From contig OX031059.1 in assembly GCA_943736015.1 (NCBI GenBank), positions 52,277,159 to 52,341,158 of the forward strand: DNA of 64,000 bases, read 5' to 3'. This stretch comes from Tridacna crocea. Lineage: Eukaryota; Mollusca; Bivalvia; Cardiida; Cardiidae. Position numbers and translations under genes: made by a program. Positions 1 to 64,000 of this stretch are shown here, one piece after another (the first letter of the stretch is position 1; the number at the start of each line of letters is the position of its first letter). The notes under the pieces were generated by a model, which saw nothing but the letters and a program-made list of their open reading frames with translations, had not been told where the DNA came from and searched no databases.

Positions 1-227
1 TGCAGAGTGAAATAGTCTACAAAACTCAATACTATTTAGGGTGAAACAGTTAAACAAAAAGAAGAACAGAAACAAAGCTTCTTTTTTTTTCAATTTAATT
101 TGAAAGAAGTATACTCTTCTAGTAACATGAATCGAGTACCACAACAAAATGAATATTATGTAAAGGTAGTTGAAACAAGTAAACAGTATATTTGTGAATA
201 AACACCTCAACCTCAAGCAGGACATGT

Positions 228-310
228 CAATACCCTTTCGCACACAATGACGACTTTTGACTACTCCTGGAGAGAAGCAGCTTGAAAATATTGTGGCACA
301 AGTAGAAAAC
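228..310 (+). repeat. Degenerate TTAA-MITE left half
   Basis: The order accccttt-like start, cacacaatgacgactttt, gagagaagcagcttgaaaatattgtgg follows the left half of the ~230-bp TTAA-MITE family (reference copy 29185-29414). The hairpin and right half are not recognisable. The remaining sequence from 311 to about 710 shows nothing I can support. Confidence 0.35.
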
Positions 311-710
311 AATTGAATACTAAGTGTAACATTCTTATCCCAGTGCTTTGTCTCAATTCAGACCTGTCAAAAAGGCTCGCAAAAAGACTAGAAAGTTTAA
401 CTTTGAACTGCATAAAAAAGAAAATGTGGCTTTTATTGCATAATATTTCAAGGGACCAAAACAAAAATCTCATACTTTTCTTATATTTTCGAAACATCAA
501 AATAAGTAATAATAGCTTGTAAAGATCTTTCTGATATTTTTTTTAATTGTATGCCTTTGTAGTATGATGAACATTGAAAGTATATTTTAATACTTCAGCT
601 AGAGTATATTCTCATACTGTTAAATTTGTTTAATGCAGAGAATACTTCTAAGACAAATTTAGGGACCATACAACTTGTATAAAGAGAAATAAATGGCCCT
701 TGAATCAAAA

Positions 711-860
711 CTTAACCCATATCCAACTAGCCCGATTTTTAAAGTTGTTCAGTATATTTTTGAAAACACTGTGTCCAAAGGTAAAAATGCTTGCGACAAG
801 CATTTTCATCTCTGCTGATGCTTTGAGTTGCAAATAAATGAAAGTAAAAAAAGCTCAAAA
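711..860 (+). repeat. Degenerate TTAA-MITE copy
   Basis: Starts with ttaacccat and reaches a short hairpin aaatgcttg/caagcattt at about 787-805 in the place of the family's central hairpin. The right end is not recognisable. From 861 to 1119 nothing is seen. Confidence 0.35.
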
Positions 861-1119
861 TCTTATACTTGATGATGATTTTTAAAAAGAAAACATGAGT
901 ACATGTATTTAGCCAACAACTTGCACACTATGTCAAAGGAATCTACAGATAAACACTGGTACATTGCAACACAATGCTTTCTTCATATAATCCAAATAGT
1001 GTCTCTTTCAAATAATGTTTATATTTATCCTTTCAGTACCTTTTCCACTTTTTTGGCCGTTTTTTGAAATTGTCTGCTGAAATCTGGGACAATTTAATTT
1101 TTGTCTGCTAGTAACTATT

Positions 1120-1325
1120 TATTAAACAACAAAATTTTAGACTGGTCTAAATTGAAAGCACTTGCAGACAACAAAATAAAGGCAACTCAAAAATTAAAGT
1201 TTTCTTTCAGGCAAGGCGGAAAACACTGTGGAAAAAGGAGAAATTACTGGTAACCAGCATTTTCTCCTTTTCCAACAATGTTTTCAAAAGCCTTCTATCT
1301 CAGGGATGATTTGGTAAAGGGTTAA
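1120..1325 (-). repeat. TTAA-MITE, reverse orientation
   Basis: Reads gacaaaattttagactggtc and gaaagca..tgcagac, then the central hairpin around ggtaacc, and ends ggtaaagggttaa with TTAA at 1322-1325. The left TTAA is not intact. Sequence 1326-1779 holds only weak MITE-like matches (1560-1670). Confidence 0.75.
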
Positions 1326-1779
1326 TTAGTTAAAGAACAGGCAAATATAGTAAGATACAGCATGTAAACATAAAGGTAGTGGCAAAAATATAATGAACAT
1401 GTACCAAAAAGTAATTAAGTGAAAATATATACACAAAAACCTGACTAGCCAGACGATGTGCATGTAAAATATCAATCTATCACTCTATCTACATAAAAAA
1501 AATTTAGTCTTGAAAAGATTTGCAAACAAGAAATGAACTTTTGCTCAAAGTGTGCAGTAGCCTTTTGAAGAAAGAAAACATGGTGACCAACAGAGTAAAT
1601 ACGCATTACAAGCACTTTCTCGTATACCCAAAATGTTTCCAAAAGCATTCTACCTCAAGTCTATAAACTAGAGGTGCTTGAGCGCCTGTATCGCTCCACA
1701 GGCCTGATTTTTCTGTAACGGTGAAGAGAAGTTTTTAACAATTACCATTCATTCTTGCATTTTAGGTCACTTTAAAAGA

Positions 1780-1928
1780 AAAAATGCTATGAAAACGTGA
1801 GAAAAGAAAATAAAAGTAACCTGCATTTTCTTAGTTTTACACAATATTTTCTACCCTTTTTGATACAAGTTTTACTAATTTGAAGATTTATTACGTTGTC
1901 TGCAACATCTTTCAATTATGGCCAGTTT
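1780..1928 (+). repeat. Degenerate TTAA-MITE, right half
   Basis: Carries cacaatattttctaccctttt and tgttgtctgcaa..ctttcaatt in family order. It abuts the next reverse copy directly. Confidence 0.45.
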
Positions 1929-2106
1929 CATTACCAAATGACAACATTTTAGGGTTGTCAAAATGGAAAGCATTTTGTAGATGAAAAAATAAAAGTGACT
2001 GAAAATTTAAGAGTTGTTTTGTGAAGGGTAGATAACATTGTGGGAAAAGGTTACCAGCATTTTCTCCTTTTCCCACAATGTTTTCTAAAGTCTTCTTTGT
2101 CAGGGA
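1929..2106 (-). repeat. TTAA-MITE, reverse, hairpin left arm shortened
   Basis: Starts cattaccaaatgacaac and contains the right arm ccagcattttctccttttcc. The left arm goes directly from gggaaaagg to ttaccagc, so the arm is deleted. The right end is degenerate. Confidence 0.7.
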
Positions 2107-2190
2107 TCAGTTTGATTGGATAACAAAATGCCTTATCACAACAGTGAAGCCCTGTCCCTCTTTGTTACACAGTGTTCTCACTAGGATTTT

Positions 2191-2285
2191 AAAAGTTGGA
2201 TTCCAGAAATCCAAGTCAAGAAAAAGTTGGATTCCAAACTGAAAAGTTGGATTTCAGCCTGAAAAAGTTGGATTCCAAAACAGTT
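2191..2285 (+). repeat. Short tandem repeat, ~20-30-bp unit
   Basis: The phrase aaaagttggattcca occurs four times at about 2191, 2222, 2241 and 2262 with small changes. It is an isolated minisatellite. No protein is suggested. Sequence 2286-2640 shows nothing else. Confidence 0.7.
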
Positions 2286-2643
2286 CGGAAGAATTTTCAC
2301 GTGCAAGTTATCAACATCTCAAAACTGTAAATTTTAGATTTGTACATCATGGAGACATAATGTCTGTAATACACAAGTCTAGATTTACAAAGGAAATTAC
2401 TTAGTATGTAAGATTTTATTTGTAATAGCTCAAAGAAATAAAGAAGTTTAATAACTTTTCACTTATCTTTAATTTAGACTATGTAAATAATTCAACATGA
2501 TAATGCATATTTCAAATATTTGTGATAATAATACAAGTACATGTGGCAATAGTTGTAGATCCTTCGTGACAAAATTTTGTAAATTCAGTTCTTATTCCAA
2601 TTTAATTTTTGTCAATATGGATTATGATGTCTACCTTTTCCTT

Positions 2644-2697
2644 GACAATACTTTAGACCTGTCCAAATTTAAAGCTTGCATAAATTTGCAGATAACA
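2644..2697 (-). repeat. TTAA-MITE end fragment
   Basis: Only the gacaatactttagacctgtc and aaatttgcagataac portion of the reverse family is present. Sequence 2698-2918 is otherwise empty. Confidence 0.4.
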
Positions 2698-2918
2698 TAA
2701 TCATGGATTGAACAATTCATTTTGGCTTTCAAAATGTTCTCAACTTGTAATTAAGTACACAATGAAAGTCAAATGAAATAAAAATCAAATGAAAATTCAA
2801 TCTCTCTCCTTCTTTTCATGACAAATCTACATTTATAAAAAGTGCCCTGGCTTTGCTTCAAATCTACAAAAGCTCATCATAAATGCTATTTACTTCAATT
2901 TGATGAACAGGAATAATT

Positions 2919-3096
2919 GACAAAATTTTAGACTTGTCCAAATTTAAAACATTTGTAGATGACAAATTACATGTAACTCAGCAAATTAAAATTTATTTTG
3001 GGAAAGGTAGAAAATATTGTGGGAAAAGGAAAAATTACTGGTGGCCAGCATTTTACCATTTTTCCACAATGTTTTCAAATGCCTTATTTCTTAGAG
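2919..3096 (-). repeat. TTAA-MITE, reverse orientation
   Basis: Contains gacaaaattttagacttgtc, the hairpin arms gtgggaaaaggaaaaattac and tggccagcattttacc, and the cacaatgttttcaaa segment. Terminal TTAA sites are not preserved. Confidence 0.7.
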
Positions 3097-3192
3097 TATT
3101 ATAAGGTATTATAAGCTGAGAGACTGACAGACTGTGGTGAAAGTTAAGCAAAATCATAAAGTTGTTTACTCTCACTGTTCATACACATTTTA

Positions 3193-3775
3193 TCACTTTC
3201 GTCTTATTCTCTTTGCTAAGAATCTTCTGACTGCTGGTTGTGGGTCAAAATCTTCTAAGGAGGGACCCTCTTCTTTCACTCTCATGAGTTTAGTGACAGT
3301 ATCATGCTTAAGGCGAGCTCTTCCTTTTGATCTTGTTGTGAACACTAAACCCTCTTTCACATGCGACGGAAGTGAGTGGTGAAGTCAGCACAATTGCAGA
3401 CAACTTAGCAAAATCTGGGAAAATGTCCTTGTAGTTTTTCATAATGATACTGCAGGCTTCTGGTAGTGAACAATTAAGTGATTTCAAAATAACTTTCAGT
3501 TGGTAGTAGTCTTCTTTTGCTCTATTTGCATCCAACACTCCATTTTCTTCTCCATACAGGTAAGTTAGATGCCTGAGTTCTTCTTCACCATATTCTTCAA
3601 GGCTGTTTATATTCTTTGGTATTTCAGCTGGATTGAGGACTTTGTTCAAGAGTTGGAGATTTTTCATGGAGTTTTCATCAAATCTGGAAGTGATATTATC
3701 AATTAGTTTTTCAAGATAATCTGTTGAGTTATTTTGAAACTGCATTCTTAACTGTTGTTTGTCTGTCAATTTCAC
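3193..3775 (-). pseudogene. hAT transposase C-terminal fragment (ZNF862-like), frameshifted
   Basis: The minus-strand frame encodes the C-terminal hAT dimerisation region: LPEACSIIMKNYKDIFPDF, then a conserved block with LTSVACERGFSVHNKIK. Near 3315, in an AAAAGG run, the original frame hits a stop. The family sequence continues in another frame (ARLKHDTVTKLMRVKEEGPS) to a TGA at 3193-3195. The N-terminal zinc finger and catalytic Asp residues are absent, and an in-frame stop lies just upstream of about residue -20. It resembles the hAT proteins from which ZNF862-type genes derive. It is unrelated in sequence to the BED-finger hAT at 27738-31901. I read it as a 5'-truncated, dead transposase remnant; no TSD was found. 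Confidence 0.75.
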
Positions 3776-3945
3776 TCCTTTGTAGATGCTTTTCGTACTT
3801 TCAATGTCATCATATATTTTTGTCAGTACAAATTATTTGTACTAGGTCACCAGTAGGTCAACAAACCTTTACCAGAACTAATCAAAGTGCAGAGGTTCTC
3901 TTGTTTTATATGAAAAGGATTATAGATTATGTAAAGCAACCATCT

Positions 3946-4174
3946 TTAACTCTTTACCAAACGACAAAATTTTGGATGTGACCAAACTGAAAGCATTTGC
4001 AGACAACAAATTAAACATTGATGAAATGATGATTTCTCTCCTTGATAGAGTAGAAAACACTGAGGGAAAAAAAGAAAATGCTGATTACCAGCATTTTCTC
4101 CTTTTCCAAGAGTGTTTTCTAAAGACTTCTTCTTTAGGGTCGTTAAAAGTCAGGACTGTATGGTAAAGACTTAC
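3946..4174 (-). repeat. TTAA-MITE, reverse, nearly complete
   Basis: TTAA at 3946-3949 is followed by ctctttaccaaacgacaaaa and ends tggtaaagactta, a mutated TTAA. Its central arms are imperfect (gaaaatgctgattaccagc). Confidence 0.8.
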
Positions 4175-4258
4175 CAGCATAGGAACTAACCTCCAATACA
4201 ACAATGAAATCAAAATGAATAGTATGAGAGAAGAAATTTTTCAAAGGTCTGAAAGAGA

Positions 4259-4486
4259 TTAACTCATTACCCAAATGACAATATTTTAGGCTTGTCCAAA
4301 TTGAAAGCATTTGCAGACCAAAAATAAAAGTGAATGAAAATTTGAACTTTGTTTTGTGAGGGGTAGAAAATATTGTGGGAAAAGGAGAAAATGCGACTTA
4401 CCAGTATTTCTCCTTTTCCCAAAATGTTTTCAAAAGGCTTGTTTCCAAAGGTCGTCAAAAGTAGGGATTGCGTGGTAATGGGTTAA
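4259..4486 (-). repeat. TTAA-MITE, reverse, complete (228 bp)
   Basis: TTAA at 4259-4262 and 4483-4486 bracket a full copy with TIR-like ends ctcattacc/ggtaatggg and the central hairpin. Sequence 4487-4724 shows nothing else. Confidence 0.9.
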
Positions 4487-4724
4487 CTTGAGGACAATAC
4501 TGTCGAAAGTTTAATTATCCTTTTACATCTTAGTGATTCTGTTAAAGATACTGAAAGCCAGTTTGTGACATTGCTTTTCTGGGCTTTGTCAAATAGAACT
4601 TCAGGAGCAACATGTAAATGTGCTTGTGCTAATGGTGAACAGACACACAATAGTCAAAATACCAACCCATCACAATTGTTCACCATGAGCACTAGGGATA
4701 ACCTGGGAAGACTAGAGTGGATTT

Positions 4725-4965
4725 AATACATGTACCTTAATTTCAGTCTTTGTTTTGGTTGACACTGACATCTCGTCTCTGTATGTATTGACAACAACAA
4801 TTGTTAGCTGTATGTATTGACCCATTAGGTTCTTTGAACTCATCTCCCTCCACTCCCTCCAGAGTGACACCTTTAAGTCATCTGTGCCATCTTGAGATCT
4901 TAACTGTCTTGACCTGGACGTCTGTTCCTCTGACCTGCACAATCTTCACAATCTCTTCCTAAAAC
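4725..4965 (-). pseudogene. Decayed exon of an OB-fold (RPA-like) protein
   Basis: On the minus strand an acceptor-like ttttag precedes a frame reading EEIVKIVQVRGTDVQVKTVK. After a one-base shift near 4880 the other frame reads QDGTDDLKVSLWREW and later LTIVVVNTYRDEMSVSTKTK, ending at a donor-like AAG|GTACAT. Alternating beta-type segments with DGTDDLKVSLW resemble the OB-fold single-strand DNA-binding family of replication protein A. Such genes are carried by some animal Helitron-type elements. No partner exons were identified, so host pseudogene or transposon passenger remain possible. This call is from recalled pattern only. Confidence 0.35.
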
Positions 4966-5457
4966 AGATACAAAGAAATATAACCAAATGATAGCCATAC
5001 AAAAATCTGAACAGTATTTAACTTAACATTCTTCTTTTATCAAAGATGCATATTGTAGATTGATGCAACATCAAGTTATTGTCCAAAGAATTGAAGAAGG
5101 CCTTGATTGTCTAAAATTACCCACCTTACAGTTGAGCAATTTTTCCTTTAACAAAAACGTTTTTCAAAAATCTTTTCAAGGGTCAATTTTACCTCTTATG
5201 CTGCTGATTTCCCAGAATAGACTATTCCAGATTTGCTTCCGAATTTCAGTCACTGTAAAATTTGCCAACAGTGCAGACAAACATCAGACTGATTGGCTAT
5301 GCAGGTCGATCATTGGTCTACACTATTAGCAAATATGACCAATGTTGCAATAGGCAAGATAGGGGTTAAGGCTTCCCGTTAAGCTCAGCCCGCATTTCTT
5401 TAGCTTAACTGCTTTATCCCACTTGAAAGCATCATGCTAACACATACAAACCAGGTC

Positions 5458-5634
5458 TAACCCCTTTACCAATTGACAACATTCTAGCCTTGTCCAAATT
5501 GAAAGCAGTTGCAGACAACATTTTCAATCTCATTATCTGAATCAAATGCTGCAATTGTCCTTTTGACATAGTAGAAAATATTGTGGGAAAAGGAGGCTTC
5601 TTTCAAAACTCATCACTGAGTGGTAAAAGGTTAA
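5458..5634 (-). repeat. TTAA-MITE with internal deletion
   Basis: Starts aacccctttaccaattgacaac and ends tggtaaaaggttaa with TTAA at 5631-5634. The left hairpin arm runs directly into ggcttctttc, so the loop and right arm are lost. The stretch 4966-5457 holds no gene or clear repeat. Confidence 0.75.
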
Positions 5635-5819
5635 AGAATGCTTCACATCTTTTGTAGATGATAAAATATTGGTTTTAATGTTCAATCAAGGATCATAATC
5701 ACTTGAGACAAATCTCCCTGACTGTGGCAATTGTTAAAAGCTAAAGTGGTCCGAACAGACATACATGTATCTAAAATGGTTTGCATTCTGCATCAACTCA
5801 ACAGTGCCACTGGTTACCT

Positions 5820-6054
5820 TTAACCTTTACCTAAGACTACCAAACAATCCCTACTTTCAACGATCCTGAGAAAGAAGCCTTTTGAAAATATTGTAGGAAA
5901 ACTAGAAAGTGTGGGTAACCATCATTATCTCCTTTTCTCACAATGTTTTCTATTCTTCCCTAAACATTTCAATTTTTGAGCCACATTTATTATGTCATCA
6001 GCATGGCTTTCAATTTGGACCACTCTTAAATTTTGTTGTTTGGGAAAGAGTTAA
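5820..6054 (+). repeat. TTAA-MITE, complete, first of an abutting pair
   Basis: TTAA at 5820-5823 and 6051-6054. Left end, hairpin and right end are in family order. The right TTAA is shared with the next copy in the opposite orientation. Confidence 0.9.
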
Positions 6055-6285
6055 CTCATTTGCAAATGACAAAATTTTAGACTTGTTCAAATCTAAAGCA
6101 TTAAATTTTGCAGACGACAAAATAAAGGTGACTGAAAAATTGAAACTTGTTCTTGGAAGGGTAGAAAACCCTGTGGGAAAAGGAGAAAACGCTGGTTACC
6201 AGCATTTTCTCCTTTTCCTACAGTGTTTTCAAAAGGCTTCTTTCTCAGAGGCATCAAAAGTAGGGACTGTGTGGTAATGGGTTAA
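6051..6285 (-). repeat. TTAA-MITE, complete, reverse, sharing a TTAA with its neighbour
   Basis: TTAA at 6051-6054 and 6282-6285 bracket a full reverse copy with a good central hairpin around ggttacc. It joins the previous copy tail to tail through a single TTAA. Confidence 0.9.
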
Positions 6286-6353
6286 GCACACATACTGTAA
6301 AGCCTTTTTACCTATGCAAACACAATTTTCAAAAAACCTTTTATATCAGATTT

Positions 6354-6540
6354 GACTCTTTACCACACAACAAAATTCAGACCGATCAAAATTGAAAAAA
6401 ATTCCAAGACATAGTAAATGTGGCACAAATAATAAGATTTGTCGGTAAAGGATAGGAACACATTATGGGAAAAGAAGAAAACATTGGTTACCAGCATTTT
6501 CTCCTTTTCCCACAATGTTTTCAAAAGCTTTCTTTTGTTC
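6354..6540 (-). repeat. TTAA-MITE, reverse, diverged
   Basis: Starts gactctttaccacacaacaa and has hairpin arms around ggttacc and cacaatgttttcaaaagc. The right end is lost. Sequence 6541-6714 is otherwise empty. Confidence 0.7.
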
Positions 6541-6714
6541 GGTTTTGCATGCACATTCATTTAGTTTTTTTTTTTCAATATTAATGATTAACCCTTTTCT
6601 CTACAGGAGCAGGTATCAATTTTGCATGATACTTGCCAGCTAAATTGAATGAATCTACTAAATATTATGTCAATTAACTTCAAAAACTTCAATACCACGA
6701 CACTTTTTGTATAC

Positions 6715-7039
6715 ATTTTTTATGGTATTCCCTTAAAAGGCTACGTAGCCTCTTAACCCATTACCACACAATCCAGACTTTTAACACCCCTGTGAAAGAA
6801 GCCTTTTGAAAACATTGTGGGGAAAGGAGAAAATGCTGGTAACCAGCATTTTCTCCTTTTCCCACAATGTTTTCTACCCTTCCCAGAACAAATTTCATTT
6901 CTTTAGTCACATTCATTTTGTCAACTGCAAATGTGATCAATTTGGACCAGTCTAAAAATTTGTCGTTTGGTAAAGAGTTAAGGTATTTTTAAATTTAGCG
7001 CCAAAAATCAAAGGAAGCATTGTGGGAATGTAAAGTGAC
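6715..7039 (+). repeat. Left part of dispersed repeat R, the target of the 26-kb hAT
   Basis: The sequence tggtattcccttaaaaggct, a tacgtagcc palindrome, then tatttttaaattt and gcattgtgggaatgt matches, in reverse complement, 42530-42630. It is interrupted by a TTAA-MITE at 6753-6981 and then by the hAT element from 7040. R resumes at 33425. Confidence 0.85.
6753..6981 (+). repeat. TTAA-MITE, complete (229 bp), with an empty site at 42 kb
   Basis: TTAA at 6753-6756 and 6978-6981. Outside sequence reads ctacgtagcctc on the left and ggtatttttaaattt on the right. The uninterrupted R copy at about 42590-42615 (minus strand) reads gtagcctc-taca-gctatttttag, so one 4-bp target became two TTAA copies. 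This supports a TTAA-duplicating insertion, as in piggyBac-like elements. Confidence 0.95.
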
Positions 7040-7225
7040 CAGACCTGCGGTCATTGTAATCTGTAATCGTGATTACATGTAATCGATTACAAAATCTGAG
7101 TAATCGCAATGTAATCTGTAATTGAGAGTTTTCATGATTACATGTAATTGTAATGTAATCGATTACATTGAAAAAATGCCTGTAATCATGATTACATTTC
7201 AATTACTTTATGATTACAATGGGAA
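7040..7225 (+). repeat. hAT left end with subterminal repeats
   Basis: After CAGACCTGCGGTC come repeated copies of tgtaatc, tgattaca and the palindrome tgtaatcgattaca (about 7076-7092 and 7153-7168). These are likely transposase binding sites. 7226-7540 shows no gene and is taken as hAT interior. Confidence 0.85.
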
Positions 7226-7674
7226 AATATTCTTTGCCTCTTGTCAATGGTGGGTTTCTTTTATTACAGTTTGGGGGTGGGGTGCCTTCTCAAAGATTTC
7301 ATGCTAAAAGGGTGCTTTAATTGACTAATTGTTTTGTTTTAAATATAGTATATATTTCAAACAAATAAAGAACTGAGACAACTTCAAAGAGAGATTTTCA
7401 AAGGTTTGCATGGTGACCAGTCCCAATTAATGAAGAGTGGATATAATTTGTTTGATTAATTGCAATACCTATCACCTTATTAAAGAAAGTTTTCACAGTT
7501 TTGTAAGAACTCAGTCATCCCATACTATTCATACTTTCTTTTTTTTCGACTTCCGGTTTACCCGACATGGACGTGTTTTAAATCGTGGAGTGAAAAAAAG
7601 TGAAAAACAATTATTATTTTGTTTTTACATGGCTATCATATTGTCAAAATTTGTTCAAAGTGTACAGAAACAGT

Positions 7675-9021
7675 ATGGAAAGTGAATTAAATGGATTAAA
7701 TCGCTGTTTAGTAGGATTAGAGCCAGAAATGGATTTTACGCAAAACCGATATGAGCTGCTAAATGGCGGGAAAACAGACAAAGGAAAAAACAAAGAAAAA
7801 AACCCGAACGCAAACAGTAACAAATGTAATAACGGCAACAATAATGATATAAATGAGTGCACTGATCAAAGTTTTTCAAATAGTTTGTTGACTAGTGATA
7901 CCCAGATACCAAGTAAAAATGGATTAAGATCAGAGTCTAGGAAACGGGCCAGAGAAGACTCAGGCGGCATACGCCCCACTAATTTGTCTCAAGAGGAGTA
8001 TGAGAATCTCACAATGGATAATAAACTTTCTGTTTTATTTTCTCAAATGAAGAATGTTTGTGACAAGGTGGACGATTGCATTTTGTTACAGAAAAGGGTA
8101 AATATTACTGAAAACACTCTTTCCAATCATGACCATCGTCTAAAACTCCTCGAATATAAATCTATCGACCTGGAAGCCAGATCACGACGAAACAATCTTA
8201 TTTTCAGTGGTATCTCAGAGCTTAGGGATGAGAACTGTACGACACGAATAGATAGTTTTCTCAAGGAACACCTTGGATTCACTGACTGTCCTCCCATAAC
8301 CCGTGCCCATAGACTCGGCAAATACAAGAAGGGCTCAACAAGGTCAATTATTGTATGTTTTCTTGACTTCAGAGACACTCACTACGTTCTGTCGAAAGCC
8401 CACATGCTAAAGGGTAAAGAATTTAGTATAAACAAGGACTTCCCGAAGGAAATAGTAGATGCACGTCGGCGCCTTTGGCCTGAATACAAACACCTTCGCC
8501 AAATCGATCCAGGTGCAAAAACATCCATTGTATATCCCGCAAAACTTATATCTAACGGTCACACTATAGCTGATGAATTTCCCGATTGGGGCCCCATAAT
8601 GCAAGAAAGTAGAACGGTACACAACCAAAGCACGGGCCCACTCAACCAATCTACAGTTCAATCAAAACATCACGAGTCCCGTGTACATCATAATAAAAAC
8701 TCTGATAATTCAAACAGTGAGCTGATTAACCACTGCAACACAAGTCAAGAACCAGTCGCATCCTCAAGTCACAAATCCAGACGATCCCAATCCCCATCTC
8801 CACATCCGTCAAGGGCACGAAATCGAGCTCCAGTAGGACGGCGGGCAGACTTCAACAGGCAGACACCAACGTCGAATTCTAAACAGAACTTTCAGCGTCC
8901 ATGGCAATCTCAACAGACGTCCACCAAGGAGACATCCGTCAACAATACTCGCTCTGAGCCTCCAGCGCGTGCTAGTGTCAATAACGACAGTGTGTTTCGT
9001 AACTTCGGTTCCTCTAGCTAG
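7675..9021 (+). CDS. LINE ORF1 protein, L1-type (transposase_22-like), 448 aa
   Basis: This is the RNA-binding chaperone of the LINE ribonucleoprotein. The start is the ATG at 7675 (MESELNGL). Upstream the same frame is open back to a GTG at 7600 but has no ATG. An Asn/Lys/Gly-rich leader (residues about 20-90) precedes a predicted coiled coil (about 115-168) ending in LEARSRRNNLIFSGI. That motif opens the RRM-like domain (about 170-250), with AHRLGKYKKG and SIIVCFLDF. A C-terminal domain with INKDFPKEIVDARRRLWP (about 255-300) and a Ser/Arg/Asn/Gln-rich tail follow. The order coiled coil, RRM, CTD is the L1 ORF1p architecture. No frameshift is seen. It ends at TAG 9019-9021, and ORF2 follows in the same frame. 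Confidence 0.9.
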   Translation: MESELNGLNRCLVGLEPEMDFTQNRYELLNGGKTDKGKNKEKNPNANSNKCNNGNNNDINECTDQSFSNSLLTSDTQIPSKNGLRSESRKRAREDSGGIRPTNLSQEEYENLTMDNKLSVLFSQMKNVCDKVDDCILLQKRVNITENTLSNHDHRLKLLEYKSIDLEARSRRNNLIFSGISELRDENCTTRIDSFLKEHLGFTDCPPITRAHRLGKYKKGSTRSIIVCFLDFRDTHYVLSKAHMLKGKEFSINKDFPKEIVDARRRLWPEYKHLRQIDPGAKTSIVYPAKLISNGHTIADEFPDWGPIMQESRTVHNQSTGPLNQSTVQSKHHESRVHHNKNSDNSNSELINHCNTSQEPVASSSHKSRRSQSPSPHPSRARNRAPVGRRADFNRQTPTSNSKQNFQRPWQSQQTSTKETSVNNTRSEPPARASVNNDSVFRNFGSSS

Positions 9022-9446
9022 GAAGTCGGAGGGATAGAACCATCAGAGTGTCTGAAAACGAACAAAATAAACCTTGGTTGTTTGAACGTTAATGGATTAA
9101 AAAATAGATTGAACTATCCAGAATTTGTAGATTATGTAAGTACCTATGACATTTTTGGTTTAAGTGAAACTCATCTTGATTCTACCGATATTGTTGATAT
9201 CAATAACTACACTTTTATCGCCAAAAACCGCTCTGTAAATTACAAGCGTAAATCGGGGGGCATTGGGCTGTATGTGAAGGATAGCTTAGCACCATTTGTT
9301 GATGTTGTCCCTAATAGTTCCGAATACGTCCTTTGGGTGTCAATAGATAAAACATTTCTCCAACTGGAGCAGAATTTATTATTGGGTACGCTTTATGTCC
9401 CACCAGACAACTCTCGTTTCTTCACAGATCATCAGTTTACTTTATT

Positions 9447-12400
9447 CACGGGTAGGAAACTTCATATTCAGAGCCAATGGCTCCGACGAGAAAACGTTGT
9501 GTTGGTCTTCCGTTTCTGAAGATGTCGGCTGAAAAACAACCCCAAAACAGGTAGGCATGTCAGTATTTGTAATTATGTGTTCTTATGTCTTTGAAATTCA
9601 AAAAAAGGAGAATGTCATTCGATGCTCTGATCTTTCAACGTGTTTCCTGCTCTACGGAAAATTGGAACAGGTGTACGATGTTGTCTGAATCATTTGTGGC
9701 GTGGGTTGACCATTGCCAAAATAATATGTCAAGGACCTAAATTCAGTTTGTTATTGCCATTTAATTGGCAAATAAGAGAGAGTCTTGCTGTCCCAAAACC
9801 TTGAATTAATGTCTTGAAATGTTACATTCACTACTGGTCAAAAATTGAAAAGGAAAGCACAAGAACTGATAAAAATAAAGAAGGGCTCCGATTATGAGGG
9901 CCGGCTCTGACCATGTTAGTCGGCACCGATTCATGGGGGCTCCCCTTCAAAAATTTAGTTTTCTGTAAATAATTAGTAAGGAAGTAAGTTTTGTTTTTCC
10001 ATTGATATTTCTCAGTCCAAAATTTAGTTCATTTGTTTGATGGAACATGACCGCATTTATGAAAATACAAAGGACTGGTAATGTCACTTTAGAAAAATGC
10101 TGCTTAACATTAGTCTACCTAAATTTTGAAAATACTTTTGCATAGCTTTTGATTAGACCGAATAGTCCATATACAAAATTTTTAGTGCTTTTGTCGTTAG
10201 TGCAGCACACACATAAGCACAAATAATTATAAAAGAATATTTTCTTTTAGAAGTACGAGAATGATAACAACGCGTCTTTAAATGGTCTAGATGCATGAAT
10301 TTGCATTATGCAGTTTATGAATCATTATTCAGTCATCGATAAACTTGTTAATACATGATGGAACATGTGGAGACAAAATCACTATTTTGCCAAGCAATTT
10401 TAAAAGGGTCACCTGTAAAAGTCATTTCAAAATCTGTCATCACCCCTACAATCATCACCACAGCAATGATTTTGATGAATCAGAATTCTGCAAATAAATT
10501 TTTGGATAGTTCACCCAAGAACAATTTCTTGCAGAAGAGCAAATGCTCGAAAGTGACTAAAAACATATGACTCAGGGTCACCCTCGGAAAATATCTGTGA
10601 AATTATTTCAAACTCTGACCTGCCGTTTCAGAGAAGATTGTTTTAGAATTTCTTCATGACCATATAGTGTTAATAGCCCATGTAGCCATCAGAACCATGT
10701 TTCTTGATGGATCAAAATTTCTCGGACACTTTGTGAAAAGGGTCGCCCAAGGAACATTTTTGTGAAATTATTTCAAACTCTGACCAGCCATTTCAGGGAA
10801 AAAGAATTTTTAAGAATTTCTTCATTTACGTATAGTGCGAGTAGCCCTCAATCACCAGAGCAATGTTTATTGATGGATCAAAATTTTGCGAACATATTTT
10901 CAAAACGGTTATCCAAGGAACTTCATTGTGAAATTATTTTAAACTCTGATCAGCCGTTTCAGAGAAAAATAATGTTTGAGAATTTCTTCATTTCCCTATA
11001 GTGCAAGGAGCCCCCATTCACCAGAGCCATGTTTATTGAAGGATAAAATTTCGCGAACAGTTATGAAAAGGGTCATCCAAGGAACATCTCTGTGAAATTA
11101 TTTCAAAATCTGACCAGCGGTTTCAGAGAAGAAAAAATGTTTAAGATTTTTTTTTCATTTCCGTATAGTGCCAGTAAACCCTCCCGCCCCCTTTTCACCA
11201 GAGCCATGTTTATTGATGGATCAAACTTTTGCGAATAAGTTTTAAAAATGGTTTTCCAAGGAACATCTGTGTGAAATTATTTTATACTCTAACCTGCCGA
11301 TTCAGAGAAGAATAATGTTTGAGAATTTCTTCATTCAGTCCATACAGTGCAAGTAGCCACCATTCACCAGAGCCATGTTTCCTGAGGGATAAAAATTTCG
11401 CCGACAACTTTTGAAAATAGTCACTCAAGGAACATCTCTGTGAAATTATTTCCAAATTTCACCAGCGGTTTCATCAGAGAAGATTTTCAAAGAATTTCTT
11501 ATAAATTCCATTTGGTTGCCATGTCAACTAGGATTTTTAATTGAATCAAATTCTGTAAACACTTTTTAAAGAGGACCTCCCAAGGAGCATTCCAGCTAAG
11601 TTTGGTCCAGTGGTAAAGGAAGGGAACATGTTTAAACAAATAGTTGACGATGGACGACGCACAATGGACGACACATGACTGATGACGCACGACGGCCGTC
11701 GCACGACTGATGACGCACGACGGCCAAATCTTGATCTAAAAGCTCCCATTGAGCACGTTGCTAAAAATGGAATGAATGACATCTTTTTACGTTTTCTGAT
11801 TGTACATTCATATTAGCAAAATGCCAATTTGACAATATGTAAAATTGATAAAAGACTTCTCTGTGCTATTTCTTTATATAAAAGACAACGAGAAAATAAG
11901 TTTAAAATGAACTGGTTGCATCAAATTTAACTCTACGCACCTTCAGTTTGTATACCCGGAAATTAGAGAAAAAAATAAATAAACGAAATTCCTGTTCCAT
12001 CGGAGCCAACCGATATTTTGGTAACCGACCCACACAATCGGAGCCTTTCTTAAATTACGCCCGCTTTTTGTGTAGTTTTCTGTTGATTCCTGCATTGAGT
12101 GAATGGAAACGGCAAAGACAATTATCTAAGCCTGTAGAACAGGAAAATTTCTTTACCTTGTTTATTTAATGGGCAGAAAGAGCCTCTATTTATCTCCGAG
12201 ACGTATTATTTTGGCTACGATCAACCCACGCCACAAATGATTCAGACAACATCATACACCTGTTCCAACTTTCCGTAGTGCAGGAAACACGTTGAAAGAT
12301 CAGAGCATCGAATGACATTCTCCTTTTTTTGAATTTCAAAGACATTAGAACACATAATTACAAATATTGACACGCCTACCTGTTTTGGGGTTGTTTTTCA

Positions 12401-12483
12401 GCCGACATCTTCAGAAACGGAAGACCAACATAACATTTTATCGCCGGAGCCATTGGCTCTGAATATGAAGTTTCCTACCCGTG
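9447..12483. mobile_element. 3.04-kb non-autonomous element 'X' with ~300-bp inverted repeats and internal satellite
   Basis: The ends are CACGGGTAGGAAAC at 9447 and its exact inverse finishing at 12483, with inverted repeats of about 300 bp (9447-9745 and 12187-12483). The flanks carry a 5-bp TSD, TTATT, at 9442-9446 and 12484-12488. Excising the element with one TSD restores the LINE ORF2 frame, which fixes the boundaries. No transposase is encoded; the interior is a 166-bp tandem array and unique DNA. CAC termini with 5-bp TSDs are the Transib/RAG-like pattern, but superfamily assignment here is inference. Part of a second copy lies at 40645-41480. Confidence 0.88.
10560..11500 (+). repeat. 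166-bp satellite array inside element X
   Basis: The phrase gtgaaattatttcaaa recurs at about 10593, 10759, 10926, 11091, 11270 and 11440, a period of 165-179 bp. Each unit also has tttcagagaagaa, agaatttcttcatt and caccagagccatgtt. The array is followed at 11640-11770 by gacgcacgacggc repeats and aaagctcccattgagcacgt. The same family forms 49350-50512. Short open frames in it are by-products of the repeat. Confidence 0.9.
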
Positions 12484-15400
12484 TTATTGGAAAATGAAAT
12501 TTTTGAAAAATGTAGTGAAAATAAATATGTATACCTTGCTGGAGATACAAATTGTCGTGTGGGCTCCATGCGTGACTTTGTCTTTGCCGACATATACATA
12601 AACGAAACTTTTGATATTGACCAGGATCTACAGTCAGATCTCCATCGGTACACAGTCCTCGAAGACTTCTCCTTTAATCTGAATAGAAAATCGAAAGACA
12701 ACAGAACAAATACAAATGGTTTTAAACTTCTAGATATTTGTAAAAATAACAACTTATTCATATTGAATGGCAGATCTTTCAATGACAAAGATGTGGGCGA
12801 GTTCACTTTTAGAGAAAAATCCGTTTTGGACTACGTCATTGCCACTCCAGACTGTTTTCGAAATCTCTCCAATTTTGAAATTGTCGAGACTGACACACTT
12901 TTTTCTGACGGCCATAGCGTTGTATCATGGCAAATTGATATTAAAAAGCCTGTCCCCGCCCTAAATACTTCCTTTTGCACAGCTAATAGACCCAACTGGA
13001 TACCTGGTCTGGAACTAGAATTTATCAACAACATAGATAATGCAAAAGTACATTGCCTTCTTGAACAATTACATACATATCCACACTCACAGCAAACAAT
13101 ACAGCATATTACAGATGAAATCCAAAATATATTCCAATTTTCTGCAAATGTGACTTTTCCCTATGCAGGCACTCCCCAAACCCATGTCAATTCACACCCA
13201 CAAAACAAGTCATGGTTTGGTCCTCAATGTCATCAAGCAAGAGATAGGTATCATAAAGCAAAAAATAACTATGCTAAAAATAAAAATATCCAAAACAAGG
13301 TAAAACTAAAACAAACAAGTAAAGAATATAAAAGAACAATAAATCACTTTTTAAACATTGAAAAACAGAAGCAAGCAAACAGGTTAAGAACCATTAGTGA
13401 AAAGATTCCAAAAAAATATTGGAAATTTTTACAAAATTTAAAACCCAAACAGAAATGTAACGAGTGCCCAACCTTAGATGAATTTTATCACCATTTTCAA
13501 GAAATTAACAGAAATAATGTTGATGACAATAGGTTTTCCCAGGAACAAAATTATACAATCAGTATAAATGAATATCTGAACTCCAAAATTACTGAAAATG
13601 AAATCATCAAATCCATCAATAATTTGAAAAACTCTAAATCACCCAGTCCGTTAGATAATATCTTAAATGAATATATCCAGTCAACTAAAAATATTCTCCT
13701 CCCATTAAACTGTAAGCTCTTCAACTGTATTCTTGAAACAGGTTTAATTCCCCAAACATGGTTAGAAGGTATTATAATCCCAATTTTCAAGAATAAGGGT
13801 GACCCAAAATATCCATGCAACTACAGACCAATTACAATTTTAAGTTGCCTTGGTAAATTATTCACATCTGTTTTAAATAACAGACTAAATATATTCATAG
13901 AAGAAAATAACATACTGGAAGAAAATCAAGCTGGCTTCAGGAAAAATTATTCATGTAGTGACCATATCTTCACCCTTTACTCACTTTTTGAGATACTGAA
14001 AAAGAAGAAAAAGAAACTTTATGCAGCATTTATTGATTTCTCACAAGCATTCGACAAAGTTTGGAGAATTGGGCTCTGGCACAAGCTTTTATTAAATGAT
14101 ATAAATGGTAATTTTTTTAAAGTTATTACTAATATGTATGACAATATCAAATCCAGCATAAAATTAAATGGTTCATTTTCCCCCGCATTTATGTCAGAAA
14201 TTGGTGTCAGACAAGGTGAAAATTTATCACCTGTCCTATTTTCTTTGTTCCTTAATGATCTTCAATCCAATCTGATATCTAACGGTGCCATCGGTGTAGA
14301 ACTCCAAGATACTGCTGATCTGACACTGTGGCTAAAACTTTTAGTATTACTCTATGCAGATGATACTGTTATAATGTCAGATAATGCAAATGACTTTCAA
14401 AATAGCTTAAACCACTTTGGGAATTATTGCAATAGATGGCACTTAGAAGTTAACACAAGTAAAACAAAGGTAGTAGTCTTTGGTATTAGAGCAATTAACA
14501 ATCTTTCATTTAAGCTTGGTACTCAACCACTGGCAATAACAGACCATTACCATTACCTAGGCATCACCTTCTCAAATAACGGTTCTTTTCTTCGAGCCCG
14601 AAAACACATAGCTGAACAAGCTAACAAGGCCTTACATTATCTGTTCATGAAAGTTAACAACTCTGACCTGCCCTTAGACTTAGTCATCAAACTTTTTGAC
14701 CATACTGTATTACCAATCTTAACCTATGGTTCAGAAGTCTTCGGATTTGAAAATATTGAGATACTAGAAAAAGTACACTCTAACTTCCTCAGGAAAATAA
14801 CAGGCTCCAGAAAATCAACACCATTATCTTTTTTATATGGAGAACTTGGACGCTATCCAATTAAAATAGTTATCATGTCCCGTATGGTATCTTTCTGGAA
14901 CAGGTTATTAATTGGTAAAAGTGAAAAAATCTCCCTTAAGATATATAAGTATATGTTAGCAAGTCCACAAGATAATTTCAAATGGCCTAACAAAATTAAA
15001 GAAATTTTAATTACAGTAGGAAGACCCGATCTGTGGGAAAATCAGTTTAATATCAACCAAGGTAATCTACATAAAACAATAAAACAAACACTGATTGATC
15101 AATTTAAACAAAATTGGCATGAACAATTATCACTATCCAACAAAGGCAGACTCTTCTTGAATTTTAAAGAAAATCATGCATTTGAAGAGTACCTCAGAAT
15201 TCTAAACAGAAACGAATACTTACCCCTTCTCAGGTTTAGAACTGCAAACCATCATCTGCCCATAGAAACTGGCCGTTATGATGGCACTATTTTGGAAGAC
15301 AGAACTTGCAATCTCTGTAATTCTGGACAGGTTGGCTCAGAGAAACACTATTCATTTGACTGCATCTTTTTCCACAATGCAAGGGAAAATTATCTTCAAA

Positions 15401-15778
15401 ACCTGCAAAGTCATGAACAGAGTATTAAAGCATTATTTCAAACCAAGTCAAAATATAAACTTAAACGAATAAGCTCTTTTGTAAAGTTGATCATGAAGGA
15501 ATTTCAATGAGAAGTCTAAATACAGCCCAATTGCCTCCTGAAATAATAAATACAGACATAATTATTATACACAAATTTTTCTTTTTCTTCTTCTCCCATG
15601 CATGCATATATACAAGTATATATATATACAACATGGAATCTTATATGAGGGCTGAATGGACAATGATCATGCTGCACACCTTTGCAGACTGATCCATACC
15701 CACTTAGCACTCTGACAATAAACATAATATTTGAGTAAAAAGAATCACTGGTTACCTTTCAGTTCATAACCCCATTTT

Positions 15779-16010
15779 TTAAACTCTTTCCAAAACAACC
15801 CCTGGTTTTTACAACCATGAGATAAAACCTTTTTGAGGGCATTGTGGGAGAGGGAGAAAATGCTGGTAACCGGCATTTTCTCTCTTTTTCCACAATGTTT
15901 TCTACCCCACTGGAAACAAATTTCAGTTCTTGAGTTACACTTATTTTGTTGTCTGCAAATGCTCTCAATTTGCGCCAATTTAAAAAATTTGATGTTTGGT
16001 AAAGGTTTAA
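15779..16010 (+). repeat. TTAA-MITE, complete
   Basis: TTAA at 15779-15782 and 16007-16010. It has a central hairpin around ggtaacc with one arm mutated (accggcattttctctcttt), and right end tttggtaaaggtttaa. Sequence 16011-16740 shows no gene. Confidence 0.85.
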
Positions 16011-16741
16011 CAAGCCTGCAAATAGACAACCTTGAAATAATTGCTAGAGGGAAAAACATTGGCAACAAGGTTTTTTTTTTCCCCATTCTCAGCAATGTCT
16101 GCCACAGACAAATGTATGGTTGATATACATATGTATCTAATATATCTAGACATTTAAAACATTGTTTGTGAGATTGTACATGTTGATTTTTCCCACCATC
16201 ATTATTATTAATGTACATACACTACCACTGATTTACTTTGCACTAGACCTTAAATTGGCAGTGCAAATGTGCAACTTGATCAGATCTACACAACCCAGGT
16301 TAAGGGTTCCCTGTATGCCTTCAAGTGCCTAGCACAAAGAGTCTAACTTTTGCCATTGCTTCATTCTTATTTTATTCATCATGTACATTCTCATTTGAAA
16401 ATACTTATGTGTCATAATTTACATGTGCATTCTGAATTTATCATCCAGATACTTACTTGTAAATATTTTTGTTTTTTGTTTTTCATGTATTTATTTACCT
16501 GTAAATATTTACGTTTTTTTTTTTTTGTATTGTTCATGTAAACCCGCCTCTATAAATATTAATCTATCTCCCCTTTGCTGTCAAACATGTCTAACTGAGT
16601 CAAGTGTACAACTGTTGTTAACTGTCTTCTGCAAGTCAGAGTATATTGAGAAGCTAATCCTTGCCTCCACAAGAAAATTGTAAATTAGCTAAGAGTTATC
16701 CATAATACCTTGTCTCATTTTTAATCCAGAATTATAATTCT

Positions 16742-16866
16742 TGAGTACATTTTTGGTGGATATACAAAGCCTCTGGAAACTTATTGGCAAAAGAGAAAAA
16801 TGATGATTATTCATTATTTTTTCCTTCTCCCACAATGTTTCCCATGTCTCACTACCCCACTGTCAG
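16742..16866 (+). repeat. Degenerate TTAA-MITE
   Basis: Only aagcctctggaaac, a weak hairpin and tctcccacaatgtttcc are left. Sequence 16867-17134 has scattered ttggacctgtct fragments but no ordered copy. Confidence 0.35.
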
Positions 16867-17857
16867 GCCTTAATTCTATGGCCAGATTTGGTCAAGCAAT
16901 CAGAAGTTATTTTGGACCTGTCTAAAACCATTTCAGCCATGCTATATTCTTTATCTGTAAATAACTCTCAATCAGGGGCAGAGTAAAAAAAAATATAGAT
17001 AACATTTCAGTCAAAATATATCTGTTACAAATGGAAACTTGAATCTGGGCCAAACTAAATCATTTTAGCCCCACTAAAATTGTTATATTCAGCTGATTTC
17101 AACTTGGACCTGTCTATAATAATATTAGAAATACTGTATGCATATTTGTTATTATGTAAATGCTTTCAATTTGGGCTAGACTAAAATTTTGGGTGTCAGG
17201 AGAAATCGGCCCCTGGAGAAATCGGCCCCGGGAGAAATCGGCCTCAAAACGCTTGGGGCCGATTTCTCCGGAGAAATCGACCACTGGGGACGATTTCTCT
17301 GGAGAAATCGGTCCCGACAGAAATTTTGGAGAAATCGTCCCCAATGCCAAATTTTATATATGTAGATATTGCTTTTTCAGAAAATGTAATTTCCATTTAG
17401 GTTTTATTTAACACATTCACTGTGTAAGCCATGTCTTGTTTCAAGTTGTATTTGATTACAGCTTCTTTGTTGTTTTTATGGCAATTTTCATAGTTTTTCA
17501 CACTGATTGTTCTTTTTTTCACACCTTCACACAGGTAGCCTACACCTGAAAGATTGTTGAATGTTTGTGTTCGTTTGAAATTGATATTGAACGAATTATG
17601 AATTATAAATGCTCACGATGCATATATGTGTATTTGTTATATCATTAAAACCTTTTTTTTTTTGCACCTTTCTCTCTCGATCTCTCTCCCTTTTTGCATG
17701 TTCGGCATAGGTAATTGTTATCAATTTCATATTGTTGTTCTTCGTCGGATCAGATCTTACCCCCTCTCTCTCTCTCTCTCTCTCTCTGTTAATGAATATT
17801 GTTCATGTTACAGAATGGTTTTTAGAACCATCAGTTGTCTTTCTTCAACCTTTTCAC

Positions 17858-17940
17858 ATTTACTCCTTTTCCCACAATGTTTTCAAAAGCCCTTTCCTAC
17901 AAGTTTTTTAAAACACGGGATTGTGCGGTAATGGGTTAAG
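17858..17940 (-). repeat. TTAA-MITE end fragment inside the foldback centre
   Basis: Reads ctccttttcccacaatgttt then gattgtgcggtaatgggttaa, the right half of a reverse copy. Confidence 0.7.
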
Positions 17941-18089
17941 TTAATCGATCATTGGTTCGATCAACGAAAGAGTTCTCCAACGAGAGTATGAATCATTGTA
18001 ACGCTGTATATAAAAGAGTGATATAACTGATAATTAGGCCATTGTGGACTCTATTTTATTTCATCGAAAAAAAAAAAGGATGCATTTAA

Positions 18090-18284
18090 AAAAAACCTGT
18101 AAGAGAGGGCTTTTAATAACATAGTGGGAAAAGGAGTAAATGTCAGCACTTTTGCACTTTCTCCTTTTTCCACAATTTTTCCCACCCAAAAACAAAAACG
18201 ATTTTTCCAGTTATATTTAATTTGTTGTCTGCAATTCCTTGAATTTTGACCCGTCTAAATTTTTGTCGTTTGGTAAAGAGCTAA
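18090..18284 (+). repeat. TTAA-MITE, forward, diverged, inside the foldback centre
   Basis: Contains gtgggaaaaggagtaaatg, ctttctcctttttccaca, tttgttgtctgcaa and tttgtcgtttggtaaagagc. The hairpin loop is rearranged. Confidence 0.7.
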
Positions 18285-18681
18285 TTACACAAAATAACCG
18301 GGTCACTTGTAGTACAATGAAAAATGATAGAAAGAGAGAGTCAGAAAATGCAGCGGAAGTATACAGTTTGAGAGATCGAGTATTTATAATACCCGATCAA
18401 GATAGAGAGAGACAGAGAGAGAGAGAGAGAGAGGGGGAGGGGAAACAGACATAGAAAGACACAATAGGTTGGAGAAAGACATCTGATGGTTCTAAAAACC
18501 ATTCTGTGAAATGAACAATATTTATAAACAGAGAGAGAGAGAGAGATCTGATCCGACTAAGAACAATAATATGAAATCTAACAGGTGTAGGCTACCCGTG
18601 TGAAGGTGAGAAAAAAGAACTATTAGTGTGAAAAACTGTGAAAATTGCCATAAAAACAACAAAGAAGGTGCGATCAAATAC

Positions 18682-18844
18682 AACTTGAAACATACCTGGG
18701 AGTGGGTGTCAATTTTGGGATTTTTCATTCGGCGCGAGTACTGGTGTAGTTCCCAGGAAGCAGAATCGAGAGAGATTGGTATAAGTTGTAAGAACTTGTT
18801 TCTCAATCGATGTAAAATAAATGTGTTTAAACTAACTTGAAACA
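18682..18844. repeat. 11-bp direct repeats bracketing 141 bp found in only one arm
   Basis: aacttgaaaca occurs at 18682-18692 and 18834-18844 in the right arm of the foldback element. The left arm has a single copy. Either 141 bp was inserted here, or the left arm lost it by recombination between the short repeats. Confidence 0.7.
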
Positions 18845-19120
18845 AGACATGGCTTACACAGTGTAAGTGTTAAATAAAACCTGAAAGGAAATTACATTTT
18901 CTGAAAAAGCAGTATCTATATATATAAAATTTGACATTGGGGACGATTTCTCCAAAATTTCTATTGGGGCCGATTTCTCTGGAGAAATCGTCCCCAGGGG
19001 CCGATTTCTCCAGAGAAATCGGCCCCAAGCGTTTTGGGGCCGATTTCTCCAAGGGCCGATTTCTCCAGGGGCCGATTTCTCCAGCATTCAAATTTTGCTA
19101 TTTGGTAAGAGTTGAACCCT

Positions 19121-19336
19121 TTAATCCATTGCCACACAACCCCCACTTTTAACGCCCCTGAGAACAAAACCTCTTCAGGCCCTGTGGGAAAAGGAGAAGA
19201 TGCTGGTAACCAGCATTTTCTACTTTTCCCATCCTTGCCAGAACAGGCTTCTATTTTTCGGTCGCATTATCTTGTCATCTGCAAATGCTTTCAATTTGGA
19301 CCAGTCTAAATCTTTCTTGTGTTGGTAATGGGTTAA
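19121..19336 (+). repeat. TTAA-MITE, complete
   Basis: TTAA at 19121-19124 and 19333-19336. The right hairpin arm is interrupted (tacttttcccatccttgcc). A further degenerate copy follows at 19376-19500. The stretch 19501-20167 shows no gene or recognisable repeat. Confidence 0.85.
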
Positions 19337-20167
19337 CCAGTATATCAATGTTTACAAACCATGAAAATTATGCTTATTGAATGCGTTGTGGGTTAGAGGA
19401 AAGTGCTGGCAACCAGAATTTTCTCCTTTCCCAACACTGTTTTCATGCCCATCCAAGGATAATCCCACCTTTCCAGCCACATTATTTCTGCTGTATAGTG
19501 AGGGATCAAGTCAGTATATAGGTCTACCAGTATTTTCTCTTTGTATTTGTACGTTTTCTAGATATTCCTAGCCAATGAATATATATAATGAACTGTAATC
19601 CAACAGTATAAAATGTAGTACTGTAGTCCCTGTGACAAGACAAAAATTTTTTATGTCTTTTCGTAGTGCAATGCCTTCTACACTGTGGACGAAGGCCAAC
19701 CTGCACTCTTGTTAGCCACAAGCTGGCCTCGCCCACTTTGTATATACAATTACTAGTAAATGTAAACAAACCTTTTACAACTGATAAGAGTTCCATTCAT
19801 AATCGCTTGTTTACCTTTCTCTATGTACACGCATACCGGTCGGCAAACGTGTAATCTAATCGATTGGTTGGCTAAAATAACAATTTTACGAATGTCACAG
19901 GGGCGTACAACAGGGAAAGACGTTTATTCCTCTTTATTGAGACACTAGACCAACACATTAGTGTGATAGTTTTATTATTTAGTTTGGAGTCTGGAATATT
20001 TCATTTCATCTCATGAAAAATGGCGAATTTGCAATTTAACCCACATGGCTGGCGATATAACAGGCTGAGCTGGCCTCATTGCTGACACCCTCATGTGCAC
20101 AATGACGCTAGCCCCGTCTGTTTTCCACCCTTTCTTCACGTGTTATTAGTAAATTGATCTAGCAGTA

Positions 20168-22801
20168 TCCCAGTCCGACCTAATTTCGATCAGCTAAACA
20201 GAATCTGCCTTTGTACTAATGTAAATGAATAACTGTAAGGTTTCAAGCCATAAAACCAGGTACAATAACCTTTTTCTAACCCAAATCGAACTTCTACAGA
20301 CAAAACTTACCAAATTCCTAGCAGTGTATGGTGTAAACATCGACAAGCATCCATTTTGTAAACATGTTCAGGTCGCAACCTTGATTCGATCAAAGTGAGG
20401 CTGGTGTCATAAAACTATACTGCACAGTAAAAAGTTAAGTCACATCTTCATGAAATGATGTAAACGGAATTAATGAACTGTAAAAGTAATTAAATGTTGA
20501 TTTTTAAGGAAATTTTAACAGTTTTCAACTTATTTACATGTATTTCAATTTATTTTTTATGTTTATTCTTCAAGTGGTGTTAAAGAAACACAGTTGGGGC
20601 AGAGGAAGCTATCCCCACACCTCAAGACCCTCACAGGAGAACAGAACTGAAGATGGACCCATCCATTACATTTATCACAACAACCCCACTTGACAATTAT
20701 AACATATGGTAGTTTGGTTGTGTCAGGTGAAAATTTCTTGCAGATGATGCATTTTTCATTTTCAGCGATGTCTTCCTGTGAACTGTCACTGTCTTCTGTA
20801 AATGTAAGACATTTTTTCCCTTTCTTGATCGGCAAACCAGAAGTGCTTGCGACTGGAGATTTATCACATTTTCTTTTTCCTTTCCTTGATGTAGCTTTCC
20901 TTGTTTTTTGTCTATCATTGTGTTCCTTGATCTTTTCAATAGTGTCATCTTCAGTTATTGGTTTCCCACCGATTACTTTGCTTAAAGTGTTCCTAACTTT
21001 CTTTGCTGTATCAACATTTTGAAGAATTTTTCCACCTTTTTCTTGTAAAAACTTTTCAGCTGCCTGGGATTGAATGGTATCATTTACAGAGGTTAAAGGA
21101 GCATTGCTCTCTATAGTGAATGACAAAGAAGGGGCAATTGATGAATCAGATATGACTTCAGAATTGAATGGATATAGGCCACATTTCCGAAATGCTGTTG
21201 TGATGTTTGAGACATTAAGGGTTGAAGTGTATACCCTACATGCTAGACGACATACATCATACCTGGTAACCATGCGTCCACCAGACTCTCGCATATATTT
21301 TTGGCAAGCTGAATTCCAAGCAACTTCAAACGGCCCAAAACAACTAATGTCGAGGGGTTGCAGTAAATGTGAACAATGAGGGGGCAGTACAAAAAGGATT
21401 ATCTTTTCTGACTTGGCCCATTCAATTAAACCAAGGGAACAGTGGGACTTGTGGCCATCATAAAGCACCAACACATGTTCATTATCACGTGAGGGCAAAT
21501 ATTGGAGCAGGTGATCTTTCATATACTGCTTAAATATTTCTGTATTTGACCATCCAGTAGCAGATACTGTGCCCTTGGCACCTGCAGAAGATCCTTCCAT
21601 CAGCCCATCCACCATTCTTGCTCCAGCGAATATGAAAAATGGTGGCACCTGCTGTCCAATACCATTTACACAGCCAATTACAGTGGTGGTGTGGGATTTT
21701 CCTGAAGTCACTGCCTGTGTCTTGTTGAACCTGCCCGCTACAACTTTTGGTGGTTTGTGGTCAGAGTTTAATCCCTTTTCATCAATATTAAATAGGCGGT
21801 GTGGCTTGTCCTCAAGGTTGTACTTTACAAGTATTTGTTTTAACTCTTTGAAATAGTTATCCACAGCTTGTCGTGTAGCACATTTAGCACGTGCTACATC
21901 CAAAGCTCTGGGCTTTTTCAACTTCAGTTGAGGCCAGCGCAGTAAAAAGTTGTGAAGCCACTTATCTGAAACTGGGTTGTGATCCCTGGAGCGCACATTC
22001 AATTCCACTGCATATTCTGTGGCCAAATTAAGTGTCTCTTGACGGCTGTATCCATAGCCAACTTCAGCCATTGTGTCCAGGTGTCGTGCCAGTAGAGCCT
22101 CCTGCTCAAGGGAAAATAATGGCGTAGCACCAGACTTAACTGTATCAATATTGACTCTGCCATCAACTCTGTCTGCAAGTGTTGTGTAAGGAACACCATA
22201 TACAGCAGCTGCCTTTCTAATTGCCATTCCTCCTTCTTTAACAGCAGTGTAGGCTTTAGAGATGTCATCTTGGTCATAAGACTTATATGAACCTCTAACA
22301 GTCACAGGTTTCTGAAAAAAAGGAAAGCCTCATATATTTTGTGCAACAAATTTCGTAAACTTATGATTTAATTAAATGTCAATGAAGAAATTTTGTAGTT
22401 AGCAGTGCTAAGAACTGCATTGTCATGTTCCTTAACTTTTTATTTGAAGTATACTTATGACGTCATTTTTGTTGGAGCTGGGCCCTGGAAAATATCCATT
22501 CTAGCAGACGCGCATATAAAGAAGTCTATTTTTTCATCATTTTTGAAGAAAATGAAATTTTATGGATGCAAACTTTTGGAGTTAGTAAAATGGCACCATT
22601 TCATGCCATTTCTAGGTAATTATCAATGTTTATTACCTTTCTTATCTCCATTCAAACCGGCTTTGGGTTTTTGACAGCTATCGTCGTCACTGTAAACAAA
22701 GGGTGCGCGCGCAGACGGTGTCGGGGTAAACTTCGCGAGATATTTGAAATTCGCCGAGGTGATCGAATCAAGGTTGTGATCGAAATTAGGTTGATTGGGG
22801 A
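20168..22801 (-). mobile_element. pogo/Tigger-like DNA transposon, apparently complete (2.63 kb)
   Basis: Ends are TCCCAGTCCGACCTAATTTC at 20168 and an imperfect inverse ending TTGATTGGGGA at 22801 (about 20 of 25 bases match). Both are flanked by TA (20166-20167 and 22802-22803), the target of the Tc1/mariner/pogo superfamily. A subterminal motif, caaccttgattcgatca, is present at both ends (about 20376 and, inverted, 22760). The single gene inside is open throughout, so the element may be recent. Confidence 0.85.
20563..22651 (-). CDS. pogo/Tigger-like transposase with C-terminal PHD-like finger
   Basis: The main exon (20563-22311) encodes about 583 aa with no internal stop. An N-terminal psq-type helix-turn-helix (IRKAAAVYGVPYTTLADRV) is followed by a CENP-B-like region and a DDE_1 catalytic core. 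Counted from the GTG at 22305, its acidic residues are D175 (FNIDEKG), D283 (VLYDGHKSH) and D319 (LLQPLDISCFGPF). A Lys/Arg-rich linker follows, then CIICKK..CCDKCNGWVH..LCPNC, a PHD-like zinc finger that may bind chromatin. The frame has no ATG at its start, but a clean acceptor (tttttttcag) lies at 22312. A 15-nt exon, ATG plus four codons at 22637-22651 with donor GTAATA, would join in frame. That first exon is inference. It could instead be a domesticated gene, but the intact TIRs and TA sites argue for a transposon. Confidence 0.88.
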
Positions 22802-23533
22802 TACTTATGAACAAGTGGCTTCTTTAAAAAAGAAGCCAGGAGAGGTCGACATCATTATTTTCAGATAGTTTTTATGCTTTTAGGTTAAATATATCTAGGT
22901 ACATGTAAAGAAACAAGCAAGGCAATAAACGGGTAGTTGAAATCTGTTCAGTTGTAAATACACATTCATCAAAGTGGATGGCAAAAACAGGATTCCGTAT
23001 TCATCCGTCCTTGTAATTTATGTAAGTCACACGACCTTCTTCCCGCGTTTTAAGGTCACGTAATTTTTTCCGCTGTGTTCGTTTCTATTTTTAACGAAAT
23101 TCTTTTTTCTTTTTCTTCTTTTTGTTAAGATTTAAGATTGTAATACAAAATTAAAATTGTTGGAAAGGGAATATGCAATTAAATCCTTACAATTTTGTTG
23201 AAATTCGTGATATAGAAACAAACCACGTCTATTTCCTATTTCAGTTTTTAGACTTCGATTTCTTTATAAAATCATGACGAAACAGACTGTATATCGGAAC
23301 AATTCCCCTACAAAGATTGGATTTAGACAGCAATTTCTGAGGCAGTCTGCCTTTTAAACTCAACACTGTTGGAGAGGTCTGATGACCTCTCCAATAATAA
23401 AAACAACTTACCTGCTGTTTTCAAGTAGGGTTTACCCGACCTGTATTTCCCACGTGAGGTCACGTGACCAGCAGGTGCGCGTAAGCGGCTCTATCCCTCT
23501 TAATCGTTCCTCCATATCATCTCCAGCTTACAC
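22802..23533. other. Gene-free interior of the composite hAT
   Basis: No coding sequence is supported. A short hairpin, ggagaggtctgatgacctctcc, lies at 23372-23393. Its role is unknown. Confidence 0.5.
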
Positions 23534-24285
23534 CACACTGGAGAGACATTACGAACTTGTTCCTGGTCAACGTTACTGTCCCTGTCAATTTTACGTACCC
23601 GTTCGAGTAAAAAACATGGCTGCGCCCACAAGATTACACAAGGTAAGCACAAAAACATAACTTTTTTAACATGTTATTGAATAGATATGCAGTTGCAGGT
23701 TGTCGCACGGAATGTCTGGGATGTCAGTGCACGTTAATCTCTAGTTCTTTTGGTGGTTAATCGTTTGTTGAAGACGTTTAATCCAACAAAGTTTCGCCGG
23801 GGACTACGATTTCTGAAAAAAACACTACTTGGAGTCCCCAAAAACCCTTGTAAAACATATACACTCAATATTCTGAAGTGTGTGCCGTGTCAGATGACCA
23901 ATACAGTGATTATCCTCAGCACTATAAACCGATAAAAAATCAAATTGCAGTTATTCAGGGATATTTTGCCATTTTTAAATTACAACATAAGATGCTCCTA
24001 CGGTCAATACAACGATTCAGCTTCTGAGCTGAAAATACGGTAAGCGTATGGGTTTGTGTTACAGTGAACAATTTTGTTATTAAGTTGGTCAAGATTCTAT
24101 ATTAATCATCGTAGTCACAGTCGTAGTGTAGTAATAAATAAATACTTGAATGGAAGTACAATTCTACAACACATTGAAGTCTTCTTTCTATCAATAGGCC
24201 TAATGTTACTAGGCATGCTCAGGCGATCTCGGGTTCTCTGTTTCTATCCCCAATTTTATTAAGCTGGCAGAATCAGACACCCATC

Positions 24286-24287
24286 GT

Positions 24288-24326
<39 letters not shown>
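24286..24326 (+). repeat. (GA)n microsatellite
   Basis: About 19 uninterrupted GA units followed by a short G run. Confidence 0.95.
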
Positions 24327-25139
24327 GTATCATTAGGTAGACTGGTCCTTGAACATACAGAAAATTGACCTAAAGCAAAAAGTCTTGGTCCACTTCCGCC
24401 TGCACGGAATGCACAAGCTGACCTGGGCAAATTCTTTCCGCAGATCTATGCATTAAGCCCCCTTTCCACAGAGTATCGCTGATCAATATTTAAATATTAA
24501 ATATTAATATATATTTAGATATTCAGATATTAATAGTTAATTTTAGATGTGCCGCTTACAAGGCATACGAATGGTTGGTCGTTGATGATCATTATTATCA
24601 AATCATATTCACAAAAACGAGTCTCTTGATGACGATATCGAAGATGGTATTTATAATAGTTATGGATCTTCTGCAAGATAGTTATGATAGATATCCTTTG
24701 CATGATACTGTCTGTCATCAAGCTCTTCATCTATATCACAGGAATTTGACATCCTATAACCAAAATAAATGATCAAATATGAAAAAAAATATCTCCTCTA
24801 TATAATGTAAACAGAAGGACTGCAACGCCTCGATTGTCTCATTCAAAATCCTAGAAATGCGCTCAACTGTCTCATAGGAATACGGAAGTTGAGCCTATAT
24901 TTTTTGCAAATCTTTCTAAAACTAAAACAAAAGAAAAGTGAAGTTATGTATTCTCGTATTTTGTGAATATTATTATTGATTGTATGCATTGGAATCTTAT
25001 TTTAACATCGGTATTCGGGAATGCTACTCGATAATACATTGATAATATGCGACTTTATATCCGAGATATTGTGATTGAATCAACGGGACAGAGCCATAAA
25101 TTAAACTGCTCATTGCAGGAAGTCCTTGTATCTATCACT

Positions 25140-25320
25140 TAGTGGTGGACAGATGATCGACTATAGTCGAAAGTCATTTGGTTTTGGCTTCCGATTCCGA
25201 TAATCGATTGAGAAAACCCGGAATCGATTGTAGTCGATTCTTGAACTCGCTTGGTGCCTAAACTTGAATTCTTGGTTTTGTGACTATCATTAATCACAAT
25301 CTTCGATTGAACAGTAGATA
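25140..25320. repeat. Cluster of TCGATT/AATCGA motifs
   Basis: gatcgactatagtcgaaagt, ataatcgattgag, gaatcgattgtagtcgattc and cttcgattga occur within 180 bp. The pattern resembles transposon subterminal binding-site clusters, but no end or TSD was found. The surrounding 24330-26200 shows no gene. Confidence 0.4.
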
Positions 25321-26204
25321 ACAAACATCAAAATTGGCCGGAAAAATGAGAAAGAAATTTTTTTCCATGCATTATTTGACAAAACTTGACAACTCGGCAC
25401 GCTTCTCATTTGATCCCTTAGTCCGGGTTTAGAGACTTGGAAATTTGAAATGATCTGTCTTTGACAGTGGAAAATATCTGACGTATGAAATCATCGTCCA
25501 GAGCTTTATAAAATCTAGCTTGCGTACATCCGGCAGAAAATTAGGCTAAACACGATCAGTATAAAATGCGAAGGACACGCGGATGATAATGAGGCTGTCG
25601 AGTCATTTATGACAGAGTAACAAAGGTGTTCTTCTTCTTATCTAGTGTAAAGTGACAGATTTTTTAATTTACTTGCTATTTAAACTGACTGGATGATGTC
25701 AAATCATGTAGCAATACCTCTCCAAAAATTAATTGTCACGAAAAAATAAATCGCCAAAAAAGCGTGAAAACCCATGACAATAAAATGAGCAGCTTGGCCT
25801 CGTCCGATCAGGGATACTTCAAACTGTCTTCTCATCAATAATAATGGATTTATACAGTGAATTTATACCAATCTCAGAATAAAGCAATAAGTGAAAGCTA
25901 AATTCCGTTCATTAGTGAAATAAATGTTGTTTTATGAAATGAAAATATAGATCTATAGCAGACAGGTTTGGGGGGGGGGGGGTTGAAGTCGTTGTCTGCA
26001 AATGCTTTAAATATGTCTGATTGTTTATTTGTATATGGAAAAATGAACAGTATAGATTATTCATGTGCTAAAACAATAAAACAGAATAAAGTGCTTTACT
26101 TGAAATCTTTATAACGTCTCATCTGAAGATTTTTGAAAATGTCCCATTGGTTTTCAAAGACAGGAGCCATTGTCTCATTGAAAAAAATTCTTTACCGATC
26201 ACTG

Positions 26205-26665
26205 TTAGCCTAGCGATAGAAAACACAAAACTGTACCTGCGACATTCGGCGATTCCTCAGTAGACACCTTTTAACCGGAAATATCCGTCATGTATTACTT
26301 TTTTTTTTTACAATTTCTATCCATCGAGGAGGACATTCGCTGACGTCACAGGATTCCAAGGAAGGCCCAAGAAGTGTATTTTAGGATTATGTATTAGAGT
26401 CAAATATCTTTTCTTTAAAAGATAATACGGTCAAATACTTTTGTTAGTTACTTGGATTAAGTATCATGTGATGTCCATAAATATATCTTAAAAACGAAAA
26501 AAAAAAAATAGTAATACGTAATCCAAAAATACGTTTCCTGGCTCTTCCCGTGACGTCAGCGAATGGCCTCCTCGATGAATAGAAATTGTCTCCGGTTAAA
26601 AGGTGTCTACTGAGGAATTGCTGAATGTCGCAGGTACATTTTTGTGTTGTCTATCGCTAGGCTAA
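26205..26665. repeat. 461-bp foldback repeat
   Basis: The left arm begins TTAGCCTAGCGATAG and the right arm ends CTATCGCTAGGCTAA. Both contain gtacctgcgacatt, tcctcagtagacacctttta and ggcc/gagga..gctgacgtca in inverse order. The spacer is about 190 bp. No TSD is clear. Confidence 0.8.
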
Positions 26666-27539
26666 AGGAAATTATGATCAATGTTTGTTTCGTGGGTGAT
26701 TTTGGGTGGGAAAGGCTGTCTTGTGCTGTCGCTTGCAATCGAGACGTTGCATTCCTTGTGTTTATGTTATATAGGGGAGATTTTTTTCCATATTTTATCA
26801 TTTATTTTGGTTATAGAATGTCAAATTCCCTTGTCTATATCATGGCATTTCATTTCAAAAGCATCAAAAGGATAATAAACCTGACGGAAAGAAAACCTGA
26901 AAGATAGACAAGTAGACAGTTATGCATATTGATTAAAAACAGGGAAAAAAATCATTAAACTCGTACACAATCACATTATGATATCGTTCTCTGTTTCAAT
27001 TCAGGAACTGGATCGTTTTATTGTGTTCTGGAGCGTGGTGCGTTGCCTGCAAAAATTTAGAGAAAAGTGCTTTTTAATGGATGTCGTATAGTTTTTTGTT
27101 TTTAACTGTGGTGAATAAAGCATATGTGATTCACTTGACACAACACAAACTTCATATTATTGTGTTTGTATGTTTAAAAAAGCTTTTTGCTGACTTCCGG
27201 GTGTTGATTATTCAGAAATCGTTGTCGCTGACGGAAGTTTGTTGGATTAAACGTCTTTAACAAATAACAAACCACCAAAGGAACAATACAGAAATATGCA
27301 CTAACATCCCAGAAATTCCGTGCGACAACCATCTACAGCACATCTACTCATCTGGTTGTTATAGAAGAATGTTTTTCTGCTTACCTTGTGTAATCTTGTG
27401 GGCGCAGCCATGTTTTTTACTCGAACGGGTACGTAAAATTGACAGGGACAGTAACGTTGACCAGGAACAAGTTCGTAAGGTCTCTCCAGTGTGTTACACG
27501 TGTTATTCTTTTCGGAAGTCGTCTTTTATATTTTCATGT

Positions 27540-27632
27540 AGTACCATTATTATGTATATTGCCCTTATTGTATACCATGTATACCTGGGTGTAATTAAAA
27601 GTATGTTGTTGTTGTTGTTGTTGTTGTATAAA
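27540..27632 (+). repeat. Possible LINE 3' end with (GTT)n tail
   Basis: ataccatgtatacctgggtg leads into about ten GTT units at 27603-27632. A similar layout, an aataaa-like end followed by (GTT)n, occurs at 61640-61732. LINEs such as CR1 can end in microsatellites, so this may be a retrotransposon tail. Confidence 0.4.
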
Positions 27633-27737
27633 ATATCACCATATTATTTGGCTGAGGTTCTGTTCATTATTTTACTGATAGAAACTCTGGTGGAATTAAA
27701 GTGAATCTTAGTTCTGATTAAGTGAAAATCAGTAGAT

Positions 27738-30700
27738 ATGTCTGCTAAGGTTTTTGAACATTTTGACATTCCATTTAGTGACACACTAACTGGATCTGAC
27801 TCTGTTAAAGCTAAGTGTAAATACTGTGCAAGTACCATATCAGGATCTATGAAGACAACCTCAAACTTTGTCACCCATTTGAAGGTAAGTCGCACATATT
27901 TATTATTTAACCATTTACCAAATGACAACATTTTAGATTAGTCCAAATTCAAAGCATTTGCAAACAAAATAAATGTAACCTAATATTAAATTTGTTTTGG
28001 GAAGGGTTAAAAAACATTATGGGAAAAGGAGAAAATGCTGGTTACCAGCATTTTCTCTTTTACACATAATGTTTTCAAAAGTGCTCTTTCTTTAGGTCAT
28101 AAAAAGTTGGGATTGTGCGGTAAAGGCTTAACCCTCTTTCAAACAGCTCATTGTTTTCATGACCCTAGGGTCACTAATTGTTTTGGAAAATACTAAATGG
28201 GAAAAGGCAGGCTGTTTCTGATTTTTCCAAACAGTAACAAATTTGATATTGTAAGGGCCACTGACTATTTAACCCTTTTTCACACAATCTGGATTTTTGG
28301 GGACCTAACACTTTTTCCTTGTCCCATAATGTTTCCTACTCTTCCCATTTTGTAAGTTTTAATTTTTTATTCTTATTTAAATTGTCAATTGCAAATGCTT
28401 TCAGTTTGGACTAGTCAAAAACTTTGTCACTTGTCACAGAGTTAATAACTAAATGTGGCTTTGCTTTTGTCTTTCATGCTGCAGTTATCTGAATTATTAG
28501 TCTGGAAAGCATAAAGAATATCTCCACTCTTTCAGAATCTAAATCAATCAAAGGCAGTTAAAGGTAAAAAGATGCAAATGTCTTTCAGTTTGCCTGAGTA
28601 ATTAACCCTTTCCCAAACAATCCCTGGTTTTTACGGGTCAGGAATAGAAGCCTTTTGATAACACTGTGGGAAAAGGAGAAAATGCTGGTAACCAGCATTT
28701 TCTCCTTTTCCCACAATGTTTTCTACCCTATCATATAGAAAAATCATCTTTTTAGTAACTGTTAATTTGTCATCTGCAAATTGCTTTCAATTTGGTGTGG
28801 TCCAAAATTTGCCGTTTGGGAAAGGGTTAATTCTTGAAACATTATGTGAAAAAAGAAAGTGCTAGTTATCAGTCATTTTTCCTTTTCCCACAATGGTTTC
28901 TAATACATGCATCCTCTTCTTTACCCATTATCAACCCATTACAACCCAATTCTGATTTTAACAAATAGCTTGAGAAAACAGTGGGAAAAGAAGGTTAGAG
29001 AGCAATTAGCTTATGAAATATTGTGATAAAAGGAGGAAAAGCTGGTCATCAGAAATACAGCCAATTTCTTTATCAACTTTTTTTTCAGCAAAATTGTCTG
29101 GATAATAAATTTTGGAAACATTACAAGAGGAAAAAAGTGCTAGTTTATTAGTTACAGTATGAAGACCTTAATTCTGAAATCTGCTTAACCCATTACCACA
29201 CAATCCCTACTTTTGACGCCCCTGGGAAAAAAGCCTTTTGAAAACACAGTGGGAAAAGGAGAAAATGCTGGTAACCAGCATTTTCTCCTTTTCCCACAGT
29301 GTTTTCTACCCTTTCCTAGAACAGATTTCAATTTTTCAGTCACCTTTATTTTGTTGTCTGCAAATGCTTTCAATTTGAACCAGTCTAAAATTTTGTCATG
29401 TGGTAAAGAGTTAAGTGCAATTATTTAAATCTCTATCAAACAATTCCAACTTTTAACGACCCTAAAGAAGAAAGCTATGGAAAAAACTGTTGGAAAAGGA
29501 AAAAATGCCAGTAACCATCATTTTCTCCTTCTCCTACAGTGTTTTCCACTCTTTCAAAGAGAGAAATCATCATTTCAGCAAATTTTAATTTATTGTCTGT
29601 AAATGCTTTCAATTTGGTAACATAAAAAAATTGTCATTTGGTAAAGGGAATATTATAATGAGGTCTTAAAAATCAGTGATGTGGTCAACAGTGATAAAGG
29701 GTGAAAAAGAGGTGTCAAACTGAGATAACAGTATATAGCCCCAAGCTTTCCATGCCCCCTTTGCTTTTATCAAAGAAAGGCTATTACCAGTAAGATATAG
29801 GACGGTGTGAAATATGAACATAAGTTGTATGACAGTCTAAAAAACTGAAAATGTTCCAGTGAAATTTAGGAAACCTTTGGCTACAAAAAAATTGTAGCTG
29901 GGTTAACTTTGGGTTAACTCTTTACCAGACAACAAAATTTTACACCTGTACAAGTAGGGTGAAAAGCATACAGGAAAAGGGAGAAATGTCTTTTCTTCTT
30001 TTATCTGTTTTTGATAATCAGAATATTCTCTTTTTCACTCAGCGTTTTCAAATGCTTTCACTCAACATTTAATTTGTCATCTGCAAATGCCTTCAATTTG
30101 ATTGTGTCCAAAATTTTGTCATTTGGGAAAGGGTAAAATCACATTTGACAGACCAAGTTTGATAAGAATTATAACCCTAATTTTCCAAATCTGAATTCAT
30201 TTCCAGAGGAAACACAGAGATGCTTATTTGTCTCTTCGTCAAAGTCCTACTGTTAGTCCTCCTGTATCAACATACCAACGTCCAATGACCGAGTATATTA
30301 AACCTACATCTGTGTACTCCTCTACTGACCACAGACAGATTGAATTAACTGACGCCCTAGTCCAGTATATCGCAAGTGATCTTGTACCTTTGTCTGTTGT
30401 TGAGAGCCCATTCTTTAGAAAACTAGTCAATAAACTTGATCCAAGATACCAGCTTCCAAGCCGTAAACATCTTTCAACAAACCTGCTTCAAGCTAAATCA
30501 GAAACAGTATTGGATGCTGTTAAGGAGAGTCTACAATCTGCACAGAGTGTCTGCCTTACTATCGACCTTTGGTCCAACCGCCAGATGAAAGGTTTTCTCG
30601 GTATAACCGGACACTTTATTGAAGACTGGGCCATGAAAACAGTTATGATCACTTGTAAGAGATTCAAGGGACGACATACGGCAGACAACATCAGATATGA

Positions 30701-31901
30701 ATATGAAGAAGCAATTTCCAAGTTCGAGATTTCCGACAAGATACAGACTATTGTCACAGACAACGCCTCGAACATGATGAAGGCATTTGATTTTTACCTT
30801 CCTGGCTTCACACCAGAAAATGAAGGTGATGATGAATCTGACACAGAAGAGCATGACATCAATGAGAACTCGGAGAAATGTGATCAACTCGAAGGATATT
30901 TTCCAACCCACAGTCGCTGCTATGCCCATACCCTACAACTTGTTGTGAAGGATGGACTAAATGATGCTAGTCAGCATTTGAAGAATGTTATTGCTAAAGC
31001 TTCAAACATAGTTAACCATGTAAGAAAGTCGATTCACGCCTCTGAACTTCTAGATGGTGAAAAACGCCTTCAAACAGCTACAGCTACAAGGTGGAACTCT
31101 CAACTTACAATGATACGATCCGTCCTGAACATCCCTGATGGAAAAATGAAAAAAATTGATGTCCAACAGCTGACTGCCTATGAGAGAAAAATTCTAGCTG
31201 AACTCTGCTCTATCCTTTCCCCTTTTGAACGTGCTACAATGATGGTGCAGCAATCCAATAACACATCCGCTAGTCTGACCATTCCAGTTACTTTGGGCCT
31301 TAAGCATCAGCTAAAGCAAATTTCCTCTACATACAACAACACCATGGTCTCAAGATTGAGAAATTCAATAGACAACAGACTATCTCATTATGAAACTGAT
31401 GAAAGCTACTTGATGGCAGCAATTCTTGATGCACGTTTCAAATTAAGATGGTGCAAAAAGGAGACAGAAGGTCAGCTTACTAAAGACCTGATGCACAAAG
31501 CAAATGAAATCTATATGCCATCCAACAAACAGGAAGACATTACCTCACCTCCTTTAAAAGTAAAGAAACTAAAAGAAGATTTCTTCAGTTTCATGGGAAT
31601 GTCTACAACTAGTTCTCCATTTAAATCTTCAGGAGCAGAGCTTGAAATTCAAGAGTACTTAAAACAGCCCTGTATTGATATGACCAGTGACCCACTACAA
31701 TACTGGAAAGCACAACAGACAAACTTCCCTCATCTAGCTACTTTAGCCTTGAAGTACCTAGCCATCCCAGCCAGTTCTGCTCCAGTTGAAAGACTGTTTA
31801 GCATTGCTGGGAAAATCTCCCGCCCTGAGAGGTGTTCAATGAGTGATACAACCTTTGAAAAATTAATGATGATTAAGTGCAATTCTCGTCTTGAAATATA
31901 A
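27738..31901 (+). CDS. hAT transposase with BED zinc finger (ZBED-like), two exons
   Basis: Exon 1 is 27738-27884 (49 codons) with donor GAAG|GTAAGT. Exon 2 is 30207-31901 after acceptor ttccag. Together they encode 613 aa with no internal stop. The BED finger is split by the intron: CKYC and H of THLK lie in exon 1, the last His (RKH) in exon 2. The RNase-H-like core follows, with D about 168 (CLTIDLWSN), D about 233 (IVTDNASNM), the CYAHTLQLVV motif and ATRWNSQ. The C-terminal dimerisation block has ASSAPVERLFSIAG, whose Glu (about 576) completes the triad. It is the transposase of the surrounding 26-kb element. The 2.3-kb intron is filled with TTAA-MITEs, the first only 22 bp past the donor. 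The open frame and spared exons suggest recent activity, but the element is now probably too swollen to move well. Confidence 0.92.
27907..28131 (-). repeat. TTAA-MITE, complete, in the hAT intron
   Basis: TTAA at 27907-27910 and 28128-28131. Good left hairpin arm; the right arm is mutated to ttctcttttacacataatg. Confidence 0.9.
28269..28445 (+). repeat. TTAA-MITE with hairpin deletion
   Basis: TTAA at 28269-28272 and 28442-28445. The copy jumps from ggggacctaacac to ttttccttgtcccataatg, so most of the left arm is lost (177 bp in all). Confidence 0.85.
28602..28830 (+). repeat. TTAA-MITE, complete, near-perfect hairpin
   Basis: TTAA at 28602-28605 and 28827-28830. The arms gtgggaaaaggagaaaatgc and gcattttctccttttcccac pair exactly around tggtaacca. 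Fragments of two further copies follow at 28840-28905 and 28930-29000. Confidence 0.93.
29185..29414 (+). repeat. TTAA-MITE, complete, used here as reference copy
   Basis: TTAA at 29185-29188 and 29411-29414 (230 bp). Layout: cccattaccacacaatccct, tgaaaaca, a ~60-nt central hairpin around ggtaacc, tttctaccctttcc, tttcagtcacc, ttgttgtctgcaaatgc, tttcaatttgaaccagtc, and aaaattttgtc..ggtaaagag. Terminal inverse matches are short (accca..ttacc / ggtaaagag). Confidence 0.95.
29425..29650 (+). repeat. TTAA-MITE, diverged, 10 bp after the previous copy
   Basis: TTAA at 29425-29428. The right end tttggtaaagggaatatt has lost its TTAA. The hairpin arms carry several unpaired changes. Confidence 0.8.
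29914..30137. repeat. Chimeric TTAA-MITE with two right-type ends
   Basis: It starts ttaactctttaccagacaac then aaaattttac, which is the inverse of the family's right end. It also finishes with a right end (ccttcaatttg..ccaaaattttgtcatttggg). The normal left end is absent. Confidence 0.7.
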
Positions 31902-32049
31902 CAAAGTGCTCTGATCAAATGTGTATTCAAATGAAATAGTGATGGCATAGGTGAATTCAAAACCTGTTTAAGTGACATCACAAACCCAGCCTCTTTAGTT
32001 TCGAAAACAATGAGTTACATCCAGACTTCAGTCACTCAAATAATTTCCT

Positions 32050-32278
32050 TTAACCCTTTCCCAAACAAGCCCTTGTTTTTAGGTGTCTGCTGCACAAGTC
32101 TTTTGAATACGCTGTAGGAACAGGAGAAATTGCTTGTAATGAGCAATTTTTTCCTTTTTCTACAGTGTTTTCTACCCTTTTGGAGAACTTTCTTCCATTT
32201 TTATCGAATTTCAAATTGTTGTCTGCAAAATCTTTCACTTTTGAAGAGTCTAAAATTAGTCATTTGGGAAAGGGTTAA
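32050..32278 (+). repeat. TTAA-MITE, complete, variant hairpin
   Basis: TTAA at 32050-32053 and 32275-32278. The arms read tgtaggaacaggagaaattgc and gcaattttttcctttttctaca. Several changes relative to the reference occur at paired positions. Confidence 0.9.
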
Positions 32279-32610
32279 TTTTAATGTTAATAGTTCTTGT
32301 CTTATATCAAGTTATTGCTGTGATTAAGAGAGAAATATGGCTGGGTTAAGAACAGTTGTATTCATAGAATGTTAATATGTTTTTGTGTTTGACTATCACT
32401 CTATCAGAGAGCTCTTGTGATCCAAGTGATATTGAGAGCATCAGTACTTAATAGACAAATACTTTGAAATTGGTAAAATCATAATTATGTTATTTGGTAA
32501 AGAATTAATCTCATATTCTCAAATATTTTATAATATATTGTTGTGAAAATAAAAGAAACATCCTAAAAGAGTCTTTATTATCAGTCTGGATACTTTTCAT
32601 GCATTTATTA

Positions 32611-32842
32611 TTAATTATTCCATTATCACACAATCCCTACTTTTGATGACCCTGAGAGAGACGCCTTTAGAAAACATTGTGGGAAAAGCAGAAAATGCTG
32701 GTAAACAGCATTTCTCCTTTTCCCACAATGTTTTCTACCCTTCACAAAACAAATTTCAAATTTTCAGTTACTTTTATTATGTCGTCTGCAAATGCTTTCG
32801 ATTTGAACAAGCCTAAAATATTGTCGTTTGGTAGAGAGTTAA
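32611..32842 (+). repeat. TTAA-MITE, complete
   Basis: TTAA at 32611-32614 and 32839-32842. The hairpin is near-perfect, with the centre ggtaaac in place of ggtaacc. Confidence 0.9.
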
Positions 32843-32866
32843 TTATATTTACAGAAGAGTGATGTT

Positions 32867-33059
32867 TAACCCTTTACTAAGCAATCCTGAGTTATAACAT
32901 CCTTGAGAATTGATCGGTTGAATGAATCATGTTTTAGGCCACTTTCAACAATATTTCAGTCATATCATGGCAACAGCTCACACTACTCATGTATTTCCTG
33001 GGTTTCACCAGAACATCCTTGAGGAAGAGGCTTTTTGAAAACACTATGGGAAAAGGTAA
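32867..33059 (+). repeat. TTAA-MITE left half interrupted by a SINE 3' end
   Basis: Starts ttaaccctttactaagcaat and resumes at about 33013 with ccttgaggaagaggcttttt, gaaaacactatgggaaaagg. In between, 32935-33010 (cactttcaacaatatttcag, tcatatcatgg) resembles the bivalve SINE 3' end seen at 48358-48420. Confidence 0.55.
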
Positions 33060-33237
33060 CAGGTTCAAGGCCATAACACTCTAGATTCGAACGACTACCC
33101 CGTACAGAACCCCTCTTTTTCAATGGAAGCAAATGATGCTACTGGTAATAAATATTTAGTAATTCTGAAGATTTTGCTCTCAAGTTAAAAAATTAAAAGG
33201 CTGCTAAAAGAATAGTTCTCAACCTTTTATAAGGACT

Positions 33238-33424
33238 GTAGTGTGTCATGTTAATGTAATCACATGTAATCATAATGTAATCATGATTACAATGCAAAAG
33301 TAATTGTAATTGTAATCAATTACATTGAAAATTTGTGTAATCATAATGTAATCAGTAATCCTAAAACTTGGGAGTAATTGTAATTGTAATCGATTACATT
33401 GGTATGTAATCGACCCCAGGTCTG
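33238..33424 (+). repeat. hAT right end with subterminal repeats
   Basis: Tandem tgtaatcatgattaca and ttgtaatcgattaca motifs lead to tgtaatcgaccccaggtctg, ending at 33424. The AAAGTGAC TSD follows at 33425-33432. Confidence 0.88.
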
Positions 33425-33755
33425 AAAGTGACTGGCACATGACTAATGACGCTTAAATTCCAGACATAACAAACATGTTATTTTCCATAAACTTCTTCTT
33501 CAGTCGCTGTGTTTGAGGCATCATTTGTGTATTTCCGGTAAGTGAGTGAGCAAGTTGCTCATCTAAAAATAGACCATGGTTCCCGTCGGTGTTGACCTGG
33601 GCCGTATAAAATCTCTAATTTCTCTTGCTGTCGGATGGTTTTTGACTACTGGGGTTTTATGAATGAAAATTAAAAGGTACTGGGAGTATCAGGATGAATT
33701 TTAATATTTTTGTATAAATTTCGTCCAAAAATCTGAAGGGCCACCTTTAAGTGAA
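33425..33755 (+). repeat. Right part of dispersed repeat R
   Basis: Continues the match to the reverse complement of 42215-42530: cataacaaacatgttatttt, gactactggggttttatgaa, tctgaagggccacctttaag. With 6715-7039 it makes one R copy. The stretch 33756-35690 holds no gene; SINE 3'-end fragments lie at 35212-35260 and 35285-35320 and a (TA)n at about 35548-35562. Confidence 0.85.
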
Positions 33756-35749
33756 AGTACAAAAGCTGCAATACTTTTGACTGAGCCAATTTAAAGATTT
33801 AAATGCATATATATGTTAGATCCTGGTTGACAGCATTAAAGTCAAAATTAACTATATGAAAGGGGGAGAATAGATCACCATTTTATATTTTTCCAACATT
33901 TCAATATACTTTCACCTTAGGGCTGCAAAACCCTAGTGCTGAAAGGTAAGTTTAAAAGATTATAAAGGTGTAAGATTTATTACACAAATGCAAACCATGT
34001 AAACTCACGTTAGGAGAATGGGCCGAAATTGTAATGGGACGAAATTGTTATCGGTCGAAATTTCCAGTCACTGTAAGGACTGTTGACATTTGGGATTCGT
34101 TAAATATTCTTCTTTGACGAAGAGCAATACATTCAACTAGTTATGGCAGCAAATGGAATACAAATCATTCATATTTATATACTAATGTAGCCTTCTGAAA
34201 CGCAGGCGTAAAGCTTTTACGAACTTACAATCAATCAAAATGGCGACTGTAATCTTTATAAAGTTTATAAACAAGTTCCACTGACCTACTTCGTTTCTAA
34301 ACAATACTTAAGGAAGGACGTAATGTCCTTCACGTTTAAAACAAAAACACATTTCAAAAAAGAAAAAAATACATTGAACTTTACCTTTGCAGCCTTGGGT
34401 TTGTTCAGATCAAATTGTGTCTTGCTTGCCTTGCGTTTCACTCGCCGCCGTTTAAGCTGTGGTGTGGATGAAAGTCACGTTGCGCGTATGAATAAATTAG
34501 GTTACTAGCTATTCAACACTTCAGACATTCAAGCAATTTTTTGTTGAAAATATAAATGCCTTGTAAAATAAACGTGTAACAAGCCAATAATTTTATTGGT
34601 AATAGTATAAATGATGCGTGTTTAACGAAAGCTATTTTTTATGTGAACATGGATCCGAGTGACATATCATTCATAAAATAGTGCCCGATTGGTAATCGTA
34701 ACATCTCGGCCGATTTGATGGCTCTCAACACCTGAGTAATGCCGAATGGCTAGATTCGTCCGCATTCATATAGAAAAATATAGGATCTGTATATTAACAA
34801 ATATTAAGATTTGATAATTATTCATTGAAATGTCATAACAGTTCAAAGAAAATATCTGTTTAGTGCAATAGTTTGACTTATTTCATTTTTTATCTGAAAT
34901 TCAATCGTTTTATATGTTTAAATGCTTGAATTTCATAGAACTTTTTTTTTCGCTGGTTGAATATTGGTGTTGTTGGGTGATTTCCCAAATGCCTGAGCGT
35001 TGATATAGGAAGACCGATTACTGACGTAATCGACTTCCAAAAATGGTAGATTAAATGGTCAACAGTCGGTCAACGATTCCAACTGTTATACCAAAAAATA
35101 TGTAAGTGTTGTATTGATTATGAGAGGAGTGTGAGTTTGCAAGGGAATACGTTTTGACCGTTTTAACCTATTCAAAGACATAAGTTTCTGTTTCTATGTA
35201 TGGTGTTAAACGCCATTTCCAACATTATTTCAGTTATACCGTGACTGTCAGGGTACCTATCGTTGAATTTTGTTTGATTGTATTGTATTTACCGCCGTTT
35301 TCAGCATTATTTCAGTTAACTCCTCGCTTTCATTTCACCTATCATAGGATTCTTTTTTAGCGTATGGTTATTTACTATCTTAATCGGCTCATGGGAGGTT
35401 TTGTATAATACGTTCTACAAAAGTCATGATATTTTTTCCTTTTTCAAACATTTTAGTATTTTTATAGATGTCTAAATTTGGTGATGCGATGGTTCCTTAA
35501 TCCATTTATTGAAGGTTTATTTAGTTTATTGCTGCAAAAACAGATGTATATATATATATATTTATTACCAAGAAAAGTATATCCAATTTGATATTTGGTG
35601 CGCTTGAGTTTAAAAGTAAAATGGAGCTGTTAAAACGCACAGTTTGATCAAAATTGTTCATAATTTCATAACTGATCAAAGTTTTCATGTATCTACATTC
35701 ATAGAATAAATGTCACAAATGTGTAATTATTTCAACATCTGTGTCACAA

Positions 35750-36723
35750 AATACACTTCCGTCTCATGCTGTTTAGCAGTCTTTGAAAGAAAGCCCGTGG
35801 TATTGCCTGCCACTCTGCCACATGGTCATCAGCTTGTGGGTGGAGCATGGTTACTTCGAAGTCTACGTCCCAACTCATCCAGTACATGCTCAATGTGGTT
35901 CAAATCTGGCGAATACGGTGGCCAATCCATCCTGTTGACATTGTGTGTTGCCTAAGAAAGTCTGTAACAACTCTTGCACGATGAGGTCGGGCGTTGCCAT
36001 CTTGAAACATGGCCGCCGCACCAATATGTTGGAGCGCAGGTATGACAAAGGGCTTGATAACCTCCTGCAGATAGCGATTTCCGTTCAAGTTACCAACAAT
36101 GACATAAGGAGGAATCCGATCATTGAAGGAAAAGGCACCCCAAACCATGACACTGCCACCACCAAATGGCAAACGCTGATTGACGTTAATGTCAGCAAAT
36201 CGCTCTCCAGGACGCATGTACACCCTTTCCCTGCCGTCGCTAAATTGTAAGGCGAACCTAGACACATCAGAGAAGAGAACTGATGAGCACCGGGCACGTT
36301 GCCAGCGGACATGATGTGTGCACCAGTCTCGTCTGGTTGCTCGGAGACGTTGAAGAAGGGGCGGACGAACTACTGGTCGACGTGGCCGATAGTTGTTAGC
36401 CCGGTGTCGGTTTCTACAGTCTTGTCGGATATTAAGGTGACTGTGGTTGTCCGTAAGTGGTCACGGAACTGTCTGGCAGTAACTCTACGTTGACGAAGTG
36501 TCCAGTTTGTGAGGTACCGGTCTTCTCGCTGGGTGGTTGATTGGGGTCTTCCAAAACGTGGTCGATTGGTGACGTTTCCCGTGTCCAGAAACCTTATCCA
36601 GAGCCTGCCAATGACGCTTTGGCTAACATTTAGCCTCTGTGCAACATTTCGTTGCGTTGAACCATCCTGTAGCCAAGCAATGACTCGCCCTGGATCCTCA
36701 GTACTCAATTGTCGTCGTGCCAT
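35750..36723 (-). pseudogene. Tc1-like transposase, frameshifted
   Basis: From ATG 36723 the frame encodes the paired-type helix-turn-helix region (STQRNVAQRLNVSQSVIGRLW) and the GRP-rich linker (NRPRFGRPQSTT). It shifts near 36370, where the family sequence continues in other frames. The core reappears at 36265-35940 with FSDGRERVYMRPGERFADIN, a region with VMVWGAF, and QDGNARPHRARV (second Asp). A further shift at about 35940 precedes WPPYSPDLNHIEHVLDELG, which holds the third acidic residue. At least three frame breaks make it dead. No clear TIR pair was found. It is the only mariner/Tc1 remnant apart from the pogo element. Confidence 0.88.
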
Positions 36724-37839
36724 AGCCGCTTTTCAAGTGACCATAACATGCTTACCCATCGTAGTTTTATAGTGAAATTTACGTATTCTCAACATCAGAC
36801 ACCCGTGCAGCACGTGCAATTGTTGGAATGCATGACATTCACATACAGCGTGCACAGTTGAACACAATTCTTCAAGGTGAAATTCCTATGCATTAGTTCA
36901 CTTTTTGCAATAGTATCATGTGCAGACAGTCGAAAGCAGACTAACTTGAATTAGTTTTTCATGTTTTTCAAATGTGTTTCCACCATATTTCATGAATGTG
37001 GTAGATATTTATTATCTTAAGTGAAATTTACAGCCCCTCTCAGAAATGATGTTGAAATATCGTTTGACCCTTAACTTGTTTTGAGTAGTATAAAATGTAG
37101 ACCATTAATTTTGTTCCTACTTGTTGGTGTTTCATTGTTTTTTATAACAGTATTATAAACGTGTTTGTTTATGTCGTTTTTTAGTTATTATATGAAAAAA
37201 AAAACTGTTAACTGAAGGATTATGACATTCATTCAAAATGGTGTATGTAACTGGAATTGGAATATCCTGCTGTGAAAAGAAAGCTTTAATTGAATTTACA
37301 ATACTATAATAGTTTGAAAATTAATCCATTCATGGTAACGGTTTTGATTACAATGGTTAAAAAGTAAGATTGATGACATAATACTTTTCCTTTTATTTTG
37401 TCAATTTGAGCGAGTAAACAAGCATATCCACCCACCCATTCACCCATGCACACACACACATACCCCGCACATTCTTTCATCAAATACAAAAAAAGCTTTG
37501 TTGGCACCACTTGTGTATTATTTTAGCACATCAATTACAAATTACAGTTTTAAATTTGAAATTCTTGAAAGGGGAAATTGTAGAAATAGAAAAGATTTTG
37601 AAATTTTTAACATAATGAAACATAACGATATTGTAAACAACATGTACTAATAACAAAATATTTACTAACATTGATATGTATGGTAAAAAAAAAAATACCT
37701 GCTAAAACTCACAATGAAACCTCTATGTTGTTCTGAAACGGTAGCGTTCAACAGCACACCTTCTTGTCAATTCGTTGTCCACTTTCAATTGATTACAATA
37801 CCTTACTTGTAGTTGTTATAATAATAATTTTGTAATTTT
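36724..37839. other. Stretch without recognised features
   Basis: No supported gene or repeat. It contains a short (CA)n-type run near 37445-37460 and A-rich tracts. Confidence 0.4.
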
Positions 37840-38306
37840 TAGGCCCCATGCATCGTCAGTTTGGTCATTATATTATTGTAATGATACAGTTAATACGGTA
37901 GATTACGTCTTTACAAAACAGTCGTCATTCCCTCTCTTTTCACCTTTTGCCATAAGCAATTTAATGAATACAGTGACCACGCACCGTTGCATTTTCATCT
38001 GATATTTTAAAACATTGCAGAAAGTAACCAAAATTGTAATCAGATATTCGAGCGGGTTGAATGGGATGGAGAAGAAAGGAGCGATTCAGATCAGGTTTGA
38101 TAGCCTGCCTTCCGATTCTTAGTAGAATTTTAACCGAAAATGCACAGGATGTAGATCATTTAGTATCTTCATTTTCCTCTATCATTTCGGACATAGCAGA
38201 TCCGTTATTTTCGAAAGCATCTCGTTTTATTTACGTCTTTGAATATAAATACCATATGGAAGAGAAGAAATGGTTTGGCCAGCAATGTAGAGAACACACA
38301 CAGTAA
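37840..38306 (+). pseudogene. LINE ORF2 remnant, end of the endonuclease
   Basis: Reading across frames gives VDYVFTKQSSFPLF and, after a shift, EYSDHAPLHFH, the SDH motif at the end of LINE endonucleases. A linker then ends in WFGQQCREHTQ, matching the WFGPQCHQARD of the LINE at 7.5-15.7 kb. No reverse transcriptase follows. It is a short, decayed fragment of the same broad LINE type. Confidence 0.7.
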
Positions 38307-39442
38307 ATATCTATCTGTATTGCACACGGTTAAGAAACTTCATATTAGACATTTATGAATGGAGATGGATGTGGAGATGGACAACGGAATACAGGTTTCA
38401 ATAAGGGGTTTTCTCAAAGGAAGTGGCCGAGATTGGCTGAATTGCCTTTAGGGATCGTAATCCTTAACTCCACTTTTATTCAGTGCTTCTGATAGAACTC
38501 AACGATCAAACGTTTAAAAAAGCATCAACATTTTCAGAAATGCTTCTAATGCCTAGTTCCCTCATTGTTTCTGGCCTTCTCATTTTCCACATAAAATTGC
38601 AACATTGTTGCTCTGTAGAAACATAGTGCTTCTGTTGTTCATGTGGTTGGAATAATTTTCCAAAATAGTTACTTTAACTGTGTTGTTTTATGTTAGTATC
38701 TCTACAGAAAGAAATGTGATAAATGCATTGATGTCTGGTCTTTATGGCACTTTCCAACGGTATTTAGGTTTGTATGTGATTGCATAATGGTCGACCCGAC
38801 GGGGAAACTTAAATAAAATTGAGATGGTTATCTGTGCAATGGATAGAACGAGTCAAAAATATGTAGACCTGCGAAAATTCAATCAAAAATAGTTTTACTT
38901 TTTTAGTTTTACCTCTGTTCCTGTAGGTCCACTCATCACAACTCGGCCGATTCCCTATACCTATATCAAGTTTGATGGCTCATATCACGCGAGGTATGCC
39001 GAATGCATGTAGGACTATACCCAGGTTGTCAAACAATACTGAAATGGTTTGGTAGACGGAAACTGGATTAAGGGTCATCAGAATGATACCAGCAATTCAC
39101 ACTGATGCACAAATTTGACAATATTTACCATTTCCGGTTGGTTGCGTATTGGTCGTGGATAAAATACGATATATCCAAACAGATTTCTAGTCAAGACCTT
39201 CTATAATGCACATTTGAGTCGGAGAGTGGGAGATAAACATTAACATGCATTTTGATTGAAGCAATATACTTCTTGTTATAGGATAAAGGTTGAAGACATA
39301 AACGCAGAACTTAAAAGTTATCAATGCATTAGTTAACTTTGGCAGCGTCAGAGACAGTTCCTGTCGTTAACTTCTCGAATCATTGGAAAAATAGTATATC
39401 GTTGTAAATCAGTATGATCGATTCGATGAAAGTTATAATGCT

Positions 39443-39891
39443 CACGGCGGGGAATCACGTGACACAACAACAACAATGACCGATATTTGAAAAAATTCCC
39501 CGACTTCAGGTAAGAAAATCTTCAATAATTCCTTTAATACATGACCGATTGGAATTTGGTTTGAAGCAGAGAAGGTGGAAGGACTCCAGGGATTTGATTG
39601 ATCTGTTAGATTTTTTAAACAACACCTGATACAAAAGTTATTGACGAGCAAACAAATTTTTTACCCTGGATAATTTGTTTGCTCGTCAATAACGTTTTTT
39701 ATCAGGTGTTGTTTAAAAAATCTAACACATCAAGCAAATCCCTGGAGTCCTTCCGCCTTCTCTGCTTCAAACCAAATTCCAATCGGTCATGTATTAAAGG
39801 AATTATTGAAGATTTTCTTACCTGAAGTCTGGGGATTTTTTCAAATATCGGTCATTGTTGTTGTTGTTGTGTCACGTGATTCCCCGCCTTG
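39443..39891. mobile_element. 449-bp near-perfect palindromic element with 5-bp TSD
   Basis: The two halves are almost exact inverses around 39667: CACGGCGGGGAATCACGTGA..caaacaaattt / aatttgtttg..TCACGTGATTCCCCGCCTTG. ATGCT flanks both ends (39438-39442 and 39892-39896). Each arm contains a donor-like ttcag|gtaagaaaat and acaacaacaacaatgaccg. The right arm is a few bases longer. No protein is encoded. Confidence 0.88.
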
Positions 39892-40483
39892 ATGCTATTA
39901 GCTTGATTATCATGTTTTCTTGGCTTGGCTATAGTCGCTTGATTTTTAGTGGAAATACAAAGTCGACCAAGAGGTATAACTGTTTCAAAAATACTTTCAT
40001 GGTTATCTGCCCTTGTTGTATCGGTTCCCCATGTGACAGTGAACAAGCTGTCCAAGCTTCAGGTGACTAACTTCCGTCATGACAAGAGATATTATAAAAT
40101 GTCAGTTTTTGATAATGTCAAAGTTTTACCCAATGAAAACGCAGACGATGTCGCAGACGACACCTGGGCATCAAGAATACCTCGATGTTTTCTTCATAAA
40201 CAATCGAGCTAAAAATGATTATTGTAAAAGATTTCAATAAAAGTTTTAAGACGGCCTTAACGATCATTTTGATAAATGTAACCCGTCATGCATAATGATT
40301 TTGATACATGTGACCCGTCATGCAAAAAGAGTCCATCATTGAATCCGTAAATCAAATAATTGATGAACAGATTGAAGCCAGTTCAGGTTGATCCGGGTAG
40401 ATATGTTTAAACAACTATTTAGTAAGGTTGAATTTTCTCTTAAGTTTTAACGTGTAGAACATCTTTCAAAAGCATTAAGTTTT

Positions 40484-40526
40484 GACCCTGGTCAGACTGT
40501 GTATTCGGCGTAGTCTGACCAGGGTC
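40484..40526. repeat. Isolated perfect hairpin
   Basis: The stem GACCCTGGTCAGACT (40484-40498) pairs exactly with AGTCTGACCAGGGTC (40512-40526) across a 13-nt loop. Function unknown. Confidence 0.8.
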
Positions 40527-40644
40527 GATATTTTTTGCAGTTCTCAGATGGTTCCTTTATGCGTGACGCGTCACAAATGAATCTGTTGAGACAATCCCCG
40601 AGTTTTCTCTGCTTTCTGTTCTCCATCTCCATATCCGTCTCCAT

Positions 40645-41480
40645 TCATAAATGCCTATTCAGAGCTAAAGGCACTGACTAGAAAATGTTGTGTTGGTTTT
40701 CCGATTTTGAAGATGTCGGCTGAAAACCAAACAACCTAATAACAGGTAAGTTTGTCCTTAATTGTAATCTAGTGTTCTTATGTCCTTGAAATTCCAAAAA
40801 AGAATGTTATGCGATGCCCTGGTCTTTCAACGTGTTTCTGCACTGTGGAAAATTGTAATAAGTACTAGTATATGTTGTAAAGCATTTGTGGCGTGGATTG
40901 ACCTTAGGTAAAATAAAACGTCATGGACCTAATTTCAGTCTATTTTTGCCATGTAATTGGCAATTAAAAGAGAGGCTTGCTGTACCAAAAGCTTGAATTC
41001 ATGTCTTGAAACGTCTCATTTACTGTCGGTAAAGAATTGTAAAGAAATAGCGCATAAATGGTGAAAATAAAGAAGGGCTCCGATTATGTGGGCCGGCTCT
41101 GAGTATGTAAGTCGTCACTGATTGATGAAGGCTTATTTAAAAAATTCAGTTTCCTATTATAGATTACTCAGGAAGTGTGTTTTATTTTTTCCTTAACACC
41201 TTTCAGTTCAAATTATAGCCCTATTTTTGGATGGATCATTACCGAATTTGTGATAGTACAAAGGACCGGTATTGTCACGATTGAAAAATCGTGTCGACAA
41301 TTAGTCTATCTAAATTTTGAAAATACTATTGTGTACCTTTTGATTAACGGAATTGTCTATAAATGTATAAAGCATTTGTCATGCTTTTGTGGTAAGTGCA
41401 GCCCACAAACAAGCAAAAAGAAAAAAAAAGAAAGATGTTTGGCATCTTTGGAAGACTATCTGGTCTTGAAACAGTCATTA
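40645..41480 (+). repeat. Left part of a second copy of element X
   Basis: tgttgtgttggttttccgat, gaagatgtcggctgaaaacc, the ctttcaacgtgtttctgcac region, and aataaagaagggctccgatt match 9480-9920 in order and orientation. The inner match runs to the region of 10250. The satellite array and right end are absent. Confidence 0.85.
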
Positions 41481-41684
41481 AAAAGTTAAATGGAAAATGA
41501 ACCAACCGTAGCAGAGATGATGAATTGAGAATAAAAAAATGTTACAAAACGTTAGAAATAGAATTGATGTATTTGCAGTGCACGCCTCAGGGTATATGTG
41601 TGAACAGTCTTGACTCTTTTTGATACTTTACACTACACAAAAGTATGTCAGGGGGGTGGGGTATATACAAGTCTTTTACAAAGA

Positions 41685-41856
41685 TATAGAGGATATTTGT
41701 TTTTTTCTATGTAAGATCGAAATTTATTTCATCGAGTGGATACCATCGGTAATATTTTCACGAGTGGCGCAGCCACGAGTGAAAATATTACCGATGGTGT
41801 TCACGAGATGAAATAAATTTCGATCTTACATAGAAAAAAACCCCAAATATTCTATT
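41685..41856. repeat. ~170-bp palindrome
   Basis: Arms tctatgtaagatcgaaattt, atttcatcgagtg, taatattttcacgagtgg pair with the inverse copy to about 41850 around gcgcagcc at 41767-41774. Likely a hairpin MITE; no TSD resolved. Confidence 0.8.
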
Positions 41857-42214
41857 TATTTTATGCTTTTAACCCTTTCTGGGAGAAGCTTTATCAAAAT
41901 TCAGTACAGTTCTTTTCCCTTATTCCCCGTGGCGTACCCCTCCCGCATAGCAACGTTACGTCAAGCGCGTGAAATGTAAGGTATATGACGTCATATTTCC
42001 CATCTAGTTGTTAGGCACGCGCAATTTACCTAGGCAACAAGAACGTGAAAATCGGTATTTTCACTGGTGGTACCAGTGTAAGATTGAAAAATATTTCACT
42101 GCTATTTATCGATATCCTACCGGAAAGCATGAAATAAAAAGAATACCACAAGAACGTCAACACTAAAAGATATTCATAGATCCCTGATTCTGATACTACT
42201 TACTCAGATCTTTT

Positions 42215-42630
42215 AAAGGTGGTCCTTCAGATTTTGGGACGAAAATTTTACAAAAATACAGAAAAATTATCCTTGTACTACCAAAGCCTTACAATTTTCA
42301 TTCATAAAACTCCAGTAGTCTAAAACCATTCGACAACTAGATAAATTAGATATTTACTACAGCCCAGGTCGAAATTGAAGGGAAACACTGTGTATTTTTA
42401 CTTGAGCAAATCGCTCATTTACATACCAGAAATATACAGACGAAGCTTCAAACATAGCATCCAAAGTTCTAGACATTACGAAAAATGATTACATGTTTGT
42501 TATGTTATGGAATTTAATAGTCATTGGTCACGTGCAAGTAACATAACATTTCCACAATGCTTTTTTGACTTTGGCGGGAAATCTAAAAATAGCTGTAGAG
42601 GCTACGTAGCCTTTTAAGGGAATACCACAA
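42215..42630 (-). repeat. Unoccupied copy of repeat R (empty site for the hAT and a MITE)
   Basis: On the minus strand it reads ggctacgtagcctctacagc, ..gcattgtggaaatgttatgt, tacttgcacgtgaccaatga, ..gactactggagttttatgaa, continuous through both points where the 6.7/33.4-kb copy is interrupted. It is diverged from the occupied copy but collinear with it. Confidence 0.85.
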
Positions 42631-42988
42631 TTTTTTTGAATTTCATGATTCTTAATTACTGATGATTTGTATTGTTTTTTCATATAAATTTCAGTGATAT
42701 ATATATTTTTTAATTTGATGTGATGTGAAAATTCTAAATACCCACCTTTAATGTTTAAATAGCCAGATGCGTATTAGATCAGAAATTCTAACATGGCACG
42801 CGACTTTGGCTCTATAAACACAGTTAAAGGAAAACATGGTAAAATCTGCGACAATCCATGTAGATCATCCTATATCGAGTGACGTCATTCAATGAGTGAG
42901 TTATTCAATGGAACATAATCCTCATCTGCATTTTTACTCTAACTTTGAACTTGTTTTCATTTCACTAAGAACTGGCCATGTTAGAATC

Positions 42989-43130
42989 GAAATAATCTTC
43001 TTTCTATCGTGGTATATCGTTCAATAAACCACGTTGTGAGTTATGAGGCGCAATGAATAATTTATTGCGCCGCATAACTCACAACTGTGGTTTATTGAAC
43101 GATATACCACGATAGAAAGAAGATTATTTC
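42989..43130. repeat. 142-bp near-perfect palindrome
   Basis: GAAATAATCTTCTTTCTATC at the left end pairs with GATAGAAAGAAGATTATTTC at the right end, and the match continues inward (cgttcaataaaccac, gtgagttatg) to a centre at 43060. Likely a hairpin MITE. From 43131 to 44569 I see no gene; 43422-43433 is a C run. Confidence 0.85.
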
Positions 43131-44569
43131 TTAAATATCACATATCAATTATCTTTAAGCCGGTGATAAAAAATATTCATCCAAACAAACAAACGATCAC
43201 GTTTTGTGCAGTTTAATATTGATCTATACTGTATTCGGAACCATCTTAAGTTGTGACAGGCACTTTAAAGGTTCGTGATGAATAGCCTTTTCCGTCCTAC
43301 ATATTTGCATGAATGTCCTATACATTATTTTGAATTTTATTTAGAATAAATTATGAGTCTTTTTGAGTCTTTTCGTGATTTGCCGTGCCGAGTAAAATAT
43401 TAAGTAAAAAGTAAAATTCTGCCCCCCCCCCCCCAATAAAAAATCGTGCGTATTGTCTCGTTTAATTTGTATCTGTTTCGTCCGCACATGCTTAAAAGGA
43501 TTTCGAATGATGGATATTTCTTTCGGAGCAAGGTTTTTCAAAAGTTTAAAACTTTAAATGTTTCTTTAAGCAGAGGTACATGTAAAGTACATTATGAAAA
43601 CTCCCTAAACAGTTCCAGAAAATGAAGACACGGTATTTTTTCTGAATTTTACTTTTCAAAGTTACTCAGCATAACAAAACAGGTGCCAAGTTTATATAGT
43701 CCGCTCAGAGACCCTTCAGACTGCCCTTTACTCCTCAATAATGACTCAAAACAGCTAATGTACATACACAATCAATATGTCATGACCTTGGAGCTAGAAT
43801 CTCAATCTAATCACGGCCTAAAGTGAATTATTTATACATTGGATTGGTGGACGAGTCTGCGCGAGATTTCTAAACTAGGTGCAGATGTCATTGTGAAGGA
43901 CATTCCTACAAATATATATGACAGAAAAAGAAAAATAAACAGTCCCCTATCGGCCGTATATATATTGCTGGCAGGTATGGTTTGTGAATTTCTGTGGAGG
44001 AGAAAGAACGTATTTGACCCACTTTCAGAATTATAAACACCATGTCTGTCTTTGTATGCAATGCTTTAAAGAAAGCCAGACATATAAGCACTTTTCTCCT
44101 TAAAGTAGGTTTATTGCTGAAGTTTTACAAAGACAAGATATGTTTGTTAAACACAATTGCCCCTGTAAAAGCAAATTTTGAGAAATATGGCCTGTAATTT
44201 GTGAGATGACCTTGACTTTATCAGCAGGTGTCTACCAATGAGAGGTACTTGCTTACCATGTATAACTGTTCGAATTTAATTACTTAGAGCCGTCACTGAA
44301 TACCACAGCCAGCACCTTGACCGAAAAAAGTGTCAAGTTCAAGGGAAGATAATTCCTCAACCAGGGGGAGTTGACACTTGAAAATTGCGCTTTGCAAAAT
44401 TTAAGTATATGATCAATGTATGTGCAAAGTATCAATACATTTGAAGAAAAACTGTGGGAGAAGTTCGCGACACAAAATTGCTAGTATTTTGTACACAGAC
44501 ATACAAAAGGACGGACAGACAGACAGGCTGATTCCAATATACCCCCGAAAACATTCGTTTTGCGGGTTT

Positions 44570-45170
44570 ATAATGAAGTGAATATTTACAAAGGTTTAGA
44601 AAAAAGTATGGAACTGTTTTATCAGTGATAATGTCGGAGTCCAAGGCCCGTAAATCCGTGAAAAAGCAGTGGGGCGGAACAAAACTGGAAATCGATTTGT
44701 AAGTCATAGTGGTTGACTTACATATCAAAAAATGAAGTGAATATGTACCAGGGTTCAGAAAAAAGTATGGAAAAGTGTTTTATCAGTGAACATTTTCAAA
44801 GTCCAAAGCCAGTAAATCTGTGAAAAATTAGTGGAATGGAACGAAAGTTGAACTTGATCTGTAAGTAAGAGTGGTTGACCTACAGAGCAAAATCCAGGTC
44901 AATATCTACCATCGTTTAGCAAAAAGAAGTCCTGAAAACTGTTTTTTCCGTGAAAATGTCTATGTCCTATGCCTGTAATTTCGTTAAAAATCAGTAAACC
45001 GGACCGAAACTTGGTCTGTAAGTCATGGAGGCTGACTTACTCCCCAAAAATCGGCTCAATACCTGCCAGCGTTTAGATTAAGTCCGGAAAACTGATTTGC
45101 CAAATTGACGGACGGACGGACGGACGATGACCAGTCACAATAAGCTCCCCCTGAGCATGTTGGCACGGGT
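44570..45170 (+). repeat. ~160-bp tandem repeat array (about three units) with ACGGACG end
   Basis: Units start at about 44570, 44730, 44888 and 45044, each with agaaaaaagtatgga-like, ccagtaaatctgtgaaaaat and gtaagtcatagtggttgac sequence. It closes with gacggacggacggacgatga, and aagctccccctgagcatgtt at 45150-45169. Confidence 0.8.
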
Positions 45171-45212
45171 TGCAAAGTTACAAATTTTGTGATTTACTCT
45201 TAACCACAAGGT

Positions 45213-46075
45213 GTTCTATCAGTCTTTGAAGGTCCAAGATCATATCTTTTACATTTCAGAAATTACGGCCCAGACGAAAATTCAAAGTGAAAAGGGCAAT
45301 ACCTCAAAAAGAAGGATGGCAGAGTTATGGTTCTTGTGCAGTGCACTTCTTAATAATGTGTTCTATTAGTCTTTGAAGTTTCAAGATGATGGATTTTGAA
45401 GTTTTGAAGTTATGGTCTTTACAAAATTTCAAACTGAAAAGTAACAAACGGCAATAACTCAAAAAAATAAAGGTGGCAGATTAATGATTCAAGTGCAATG
45501 CGCTTCTCCATAATGGGTTCTATCAGTGTATGAAGTTCCAAGTTAATAGCTTTTATGATTTGGAAGTTATGGCCTGGACAAAAATTTAAACTGAAAATTA
45601 ACAAAGGGCAATAACTCAAAAAATAAAGGCGGCAGAGTTATGCTTTATGTGCAGTGCACTTCTCCACAATGGGTTTTATCAGTGTATGAAGTTCCAAGTT
45701 AATAGCTTTTATAGTTTAGAAGTTATGTCCTGTACAAAAATTCAAACTAAAAATTAACAAAGGGCAGTTACTCAAAAAATAACGGTGGCAGAGTTATGGT
45801 TCATGTGCACTAAACTTCTCCATAATGGGTTCTATCAGTGTATGTAGTTTCAAGTTGATACCTTTTGTAGTATGGAAGTTATGGCATGGACAAAAATTTA
45901 AAGTGAAAAGTTGGTTATTTCAGAAATCAGGGGCAGATAATTTTAGAACGCAAACAGTGATCCAAATTCTAAGACCCAGGTGCACAACTAGACATTATGG
46001 AGATTCATTGAGGCAAGTTTCACATAATTCCGATGGAAACTGTAGGGGGAGTTGCGCACACTAGAAATTACTAAC
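45213..46075 (+). repeat. ~150-157-bp tandem repeat array (five units)
   Basis: gttctatcagtgtatgaagt-like phrases occur at 45213, 45360, 45517, 45669 and 45826, each followed by aagttatggc, caaaaattcaaa, ggcaataactcaaaaaa and gcagagttatgg. The period is 147-157 bp. Confidence 0.88.
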
Positions 46076-46125
46076 GGACGGACGGACAGACAGACAGACG
46101 GACAGACGGACGGACGGACGACCGG
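46076..46125 (+). repeat. ACGGACGG/ACAGACAG microsatellite
   Basis: cggacggacggacagacaga and similar units close the preceding array. The same kind of tract closes the 44.6-kb array. Confidence 0.9.
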
Positions 46126-46778
46126 GGGTGTAACATAATACGACCCTTCGGGCATATAAAAAGGGCGTACTTTCGATTCTCTTATAAACACATGAATATA
46201 CAACTCGCATTCGAGAATTATCTGAATACAGTCTGGTGGCTGGTCGACAGGTGTATCATGTGAGTGGCTGGGCGCCTGATAAACAGAAACGTTTCTTTGT
46301 GAATGCATTCGATCGACCGTTCGATCGGGCGTTCGCTCATTCGTTCAGTCACTCGTTCAGTCATTCATTTGGTCGCTTAGGCCCCAGTCCATTCGTTCGT
46401 GTTCGTTTATCAATATATCGTTTTTAATATTGATCCAGTCCTTCTTTAGCTGCCAAGACCATATTTTTACACTTTATACCCTTGTTGAAATTCTTAAAGC
46501 GCGAAGGAAAAAGCTATTTTGCGCATACGTCGACTTCTCGGCAGCTTTTGATAAGGTTCATAGAGCCAGTCTGTGGCAAACAGTTTTGAATCATAACATA
46601 AATGGTAAAATATTCCAAGTAATATACAATATGTACAGTAATATTAAGTCATGTGTGTCATTACAAGGATCCTTCTCCGCATATTTTGATTGCCAGAATG
46701 GTGTAAGACAAGGCGAAAACTTATCACCGTTACTATTTGCGCTGTTTTTGAATGATATGCAGTCATATATGGCGAGCA

Positions 46779-46996
46779 ACACGCGAAAAGGGGCATTCGG
46801 ACATTTGCGTAAAGTAACGTTTCCGAAACGACACTTTCTGTTTTTATGCAATTTTCTATTTTTCGCAAGTGTACTGTAGCACAAAATCTAATGCAATCGT
46901 AAAGTGCCGTCATGGATTAGCCTGCGCGGACTGCGCAGGCTGATCCGAGACGACACTTTACGCCAATGTCCGAATGCCCCTTTTCGCGTGTTGCAG
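46779..46996. repeat. ~218-bp hairpin MITE inside LINE copy 2
   Basis: Ends are CAACACGCGAAAAGGGGCAT and its inverse, and both continue inward through tcggacatt..gcgtaaagt. The core holds the palindrome gcctgcgcggactgcgcagg at 46921-46940. The flanks resemble each other (cagtcatatat / cagtccatatt), so an imprecise ~20-bp duplication is possible. The core is familiar from bivalve repeats, by recollection. Confidence 0.82.
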
Positions 46997-47571
46997 TCCA
47001 TATTGAGTCAAATGGTGGCCTTGGCATAGAGCTCAATGATGCTCGCGATATTTTATGGCTTAAACTTCTAATTTTGCTATATGCCGATGACACCGTTATC
47101 CTTCCAGATACAGCCGAAAACCTTCAATCCAGTCTAAATGCCTTCCACAACTACTGTGCAGAATGGCAACTTAATGTGAACATCAATAAAACCAAAATTA
47201 CTGTTTTTGGAGCACGTAACCTTAATGGATATAATTTTTATTTAGGTGACCAGCCTATAGACACTAGAGTTTTGCAACATACACCAGTACCGGCCGCCGA
47301 CTACAGACTACAGACTTTATTGAGGGGTTTTCTCAAACTATTTGTGGGACGATTGTGTGCATGAAAAAAAAAAAATACGTTCACATTCATTACCAGTACT
47401 ATTTCAAAAAGGAGAAAAATAACTAGCTATTGAATTATACACAAATACTCTCAATGACGATTGTGAACTTGTCAAGGGCGATTTCTGAAGCATGGTGAAA
47501 TACAAAACAATACATTAATTATCGTATTTTTTTTAATCCTTCAAAGACAAATATTTTAATGACAGATCAGG

Positions 47572-50500
47572 TCAGTCGTCTTCCTCTGAACTACTAACTC
47601 CCAGCTCCCTTAACAGTTTTGGCACCTTCTTTGTCAGAAACTTCTGATAGGCCAGGTGACTTTGCCTGATGATGTCTGACAGTGGCCTCTTTTTTGTACC
47701 TGTCCGTGGATTACTAGCGTTGGTTGAAGATCCCAACGGCACTGGAGGATCTGTGAAATATACGCATTTTTTCACGATTGTAATTTCATTATTATTATTC
47801 TTTCTTATGTCAAAGGTGAAATGCTAGAAAAGTAATTTAAATCTTTACCAAATAATCCCAGGTTTTCACGACTCTGAGAGAGAAGCCTTTTGAAAACATC
47901 GTGGGAAAAGGAGAAATACTGGTAACCAGCATTTTCTCCTTTTTCCACAATGTTTTCCACCCTTTCGACAACAAATTTTAATTTTTCAGTCACATTTTGT
48001 TTTCTGCAAATGCTTTCAATTTGGACCTGCCTGAAATTCTGTTGTTTGGTAAAGAGTTAAGCCTATCACACAGAGTTGATCGACTGACTGTATTGTAACG
48101 CCGTTTTCAACATTATTTTAGTTATATTGCAGCAGCAGGTGCAACTGTGCAAGCGCGAATTTCTGTTGACAATGATCAATGGTGAGAGAAGAATGAAATC
48201 TGTCGCAGTGACTATCATCAATCCTCGGAAAGAAATAGGCCGAGCTGCGGATTCGAAGTTTCACAAAAAGATCAATTCAGACCTGTCCTGAACCAGGGGT
48301 ATAACCACAGATAAATATCTTGTTTCGGTTATAACCAATGATTATTTCATTGAAAACTGTTTTACGCCGCTTTTAACATTATTTCAGTCATATCACGGCC
48401 ACAGCTCACATATTTATGTATTTCCTGCGTTTCACCAGTACTAGGCTAGGGCTTTGAAGTGTATTGCCCAAGGTCAATCCCACGAGAAACCCTGAGGACC
48501 GTGTGTGGCTCAAACCCGGGGCCTCCAGGTCATGAGTCTCACTTGACCACTGAGCCACGCAGGACCTCAATTATAACCAACCTATGTGATAAATATGATG
48601 AGCAGCAGGTTAACGCCAACAATGTTCATACAGAGGGAGAAGGATTAAATGTTCTATACCTCAATACTTTTGAAACCTTTTAAACTGAAAGTATTGTGCA
48701 TTTTGACCACATGCGTTACTAAATAATCCCCTTTTGTTTGCCACTTATGTTGAAGGTGTTCGAGAACACCTGAGGAACAAGAGAACTTTCCGTGATTTTC
48801 CGACCTTTTGCTTAAAAGTACAAGTAGTTATGCTCAAGTAAACACTGTATTTCGATTGTTGTAAGTTTACCTGCCACCTGCATTTCGCCTTCACCTGCTT
48901 TCATGCGGTGTGGAGTGGTCAGGTTACCCTCTGGGTCAGGTTGCGGATTAGCAGGGACTGGATCATTCTCATCTGTAAATGTGTTCGCTATCTCGTCTCT
49001 TCTGTTTCCATCTTGTTGCTGTTGCGATTTTTCATTGCTAGATTGAAGTATATGTCTCCTCTCCGCATCTTTTATTCTTTGAACCTCCGTTCTGTAAAAT
49101 AAAGCAATTAATCATTGTCGTAAAATTCTTGTGGGTAGAAAGCATGACAACACTGCGTTGAAGTATGCAAGTTTTCACCTACAGATTTTAATATATTGCA
49201 ATCCAGTCTGTCTGTCTGTCTGTCTGTCTGTCTGCCCGTCCACGTGTCTGTCAATTTGTCTGCTCGTCTCTACGTTACTTGTGTGACACAGCTTTTAAAT
49301 AACATGTTTCACATGAAAAAAATCCAGATGCGTGAAAGATTTTCAACAAAACAAGAGGGGCAAGATGGCCCTGGATCGCTCACCTGAATTTCTGAGAGAA
49401 CGACAGCCATTTCTTTCAAAATGTAATCGGCCCTTTCAGAGAAAAAGAATTTTTAAGAACTTCTTCATGTCGTATAGTGTAAATAGCCCACAGTCATCAG
49501 AGCCATGTTTCTTAATGGATCAAAATTTCTAGAGCAATTTTTGAAAAGGGTTAGCTAAGAAACATTTGTGAGATCTGCCTTTTCAAAGAAAAAGAATTTC
49601 TTCATGGCCAAATAGTGCAAGTAGCCCCCATTCACCAGAGCCATGTTTCTAGACAAATCAGCATTTTGCGAACATTTTTTGAAAAGGGTTACCAAAGGAA
49701 CATTTCTGTGAGATTATTTCAAAATCTGATCAGCCGTTTCATAGAAGAAAAAATTAAAGAATTTCATCATGGCCATATATTGCAAGAAGCCCTCATTCAC
49801 CAGAGCCATGTTTCTTGATGGATCAAAATTTCACAAACAATTTTTAAAAAGGGTCATCCAAGGAACATTTCTGTGAAATTATTTCAAAATCTAACAAGAA
49901 GTTTTAGAGAAGAAGAATTTTTAAAAATTTCTTCATTTCCATATAGTGCAAGTAGCCCCCATTCACCAGAGCTATGTTTCTTGACAGATCAAAATTTCAC
50001 GAACAATTTTTGCAAAGGGTCATTCAAGGAGCATCCCTGTGAAATTATTTCAAATTCTGACCAGAGGTTTCAGAGAAGAAGAATTCTTAAGAATTTCTTA
50101 ATTTCCATATAATGCAAGTAGCCCCCATTCACCAGGGCCACATTTTTTGACGGATCAAAATTTTACGAACAACTTTTGAAAAGGGTCACCCAAGGAACAT
50201 ATCTGTGAAATTATTTCAAAATCTGACCAGCGGTTTCAGAGGAGAACATTTTAAAGAATTCCCTAGAAAATTCCATTTGGTTGCCATGGCAACCAGAGTT
50301 TTTGATGGAATCAAATTCTGTGAACAATTTTTAAAGAGGACCTCCCAAGGAACATTCCAGCCAAGTTTGGTCTAAATCCGCTTAGCGGTTTAGGAGGAGT
50401 TGATGTTTAAAGAATTGTTGACGACGCACGACGCACTGACGCACGACGCACGACGGACACCGGGTGATCCTAAAAGCTCCCCTTGAGCACGTTGTGTTCA

Positions 50501-51437
50501 GGTGAGCTAAAAAAAGATATTTTCAATTTAGAAAATTAAATACATTTTACCTTATATCACCATCTTTTATAGTGTCAATGTCTGTGGACATCAGTTTTCC
50601 AAACTTAGTAGACAGCCGATCCCTAAGTTGTTTTTCAGTAGAAGTTCGGTACAATTCCTGTGTTTTGTTAGGAAGACGGTGATAGTTTTCTTTTACCTCA
50701 TCTAGCACGTCAGCCCATCTTGAAGGGTGAGACTGATAAGCCCTAAGGAGGAGTAAAGTCTCTTCTTTCTCCATCAAAATTCTCTTTTTTCTTCTAGGAA
50801 GGGTAATTTCTGCTTCGAGAAAAAAAAGTGAATAAGCTAATTATACAAGGAAACATGCTACAGGCCTTTTTAAACATTTTTTAAAAGCATAGTTCCGCTG
50901 TCGTGCTTTACTGATTTACAAAAGAAAAAAATAAAAATTTAAGTCATCTACAGACGACAAAATAATCATGGTTTGCGAGACTGCTTCGAGCAACCTCTCC
51001 TTTTGCTAGAAGCAATATTCTCATAGGAAATATGTGTGGGGTACGTTACAAGGCCACATTGTGTGGTAAATTAAAACGGTTTAAAACATGATACCATTTA
51101 GTCTTGTCCAGTAAAGTGCATTCATTTCAAATACGTTTGTCGTAAAAAGAGATTCGTTCGAAAGGAATGGGAAGCTTTGATTGGTTTGTGATTTCAAGAT
51201 ACATGTTCTTCGGTTGAAAATACACAATCATAAATGCTTAGTGATTTAACAGAGCACGAGGAAAAAAAAGTAACGTGTGTATGTCTTCATACTTTCAATA
51301 TGCATGTGAGTTTGAAACTTACTATCTTTTTGTAGCTTAGAAAGAAGAACAAAATGCACTTCCTGAAAGCCATTTAAGTGAAAAATATTTGTTTAAATAA
51401 TCATTTTAAAAAAAAGAATTGTCTTACCGGTTGCCAT
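47572..51437 (-). CDS. Harbinger accessory Myb/SANT-like protein, four exons, 222 aa
   Basis: Exons on the minus strand: 51428-51437, 50551-50809, 48871-49091 and 47572-47750. All junctions are GT..AG: donors GTAAGA, GTAAAA, GTAAAC; acceptors gaagcag, tttacag, ttcacag. Phases join to one 669-nt frame ending TGA at 47572-47574. The N-terminus MATEITLPRRKKR is basic. Next is a helical Myb/SANT- or MADF-like domain (about residues 18-75) with ETLLLLRAYQSHPSRWADVL and KQLRDRLSTKFGKL. A Gln/Asp-rich middle follows. The C-terminus has RPLSDIIRQSHLAYQKFL and an acidic tail SSSEEDD. In this superfamily the Myb-like partner binds DNA and imports the transposase into the nucleus. The exon model is mine, by eye; the exact phase match is strong support. 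Confidence 0.85.
47837..48060 (+). repeat. TTAA-MITE, complete, in intron 3 of the Harbinger gene
   Basis: TTAA at 47837-47840 and 48057-48060. The hairpin is slightly asymmetric (gagaaatactggtaaccagc). Confidence 0.9.
48358..48568 (-). repeat. tRNA-derived SINE
   Basis: On the minus strand the head reads GTGGCTCAGTGGTC (A box, 48545-48558) and GGGTTTGAGCC (B box, 48507-48517), an RNA polymerase III promoter. The body runs through ctcgtgggattgaccttggg to the tail gtgatatgactgaaataatg, ttaaaagcggcgtaaaac. It lies in an intron of the Harbinger gene, in the same orientation. A second tail fragment is at 48100-48160. Confidence 0.85.
49204..49236 (+). repeat. (CTGT)n microsatellite
   Basis: ctgtctgtctgtctgtctgt with slight decay at its 3' end. 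Confidence 0.95.
49350..50512 (+). mobile_element. Satellite-bearing non-autonomous element (166-bp units), intronic
   Basis: Begins agaggggcaagatggccctg, gatcgctcacctga, and ends gagcacgttgtgttcaggtg, agctaaaa, so CTCACCTGA and TCAGGTGAG form short inverted ends. The inside is four to five units of the same 166-bp satellite as in element X (gtgaaattatttcaaa at about 49709, 49870, 50037, 50204), closed by gacgcacgacgcac. It lies in intron 2 of the Harbinger Myb-like gene. Confidence 0.85.
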
Positions 51438-51815
51438 ATCCTGTGTTTAGTTGTTCCTTGTTTGGGTAAGAAAATCCGTGCTACCAAAGGTAAAACGCAC
51501 AAGTTGCTGACGCATTGTTAAAGGAACTGTTTACTTTAAGTAACAGTCCTTTGCTTGATAATCCATTTCTGACTTTTCCAATAAAAAATAAATGACAGTA
51601 AGGACAAATGTGGGTGTATGTTCTGATAGAGCAGAAAACTTTATTGAAAAAGGAAGAAACGATCAGAATGGGGAAAAGGAGAAATTGCTCATTCTGAGCA
51701 ACATTTTCTTTATCCACAATGCTTTTAAGAACATCTTGATGATTTCTAAAGGCATTCATATGAGATAAAGGTTTATCTGGCAAATCTATAATTCACAGTT
51801 TTATACCCGTAGGGA
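51438..51815. promoter_or_regulatory. Divergent intergenic region of the Harbinger element
   Basis: This 378-bp gap separates the start codons of the two oppositely oriented genes, so promoters for both should lie here. It holds a hairpin related to the TTAA-MITE core (tggggaaaaggagaaattgc, ttctgagcaa, at about 51669-51735). No TATA box can be assigned with confidence. Confidence 0.4.
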
Positions 51816-52871
51816 ATGGGCCGTTTTCAAAGAAGAATCGTTATGTCTTTGCTGCCAAAATTATGCCAACCGCCGCCTGATGCAGACGAATTCATGCAAT
51901 TGGTAATCAGAGTTCTCATGATAGTACTACGACCACCTATCACAACGGCGCATGAGTTAAGGACTGTAGCTCGACTTTTTTCTGGGGATATTAATTTATA
52001 TGAAGGCAGAGATGTTTTTAGATTGTTTGCTACGAACCGATTGCACTTTTATAATATTACCGGCGAGACCCCAGAAACGTTTATAAACCTAGTTAATATT
52101 CTTCATGTTAAACATTGTAACAGACACAAGCTTTCTGTAAGAAACAGAGTTCTCCTGTTTTTGATATGGTTGCGCAGCTATCCACGATATCACATGTTGT
52201 CTGCTATTTTTGATGTGTGCGTGTCGAGTATAAAAGTTGAAATACGGACAATGTTTACATGTTTTGAAAGTAAAATAAGTTCTTATATAAGATGGCCATC
52301 CGAGCAAGAGTGGTCCGCTATGCGAGGTATCTGGGAGAAGATTCCTTCTGCAGTCGGAGCTGTAGACGGTACATCTCATAGAATCAATAGACCACAAAAT
52401 GAACCACAAGAGCAGTATTTTTCTGGACATCGGCATTGTCATGTGATACATACACAAATAATTATTGATAACCGCGGAACGATTGTTCATGTTGAAAGTG
52501 GCTTTTTAGGACATATAAATGATGCTCAACAATTTAATCTTATGACCAGAATTGGGCCTAATCTACAGCTTCCCTTTCCAGAAAATTGCCATTTACTTGC
52601 AGATAGAATTTATGCAAATAGATTTCCCCTTCTAACAGCATATAAAAGTGTTCAACTTGGAAGAATGGAAGGACCGAGACTTCGGAAATGCCGCAAGTTC
52701 AATTCATACCTAACTTGCTGTAGAGTTTCTGTTGAGCACAGCATAGCTAGACTTAAATCTTACAGGGCTGTAAGTGATGTTTGGAGACACCCTAGACACT
52801 TACTAAGCCGTACTGTGAATATATGTGCCGGTTTGGTGCGTCGAAGGAAGGAAATCGGCTTAAATTACTAA
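51816..52871 (+). CDS. PIF/Harbinger DDE transposase, 351 aa
   Basis: This is the catalytic transposase (DDE_Tnp_4 / HARBI1 family) that cuts and joins the element ends in the nucleus. It is a single exon with ATG at 51816. The N-terminal third is helical, with a helix-turn-helix-like stretch (KLSVRNRVLLFLIWLRSYP). The catalytic residues are D184 (SAVGAVDGTSHRI), D263 (CHLLADRIYANR) and E307 (CRVSVEHSIARLKSYR). The C-terminus reads NICAGLVRRRKEIGLNY. The length matches the usual ~350 aa. No stop, frameshift or missing catalytic residue is seen, so it may be functional. Confidence 0.95.
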   Translation: MGRFQRRIVMSLLPKLCQPPPDADEFMQLVIRVLMIVLRPPITTAHELRTVARLFSGDINLYEGRDVFRLFATNRLHFYNITGETPETFINLVNILHVKHCNRHKLSVRNRVLLFLIWLRSYPRYHMLSAIFDVCVSSIKVEIRTMFTCFESKISSYIRWPSEQEWSAMRGIWEKIPSAVGAVDGTSHRINRPQNEPQEQYFSGHRHCHVIHTQIIIDNRGTIVHVESGFLGHINDAQQFNLMTRIGPNLQLPFPENCHLLADRIYANRFPLLTAYKSVQLGRMEGPRLRKCRKFNSYLTCCRVSVEHSIARLKSYRAVSDVWRHPRHLLSRTVNICAGLVRRRKEIGLNY

Positions 52872-54009
52872 ATAATACCCAGGAATGCCGTGCACAGATA
52901 CTTGTGTAAGTCACTGTTGATTTATTTGCTATTATCTTTGATATACTGATAGCGAATGTGAACCTTTAATCTATTTTCACAATCGACTCATGTACGGATG
53001 TTTTGAGAAAACCCCTACTTAAAGTCAATAGTCTGTAGTCCGCAGCCGGTACTGGTGTATGTTGCAAAACTCTATTACAAGTACTTATCACTATCTAGAA
53101 GTGACATTTTCTGCAACCGGGTCATTTCTACAATCCCGCAAGCATACATGTATTTCGCAACAAGCACGAAAAGCTACTTACCTCTTATTCGCAAAGGCTC
53201 ACAATGCTGATCTTCCTGTTGATCTTACCCTCAAACTGTTTGATCACACTGTCCTACCCATATTAACATAAGGATCTGAAATTTTTGGATTTGGAAACCT
53301 AGATATTATTGAAAATGTTCACAATGAATTTCTTAGGAAACATCTGAAAGTACGAAAAAGCACCCCTTTGTATATGATACACGGTGAGTTGGGTCGTTAT
53401 CCAATATATGTAATTATTAAAAGTAGAATGATACAATTCTGGAGCAAACTCTTTGTTAACAGAAGTAAAATTTCATTTAAAATATACAATTATATGTTAA
53501 GTCAACAGTCAACAAGGTTTAAATGGGTGACAGAAATCAAATCTATCCTTGATTCTGTAGGGCTCTCTTACGTTTGGCAACAACACGCCACCGTTCCGCT
53601 TAATCTTCACAAAGTAGTTACACAAATACTCAATGACCAATATACTCAACAATGGAATACATTAGTGAATTCGTCCAACAAAGGCAAATTATACCACATT
53701 TATAGAGAGTCTATAGGATTTGAAGTATACCTCAAACTCCTACCCTTGAAAGATGCGCTTTCCCTCTTTAAATTTCGCACAGGTAATCATAAACTCCCCA
53801 TTGAAACAGGAAGATGGGATGGCACATTAATTGAGCACCGAAAGTGCAGCCTATGTCAACATGGCGAAATCGGCACTGAACGACACTATCTCCTGTCCTG
53901 TGATCATTTTAATGACACTAGATCCATGTATTTATCGAACATCAACAGTGAATATAATTATAAGAAACTGATGCAGTCCTCTAGTCCTGCTATTTTATCA
54001 AAACTATAG

Positions 54010-54639
54010 TTCGTTTTATGAAATGTATTATGTTTAAGTTTAACTCTTAATTCCATATAGGCCTACTGAACATAACCTGCGGAAGCAGGAACGAGAATTT
54101 ATTTTTTTTTTTTGTAAATGGAATATTTGTTGCAAGCGAGTTTCTTTTACTTTTCTTATATATATATATTTTTTTCAACTTGTTGTTATTGTTTTCTGTA
54201 TCTCATTGAATCATGTCTCTCTATGTTGTAAGGCACTAACTTACCAAATTTAAACAACGTTGTCATAAAGTTAAGGGGGGGGCGCTCGTATTGAGAGTCC
54301 CTCCCGCCCTACAAACTGCTGTATGCTTTTCCGAAGAGGAACAACACGTGCATTGTCAATGTTTTCGTCTGCTGTGCTATTTGCAAATGGCTTGGAATCT
54401 ATTAGAATTGAGCCGCAAACCCATTTATTCAGACTGTTTAGAATATAGTCTATACAAAGATCTAAGCCTTTAAATTTGAAATGATGACAGAAAATATGAA
54501 TCTTTAAATTTTGTCTCCTTCCATTGTTTCTTTAAAGATGAAACGGCTTAAAATTCGATGTTTTATTTATTTATCTCGGACTATTCATTGTACTACTAGT
54601 ACTACGTCTATATACAAATGTACATATGTTATACAAACG
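54010..54639. other. Trailing sequence of LINE copy 2 and gene-free DNA
   Basis: Follows the stop of LINE copy 2. It is AT-rich, with a (TA)n-like run at about 54158-54170. No poly-A tail or TSD for the LINE was recognised. Confidence 0.4.
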
Positions 54640-55265
54640 GTCATTTTCGTTAAAATTGAAGCCTGCGAGAAAGCAATGTGGCATTGAATGAATGAATGTT
54701 GTTTTATGGCGCATCGACAGCTTTGGTCATTTAGCGCGCATATCTATGTTAAAAGACAATAAACGAAGTGTTGTTTAAACTGAATGAAGTTTAAATGACA
54801 ATAAAAGAATTGAATTAAGAAAACTTAATGCATAAAGGGCATCATCGAGTTACAGGGCAATCCCCATATACTCAAAAGTTTTAAATGATAAGATCTAAGA
54901 ATGCGACAAATAAGGTTTAAACTCAATGCTGGTTTGATAAAAAGAAGTTTTTTAAATGAAAAAAAAATTGTCATTTATAATATGCATAAAATATGATATT
55001 GAGTGGCTGGGCATTCCCTGCCTACTCAGCAGTTTTAGATTAAAAGGCAAGACTGATAATATTGTTTTTCCTTGGAAATGAGGTTAAAATTGGTAAAGAT
55101 TGGAGCCTCCAATGGGATCAAATAATCCCATTAAAGAGGTCCTGTCTCCAATGAGATAAGATGCCCCCAAGAGGGCTAATCCTCCCATTAAGGAGATGTA
55201 AACGGAATATTAAAGGAATTAAAAATGTTGTATAAAAAGATAGGTAAGAAATTCAATAGTAAATA

Positions 55266-58200
55266 TCACAGTTTATTGTAAATGCCAATCTCCTTTATAA
55301 AAGCGATAATAGATTCAACGCTGACAGAATCAAAAAGATTTTTCAAATTATCAACGTTGAAATATTTTAAACGAACTGGCTGAAAGTCAATGCAATCTAG
55401 TAGGATATGTTTTACAGAAAAGGTTGCATTGCATGGTATACATTCAGGGGCATCATCTCTTGTCAAGAGCCAGGAATGTGTTATGCGTGAATGGCCAATT
55501 CGAAGTCGTGCAATTATCACTTCTTCTCGACGAACGGATCTGTAAACGGGATACCATTCACCAAGGGATGGTTTAACTGAATGCAGTTTATTGAAAATAT
55601 CAGCATCCCACTGGGATTGCCAAAAAGATTGGATATGTGATAAAACGGAGGATTTAAAATCAGTGTGTGGAACTTTAAAATCTGAAATGGGAAGGTTAAG
55701 TGCAGATCTGGCAGACCTATCGGCATTTTCATTGCCTTTGATGCCTACATGACTTGGAAGCCAGCAGAACACCAATCTATTCTTAGAAGAAATTTGTGAG
55801 ATCCTTTCAAGTAAACTGCAGATTAAAGGATTCTCAAGTCGTTGATTTGAAAGGGCCTGTAATGTTGACAAAGAGTCTGAAAAGATAATAAAACGGTTGG
55901 AATTAGAACTTTCAACTAGATTAAGGGCAAGATCTACTGCTTTAATTTCAGCAGAGAAGATAGAGGAGTTGTTTGGAAGGCGGCATTTTAAGCTCCTTTG
56001 TCCATAAACAGCGGCAGCTGCTACAGAATTGCCTTCTTTAGATCCATCTGTATAGATGGGTTTGAAGGAAAAATAATGCTCCTTTATCTCGTTGTATCTA
56101 GCATGAAATACAGTTCTATCCGTGACAGACTTTTTGTCAGATGCAAGGTCAAATCTGAATTCTGCACTGTTTAGTGTCCATGGAGGGATTTCAGAGATTT
56201 TATAGTCGGCAATAGACTCGGTGTCTATGCCAAGGTTATCTACAATGGGCTCCATGCGGATACCAAATGGAGGAATAACATTTGGTTTCCTTTCAAAAAG
56301 AGATTTATATTCAGGTTTAAAGACAACGTTATGAGTTGGATTAAAACGATTCGACTTAAGTTTTAAAATATATTGAAGTGAGAGTTTTTCTCTCCTGTAA
56401 GAAAGAGAAGGTTCATTAGCCTCAACATAAAGACTATTTACGGGAGAAGTTCTGAAAGCTCCAAGCACAAGACGTAGACCTTCATGATGTATAGAATCGA
56501 GAATTTTCAGATAGGATTTACGGGCCGATCCGTATACAACAGATCCATAGTCCAACTTGGAGCGAACTAAAGACCGATAAAGCCGCAAGAGGACTTTACG
56601 GTCTGCTCCCCATTCAGAATGAGCCACAACCTTAAGAAGATTAAGAGCCTTCTTGCACTTCTTTTTAAGTGCAGTGATGTGAGGAAGGAAGGAAAGCTTT
56701 CTGTCAAAGATGACTCCAAGAAATTTAAACTCAGAAACGACTTCAATTTTAGTTTTGTCCAGATAAAGTTCAGGATCTGGATGAACACCTCGTAGATTAC
56801 AGAGGTGCATGCACTTAGTTTTCGACTTTGAAAATTTGAAGCCATTTTCATCAGACCATGTTTGCAATTTGTTGAGACATTGCTGAAGTTGTCTCTCAAT
56901 AATATTCATATTTCGAGATCTGAAGCATATGACGAAGCCATCAACATAGAGGGAACAGTCTACACCAGGACAGATAGCTTTAACTATACTATTTATTTTT
57001 ACACTGAAAAGTGTAACAGAGAGAATACATCCTTGGGGTACACCCATCTCCTGTTCACGGGCTCCCGAGACAGTATTACCAACTCGGACGCGGAAAAGAC
57101 GTTCATCCAAGAAGGCTGAAATAAAAAGAGGAAGACGGCCTCGAAGACCAAAGTCATGCAAGTCTTTCAGAATTCCGTATTTCCAAGTTGTATCGTAAGC
57201 GCTTTCAAGGTCGAAAAAGACAGATACTACATGCTGCCTATTAATAAAGGCTTCTCTAACAAAGGTTTCAAAGCGGACAAGATGATCTATGGTGCCGCGC
57301 TGGCGACGAAATCCACTCTGTACATCAACGATGAGGTTGTTTTTTTTCTAAAAACCAGACAAGCCTGTCGTTGACCATACGTTCTAGGGTCTTGCAGAGA
57401 CAACTAGTAAGAGCTATTGGTCGATAGTTAGCCGGGTCACTAGCATCTTTGCCAGGTTTTGGAATAGGAATGACAATTGCCTCCCGCCAGGATGCAGGAA
57501 AATCACCTGACTGCCAGATATCATTAAAAATATCAAGTAAAACTGAGAGGGAAGTAAAAGGTAAGTGTTTTAAAAACTGGTAATGAACTTTATCTGGGCC
57601 AGGAGAAGAATCATGAGCTTTATTCAGAGCAGATTTTAATTCTTTAAAAGTGAAGAGTTTATTATAATGCTCTGAATTCGAAGACTTGAAATTAAGCTTT
57701 TTCTTTTCTTCTCTAGCTTTATTCCTCTGAAACTTTTCTGAATAGTTTGCAGAGGAAGACTTTTTGCAAAAGGTGTTAGCAAGAGCATCAGCAATATCCT
57801 GGGGAGATTCCAATGAAGTATTGTTAACTTCAAGGTGTGTAAGAGGGGACTGGCCTTTGCCATTGATCTTTCTGATCATATCCCAGGTTTTTTTAGTAGT
57901 AGTTCTACTATTCAACTTAGAGACATATTGTCTCCAGGCCTTGCGCTTACTTTCTTTAATGGTACGACGGGCTTTTGCCCTGGAAATACGGAATAAGTTA
58001 AGATTGTCTTTGGTAGGCCTGAGATTAAATTTTCTAAGGGCCTGTTTTCTGTCTCTGACAGCCTGTTTACAATCATCATTGTACCAAGGCTTGTCAGGTC
58101 GTTTTGGGTTTGTCGAGGTCTGAGGGACGGACTGTTTAGCTGCATCAATTAATAGGGAAGTGAAAAGTTTTGCAGGATCATCGCAATTTCCAAATTTATC

Positions 58201-59001
58201 ATGTGTAATGGTCTGTTCACATAGGGTTTCAAATTTAATCCAATTGGCTTTGGAAAGCTTCCATTTCTGCGGTCGTACACTGCTGGACGATTGTGTAGAT
58301 GAAAAGATAATGGGGAAGTGATCACTTCCACACAAATCCTCAGTCACTTTCCAAGTGAAATTGGGAAGAAAGACTGGGCTGCATAATGTTAAATCAATGG
58401 AAGAGTAAGATCCAGTTGCTGGATGCAAGTAGGTTTTGGATTTGTTATCATTCATGAAAGACAGAGAGTTGTTGGAAATGAAGTTCTCCAACTGTAGACC
58501 TCTCTGGTTGGTGTCATTGCAACCCCACATAACATTGTGACCATTAAAGTCCCCAGCTAGAATATAGGGGGATGGCAATTGGGAAATGAGATCATTCAGA
58601 TTGGTCTCATTGATAGGTGTGCTTGGGGGGAGGTATACAGAACACAGTGTAACAGCACTGTGTAAAGATAACCTGACGGCAACAGCTTGCAAGTTTGTAT
58701 TTAAAGAGATAACTTTGTGAGGAATGTTGTTGTTAACAACAATAGAAACACCACCTCTGGCTTTTTCGCCTTCGGTAAAGATCTTGTTGTAAATAGAATG
58801 ATATTTTATAGTGATATCATCTTCCCGTTTAAGGAAGGTTTCTTGCAAACAAACAGCAACTGGTTTGTTATCATTGATTAAAAGTGAAAGTTCGTCAAAG
58901 TTTGACTTCAGACCTCGACAATTCCACTGGATTAAGGTATCCATAGTGCATGAGGAAAGTATAAAGACTAAGGTAAAAAATGAGGCCGTAAACCAATGCA
59001 T
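55266..59001 (-). pseudogene. LINE ORF2 (endonuclease, reverse transcriptase, RNase H) with frameshift and active-site change
   Basis: The start is ATG 59001, or ATG 58944 (MDTLIQWNCRGLKSN). The endonuclease has CLQETFL, LAGDFNGHNVMWG and GSDHFPI. In a run of eight A (plus-strand Ts near 57337-57344) the frame breaks. The first frame stops at 57325, and removing one A would continue into the RT frame running to 55266. The RT has SVFFDLESAYDTTW and GVPQGCILSVTLF, but its catalytic box reads YVDG instead of YVDD, losing the second metal-binding Asp. RNase H follows, with IYTDGSKEGN, FSAEIKAVDLAL, IFSDSLSTLQAL and LPSHVGIKGNENAD. The end has a C-x2-C..H..C knuckle (CIPCNATFSVKHILLDC). Both defects suggest a recent but inactive copy; the A-run shift could be a sequencing error, the Asp change less easily. 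Confidence 0.92.
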
Positions 59002-59016
59002 TTTAAAATAGACTGG

Positions 59017-60525
59017 TTAAGATTTAATTACAGATGTCTCGGCTTTGGATGATTGCCACGTGTCAAAATCCTTGTTCCAAAGATCTTTGGAAGTGGACCA
59101 GATAGAGGCTTCTGAATCTGAAGCCTCACCTTCCAGATTTTCAGTATCTGCATCCATGTCCTCTAGCTCCGAAAATCTGTTGGAGGTAGGGACAGGATCA
59201 TTTACTTTGATTGTGATCTCACAAGATCCTTGGTTATCTTTAGATTGTGGTTTAGACTTGGAAGAAGACCTTTTAGGAGGTCGGGGTGTATGATTGGGAT
59301 TGTTATCTTTGGATGAGACGTTAGATTTTGTTGTAGACTGTGAAGATGGAGGTTGTGGTTTCTTAGGAGGTGGTTGTGAAGAGGTAGATGGCTTTGGAGT
59401 TTTCCGTGAAGAATTTTGTGAAGGTGTAGATGGCTTTGAAGTTTTTTGAGACGAACTATTTTGAGAGTTTGTGGGTTTTGAGGATGCCGAAGAGGTTGTG
59501 TTTGTTTTAGATACAGATGGAGAGTCAGGAATTAGTTTGGACAAGGTGGATGGAGGAAGAAGTTCTTTCAGTTCAGAAGCTACATCAGGAAATTTTTGAA
59601 GTAGAACTTTTGCAAGAATTTTACAAGTGCTGCAGTCGTCCTTTTCAGTTGACGAGCCAACAACACCTGCATAACTAGGACCAGAAGAGGTTTTCTTGCG
59701 TTGTTCAAATATTTTCCTTGCCTCTGGAAAGCTAACATTATTGTTATATTTAATTGAAAGAATTTCTTTTTCTTCCTTCCATACTGGACACTCTCTTGAA
59801 AAAGCAGAGTGTGCAGATTTGCAATTAATGCAGAGAGGAGGATTAGAACAAGTAGTACTGTCATGGTCAGGTCCTTGATGAGCACATTTTGAGCACGTTT
59901 CTTGGTTCGGACATTTACTGATGTGATGGCCGTATCTCTGGCATTTAAAACATCGCAAGGGGTTTGGCACATACACATCTACTTTGACTACTTGGAAGCC
60001 TATCTTGATAGATGTTGGAAGAACAGGTGAAGAAAAAGTTAAAATGTACGTATTTGTAAGTCTCTGTTCTCCATCTCTGCGTACAGAAATCCGCTGAACA
60101 TCGGATACACCTTGTTGTTTTAAGTTATCTTTAATTTCTTGTAAGGAGCTGCAGTAAGTAAGCTCTTTGCATCTTATTACTCCTTTGCAAGAATTGAGGG
60201 AAGGATGTGGGAAAATTTTAACGTCCATGTCAAAGAATTTTGTGTTTTTCAAGAGATTTAGTGCTTGCTGATTAGTAAAACATTCAACTAAGAGAGTCTG
60301 ATCTTTCAGTTTTTTGACAGATTTTGGAGTTCCAAGGATGCAAGATATTTGTTTTTCAATAATAAAAGGAGATAGTTTTGTGATAGGTTTTGAAGGATCT
60401 TTGGACTGAATGACAATAAAACGTGGAGAGTTAAAAGAAGAACTAGAAATAGGTTCCGTTTCAGATTCACTATCGGAAAGGGGGCGCTTGCTTTCGTTGA
60501 GCTTGGCCTTTTTTTGGGATGCCAT
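59017..60525 (-). CDS. LINE ORF1 protein with CCHC zinc knuckles, 502 aa
   Basis: This is the nucleic-acid-binding partner of ORF2, coating the LINE RNA. I chose ATG 60525 (MASQKKAKLNESKRPLSD); the same frame is open upstream to 60633, but that stretch looks like 5' UTR. An RRM-like central region (TLLVECFTNQQALNLLKN, GVIRCKELTYC, VQRISVRRDGEQRLTNTYIL) is followed by zinc knuckles: CFKCQRYGHHISKCP, CSKCAHQGPDHDSTTC and CINCKSAHSAFSREC. A Ser/Thr/Pro/Gln/Lys-rich tail (about residues 330-450) and an acidic end follow. It stops 15 bp before the first ORF2 ATG, so ORF2 is probably translated by reinitiation. It is Gag-like in its knuckles, but there is no capsid, protease or LTR, so it is not retroviral. 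Confidence 0.93.
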   Translation of the reverse strand: MASQKKAKLNESKRPLSDSESETEPISSSSFNSPRFIVIQSKDPSKPITKLSPFIIEKQISCILGTPKSVKKLKDQTLLVECFTNQQALNLLKNTKFFDMDVKIFPHPSLNSCKGVIRCKELTYCSSLQEIKDNLKQQGVSDVQRISVRRDGEQRLTNTYILTFSSPVLPTSIKIGFQVVKVDVYVPNPLRCFKCQRYGHHISKCPNQETCSKCAHQGPDHDSTTCSNPPLCINCKSAHSAFSRECPVWKEEKEILSIKYNNNVSFPEARKIFEQRKKTSSGPSYAGVVGSSTEKDDCSTCKILAKVLLQKFPDVASELKELLPPSTLSKLIPDSPSVSKTNTTSSASSKPTNSQNSSSQKTSKPSTPSQNSSRKTPKPSTSSQPPPKKPQPPSSQSTTKSNVSSKDNNPNHTPRPPKRSSSKSKPQSKDNQGSCEITIKVNDPVPTSNRFSELEDMDADTENLEGEASDSEASIWSTSKDLWNKDFDTWQSSKAETSVIKS

Positions 60526-61639
60526 GTTTGTGTGTTTAGTTTCACCACCGATGCTCCCCACCCACCATGGAGCCCAACGAGGGGACATGGTCCGGGGAAA
60601 ACCCATTCGCAGACCATGACAGGGATACATCAATGGTATACTCGGTATGAAAGGGCTAGACTGGACAGATGCTTTCTCGCAGAAAGTCCTACCAAGCTTA
60701 GACGATCATTGAGAAGTTACAAATGTCAGCCAAATACCAATAACTTTCACCCGATTGACCCATGAGCCACCGCCTTCTAGGGCTAAATAAGAAATATAAC
60801 ATCTGAAAGAGTGATGTAATTATGTGGAGAAGATGGTAAATTTAATCGAAAAAAAGATGTAAAAGAAAGAGTATATCAGATGTCCTAGGGCAAGGCATGA
60901 CCAGCCGATTGATCAGGACGGGCCTTCCTGACCTCCCGTTTAGCCCAACTTAAGGCCAAAGTGGTGTGTTGCAAGTACAGGGCCTAGCCAATCCCTGATG
61001 TCGCTCAACCACCAGGATCCCGTCATCAGGCGACACGGGTCGCAGCCCACGGCAAACGGGCAGGTCCTTTTCGGTGGGGTTTTACCACTCTGCAGGACTA
61101 CAACCGGGATTTTTTCTATTCCCCCTACCCGGCTGGGGGGAAGCAATGTGGCAAAAAGAAGAAAATTCTGAAGACAGTGTCTTCTTCTTTTCCCATAATG
61201 TTTCATCTGATTCGTAACAGATAATCATTGTAGCCTGATCCATATCTATCTTATGCTTACATTTGTATTAGTTTAGTTGGTCTAGTCCGCCTTTATTAAC
61301 ACCCTTCAATTTGATCTGAATTATGCCCCGTGCAGCTTTGAAAGTCGTCCGCTAAACCACAATGCGTACTAAACACTTTGATGAAAAGATTATAATGTTA
61401 CAAATCTCATCTCGTGTAAGATAATGTTCCCTCATGCATGTTACTGCCATCTTCTAACGGAGCAATTAGGTTGATCTTTTCTCGCTATCCCGTGAAAGTT
61501 CATGGGATAGTTCGGATAAGATCAAAGTATGGTAACTACCGGTTACAATACTGTTACTGTTATACTAATGAGAGACATAAGATATAGTTTTACTTTATTT
61601 TGAAATTCCCATCCAACTATAGAACCTTTATACCAAACT

Positions 61640-61732
61640 GTACTATGTTTATATGTACATCTAACCCCATGTTTAATGTTATAACATTACTGGGTGAATA
61701 AAGATTATGTTGTTGTTGTTGTTGTTGTTGTT
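61640..61732 (+). repeat. Possible LINE 3' end with (GTT)n tail
   Basis: ataacattactgggtgaata, aagattatg runs into about nine GTT units. Its layout matches 27540-27632. The stretch 61216-61640 and 61733-63260 shows no supported gene. Confidence 0.4.
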
Positions 61733-63259
61733 TGTATATATCTTCGAGCGTTTACCAATTAATTACCCATTCATTTTATTTACTTCGTGTAAGTTATTGT
61801 TCAACAAATCCTACTTAGCTTTCCACAGATATGCAGTTACATCTAGTTAATTGTACACCAATTTAATTTACTTAAGACTGATATTATGTGATTGGCCGAT
61901 TTGTCATTCTGTCATTTGATTAAGTGATGAATCGATCCGCCGGTTTATTCTTTTTCTTAAGCTGTATAATCATGCATGCATGACTGGTGATAAGGTCAAT
62001 GAATAAGGTAAATAAAATTTGCATTTTTACCTCTTTTTTTATCAGGTACACGTATGAATTCATAACTATACTATCAGTTATTTCATTATATTTTCATCGT
62101 CTAAAAGTAATGGATAACTGGCTGATTGATCTAATTTTTCATTTATTCACTTACTTACAATCACCATGTAAGCTTCGATACTTCTAAACTTTTTCATCTC
62201 TATTACGTCCAATTTTAAATTGATGCTTACATTCTTATTCAGTTTATGATATTTCATTGTCCAATAGTGATGGTATGCAGCACCATTGAGCTTTGAGCAA
62301 AAAAAAAAAAACATTATAGGAAAAGAACTTTCACCTGTTTCCAAAGTGGTTCTTCCTTTACAGGAATAAATTCAACACACAAGTTAAATTTGAATTTTCG
62401 ACTGCGGATGTCTTCAATAAGCAGGTGTCTAAAGTGGTGTTGTGTGGTAAAGAGTTCACCTTTCGGCTGCTTAGTGCGACCCATTGACTTTTTGCGCACA
62501 GTAGTATATTGCTGGTTAATCCATCCGTTTCGGACTACAAACCTCAAAATGACTACAAAATGCAAGTTATGGATATCATTAATTAATGGATATTGATTAA
62601 GTCATTAACGGCAGCTGCGCGGTTCCAGTGAAACCATGGGAACAGCTGAAATCTGTCGGCTATAATTCGCATACAGGTCACATCTGCAACAGACAGGACT
62701 GCAATGGTGTTTGCATGCAGATGACGTCTGCAACAGACAAACAGGTGGTGGCGCTAACAAATGCGTGATCGATTAAATACAAGCGCTTCACTTTCACCTT
62801 TTTTTTTAAAAACATTCAGAATTTGAAACTTTGTTTGATGATAGTTTTTTTTTTTTAATCAGATCTACAAAAATAGGAGATAAAAAGAGGGAGTCACCAG
62901 CTTTCCAAAATTCTATGATTATTTTTTCAGTACACTCTGCATTGAGGCAGATCAAGATTAAAATTTCACCAGTGAAAACTAAGTCTCTGTATATCTTTTG
63001 AATGACAACATTTACAAGCAAATTTTATGTCATTGTATTGGTGAAACATTAAATTTAATGAAAAAAAATTAGAGTATACTCAGTGTCCATATCTTAAAAA
63101 TAAACCTTAACCTATGGCTAAAACACCTTTACTTTGGGGAGAAAAAAAAACAGAAATGGTCTAACTTTCAGATTTTTCTTTTTTTTTCTCTATTACCAAG
63201 CAATTTCGTTGAAATAATATCCCCCACAAAAAAATTATACTAACATACCAGAGGTATTG

Positions 63260-63830
63260 TGTTTTGCATGTACTTGTGGACTTTTTGTTATTGGTCCATT
63301 ATCAAATTAAAGATTAAGCTCCCTTTTCCATTGCACAGTACTTTATTACATAAAAAGTATATGTAAGAGGTCCATAACAGGATCATAAATTAAGTCTCCT
63401 TTTTCCAGAATATGGCATTTCATTACATGGAAACAAATAAAGGAAATATTCATCAAACCCCCTTTTACCATGACACACCATTGCATATACAGAAAGAAAT
63501 TGTATCAACCGACTATCAAGTGGAAGACATGCATGAAGTTTCATCAATTTTCGTTATGGACTTTAGAAGATATCCCTGTGGGCGGACGGATGGGCGAACT
63601 ATCTGTTATTGGTCCATAATGAAATTATACATTTAGCCCCCTTTTTTGACATAGCAATTCATGAAATAAAAACAATTAAATATTGTCTTTGACATTTGAT
63701 AATCAACATATAGATGAAGTTTCATAAAATTTTGTCCATCAGTTAAAAGAGATATTGATCCATAATGAATTTATACGTCAAGCGCCCTTTTTTCCATGAC
63801 AAGACATTCAATGACAAAAGGTAAAATAAT
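63260..63830 (+). repeat. Diverged tandem repeat
   Basis: ttattggtccattatcaaat, ttattggtccataatgaaat and attgatccataatgaattta occur near 63286, 63604 and 63751. Each is followed by an agc(t/c)cccttttt-type phrase and a tttcattacatgg-like phrase. A gggcggacggatgggcg tract lies at 63580. It resembles the ACGGACG-ending arrays but is too worn to give a unit length. Confidence 0.45.
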
Positions 63831-63872
63831 GATATTGGCGGAATATCATAAGGAACACACGTTTATGGCAAG

Positions 63873-63930
63873 TCTTTACCAAGTGACATAATTTTGGACT
63901 AGACCAAACTGAAAGCATCTGCGTCTGAAA
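63873..63930 (-). repeat. TTAA-MITE end fragment
   Basis: aagtctttaccaagtgacat, aattttggactagacc, aactgaaagcatctgcg matches the reverse family end. The rest is missing before the window ends. Confidence 0.65.
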
Positions 63931-64000
63931 AGATATTTTAGCTCCACGAAACGTTTGCCAGTTAAGGCACTAGTAATATAGCATCTGTGTCTATATTTCC

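Follow-up and report, generated by a model that had tools for sequence, protein, structure and literature searches.

Elements of the hAT superfamily swollen by other transposons are already known from maize, where ten Ds1 elements of 0.8–24 kb are described, six of them with LTR retrotransposons (PMC3260210). The locus considered here, which occupies positions 7040–33424 of a 64,000-nt window (the whole stretch of DNA analysed, to whose positions all coordinates refer), is a further example, and since swollen hAT elements, reaching 24 kb, have been described for maize Ds, it is less unusual than the sequence-only reading had first rated it. As in maize Ac/Ds, insertion is accompanied by 8-bp duplications, the termini combine short inverted repeats with subterminal repeats, and the family comprises both internally deleted derivatives and a copy swollen by other transposons. 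The swollen maize copies presented there are non-autonomous Ds elements carrying mostly LTR-retrotransposon inserts, whereas the swollen copy described below retains an open transposase and was enlarged by a LINE and by DNA elements.

The segment 7040–33424 is, with very little room for doubt, one hAT insertion swollen later by nested insertions. Its 26,385 bp comprise 6,301 bp of hAT proper, 7,972 bp of LINE and 12,112 bp of further inserts, that is, approximately fourfold growth from 6 to 26 kb. The proposal, made earlier from the letters, that a single hAT element of 26.4 kb lies between these borders is borne out by matching ends, by an 8/8 duplication and by contiguity of the host repeat (R) in its other copies. 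The left end reads CAGACCTGCGGTC at 7040–7052 and the right end is the inverse of CAGACCTGGGGTC at 33412–33424, the two agreeing at 12 of 13 bases as inverse ends should. With up to one mismatch allowed, the 13-bp end has two matches in the whole window, both at the hAT termini; shuffled sequence gives 0.06 expected matches and none of 100 shuffles contained two, by which a chance origin of the ends was ruled out. The target duplication AAAGTGAC flanks the element at 7032–7039 and 33425–33432 with all eight bases identical. Repeats announced for both ends are present as well: exact matches to TGTAATCGATTACA lie at 7078, 7154 and 33385 and are confined to these three places in the window, and the only 250-bp bins across 64 kb holding at least six TAATC/GATTA motifs are the two end bins (13 and 11). 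Read on the forward strand, hAT proper starts with the left end (7040–7248; terminal inverted repeat and subterminal TAATC-rich array), followed by a 5′ region (7249–7544), and closes with a 3′ region common to compact copies (32304–32617) and the right end (33207–33424; subterminal TAATC-rich array and terminal inverted repeat). The 8-bp duplication and the short terminal inverted repeats with subterminal repeats place the element in the hAT superfamily. Members of the Ac branch prefer targets of the type nTnnnnAn. In 20 target sites (the window and 19 relatives, the unfetched ones being read on one side only), A stands at position 7 in 15 (p = 9e-5) and T at position 2 in 10 (p = 0.07).

The empty site is supplied by R. 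Its left piece, on the reverse strand, covers 6720–6753 and 6981–7039, aligns to R at 42630–42538 and ends in the left duplication; it is interrupted by a 227-bp TTAA-type MITE (about 6754–6980), beyond which R continues with 33 of 34 bases matching. The right piece, also on the reverse strand, spans 33433–33755. Unbroken R lies on the forward strand at 42213–42630, and in reverse complement it aligns with the two flanks once these are joined; when the proposed comparison of these flanks with 42215–42630 was run, the alignment crossed the hAT junction. Copies of R were sought in 59 fetched loci and the window, and eight others match both flanks, seven of them contiguous to the base across the insertion point; the exception (L032, 6005–5618) has eight extra bases just right of the junction, and two more partial copies stop short of it. 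Full alignment of five of the seven contiguous copies showed four to be gap-free within 8 columns of the junction and the fifth to have one single-base gap near it. Failure of this alignment, one of two outcomes named beforehand as fatal to a single insertion, did not occur. Because the left piece alone is short (one of 2,942 random 60-base pieces scored equal or higher), the case for R rests on contiguity in several copies.

Relatives elsewhere in the genome bear on the other such outcome, that the two ends belong to separate, smaller elements. The left end (7040–7248) recurs at 24 other places at 94–97% identity, with 40 of 61 candidates scored. Nine of the 12 fetched relatives are compact elements of 2.2–3.8 kb carrying both ends and 8/8 duplications, contrary to what separate ends would predict; the remaining 3 of 12 left ends showed no matching duplication in the 9.9 kb examined. 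Of these, L026 and L030 appear truncated, and L031 has both ends 5.8 kb apart with mismatched flanks. The compact derivatives, about 2% diverged from their consensus, keep pieces of the transposase intron but lack both exons, which links the transposase gene to these hAT ends, and between intron and right end the window is collinear with one of them (L021). The region 7249–7544 is absent from the compact copies and no second copy of it was found in the genome; likewise, 7240–7544 and the hAT–LINE junction were found once.

Most of the added length lies in one insert. The sequence-only reading had put later insertions at about three quarters of the element, and the LINE with its contents indeed accounts for 20,084 of 26,385 bp (76%). 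It extends over 7545–27628 on the forward strand, and an unbroken copy is located on another chromosome (C2:3130380–3138339) with 98.6–98.9% identity over its two long pieces; the computed length of the window LINE is about 7,972 bp versus 7,960 bp in that copy. Since the C2 copy is unbroken and offers an empty site for each insert, 7545–27628 is a single LINE insertion with nested inserts. Its limits against C2 are sharp, the 3′ one being uncertain by a few bases within the (TTG)n run, and it contains ORF1, an endonuclease, a reverse transcriptase and an approximately 3-kb 3′ part ending in (TTG)n. Pfam matches comprise RVT_1 (1.2e-35) and, on the piece before the first nested element, Exo_endo_phos (9e-5; 22.8 bits, slightly below the cut-off of 24.5). 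By its endonuclease, reverse transcriptase, defined 5′ start and repetitive 3′ tail it belongs to the APE-type non-LTR retrotransposons. Directly beside the LINE no target duplication was seen; the nearest candidate matches at 9 of 10 bases (7520–7529 versus 27639–27648), 15 bases before the LINE and about 11 after it.

Five DNA elements, here named X, G, P, Q and E, are embedded in the LINE, each with an empty site in the unbroken C2 copy. X (9447–12483, forward strand, 3,037 bp; empty site L059) has 296-bp inverted ends of 94% identity and a 5-bp duplication, TTATT, and is inserted into LINE ORF2, whose frame continues across it. Across X one other frame is also open over 40 codons, and it differs from the frame of the flanking long ORFs. 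G (17192–19089, 1,898 bp) has inverted ends and the 8-bp duplication AAATTTTG; a MITE relative is seen inside it at 18096–18284. The pogo/Tigger-like P (20168–22800, reverse strand, 2,633 bp) is flanked by a TA duplication and holds an open frame (20563–22329) with DDE_1 and HTH_psq, and the unclassified Q (22812–23395, about 584 bp) has no clear duplication; empty sites for G, P and Q were read in L061. Finally, E (23534–27493, 3,960 bp; empty site L062) has inverted ends of about 359 bp (83%) and the 6-bp duplication TTACAC. Divergence between the inverted ends of X, G and E was considered as a clock and dropped, as such ends are inherited and need not start identical. Within X, a satellite array of 166-bp period occupies 10574–11473 on the forward strand, and a second array of this family is seen at about 49411–50260. 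Both resemble, by description, the satellite-like Cg170/HindIII arrays on oyster Helentron elements, which are reported as short tandem arrays of 166-bp period dispersed by mobile elements (PMC7492417). Of the nesting described earlier as four deep, three insertions stand (R > hAT > LINE > X), while the satellite in X has no demonstrated junction.

The transposase gene begins about 110 bp downstream of the LINE 3′ end and lies on the forward strand. Exon 1 (27738–27884) provides the start codon and most of a BED zinc finger, the intron (27885–30206) is bordered by GTAAGT and TTCCAG, and exon 2 (30207–31901) encodes the RNase-H-like core, the hAT dimerisation domain and the stop. Two MITEs reside in the intron, one at about 28602–28830 missing from nine of nine compact copies, the other at about 29184–29415 missing from eight of nine. 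The frame is open over 613 aa, and no other intact transposase of its family was found in the 1.05-Gb genome, the next-best copies being broken fragments at 71–82%. The spliced product has both domains characteristic of a hAT transposase, zf-BED (PF02892, 1.3e-9) and the hAT dimerisation domain (PF05699, 1.2e-18). Hermes, the housefly hAT transposase of solved structure, is distant, and exon 2 alone aligns with it (4e-22) in two stretches of the catalytic core and in the dimerisation domain. At the positions of the catalytic D, D, E triad of Hermes-type enzymes and of the conserved TRW motif, this alignment shows conserved residues. Among bivalve hAT transposases, near-full-length relatives named “zinc finger BED domain-containing protein 4-like” match at 51–54% in Mytilus trossulus, Saccostrea cucullata and Argopecten irradians and likewise join a BED finger to a hAT core; an unnamed partial relative, P0003, matches at 90% over 59% of the query. 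A search of IMG/VR viral contigs with exon 2 as query yielded no relative.

Several other histories of this arrangement should be weighed. For Ac/Ds, macrotransposons are reported to move as much as 100 kb (PMC3260210), and the ends at 7040 and 33424 might by analogy come from two separate smaller hAT copies. Such a composite is extremely improbable here, given that inner ends are absent, with no third match to the 13-bp end (up to one mismatch) and no TAATC-rich bin in the window besides the two at the ends, that compact copies unite the same left and the same right end in one unit, and that collinearity with L021 runs from the intron through to the right end. It is also unlikely that the element was already swollen at its last jump, with the LINE and perhaps the nested inserts inside, and that R received it in one step. 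In favour of such a history, the junctions alone leave the order of landings unfixed, Tol2, another hAT, moves 66 kb (PMC2768751), and the hAT ends carry few private changes (10 of 421, at most 2.4%). The single occurrence of 7240–7544 with the hAT–LINE junction speaks against it, but an element that moves by cut and paste leaves no duplicate behind. The LINE is young, with 8 window-private changes in 1,588 sites (at most about 0.5%), and because this is fewer than the upper bound for the hAT ends, arrival of the LINE after the hAT is the simpler order.

Being the sole intact copy found, with next-best ones broken, the transposase could instead be a domesticated host gene under selection within a relic transposon. 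We consider this very unlikely, since the ends are intact too and the interior has changed about three times as much as they have (129/1654 versus 10/421; Fisher p = 1.7e-5), which fits an element under recent selection to transpose. Survival of the frame would be unlikely at 2.4% divergence (P 0.0003–0.02), but divergence after the LINE arrived is about 0.5%, at which a frame that stays open under neutrality is no surprise (P about 0.18–0.46); the idea of strong selection on the transposase was given up when the LINE yielded this value for the later period.

In the history best supported, an element of about 6.3 kb entered the old repeat R once, duplicating AAAGTGAC. The young LINE entered at 7545, between the left end and the transposase gene, probably once the hAT was already in R and not before the hAT last moved. 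X, G, P, Q and E then inserted into the LINE, while the hAT intron and 3′ region received TTAA-type MITEs. The outcome is the 26,385-bp hAT keeping both ends and an open two-exon transposase of 613 aa, whose expression is probably lowered by the separation of the gene from its 5′ region by about 20 kb.

The locus offers a well-resolved and dateable order of nested insertions, each major step being matched by an unbroken counterpart elsewhere in this genome, and shows that a short element can pass for a 26-kb one. For annotation, the risk is that 15.5–27.6 kb be read as unrelated debris, being really the rest of a single LINE and four of its five inserts. With one intact transposase gene found, its recent separation from the 5′ region by a LINE and nine verified non-autonomous relatives, it also provides a concrete test of the shutdown of a DNA-transposon family. 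Tentatively, it may be that either this hAT family is losing its last source or the 26.4-kb element is expressed even now and moves in its entirety. If the former is true, the sole intact transposase found in the 1.05-Gb genome has just been severed from its 5′ region by the LINE, and the compact derivatives it could have moved would now be without a working source.

The two ends that the sequence-only reading had assigned to one hAT transposon, at 7040 and 33424, turned out to be real and specific: in the 64 kb the terminal 13-mer has just two matches with up to one mismatch, CAGACCTGCGGTC and the inverse of CAGACCTGGGGTC (0.06 expected), AAAGTGAC stands directly outside both ends, and 250-bp bins with at least six TAATC/GATTA motifs are confined in the whole window to the two end bins (13 and 11). 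The proposed empty site could likewise be traced in the host repeat R, where the alignment of the joined hAT flanks with the unbroken copy at 42215-42630 crosses the junction. Both flanks are matched by eight further R copies in the window and 59 other fetched loci (four in locus L032, one in the window itself and one each in L041, L028 and L026); in seven of them the flank matches abut to the base. Full alignment of five of these seven gave left identities from 79/91 to 84/92 and right identities from 245/319 to 259/322; four copies are gap-free within 8 columns of the junction and the fifth has a single-base gap. The eighth copy (L032, 6005-5618) has 8 extra bases immediately right of the junction, at the position corresponding to the hAT insertion point, and two further partial copies (L028, L026) stop short of the junction. 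The four R copies of L032 (G000:C13:135000-144900) follow one another over about 2 kb, at 5073-7141, and a separate TTAA-type MITE sits inside the interrupted R at ~6754-6980, R picking up beyond it at 33/34 bases.

Between these ends, exon 1 (27738-27884) and exon 2 (30207-31901), joined over the borders GTAAGT...TTCCAG, encode a 613-aa protein with a BED zinc finger (1.3e-9) and a hAT dimerisation domain (1.2e-18), exon 2 matching Hermes at 4e-22; its closest named protein relatives are from bivalves. When the genome (31 contigs, 1.05 Gb) was searched with exon 2, 64 matches emerged from the best 77 of 109 candidates, and no second intact transposase of this family was found among those 77; since scoring covers the best candidates only, "only intact copy" is limited to this search. 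The next-best places, on C13 and C6, are truncated or interrupted fragments (71-82% amino-acid identity) with no convincing hAT ends within 9.9 kb at each, and the rest are less closely related (24-62% over the pieces that matched), some of them having long open frames. Protein pieces of distant relatives at G000:C2:72748998-72749890 (44%) and C1:45848301-45849220 (52%) lie near TAATC-rich sequence resembling the left end (72% and 80%, respectively), suggesting that members of this transposase clade share the end type.

Near-full matches to the left end at 94-97% exist at 24 other places (best 40 of 61 candidates). Twelve places were fetched, namely nine of these 24, a split match and one match each of 90% and 88%. 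Compact copies of 2,181-3,835 bp with both ends and an 8/8 duplication make up nine of the twelve; two (L026, L030) look truncated, and in L031 the ends are 5,797 bp apart and the flanks do not match. Transposase fragments were not found in the 12 stretches. The compact copy L021 is built from the equivalents of window 7040-7248, parts of the intron within 28170-30060, 32304-32617 and 33207-33424, each segment being present in 8 or 9 of the nine. Because the gene's intron thus sits in elements sharing its ends, there is strong evidence that gene and ends belong to one element. MITEs landed in the hAT itself: the intron MITE at 28602-28830 is absent from all nine compact copies and that at 29184-29415 from eight, L023 having ~230 extra bases there. 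This TTAA-type family (~230 bp, palindromic core) is extremely dense, occurring at many places in 1112-48060, and 13 queries gave 40 to 109 full-length relatives each in the window plus 265 kb of fetched, partly overlapping sequence.

The observation of a single hAT swollen to 26.4 kb is confirmed and its reading as one insertion into R supported, with a simpler interior consisting of one LINE insertion with five DNA elements (X, G, P, Q, E) inserted into it. Window 7240-7544 was found at a single place in the genome; three other places match from 7545 onward. The unbroken LINE at C2:3130380-3138339 corresponds to 7545-9446 (98.9%) and 12484-17120 (98.6%), runs over the G site into 19090-20167 (97.4%), continues with 23393-23533 (97.9%) and 27494-27624 (100%), and ends like the window LINE in (TTG)n. 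All five inserts are missing there, the uninterrupted site being seen for each; duplications flank X (TTATT), G (AAATTTTG), P (TA) and E (TTACAC), and Q shows no clear one. With 12,112 bp of inserts subtracted from 20,084 bp, the window LINE measures 7,972 bp, in keeping with the 7,960 bp of the C2 copy. On the simplest reading all five came after the window LINE split from the C2 copy, and X is also absent from a second, more diverged copy (L058, L060; 96%). The LINE is young, given 8 private changes in 1,588 sites (0.5%, three-way comparison) and further copies of its 3'-part piece at 99% (two on C16) and 97-98% (C15, two on C14, C2, C3), those on C14 ~10 kb apart (G000:C14:47271157 and 47281221). 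Its ~3 kb 3' part (within 15510-27628) shares two MITE-like segments with the C2 copy, so that these (15782-16010, 19121-19336) belong to the LINE. Element P, recent because it is absent from the C2 copy, has an open frame of 588 aa (20563-22329, minus strand) for a pogo/Tigger-like transposase with a Psq-type DNA-binding domain. A second array of 166-bp period at 49411-50460, of the same family as that in X, lies outside the X context with (GTCT)n nearby and resembles, by description only, Helentron-borne arrays of oysters. Another LINE (55266-60705, minus strand), read by eye in translation, has long open frames, putatively zinc-knuckle-like, endonuclease-like and reverse transcriptase/RNase H-like.

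At positions on which the compact copies agree, the window departs from them in 10 of 421 cases at the ends and 129 of 1,654 in the interior (Fisher p = 1.7e-5). The count excludes columns with fewer than five bases or with disagreement among compact copies in more than one row, as well as any copy that spans 80% or less of a segment. The ends have been kept. Neutral change since the landing of the hAT amounts to 2.4% at most, and in interior segments the compact copies lie 1.8-2.5% from their own consensus.

Transposon nesting is ordinary in repeat-rich genomes. Swollen hAT elements are already described for maize Ds, where ten Ds1 elements span 0.8-24 kb and LTR retrotransposons sit in six of them (PMC3260210), and hATs are among the richest DNA-transposon superfamilies of bivalves (PMC10294476). 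Size alone need not block mobility, since Tol2 moved 66 kb (PMC2768751) and transposition is retained by large Ds elements (PMC3260210). The hAT would have come first and the LINE after; as the latter stops ~110 bp short of the start codon and shifts the first 505 bp of the hAT 20 kb away, transposase expression was probably lost, and a putative untranslated upstream exon spliced over the LINE could rescue it. What is less usual in the window is that the intact transposase sits in the swollen copy and that the same assembly contains an unbroken counterpart of every step.
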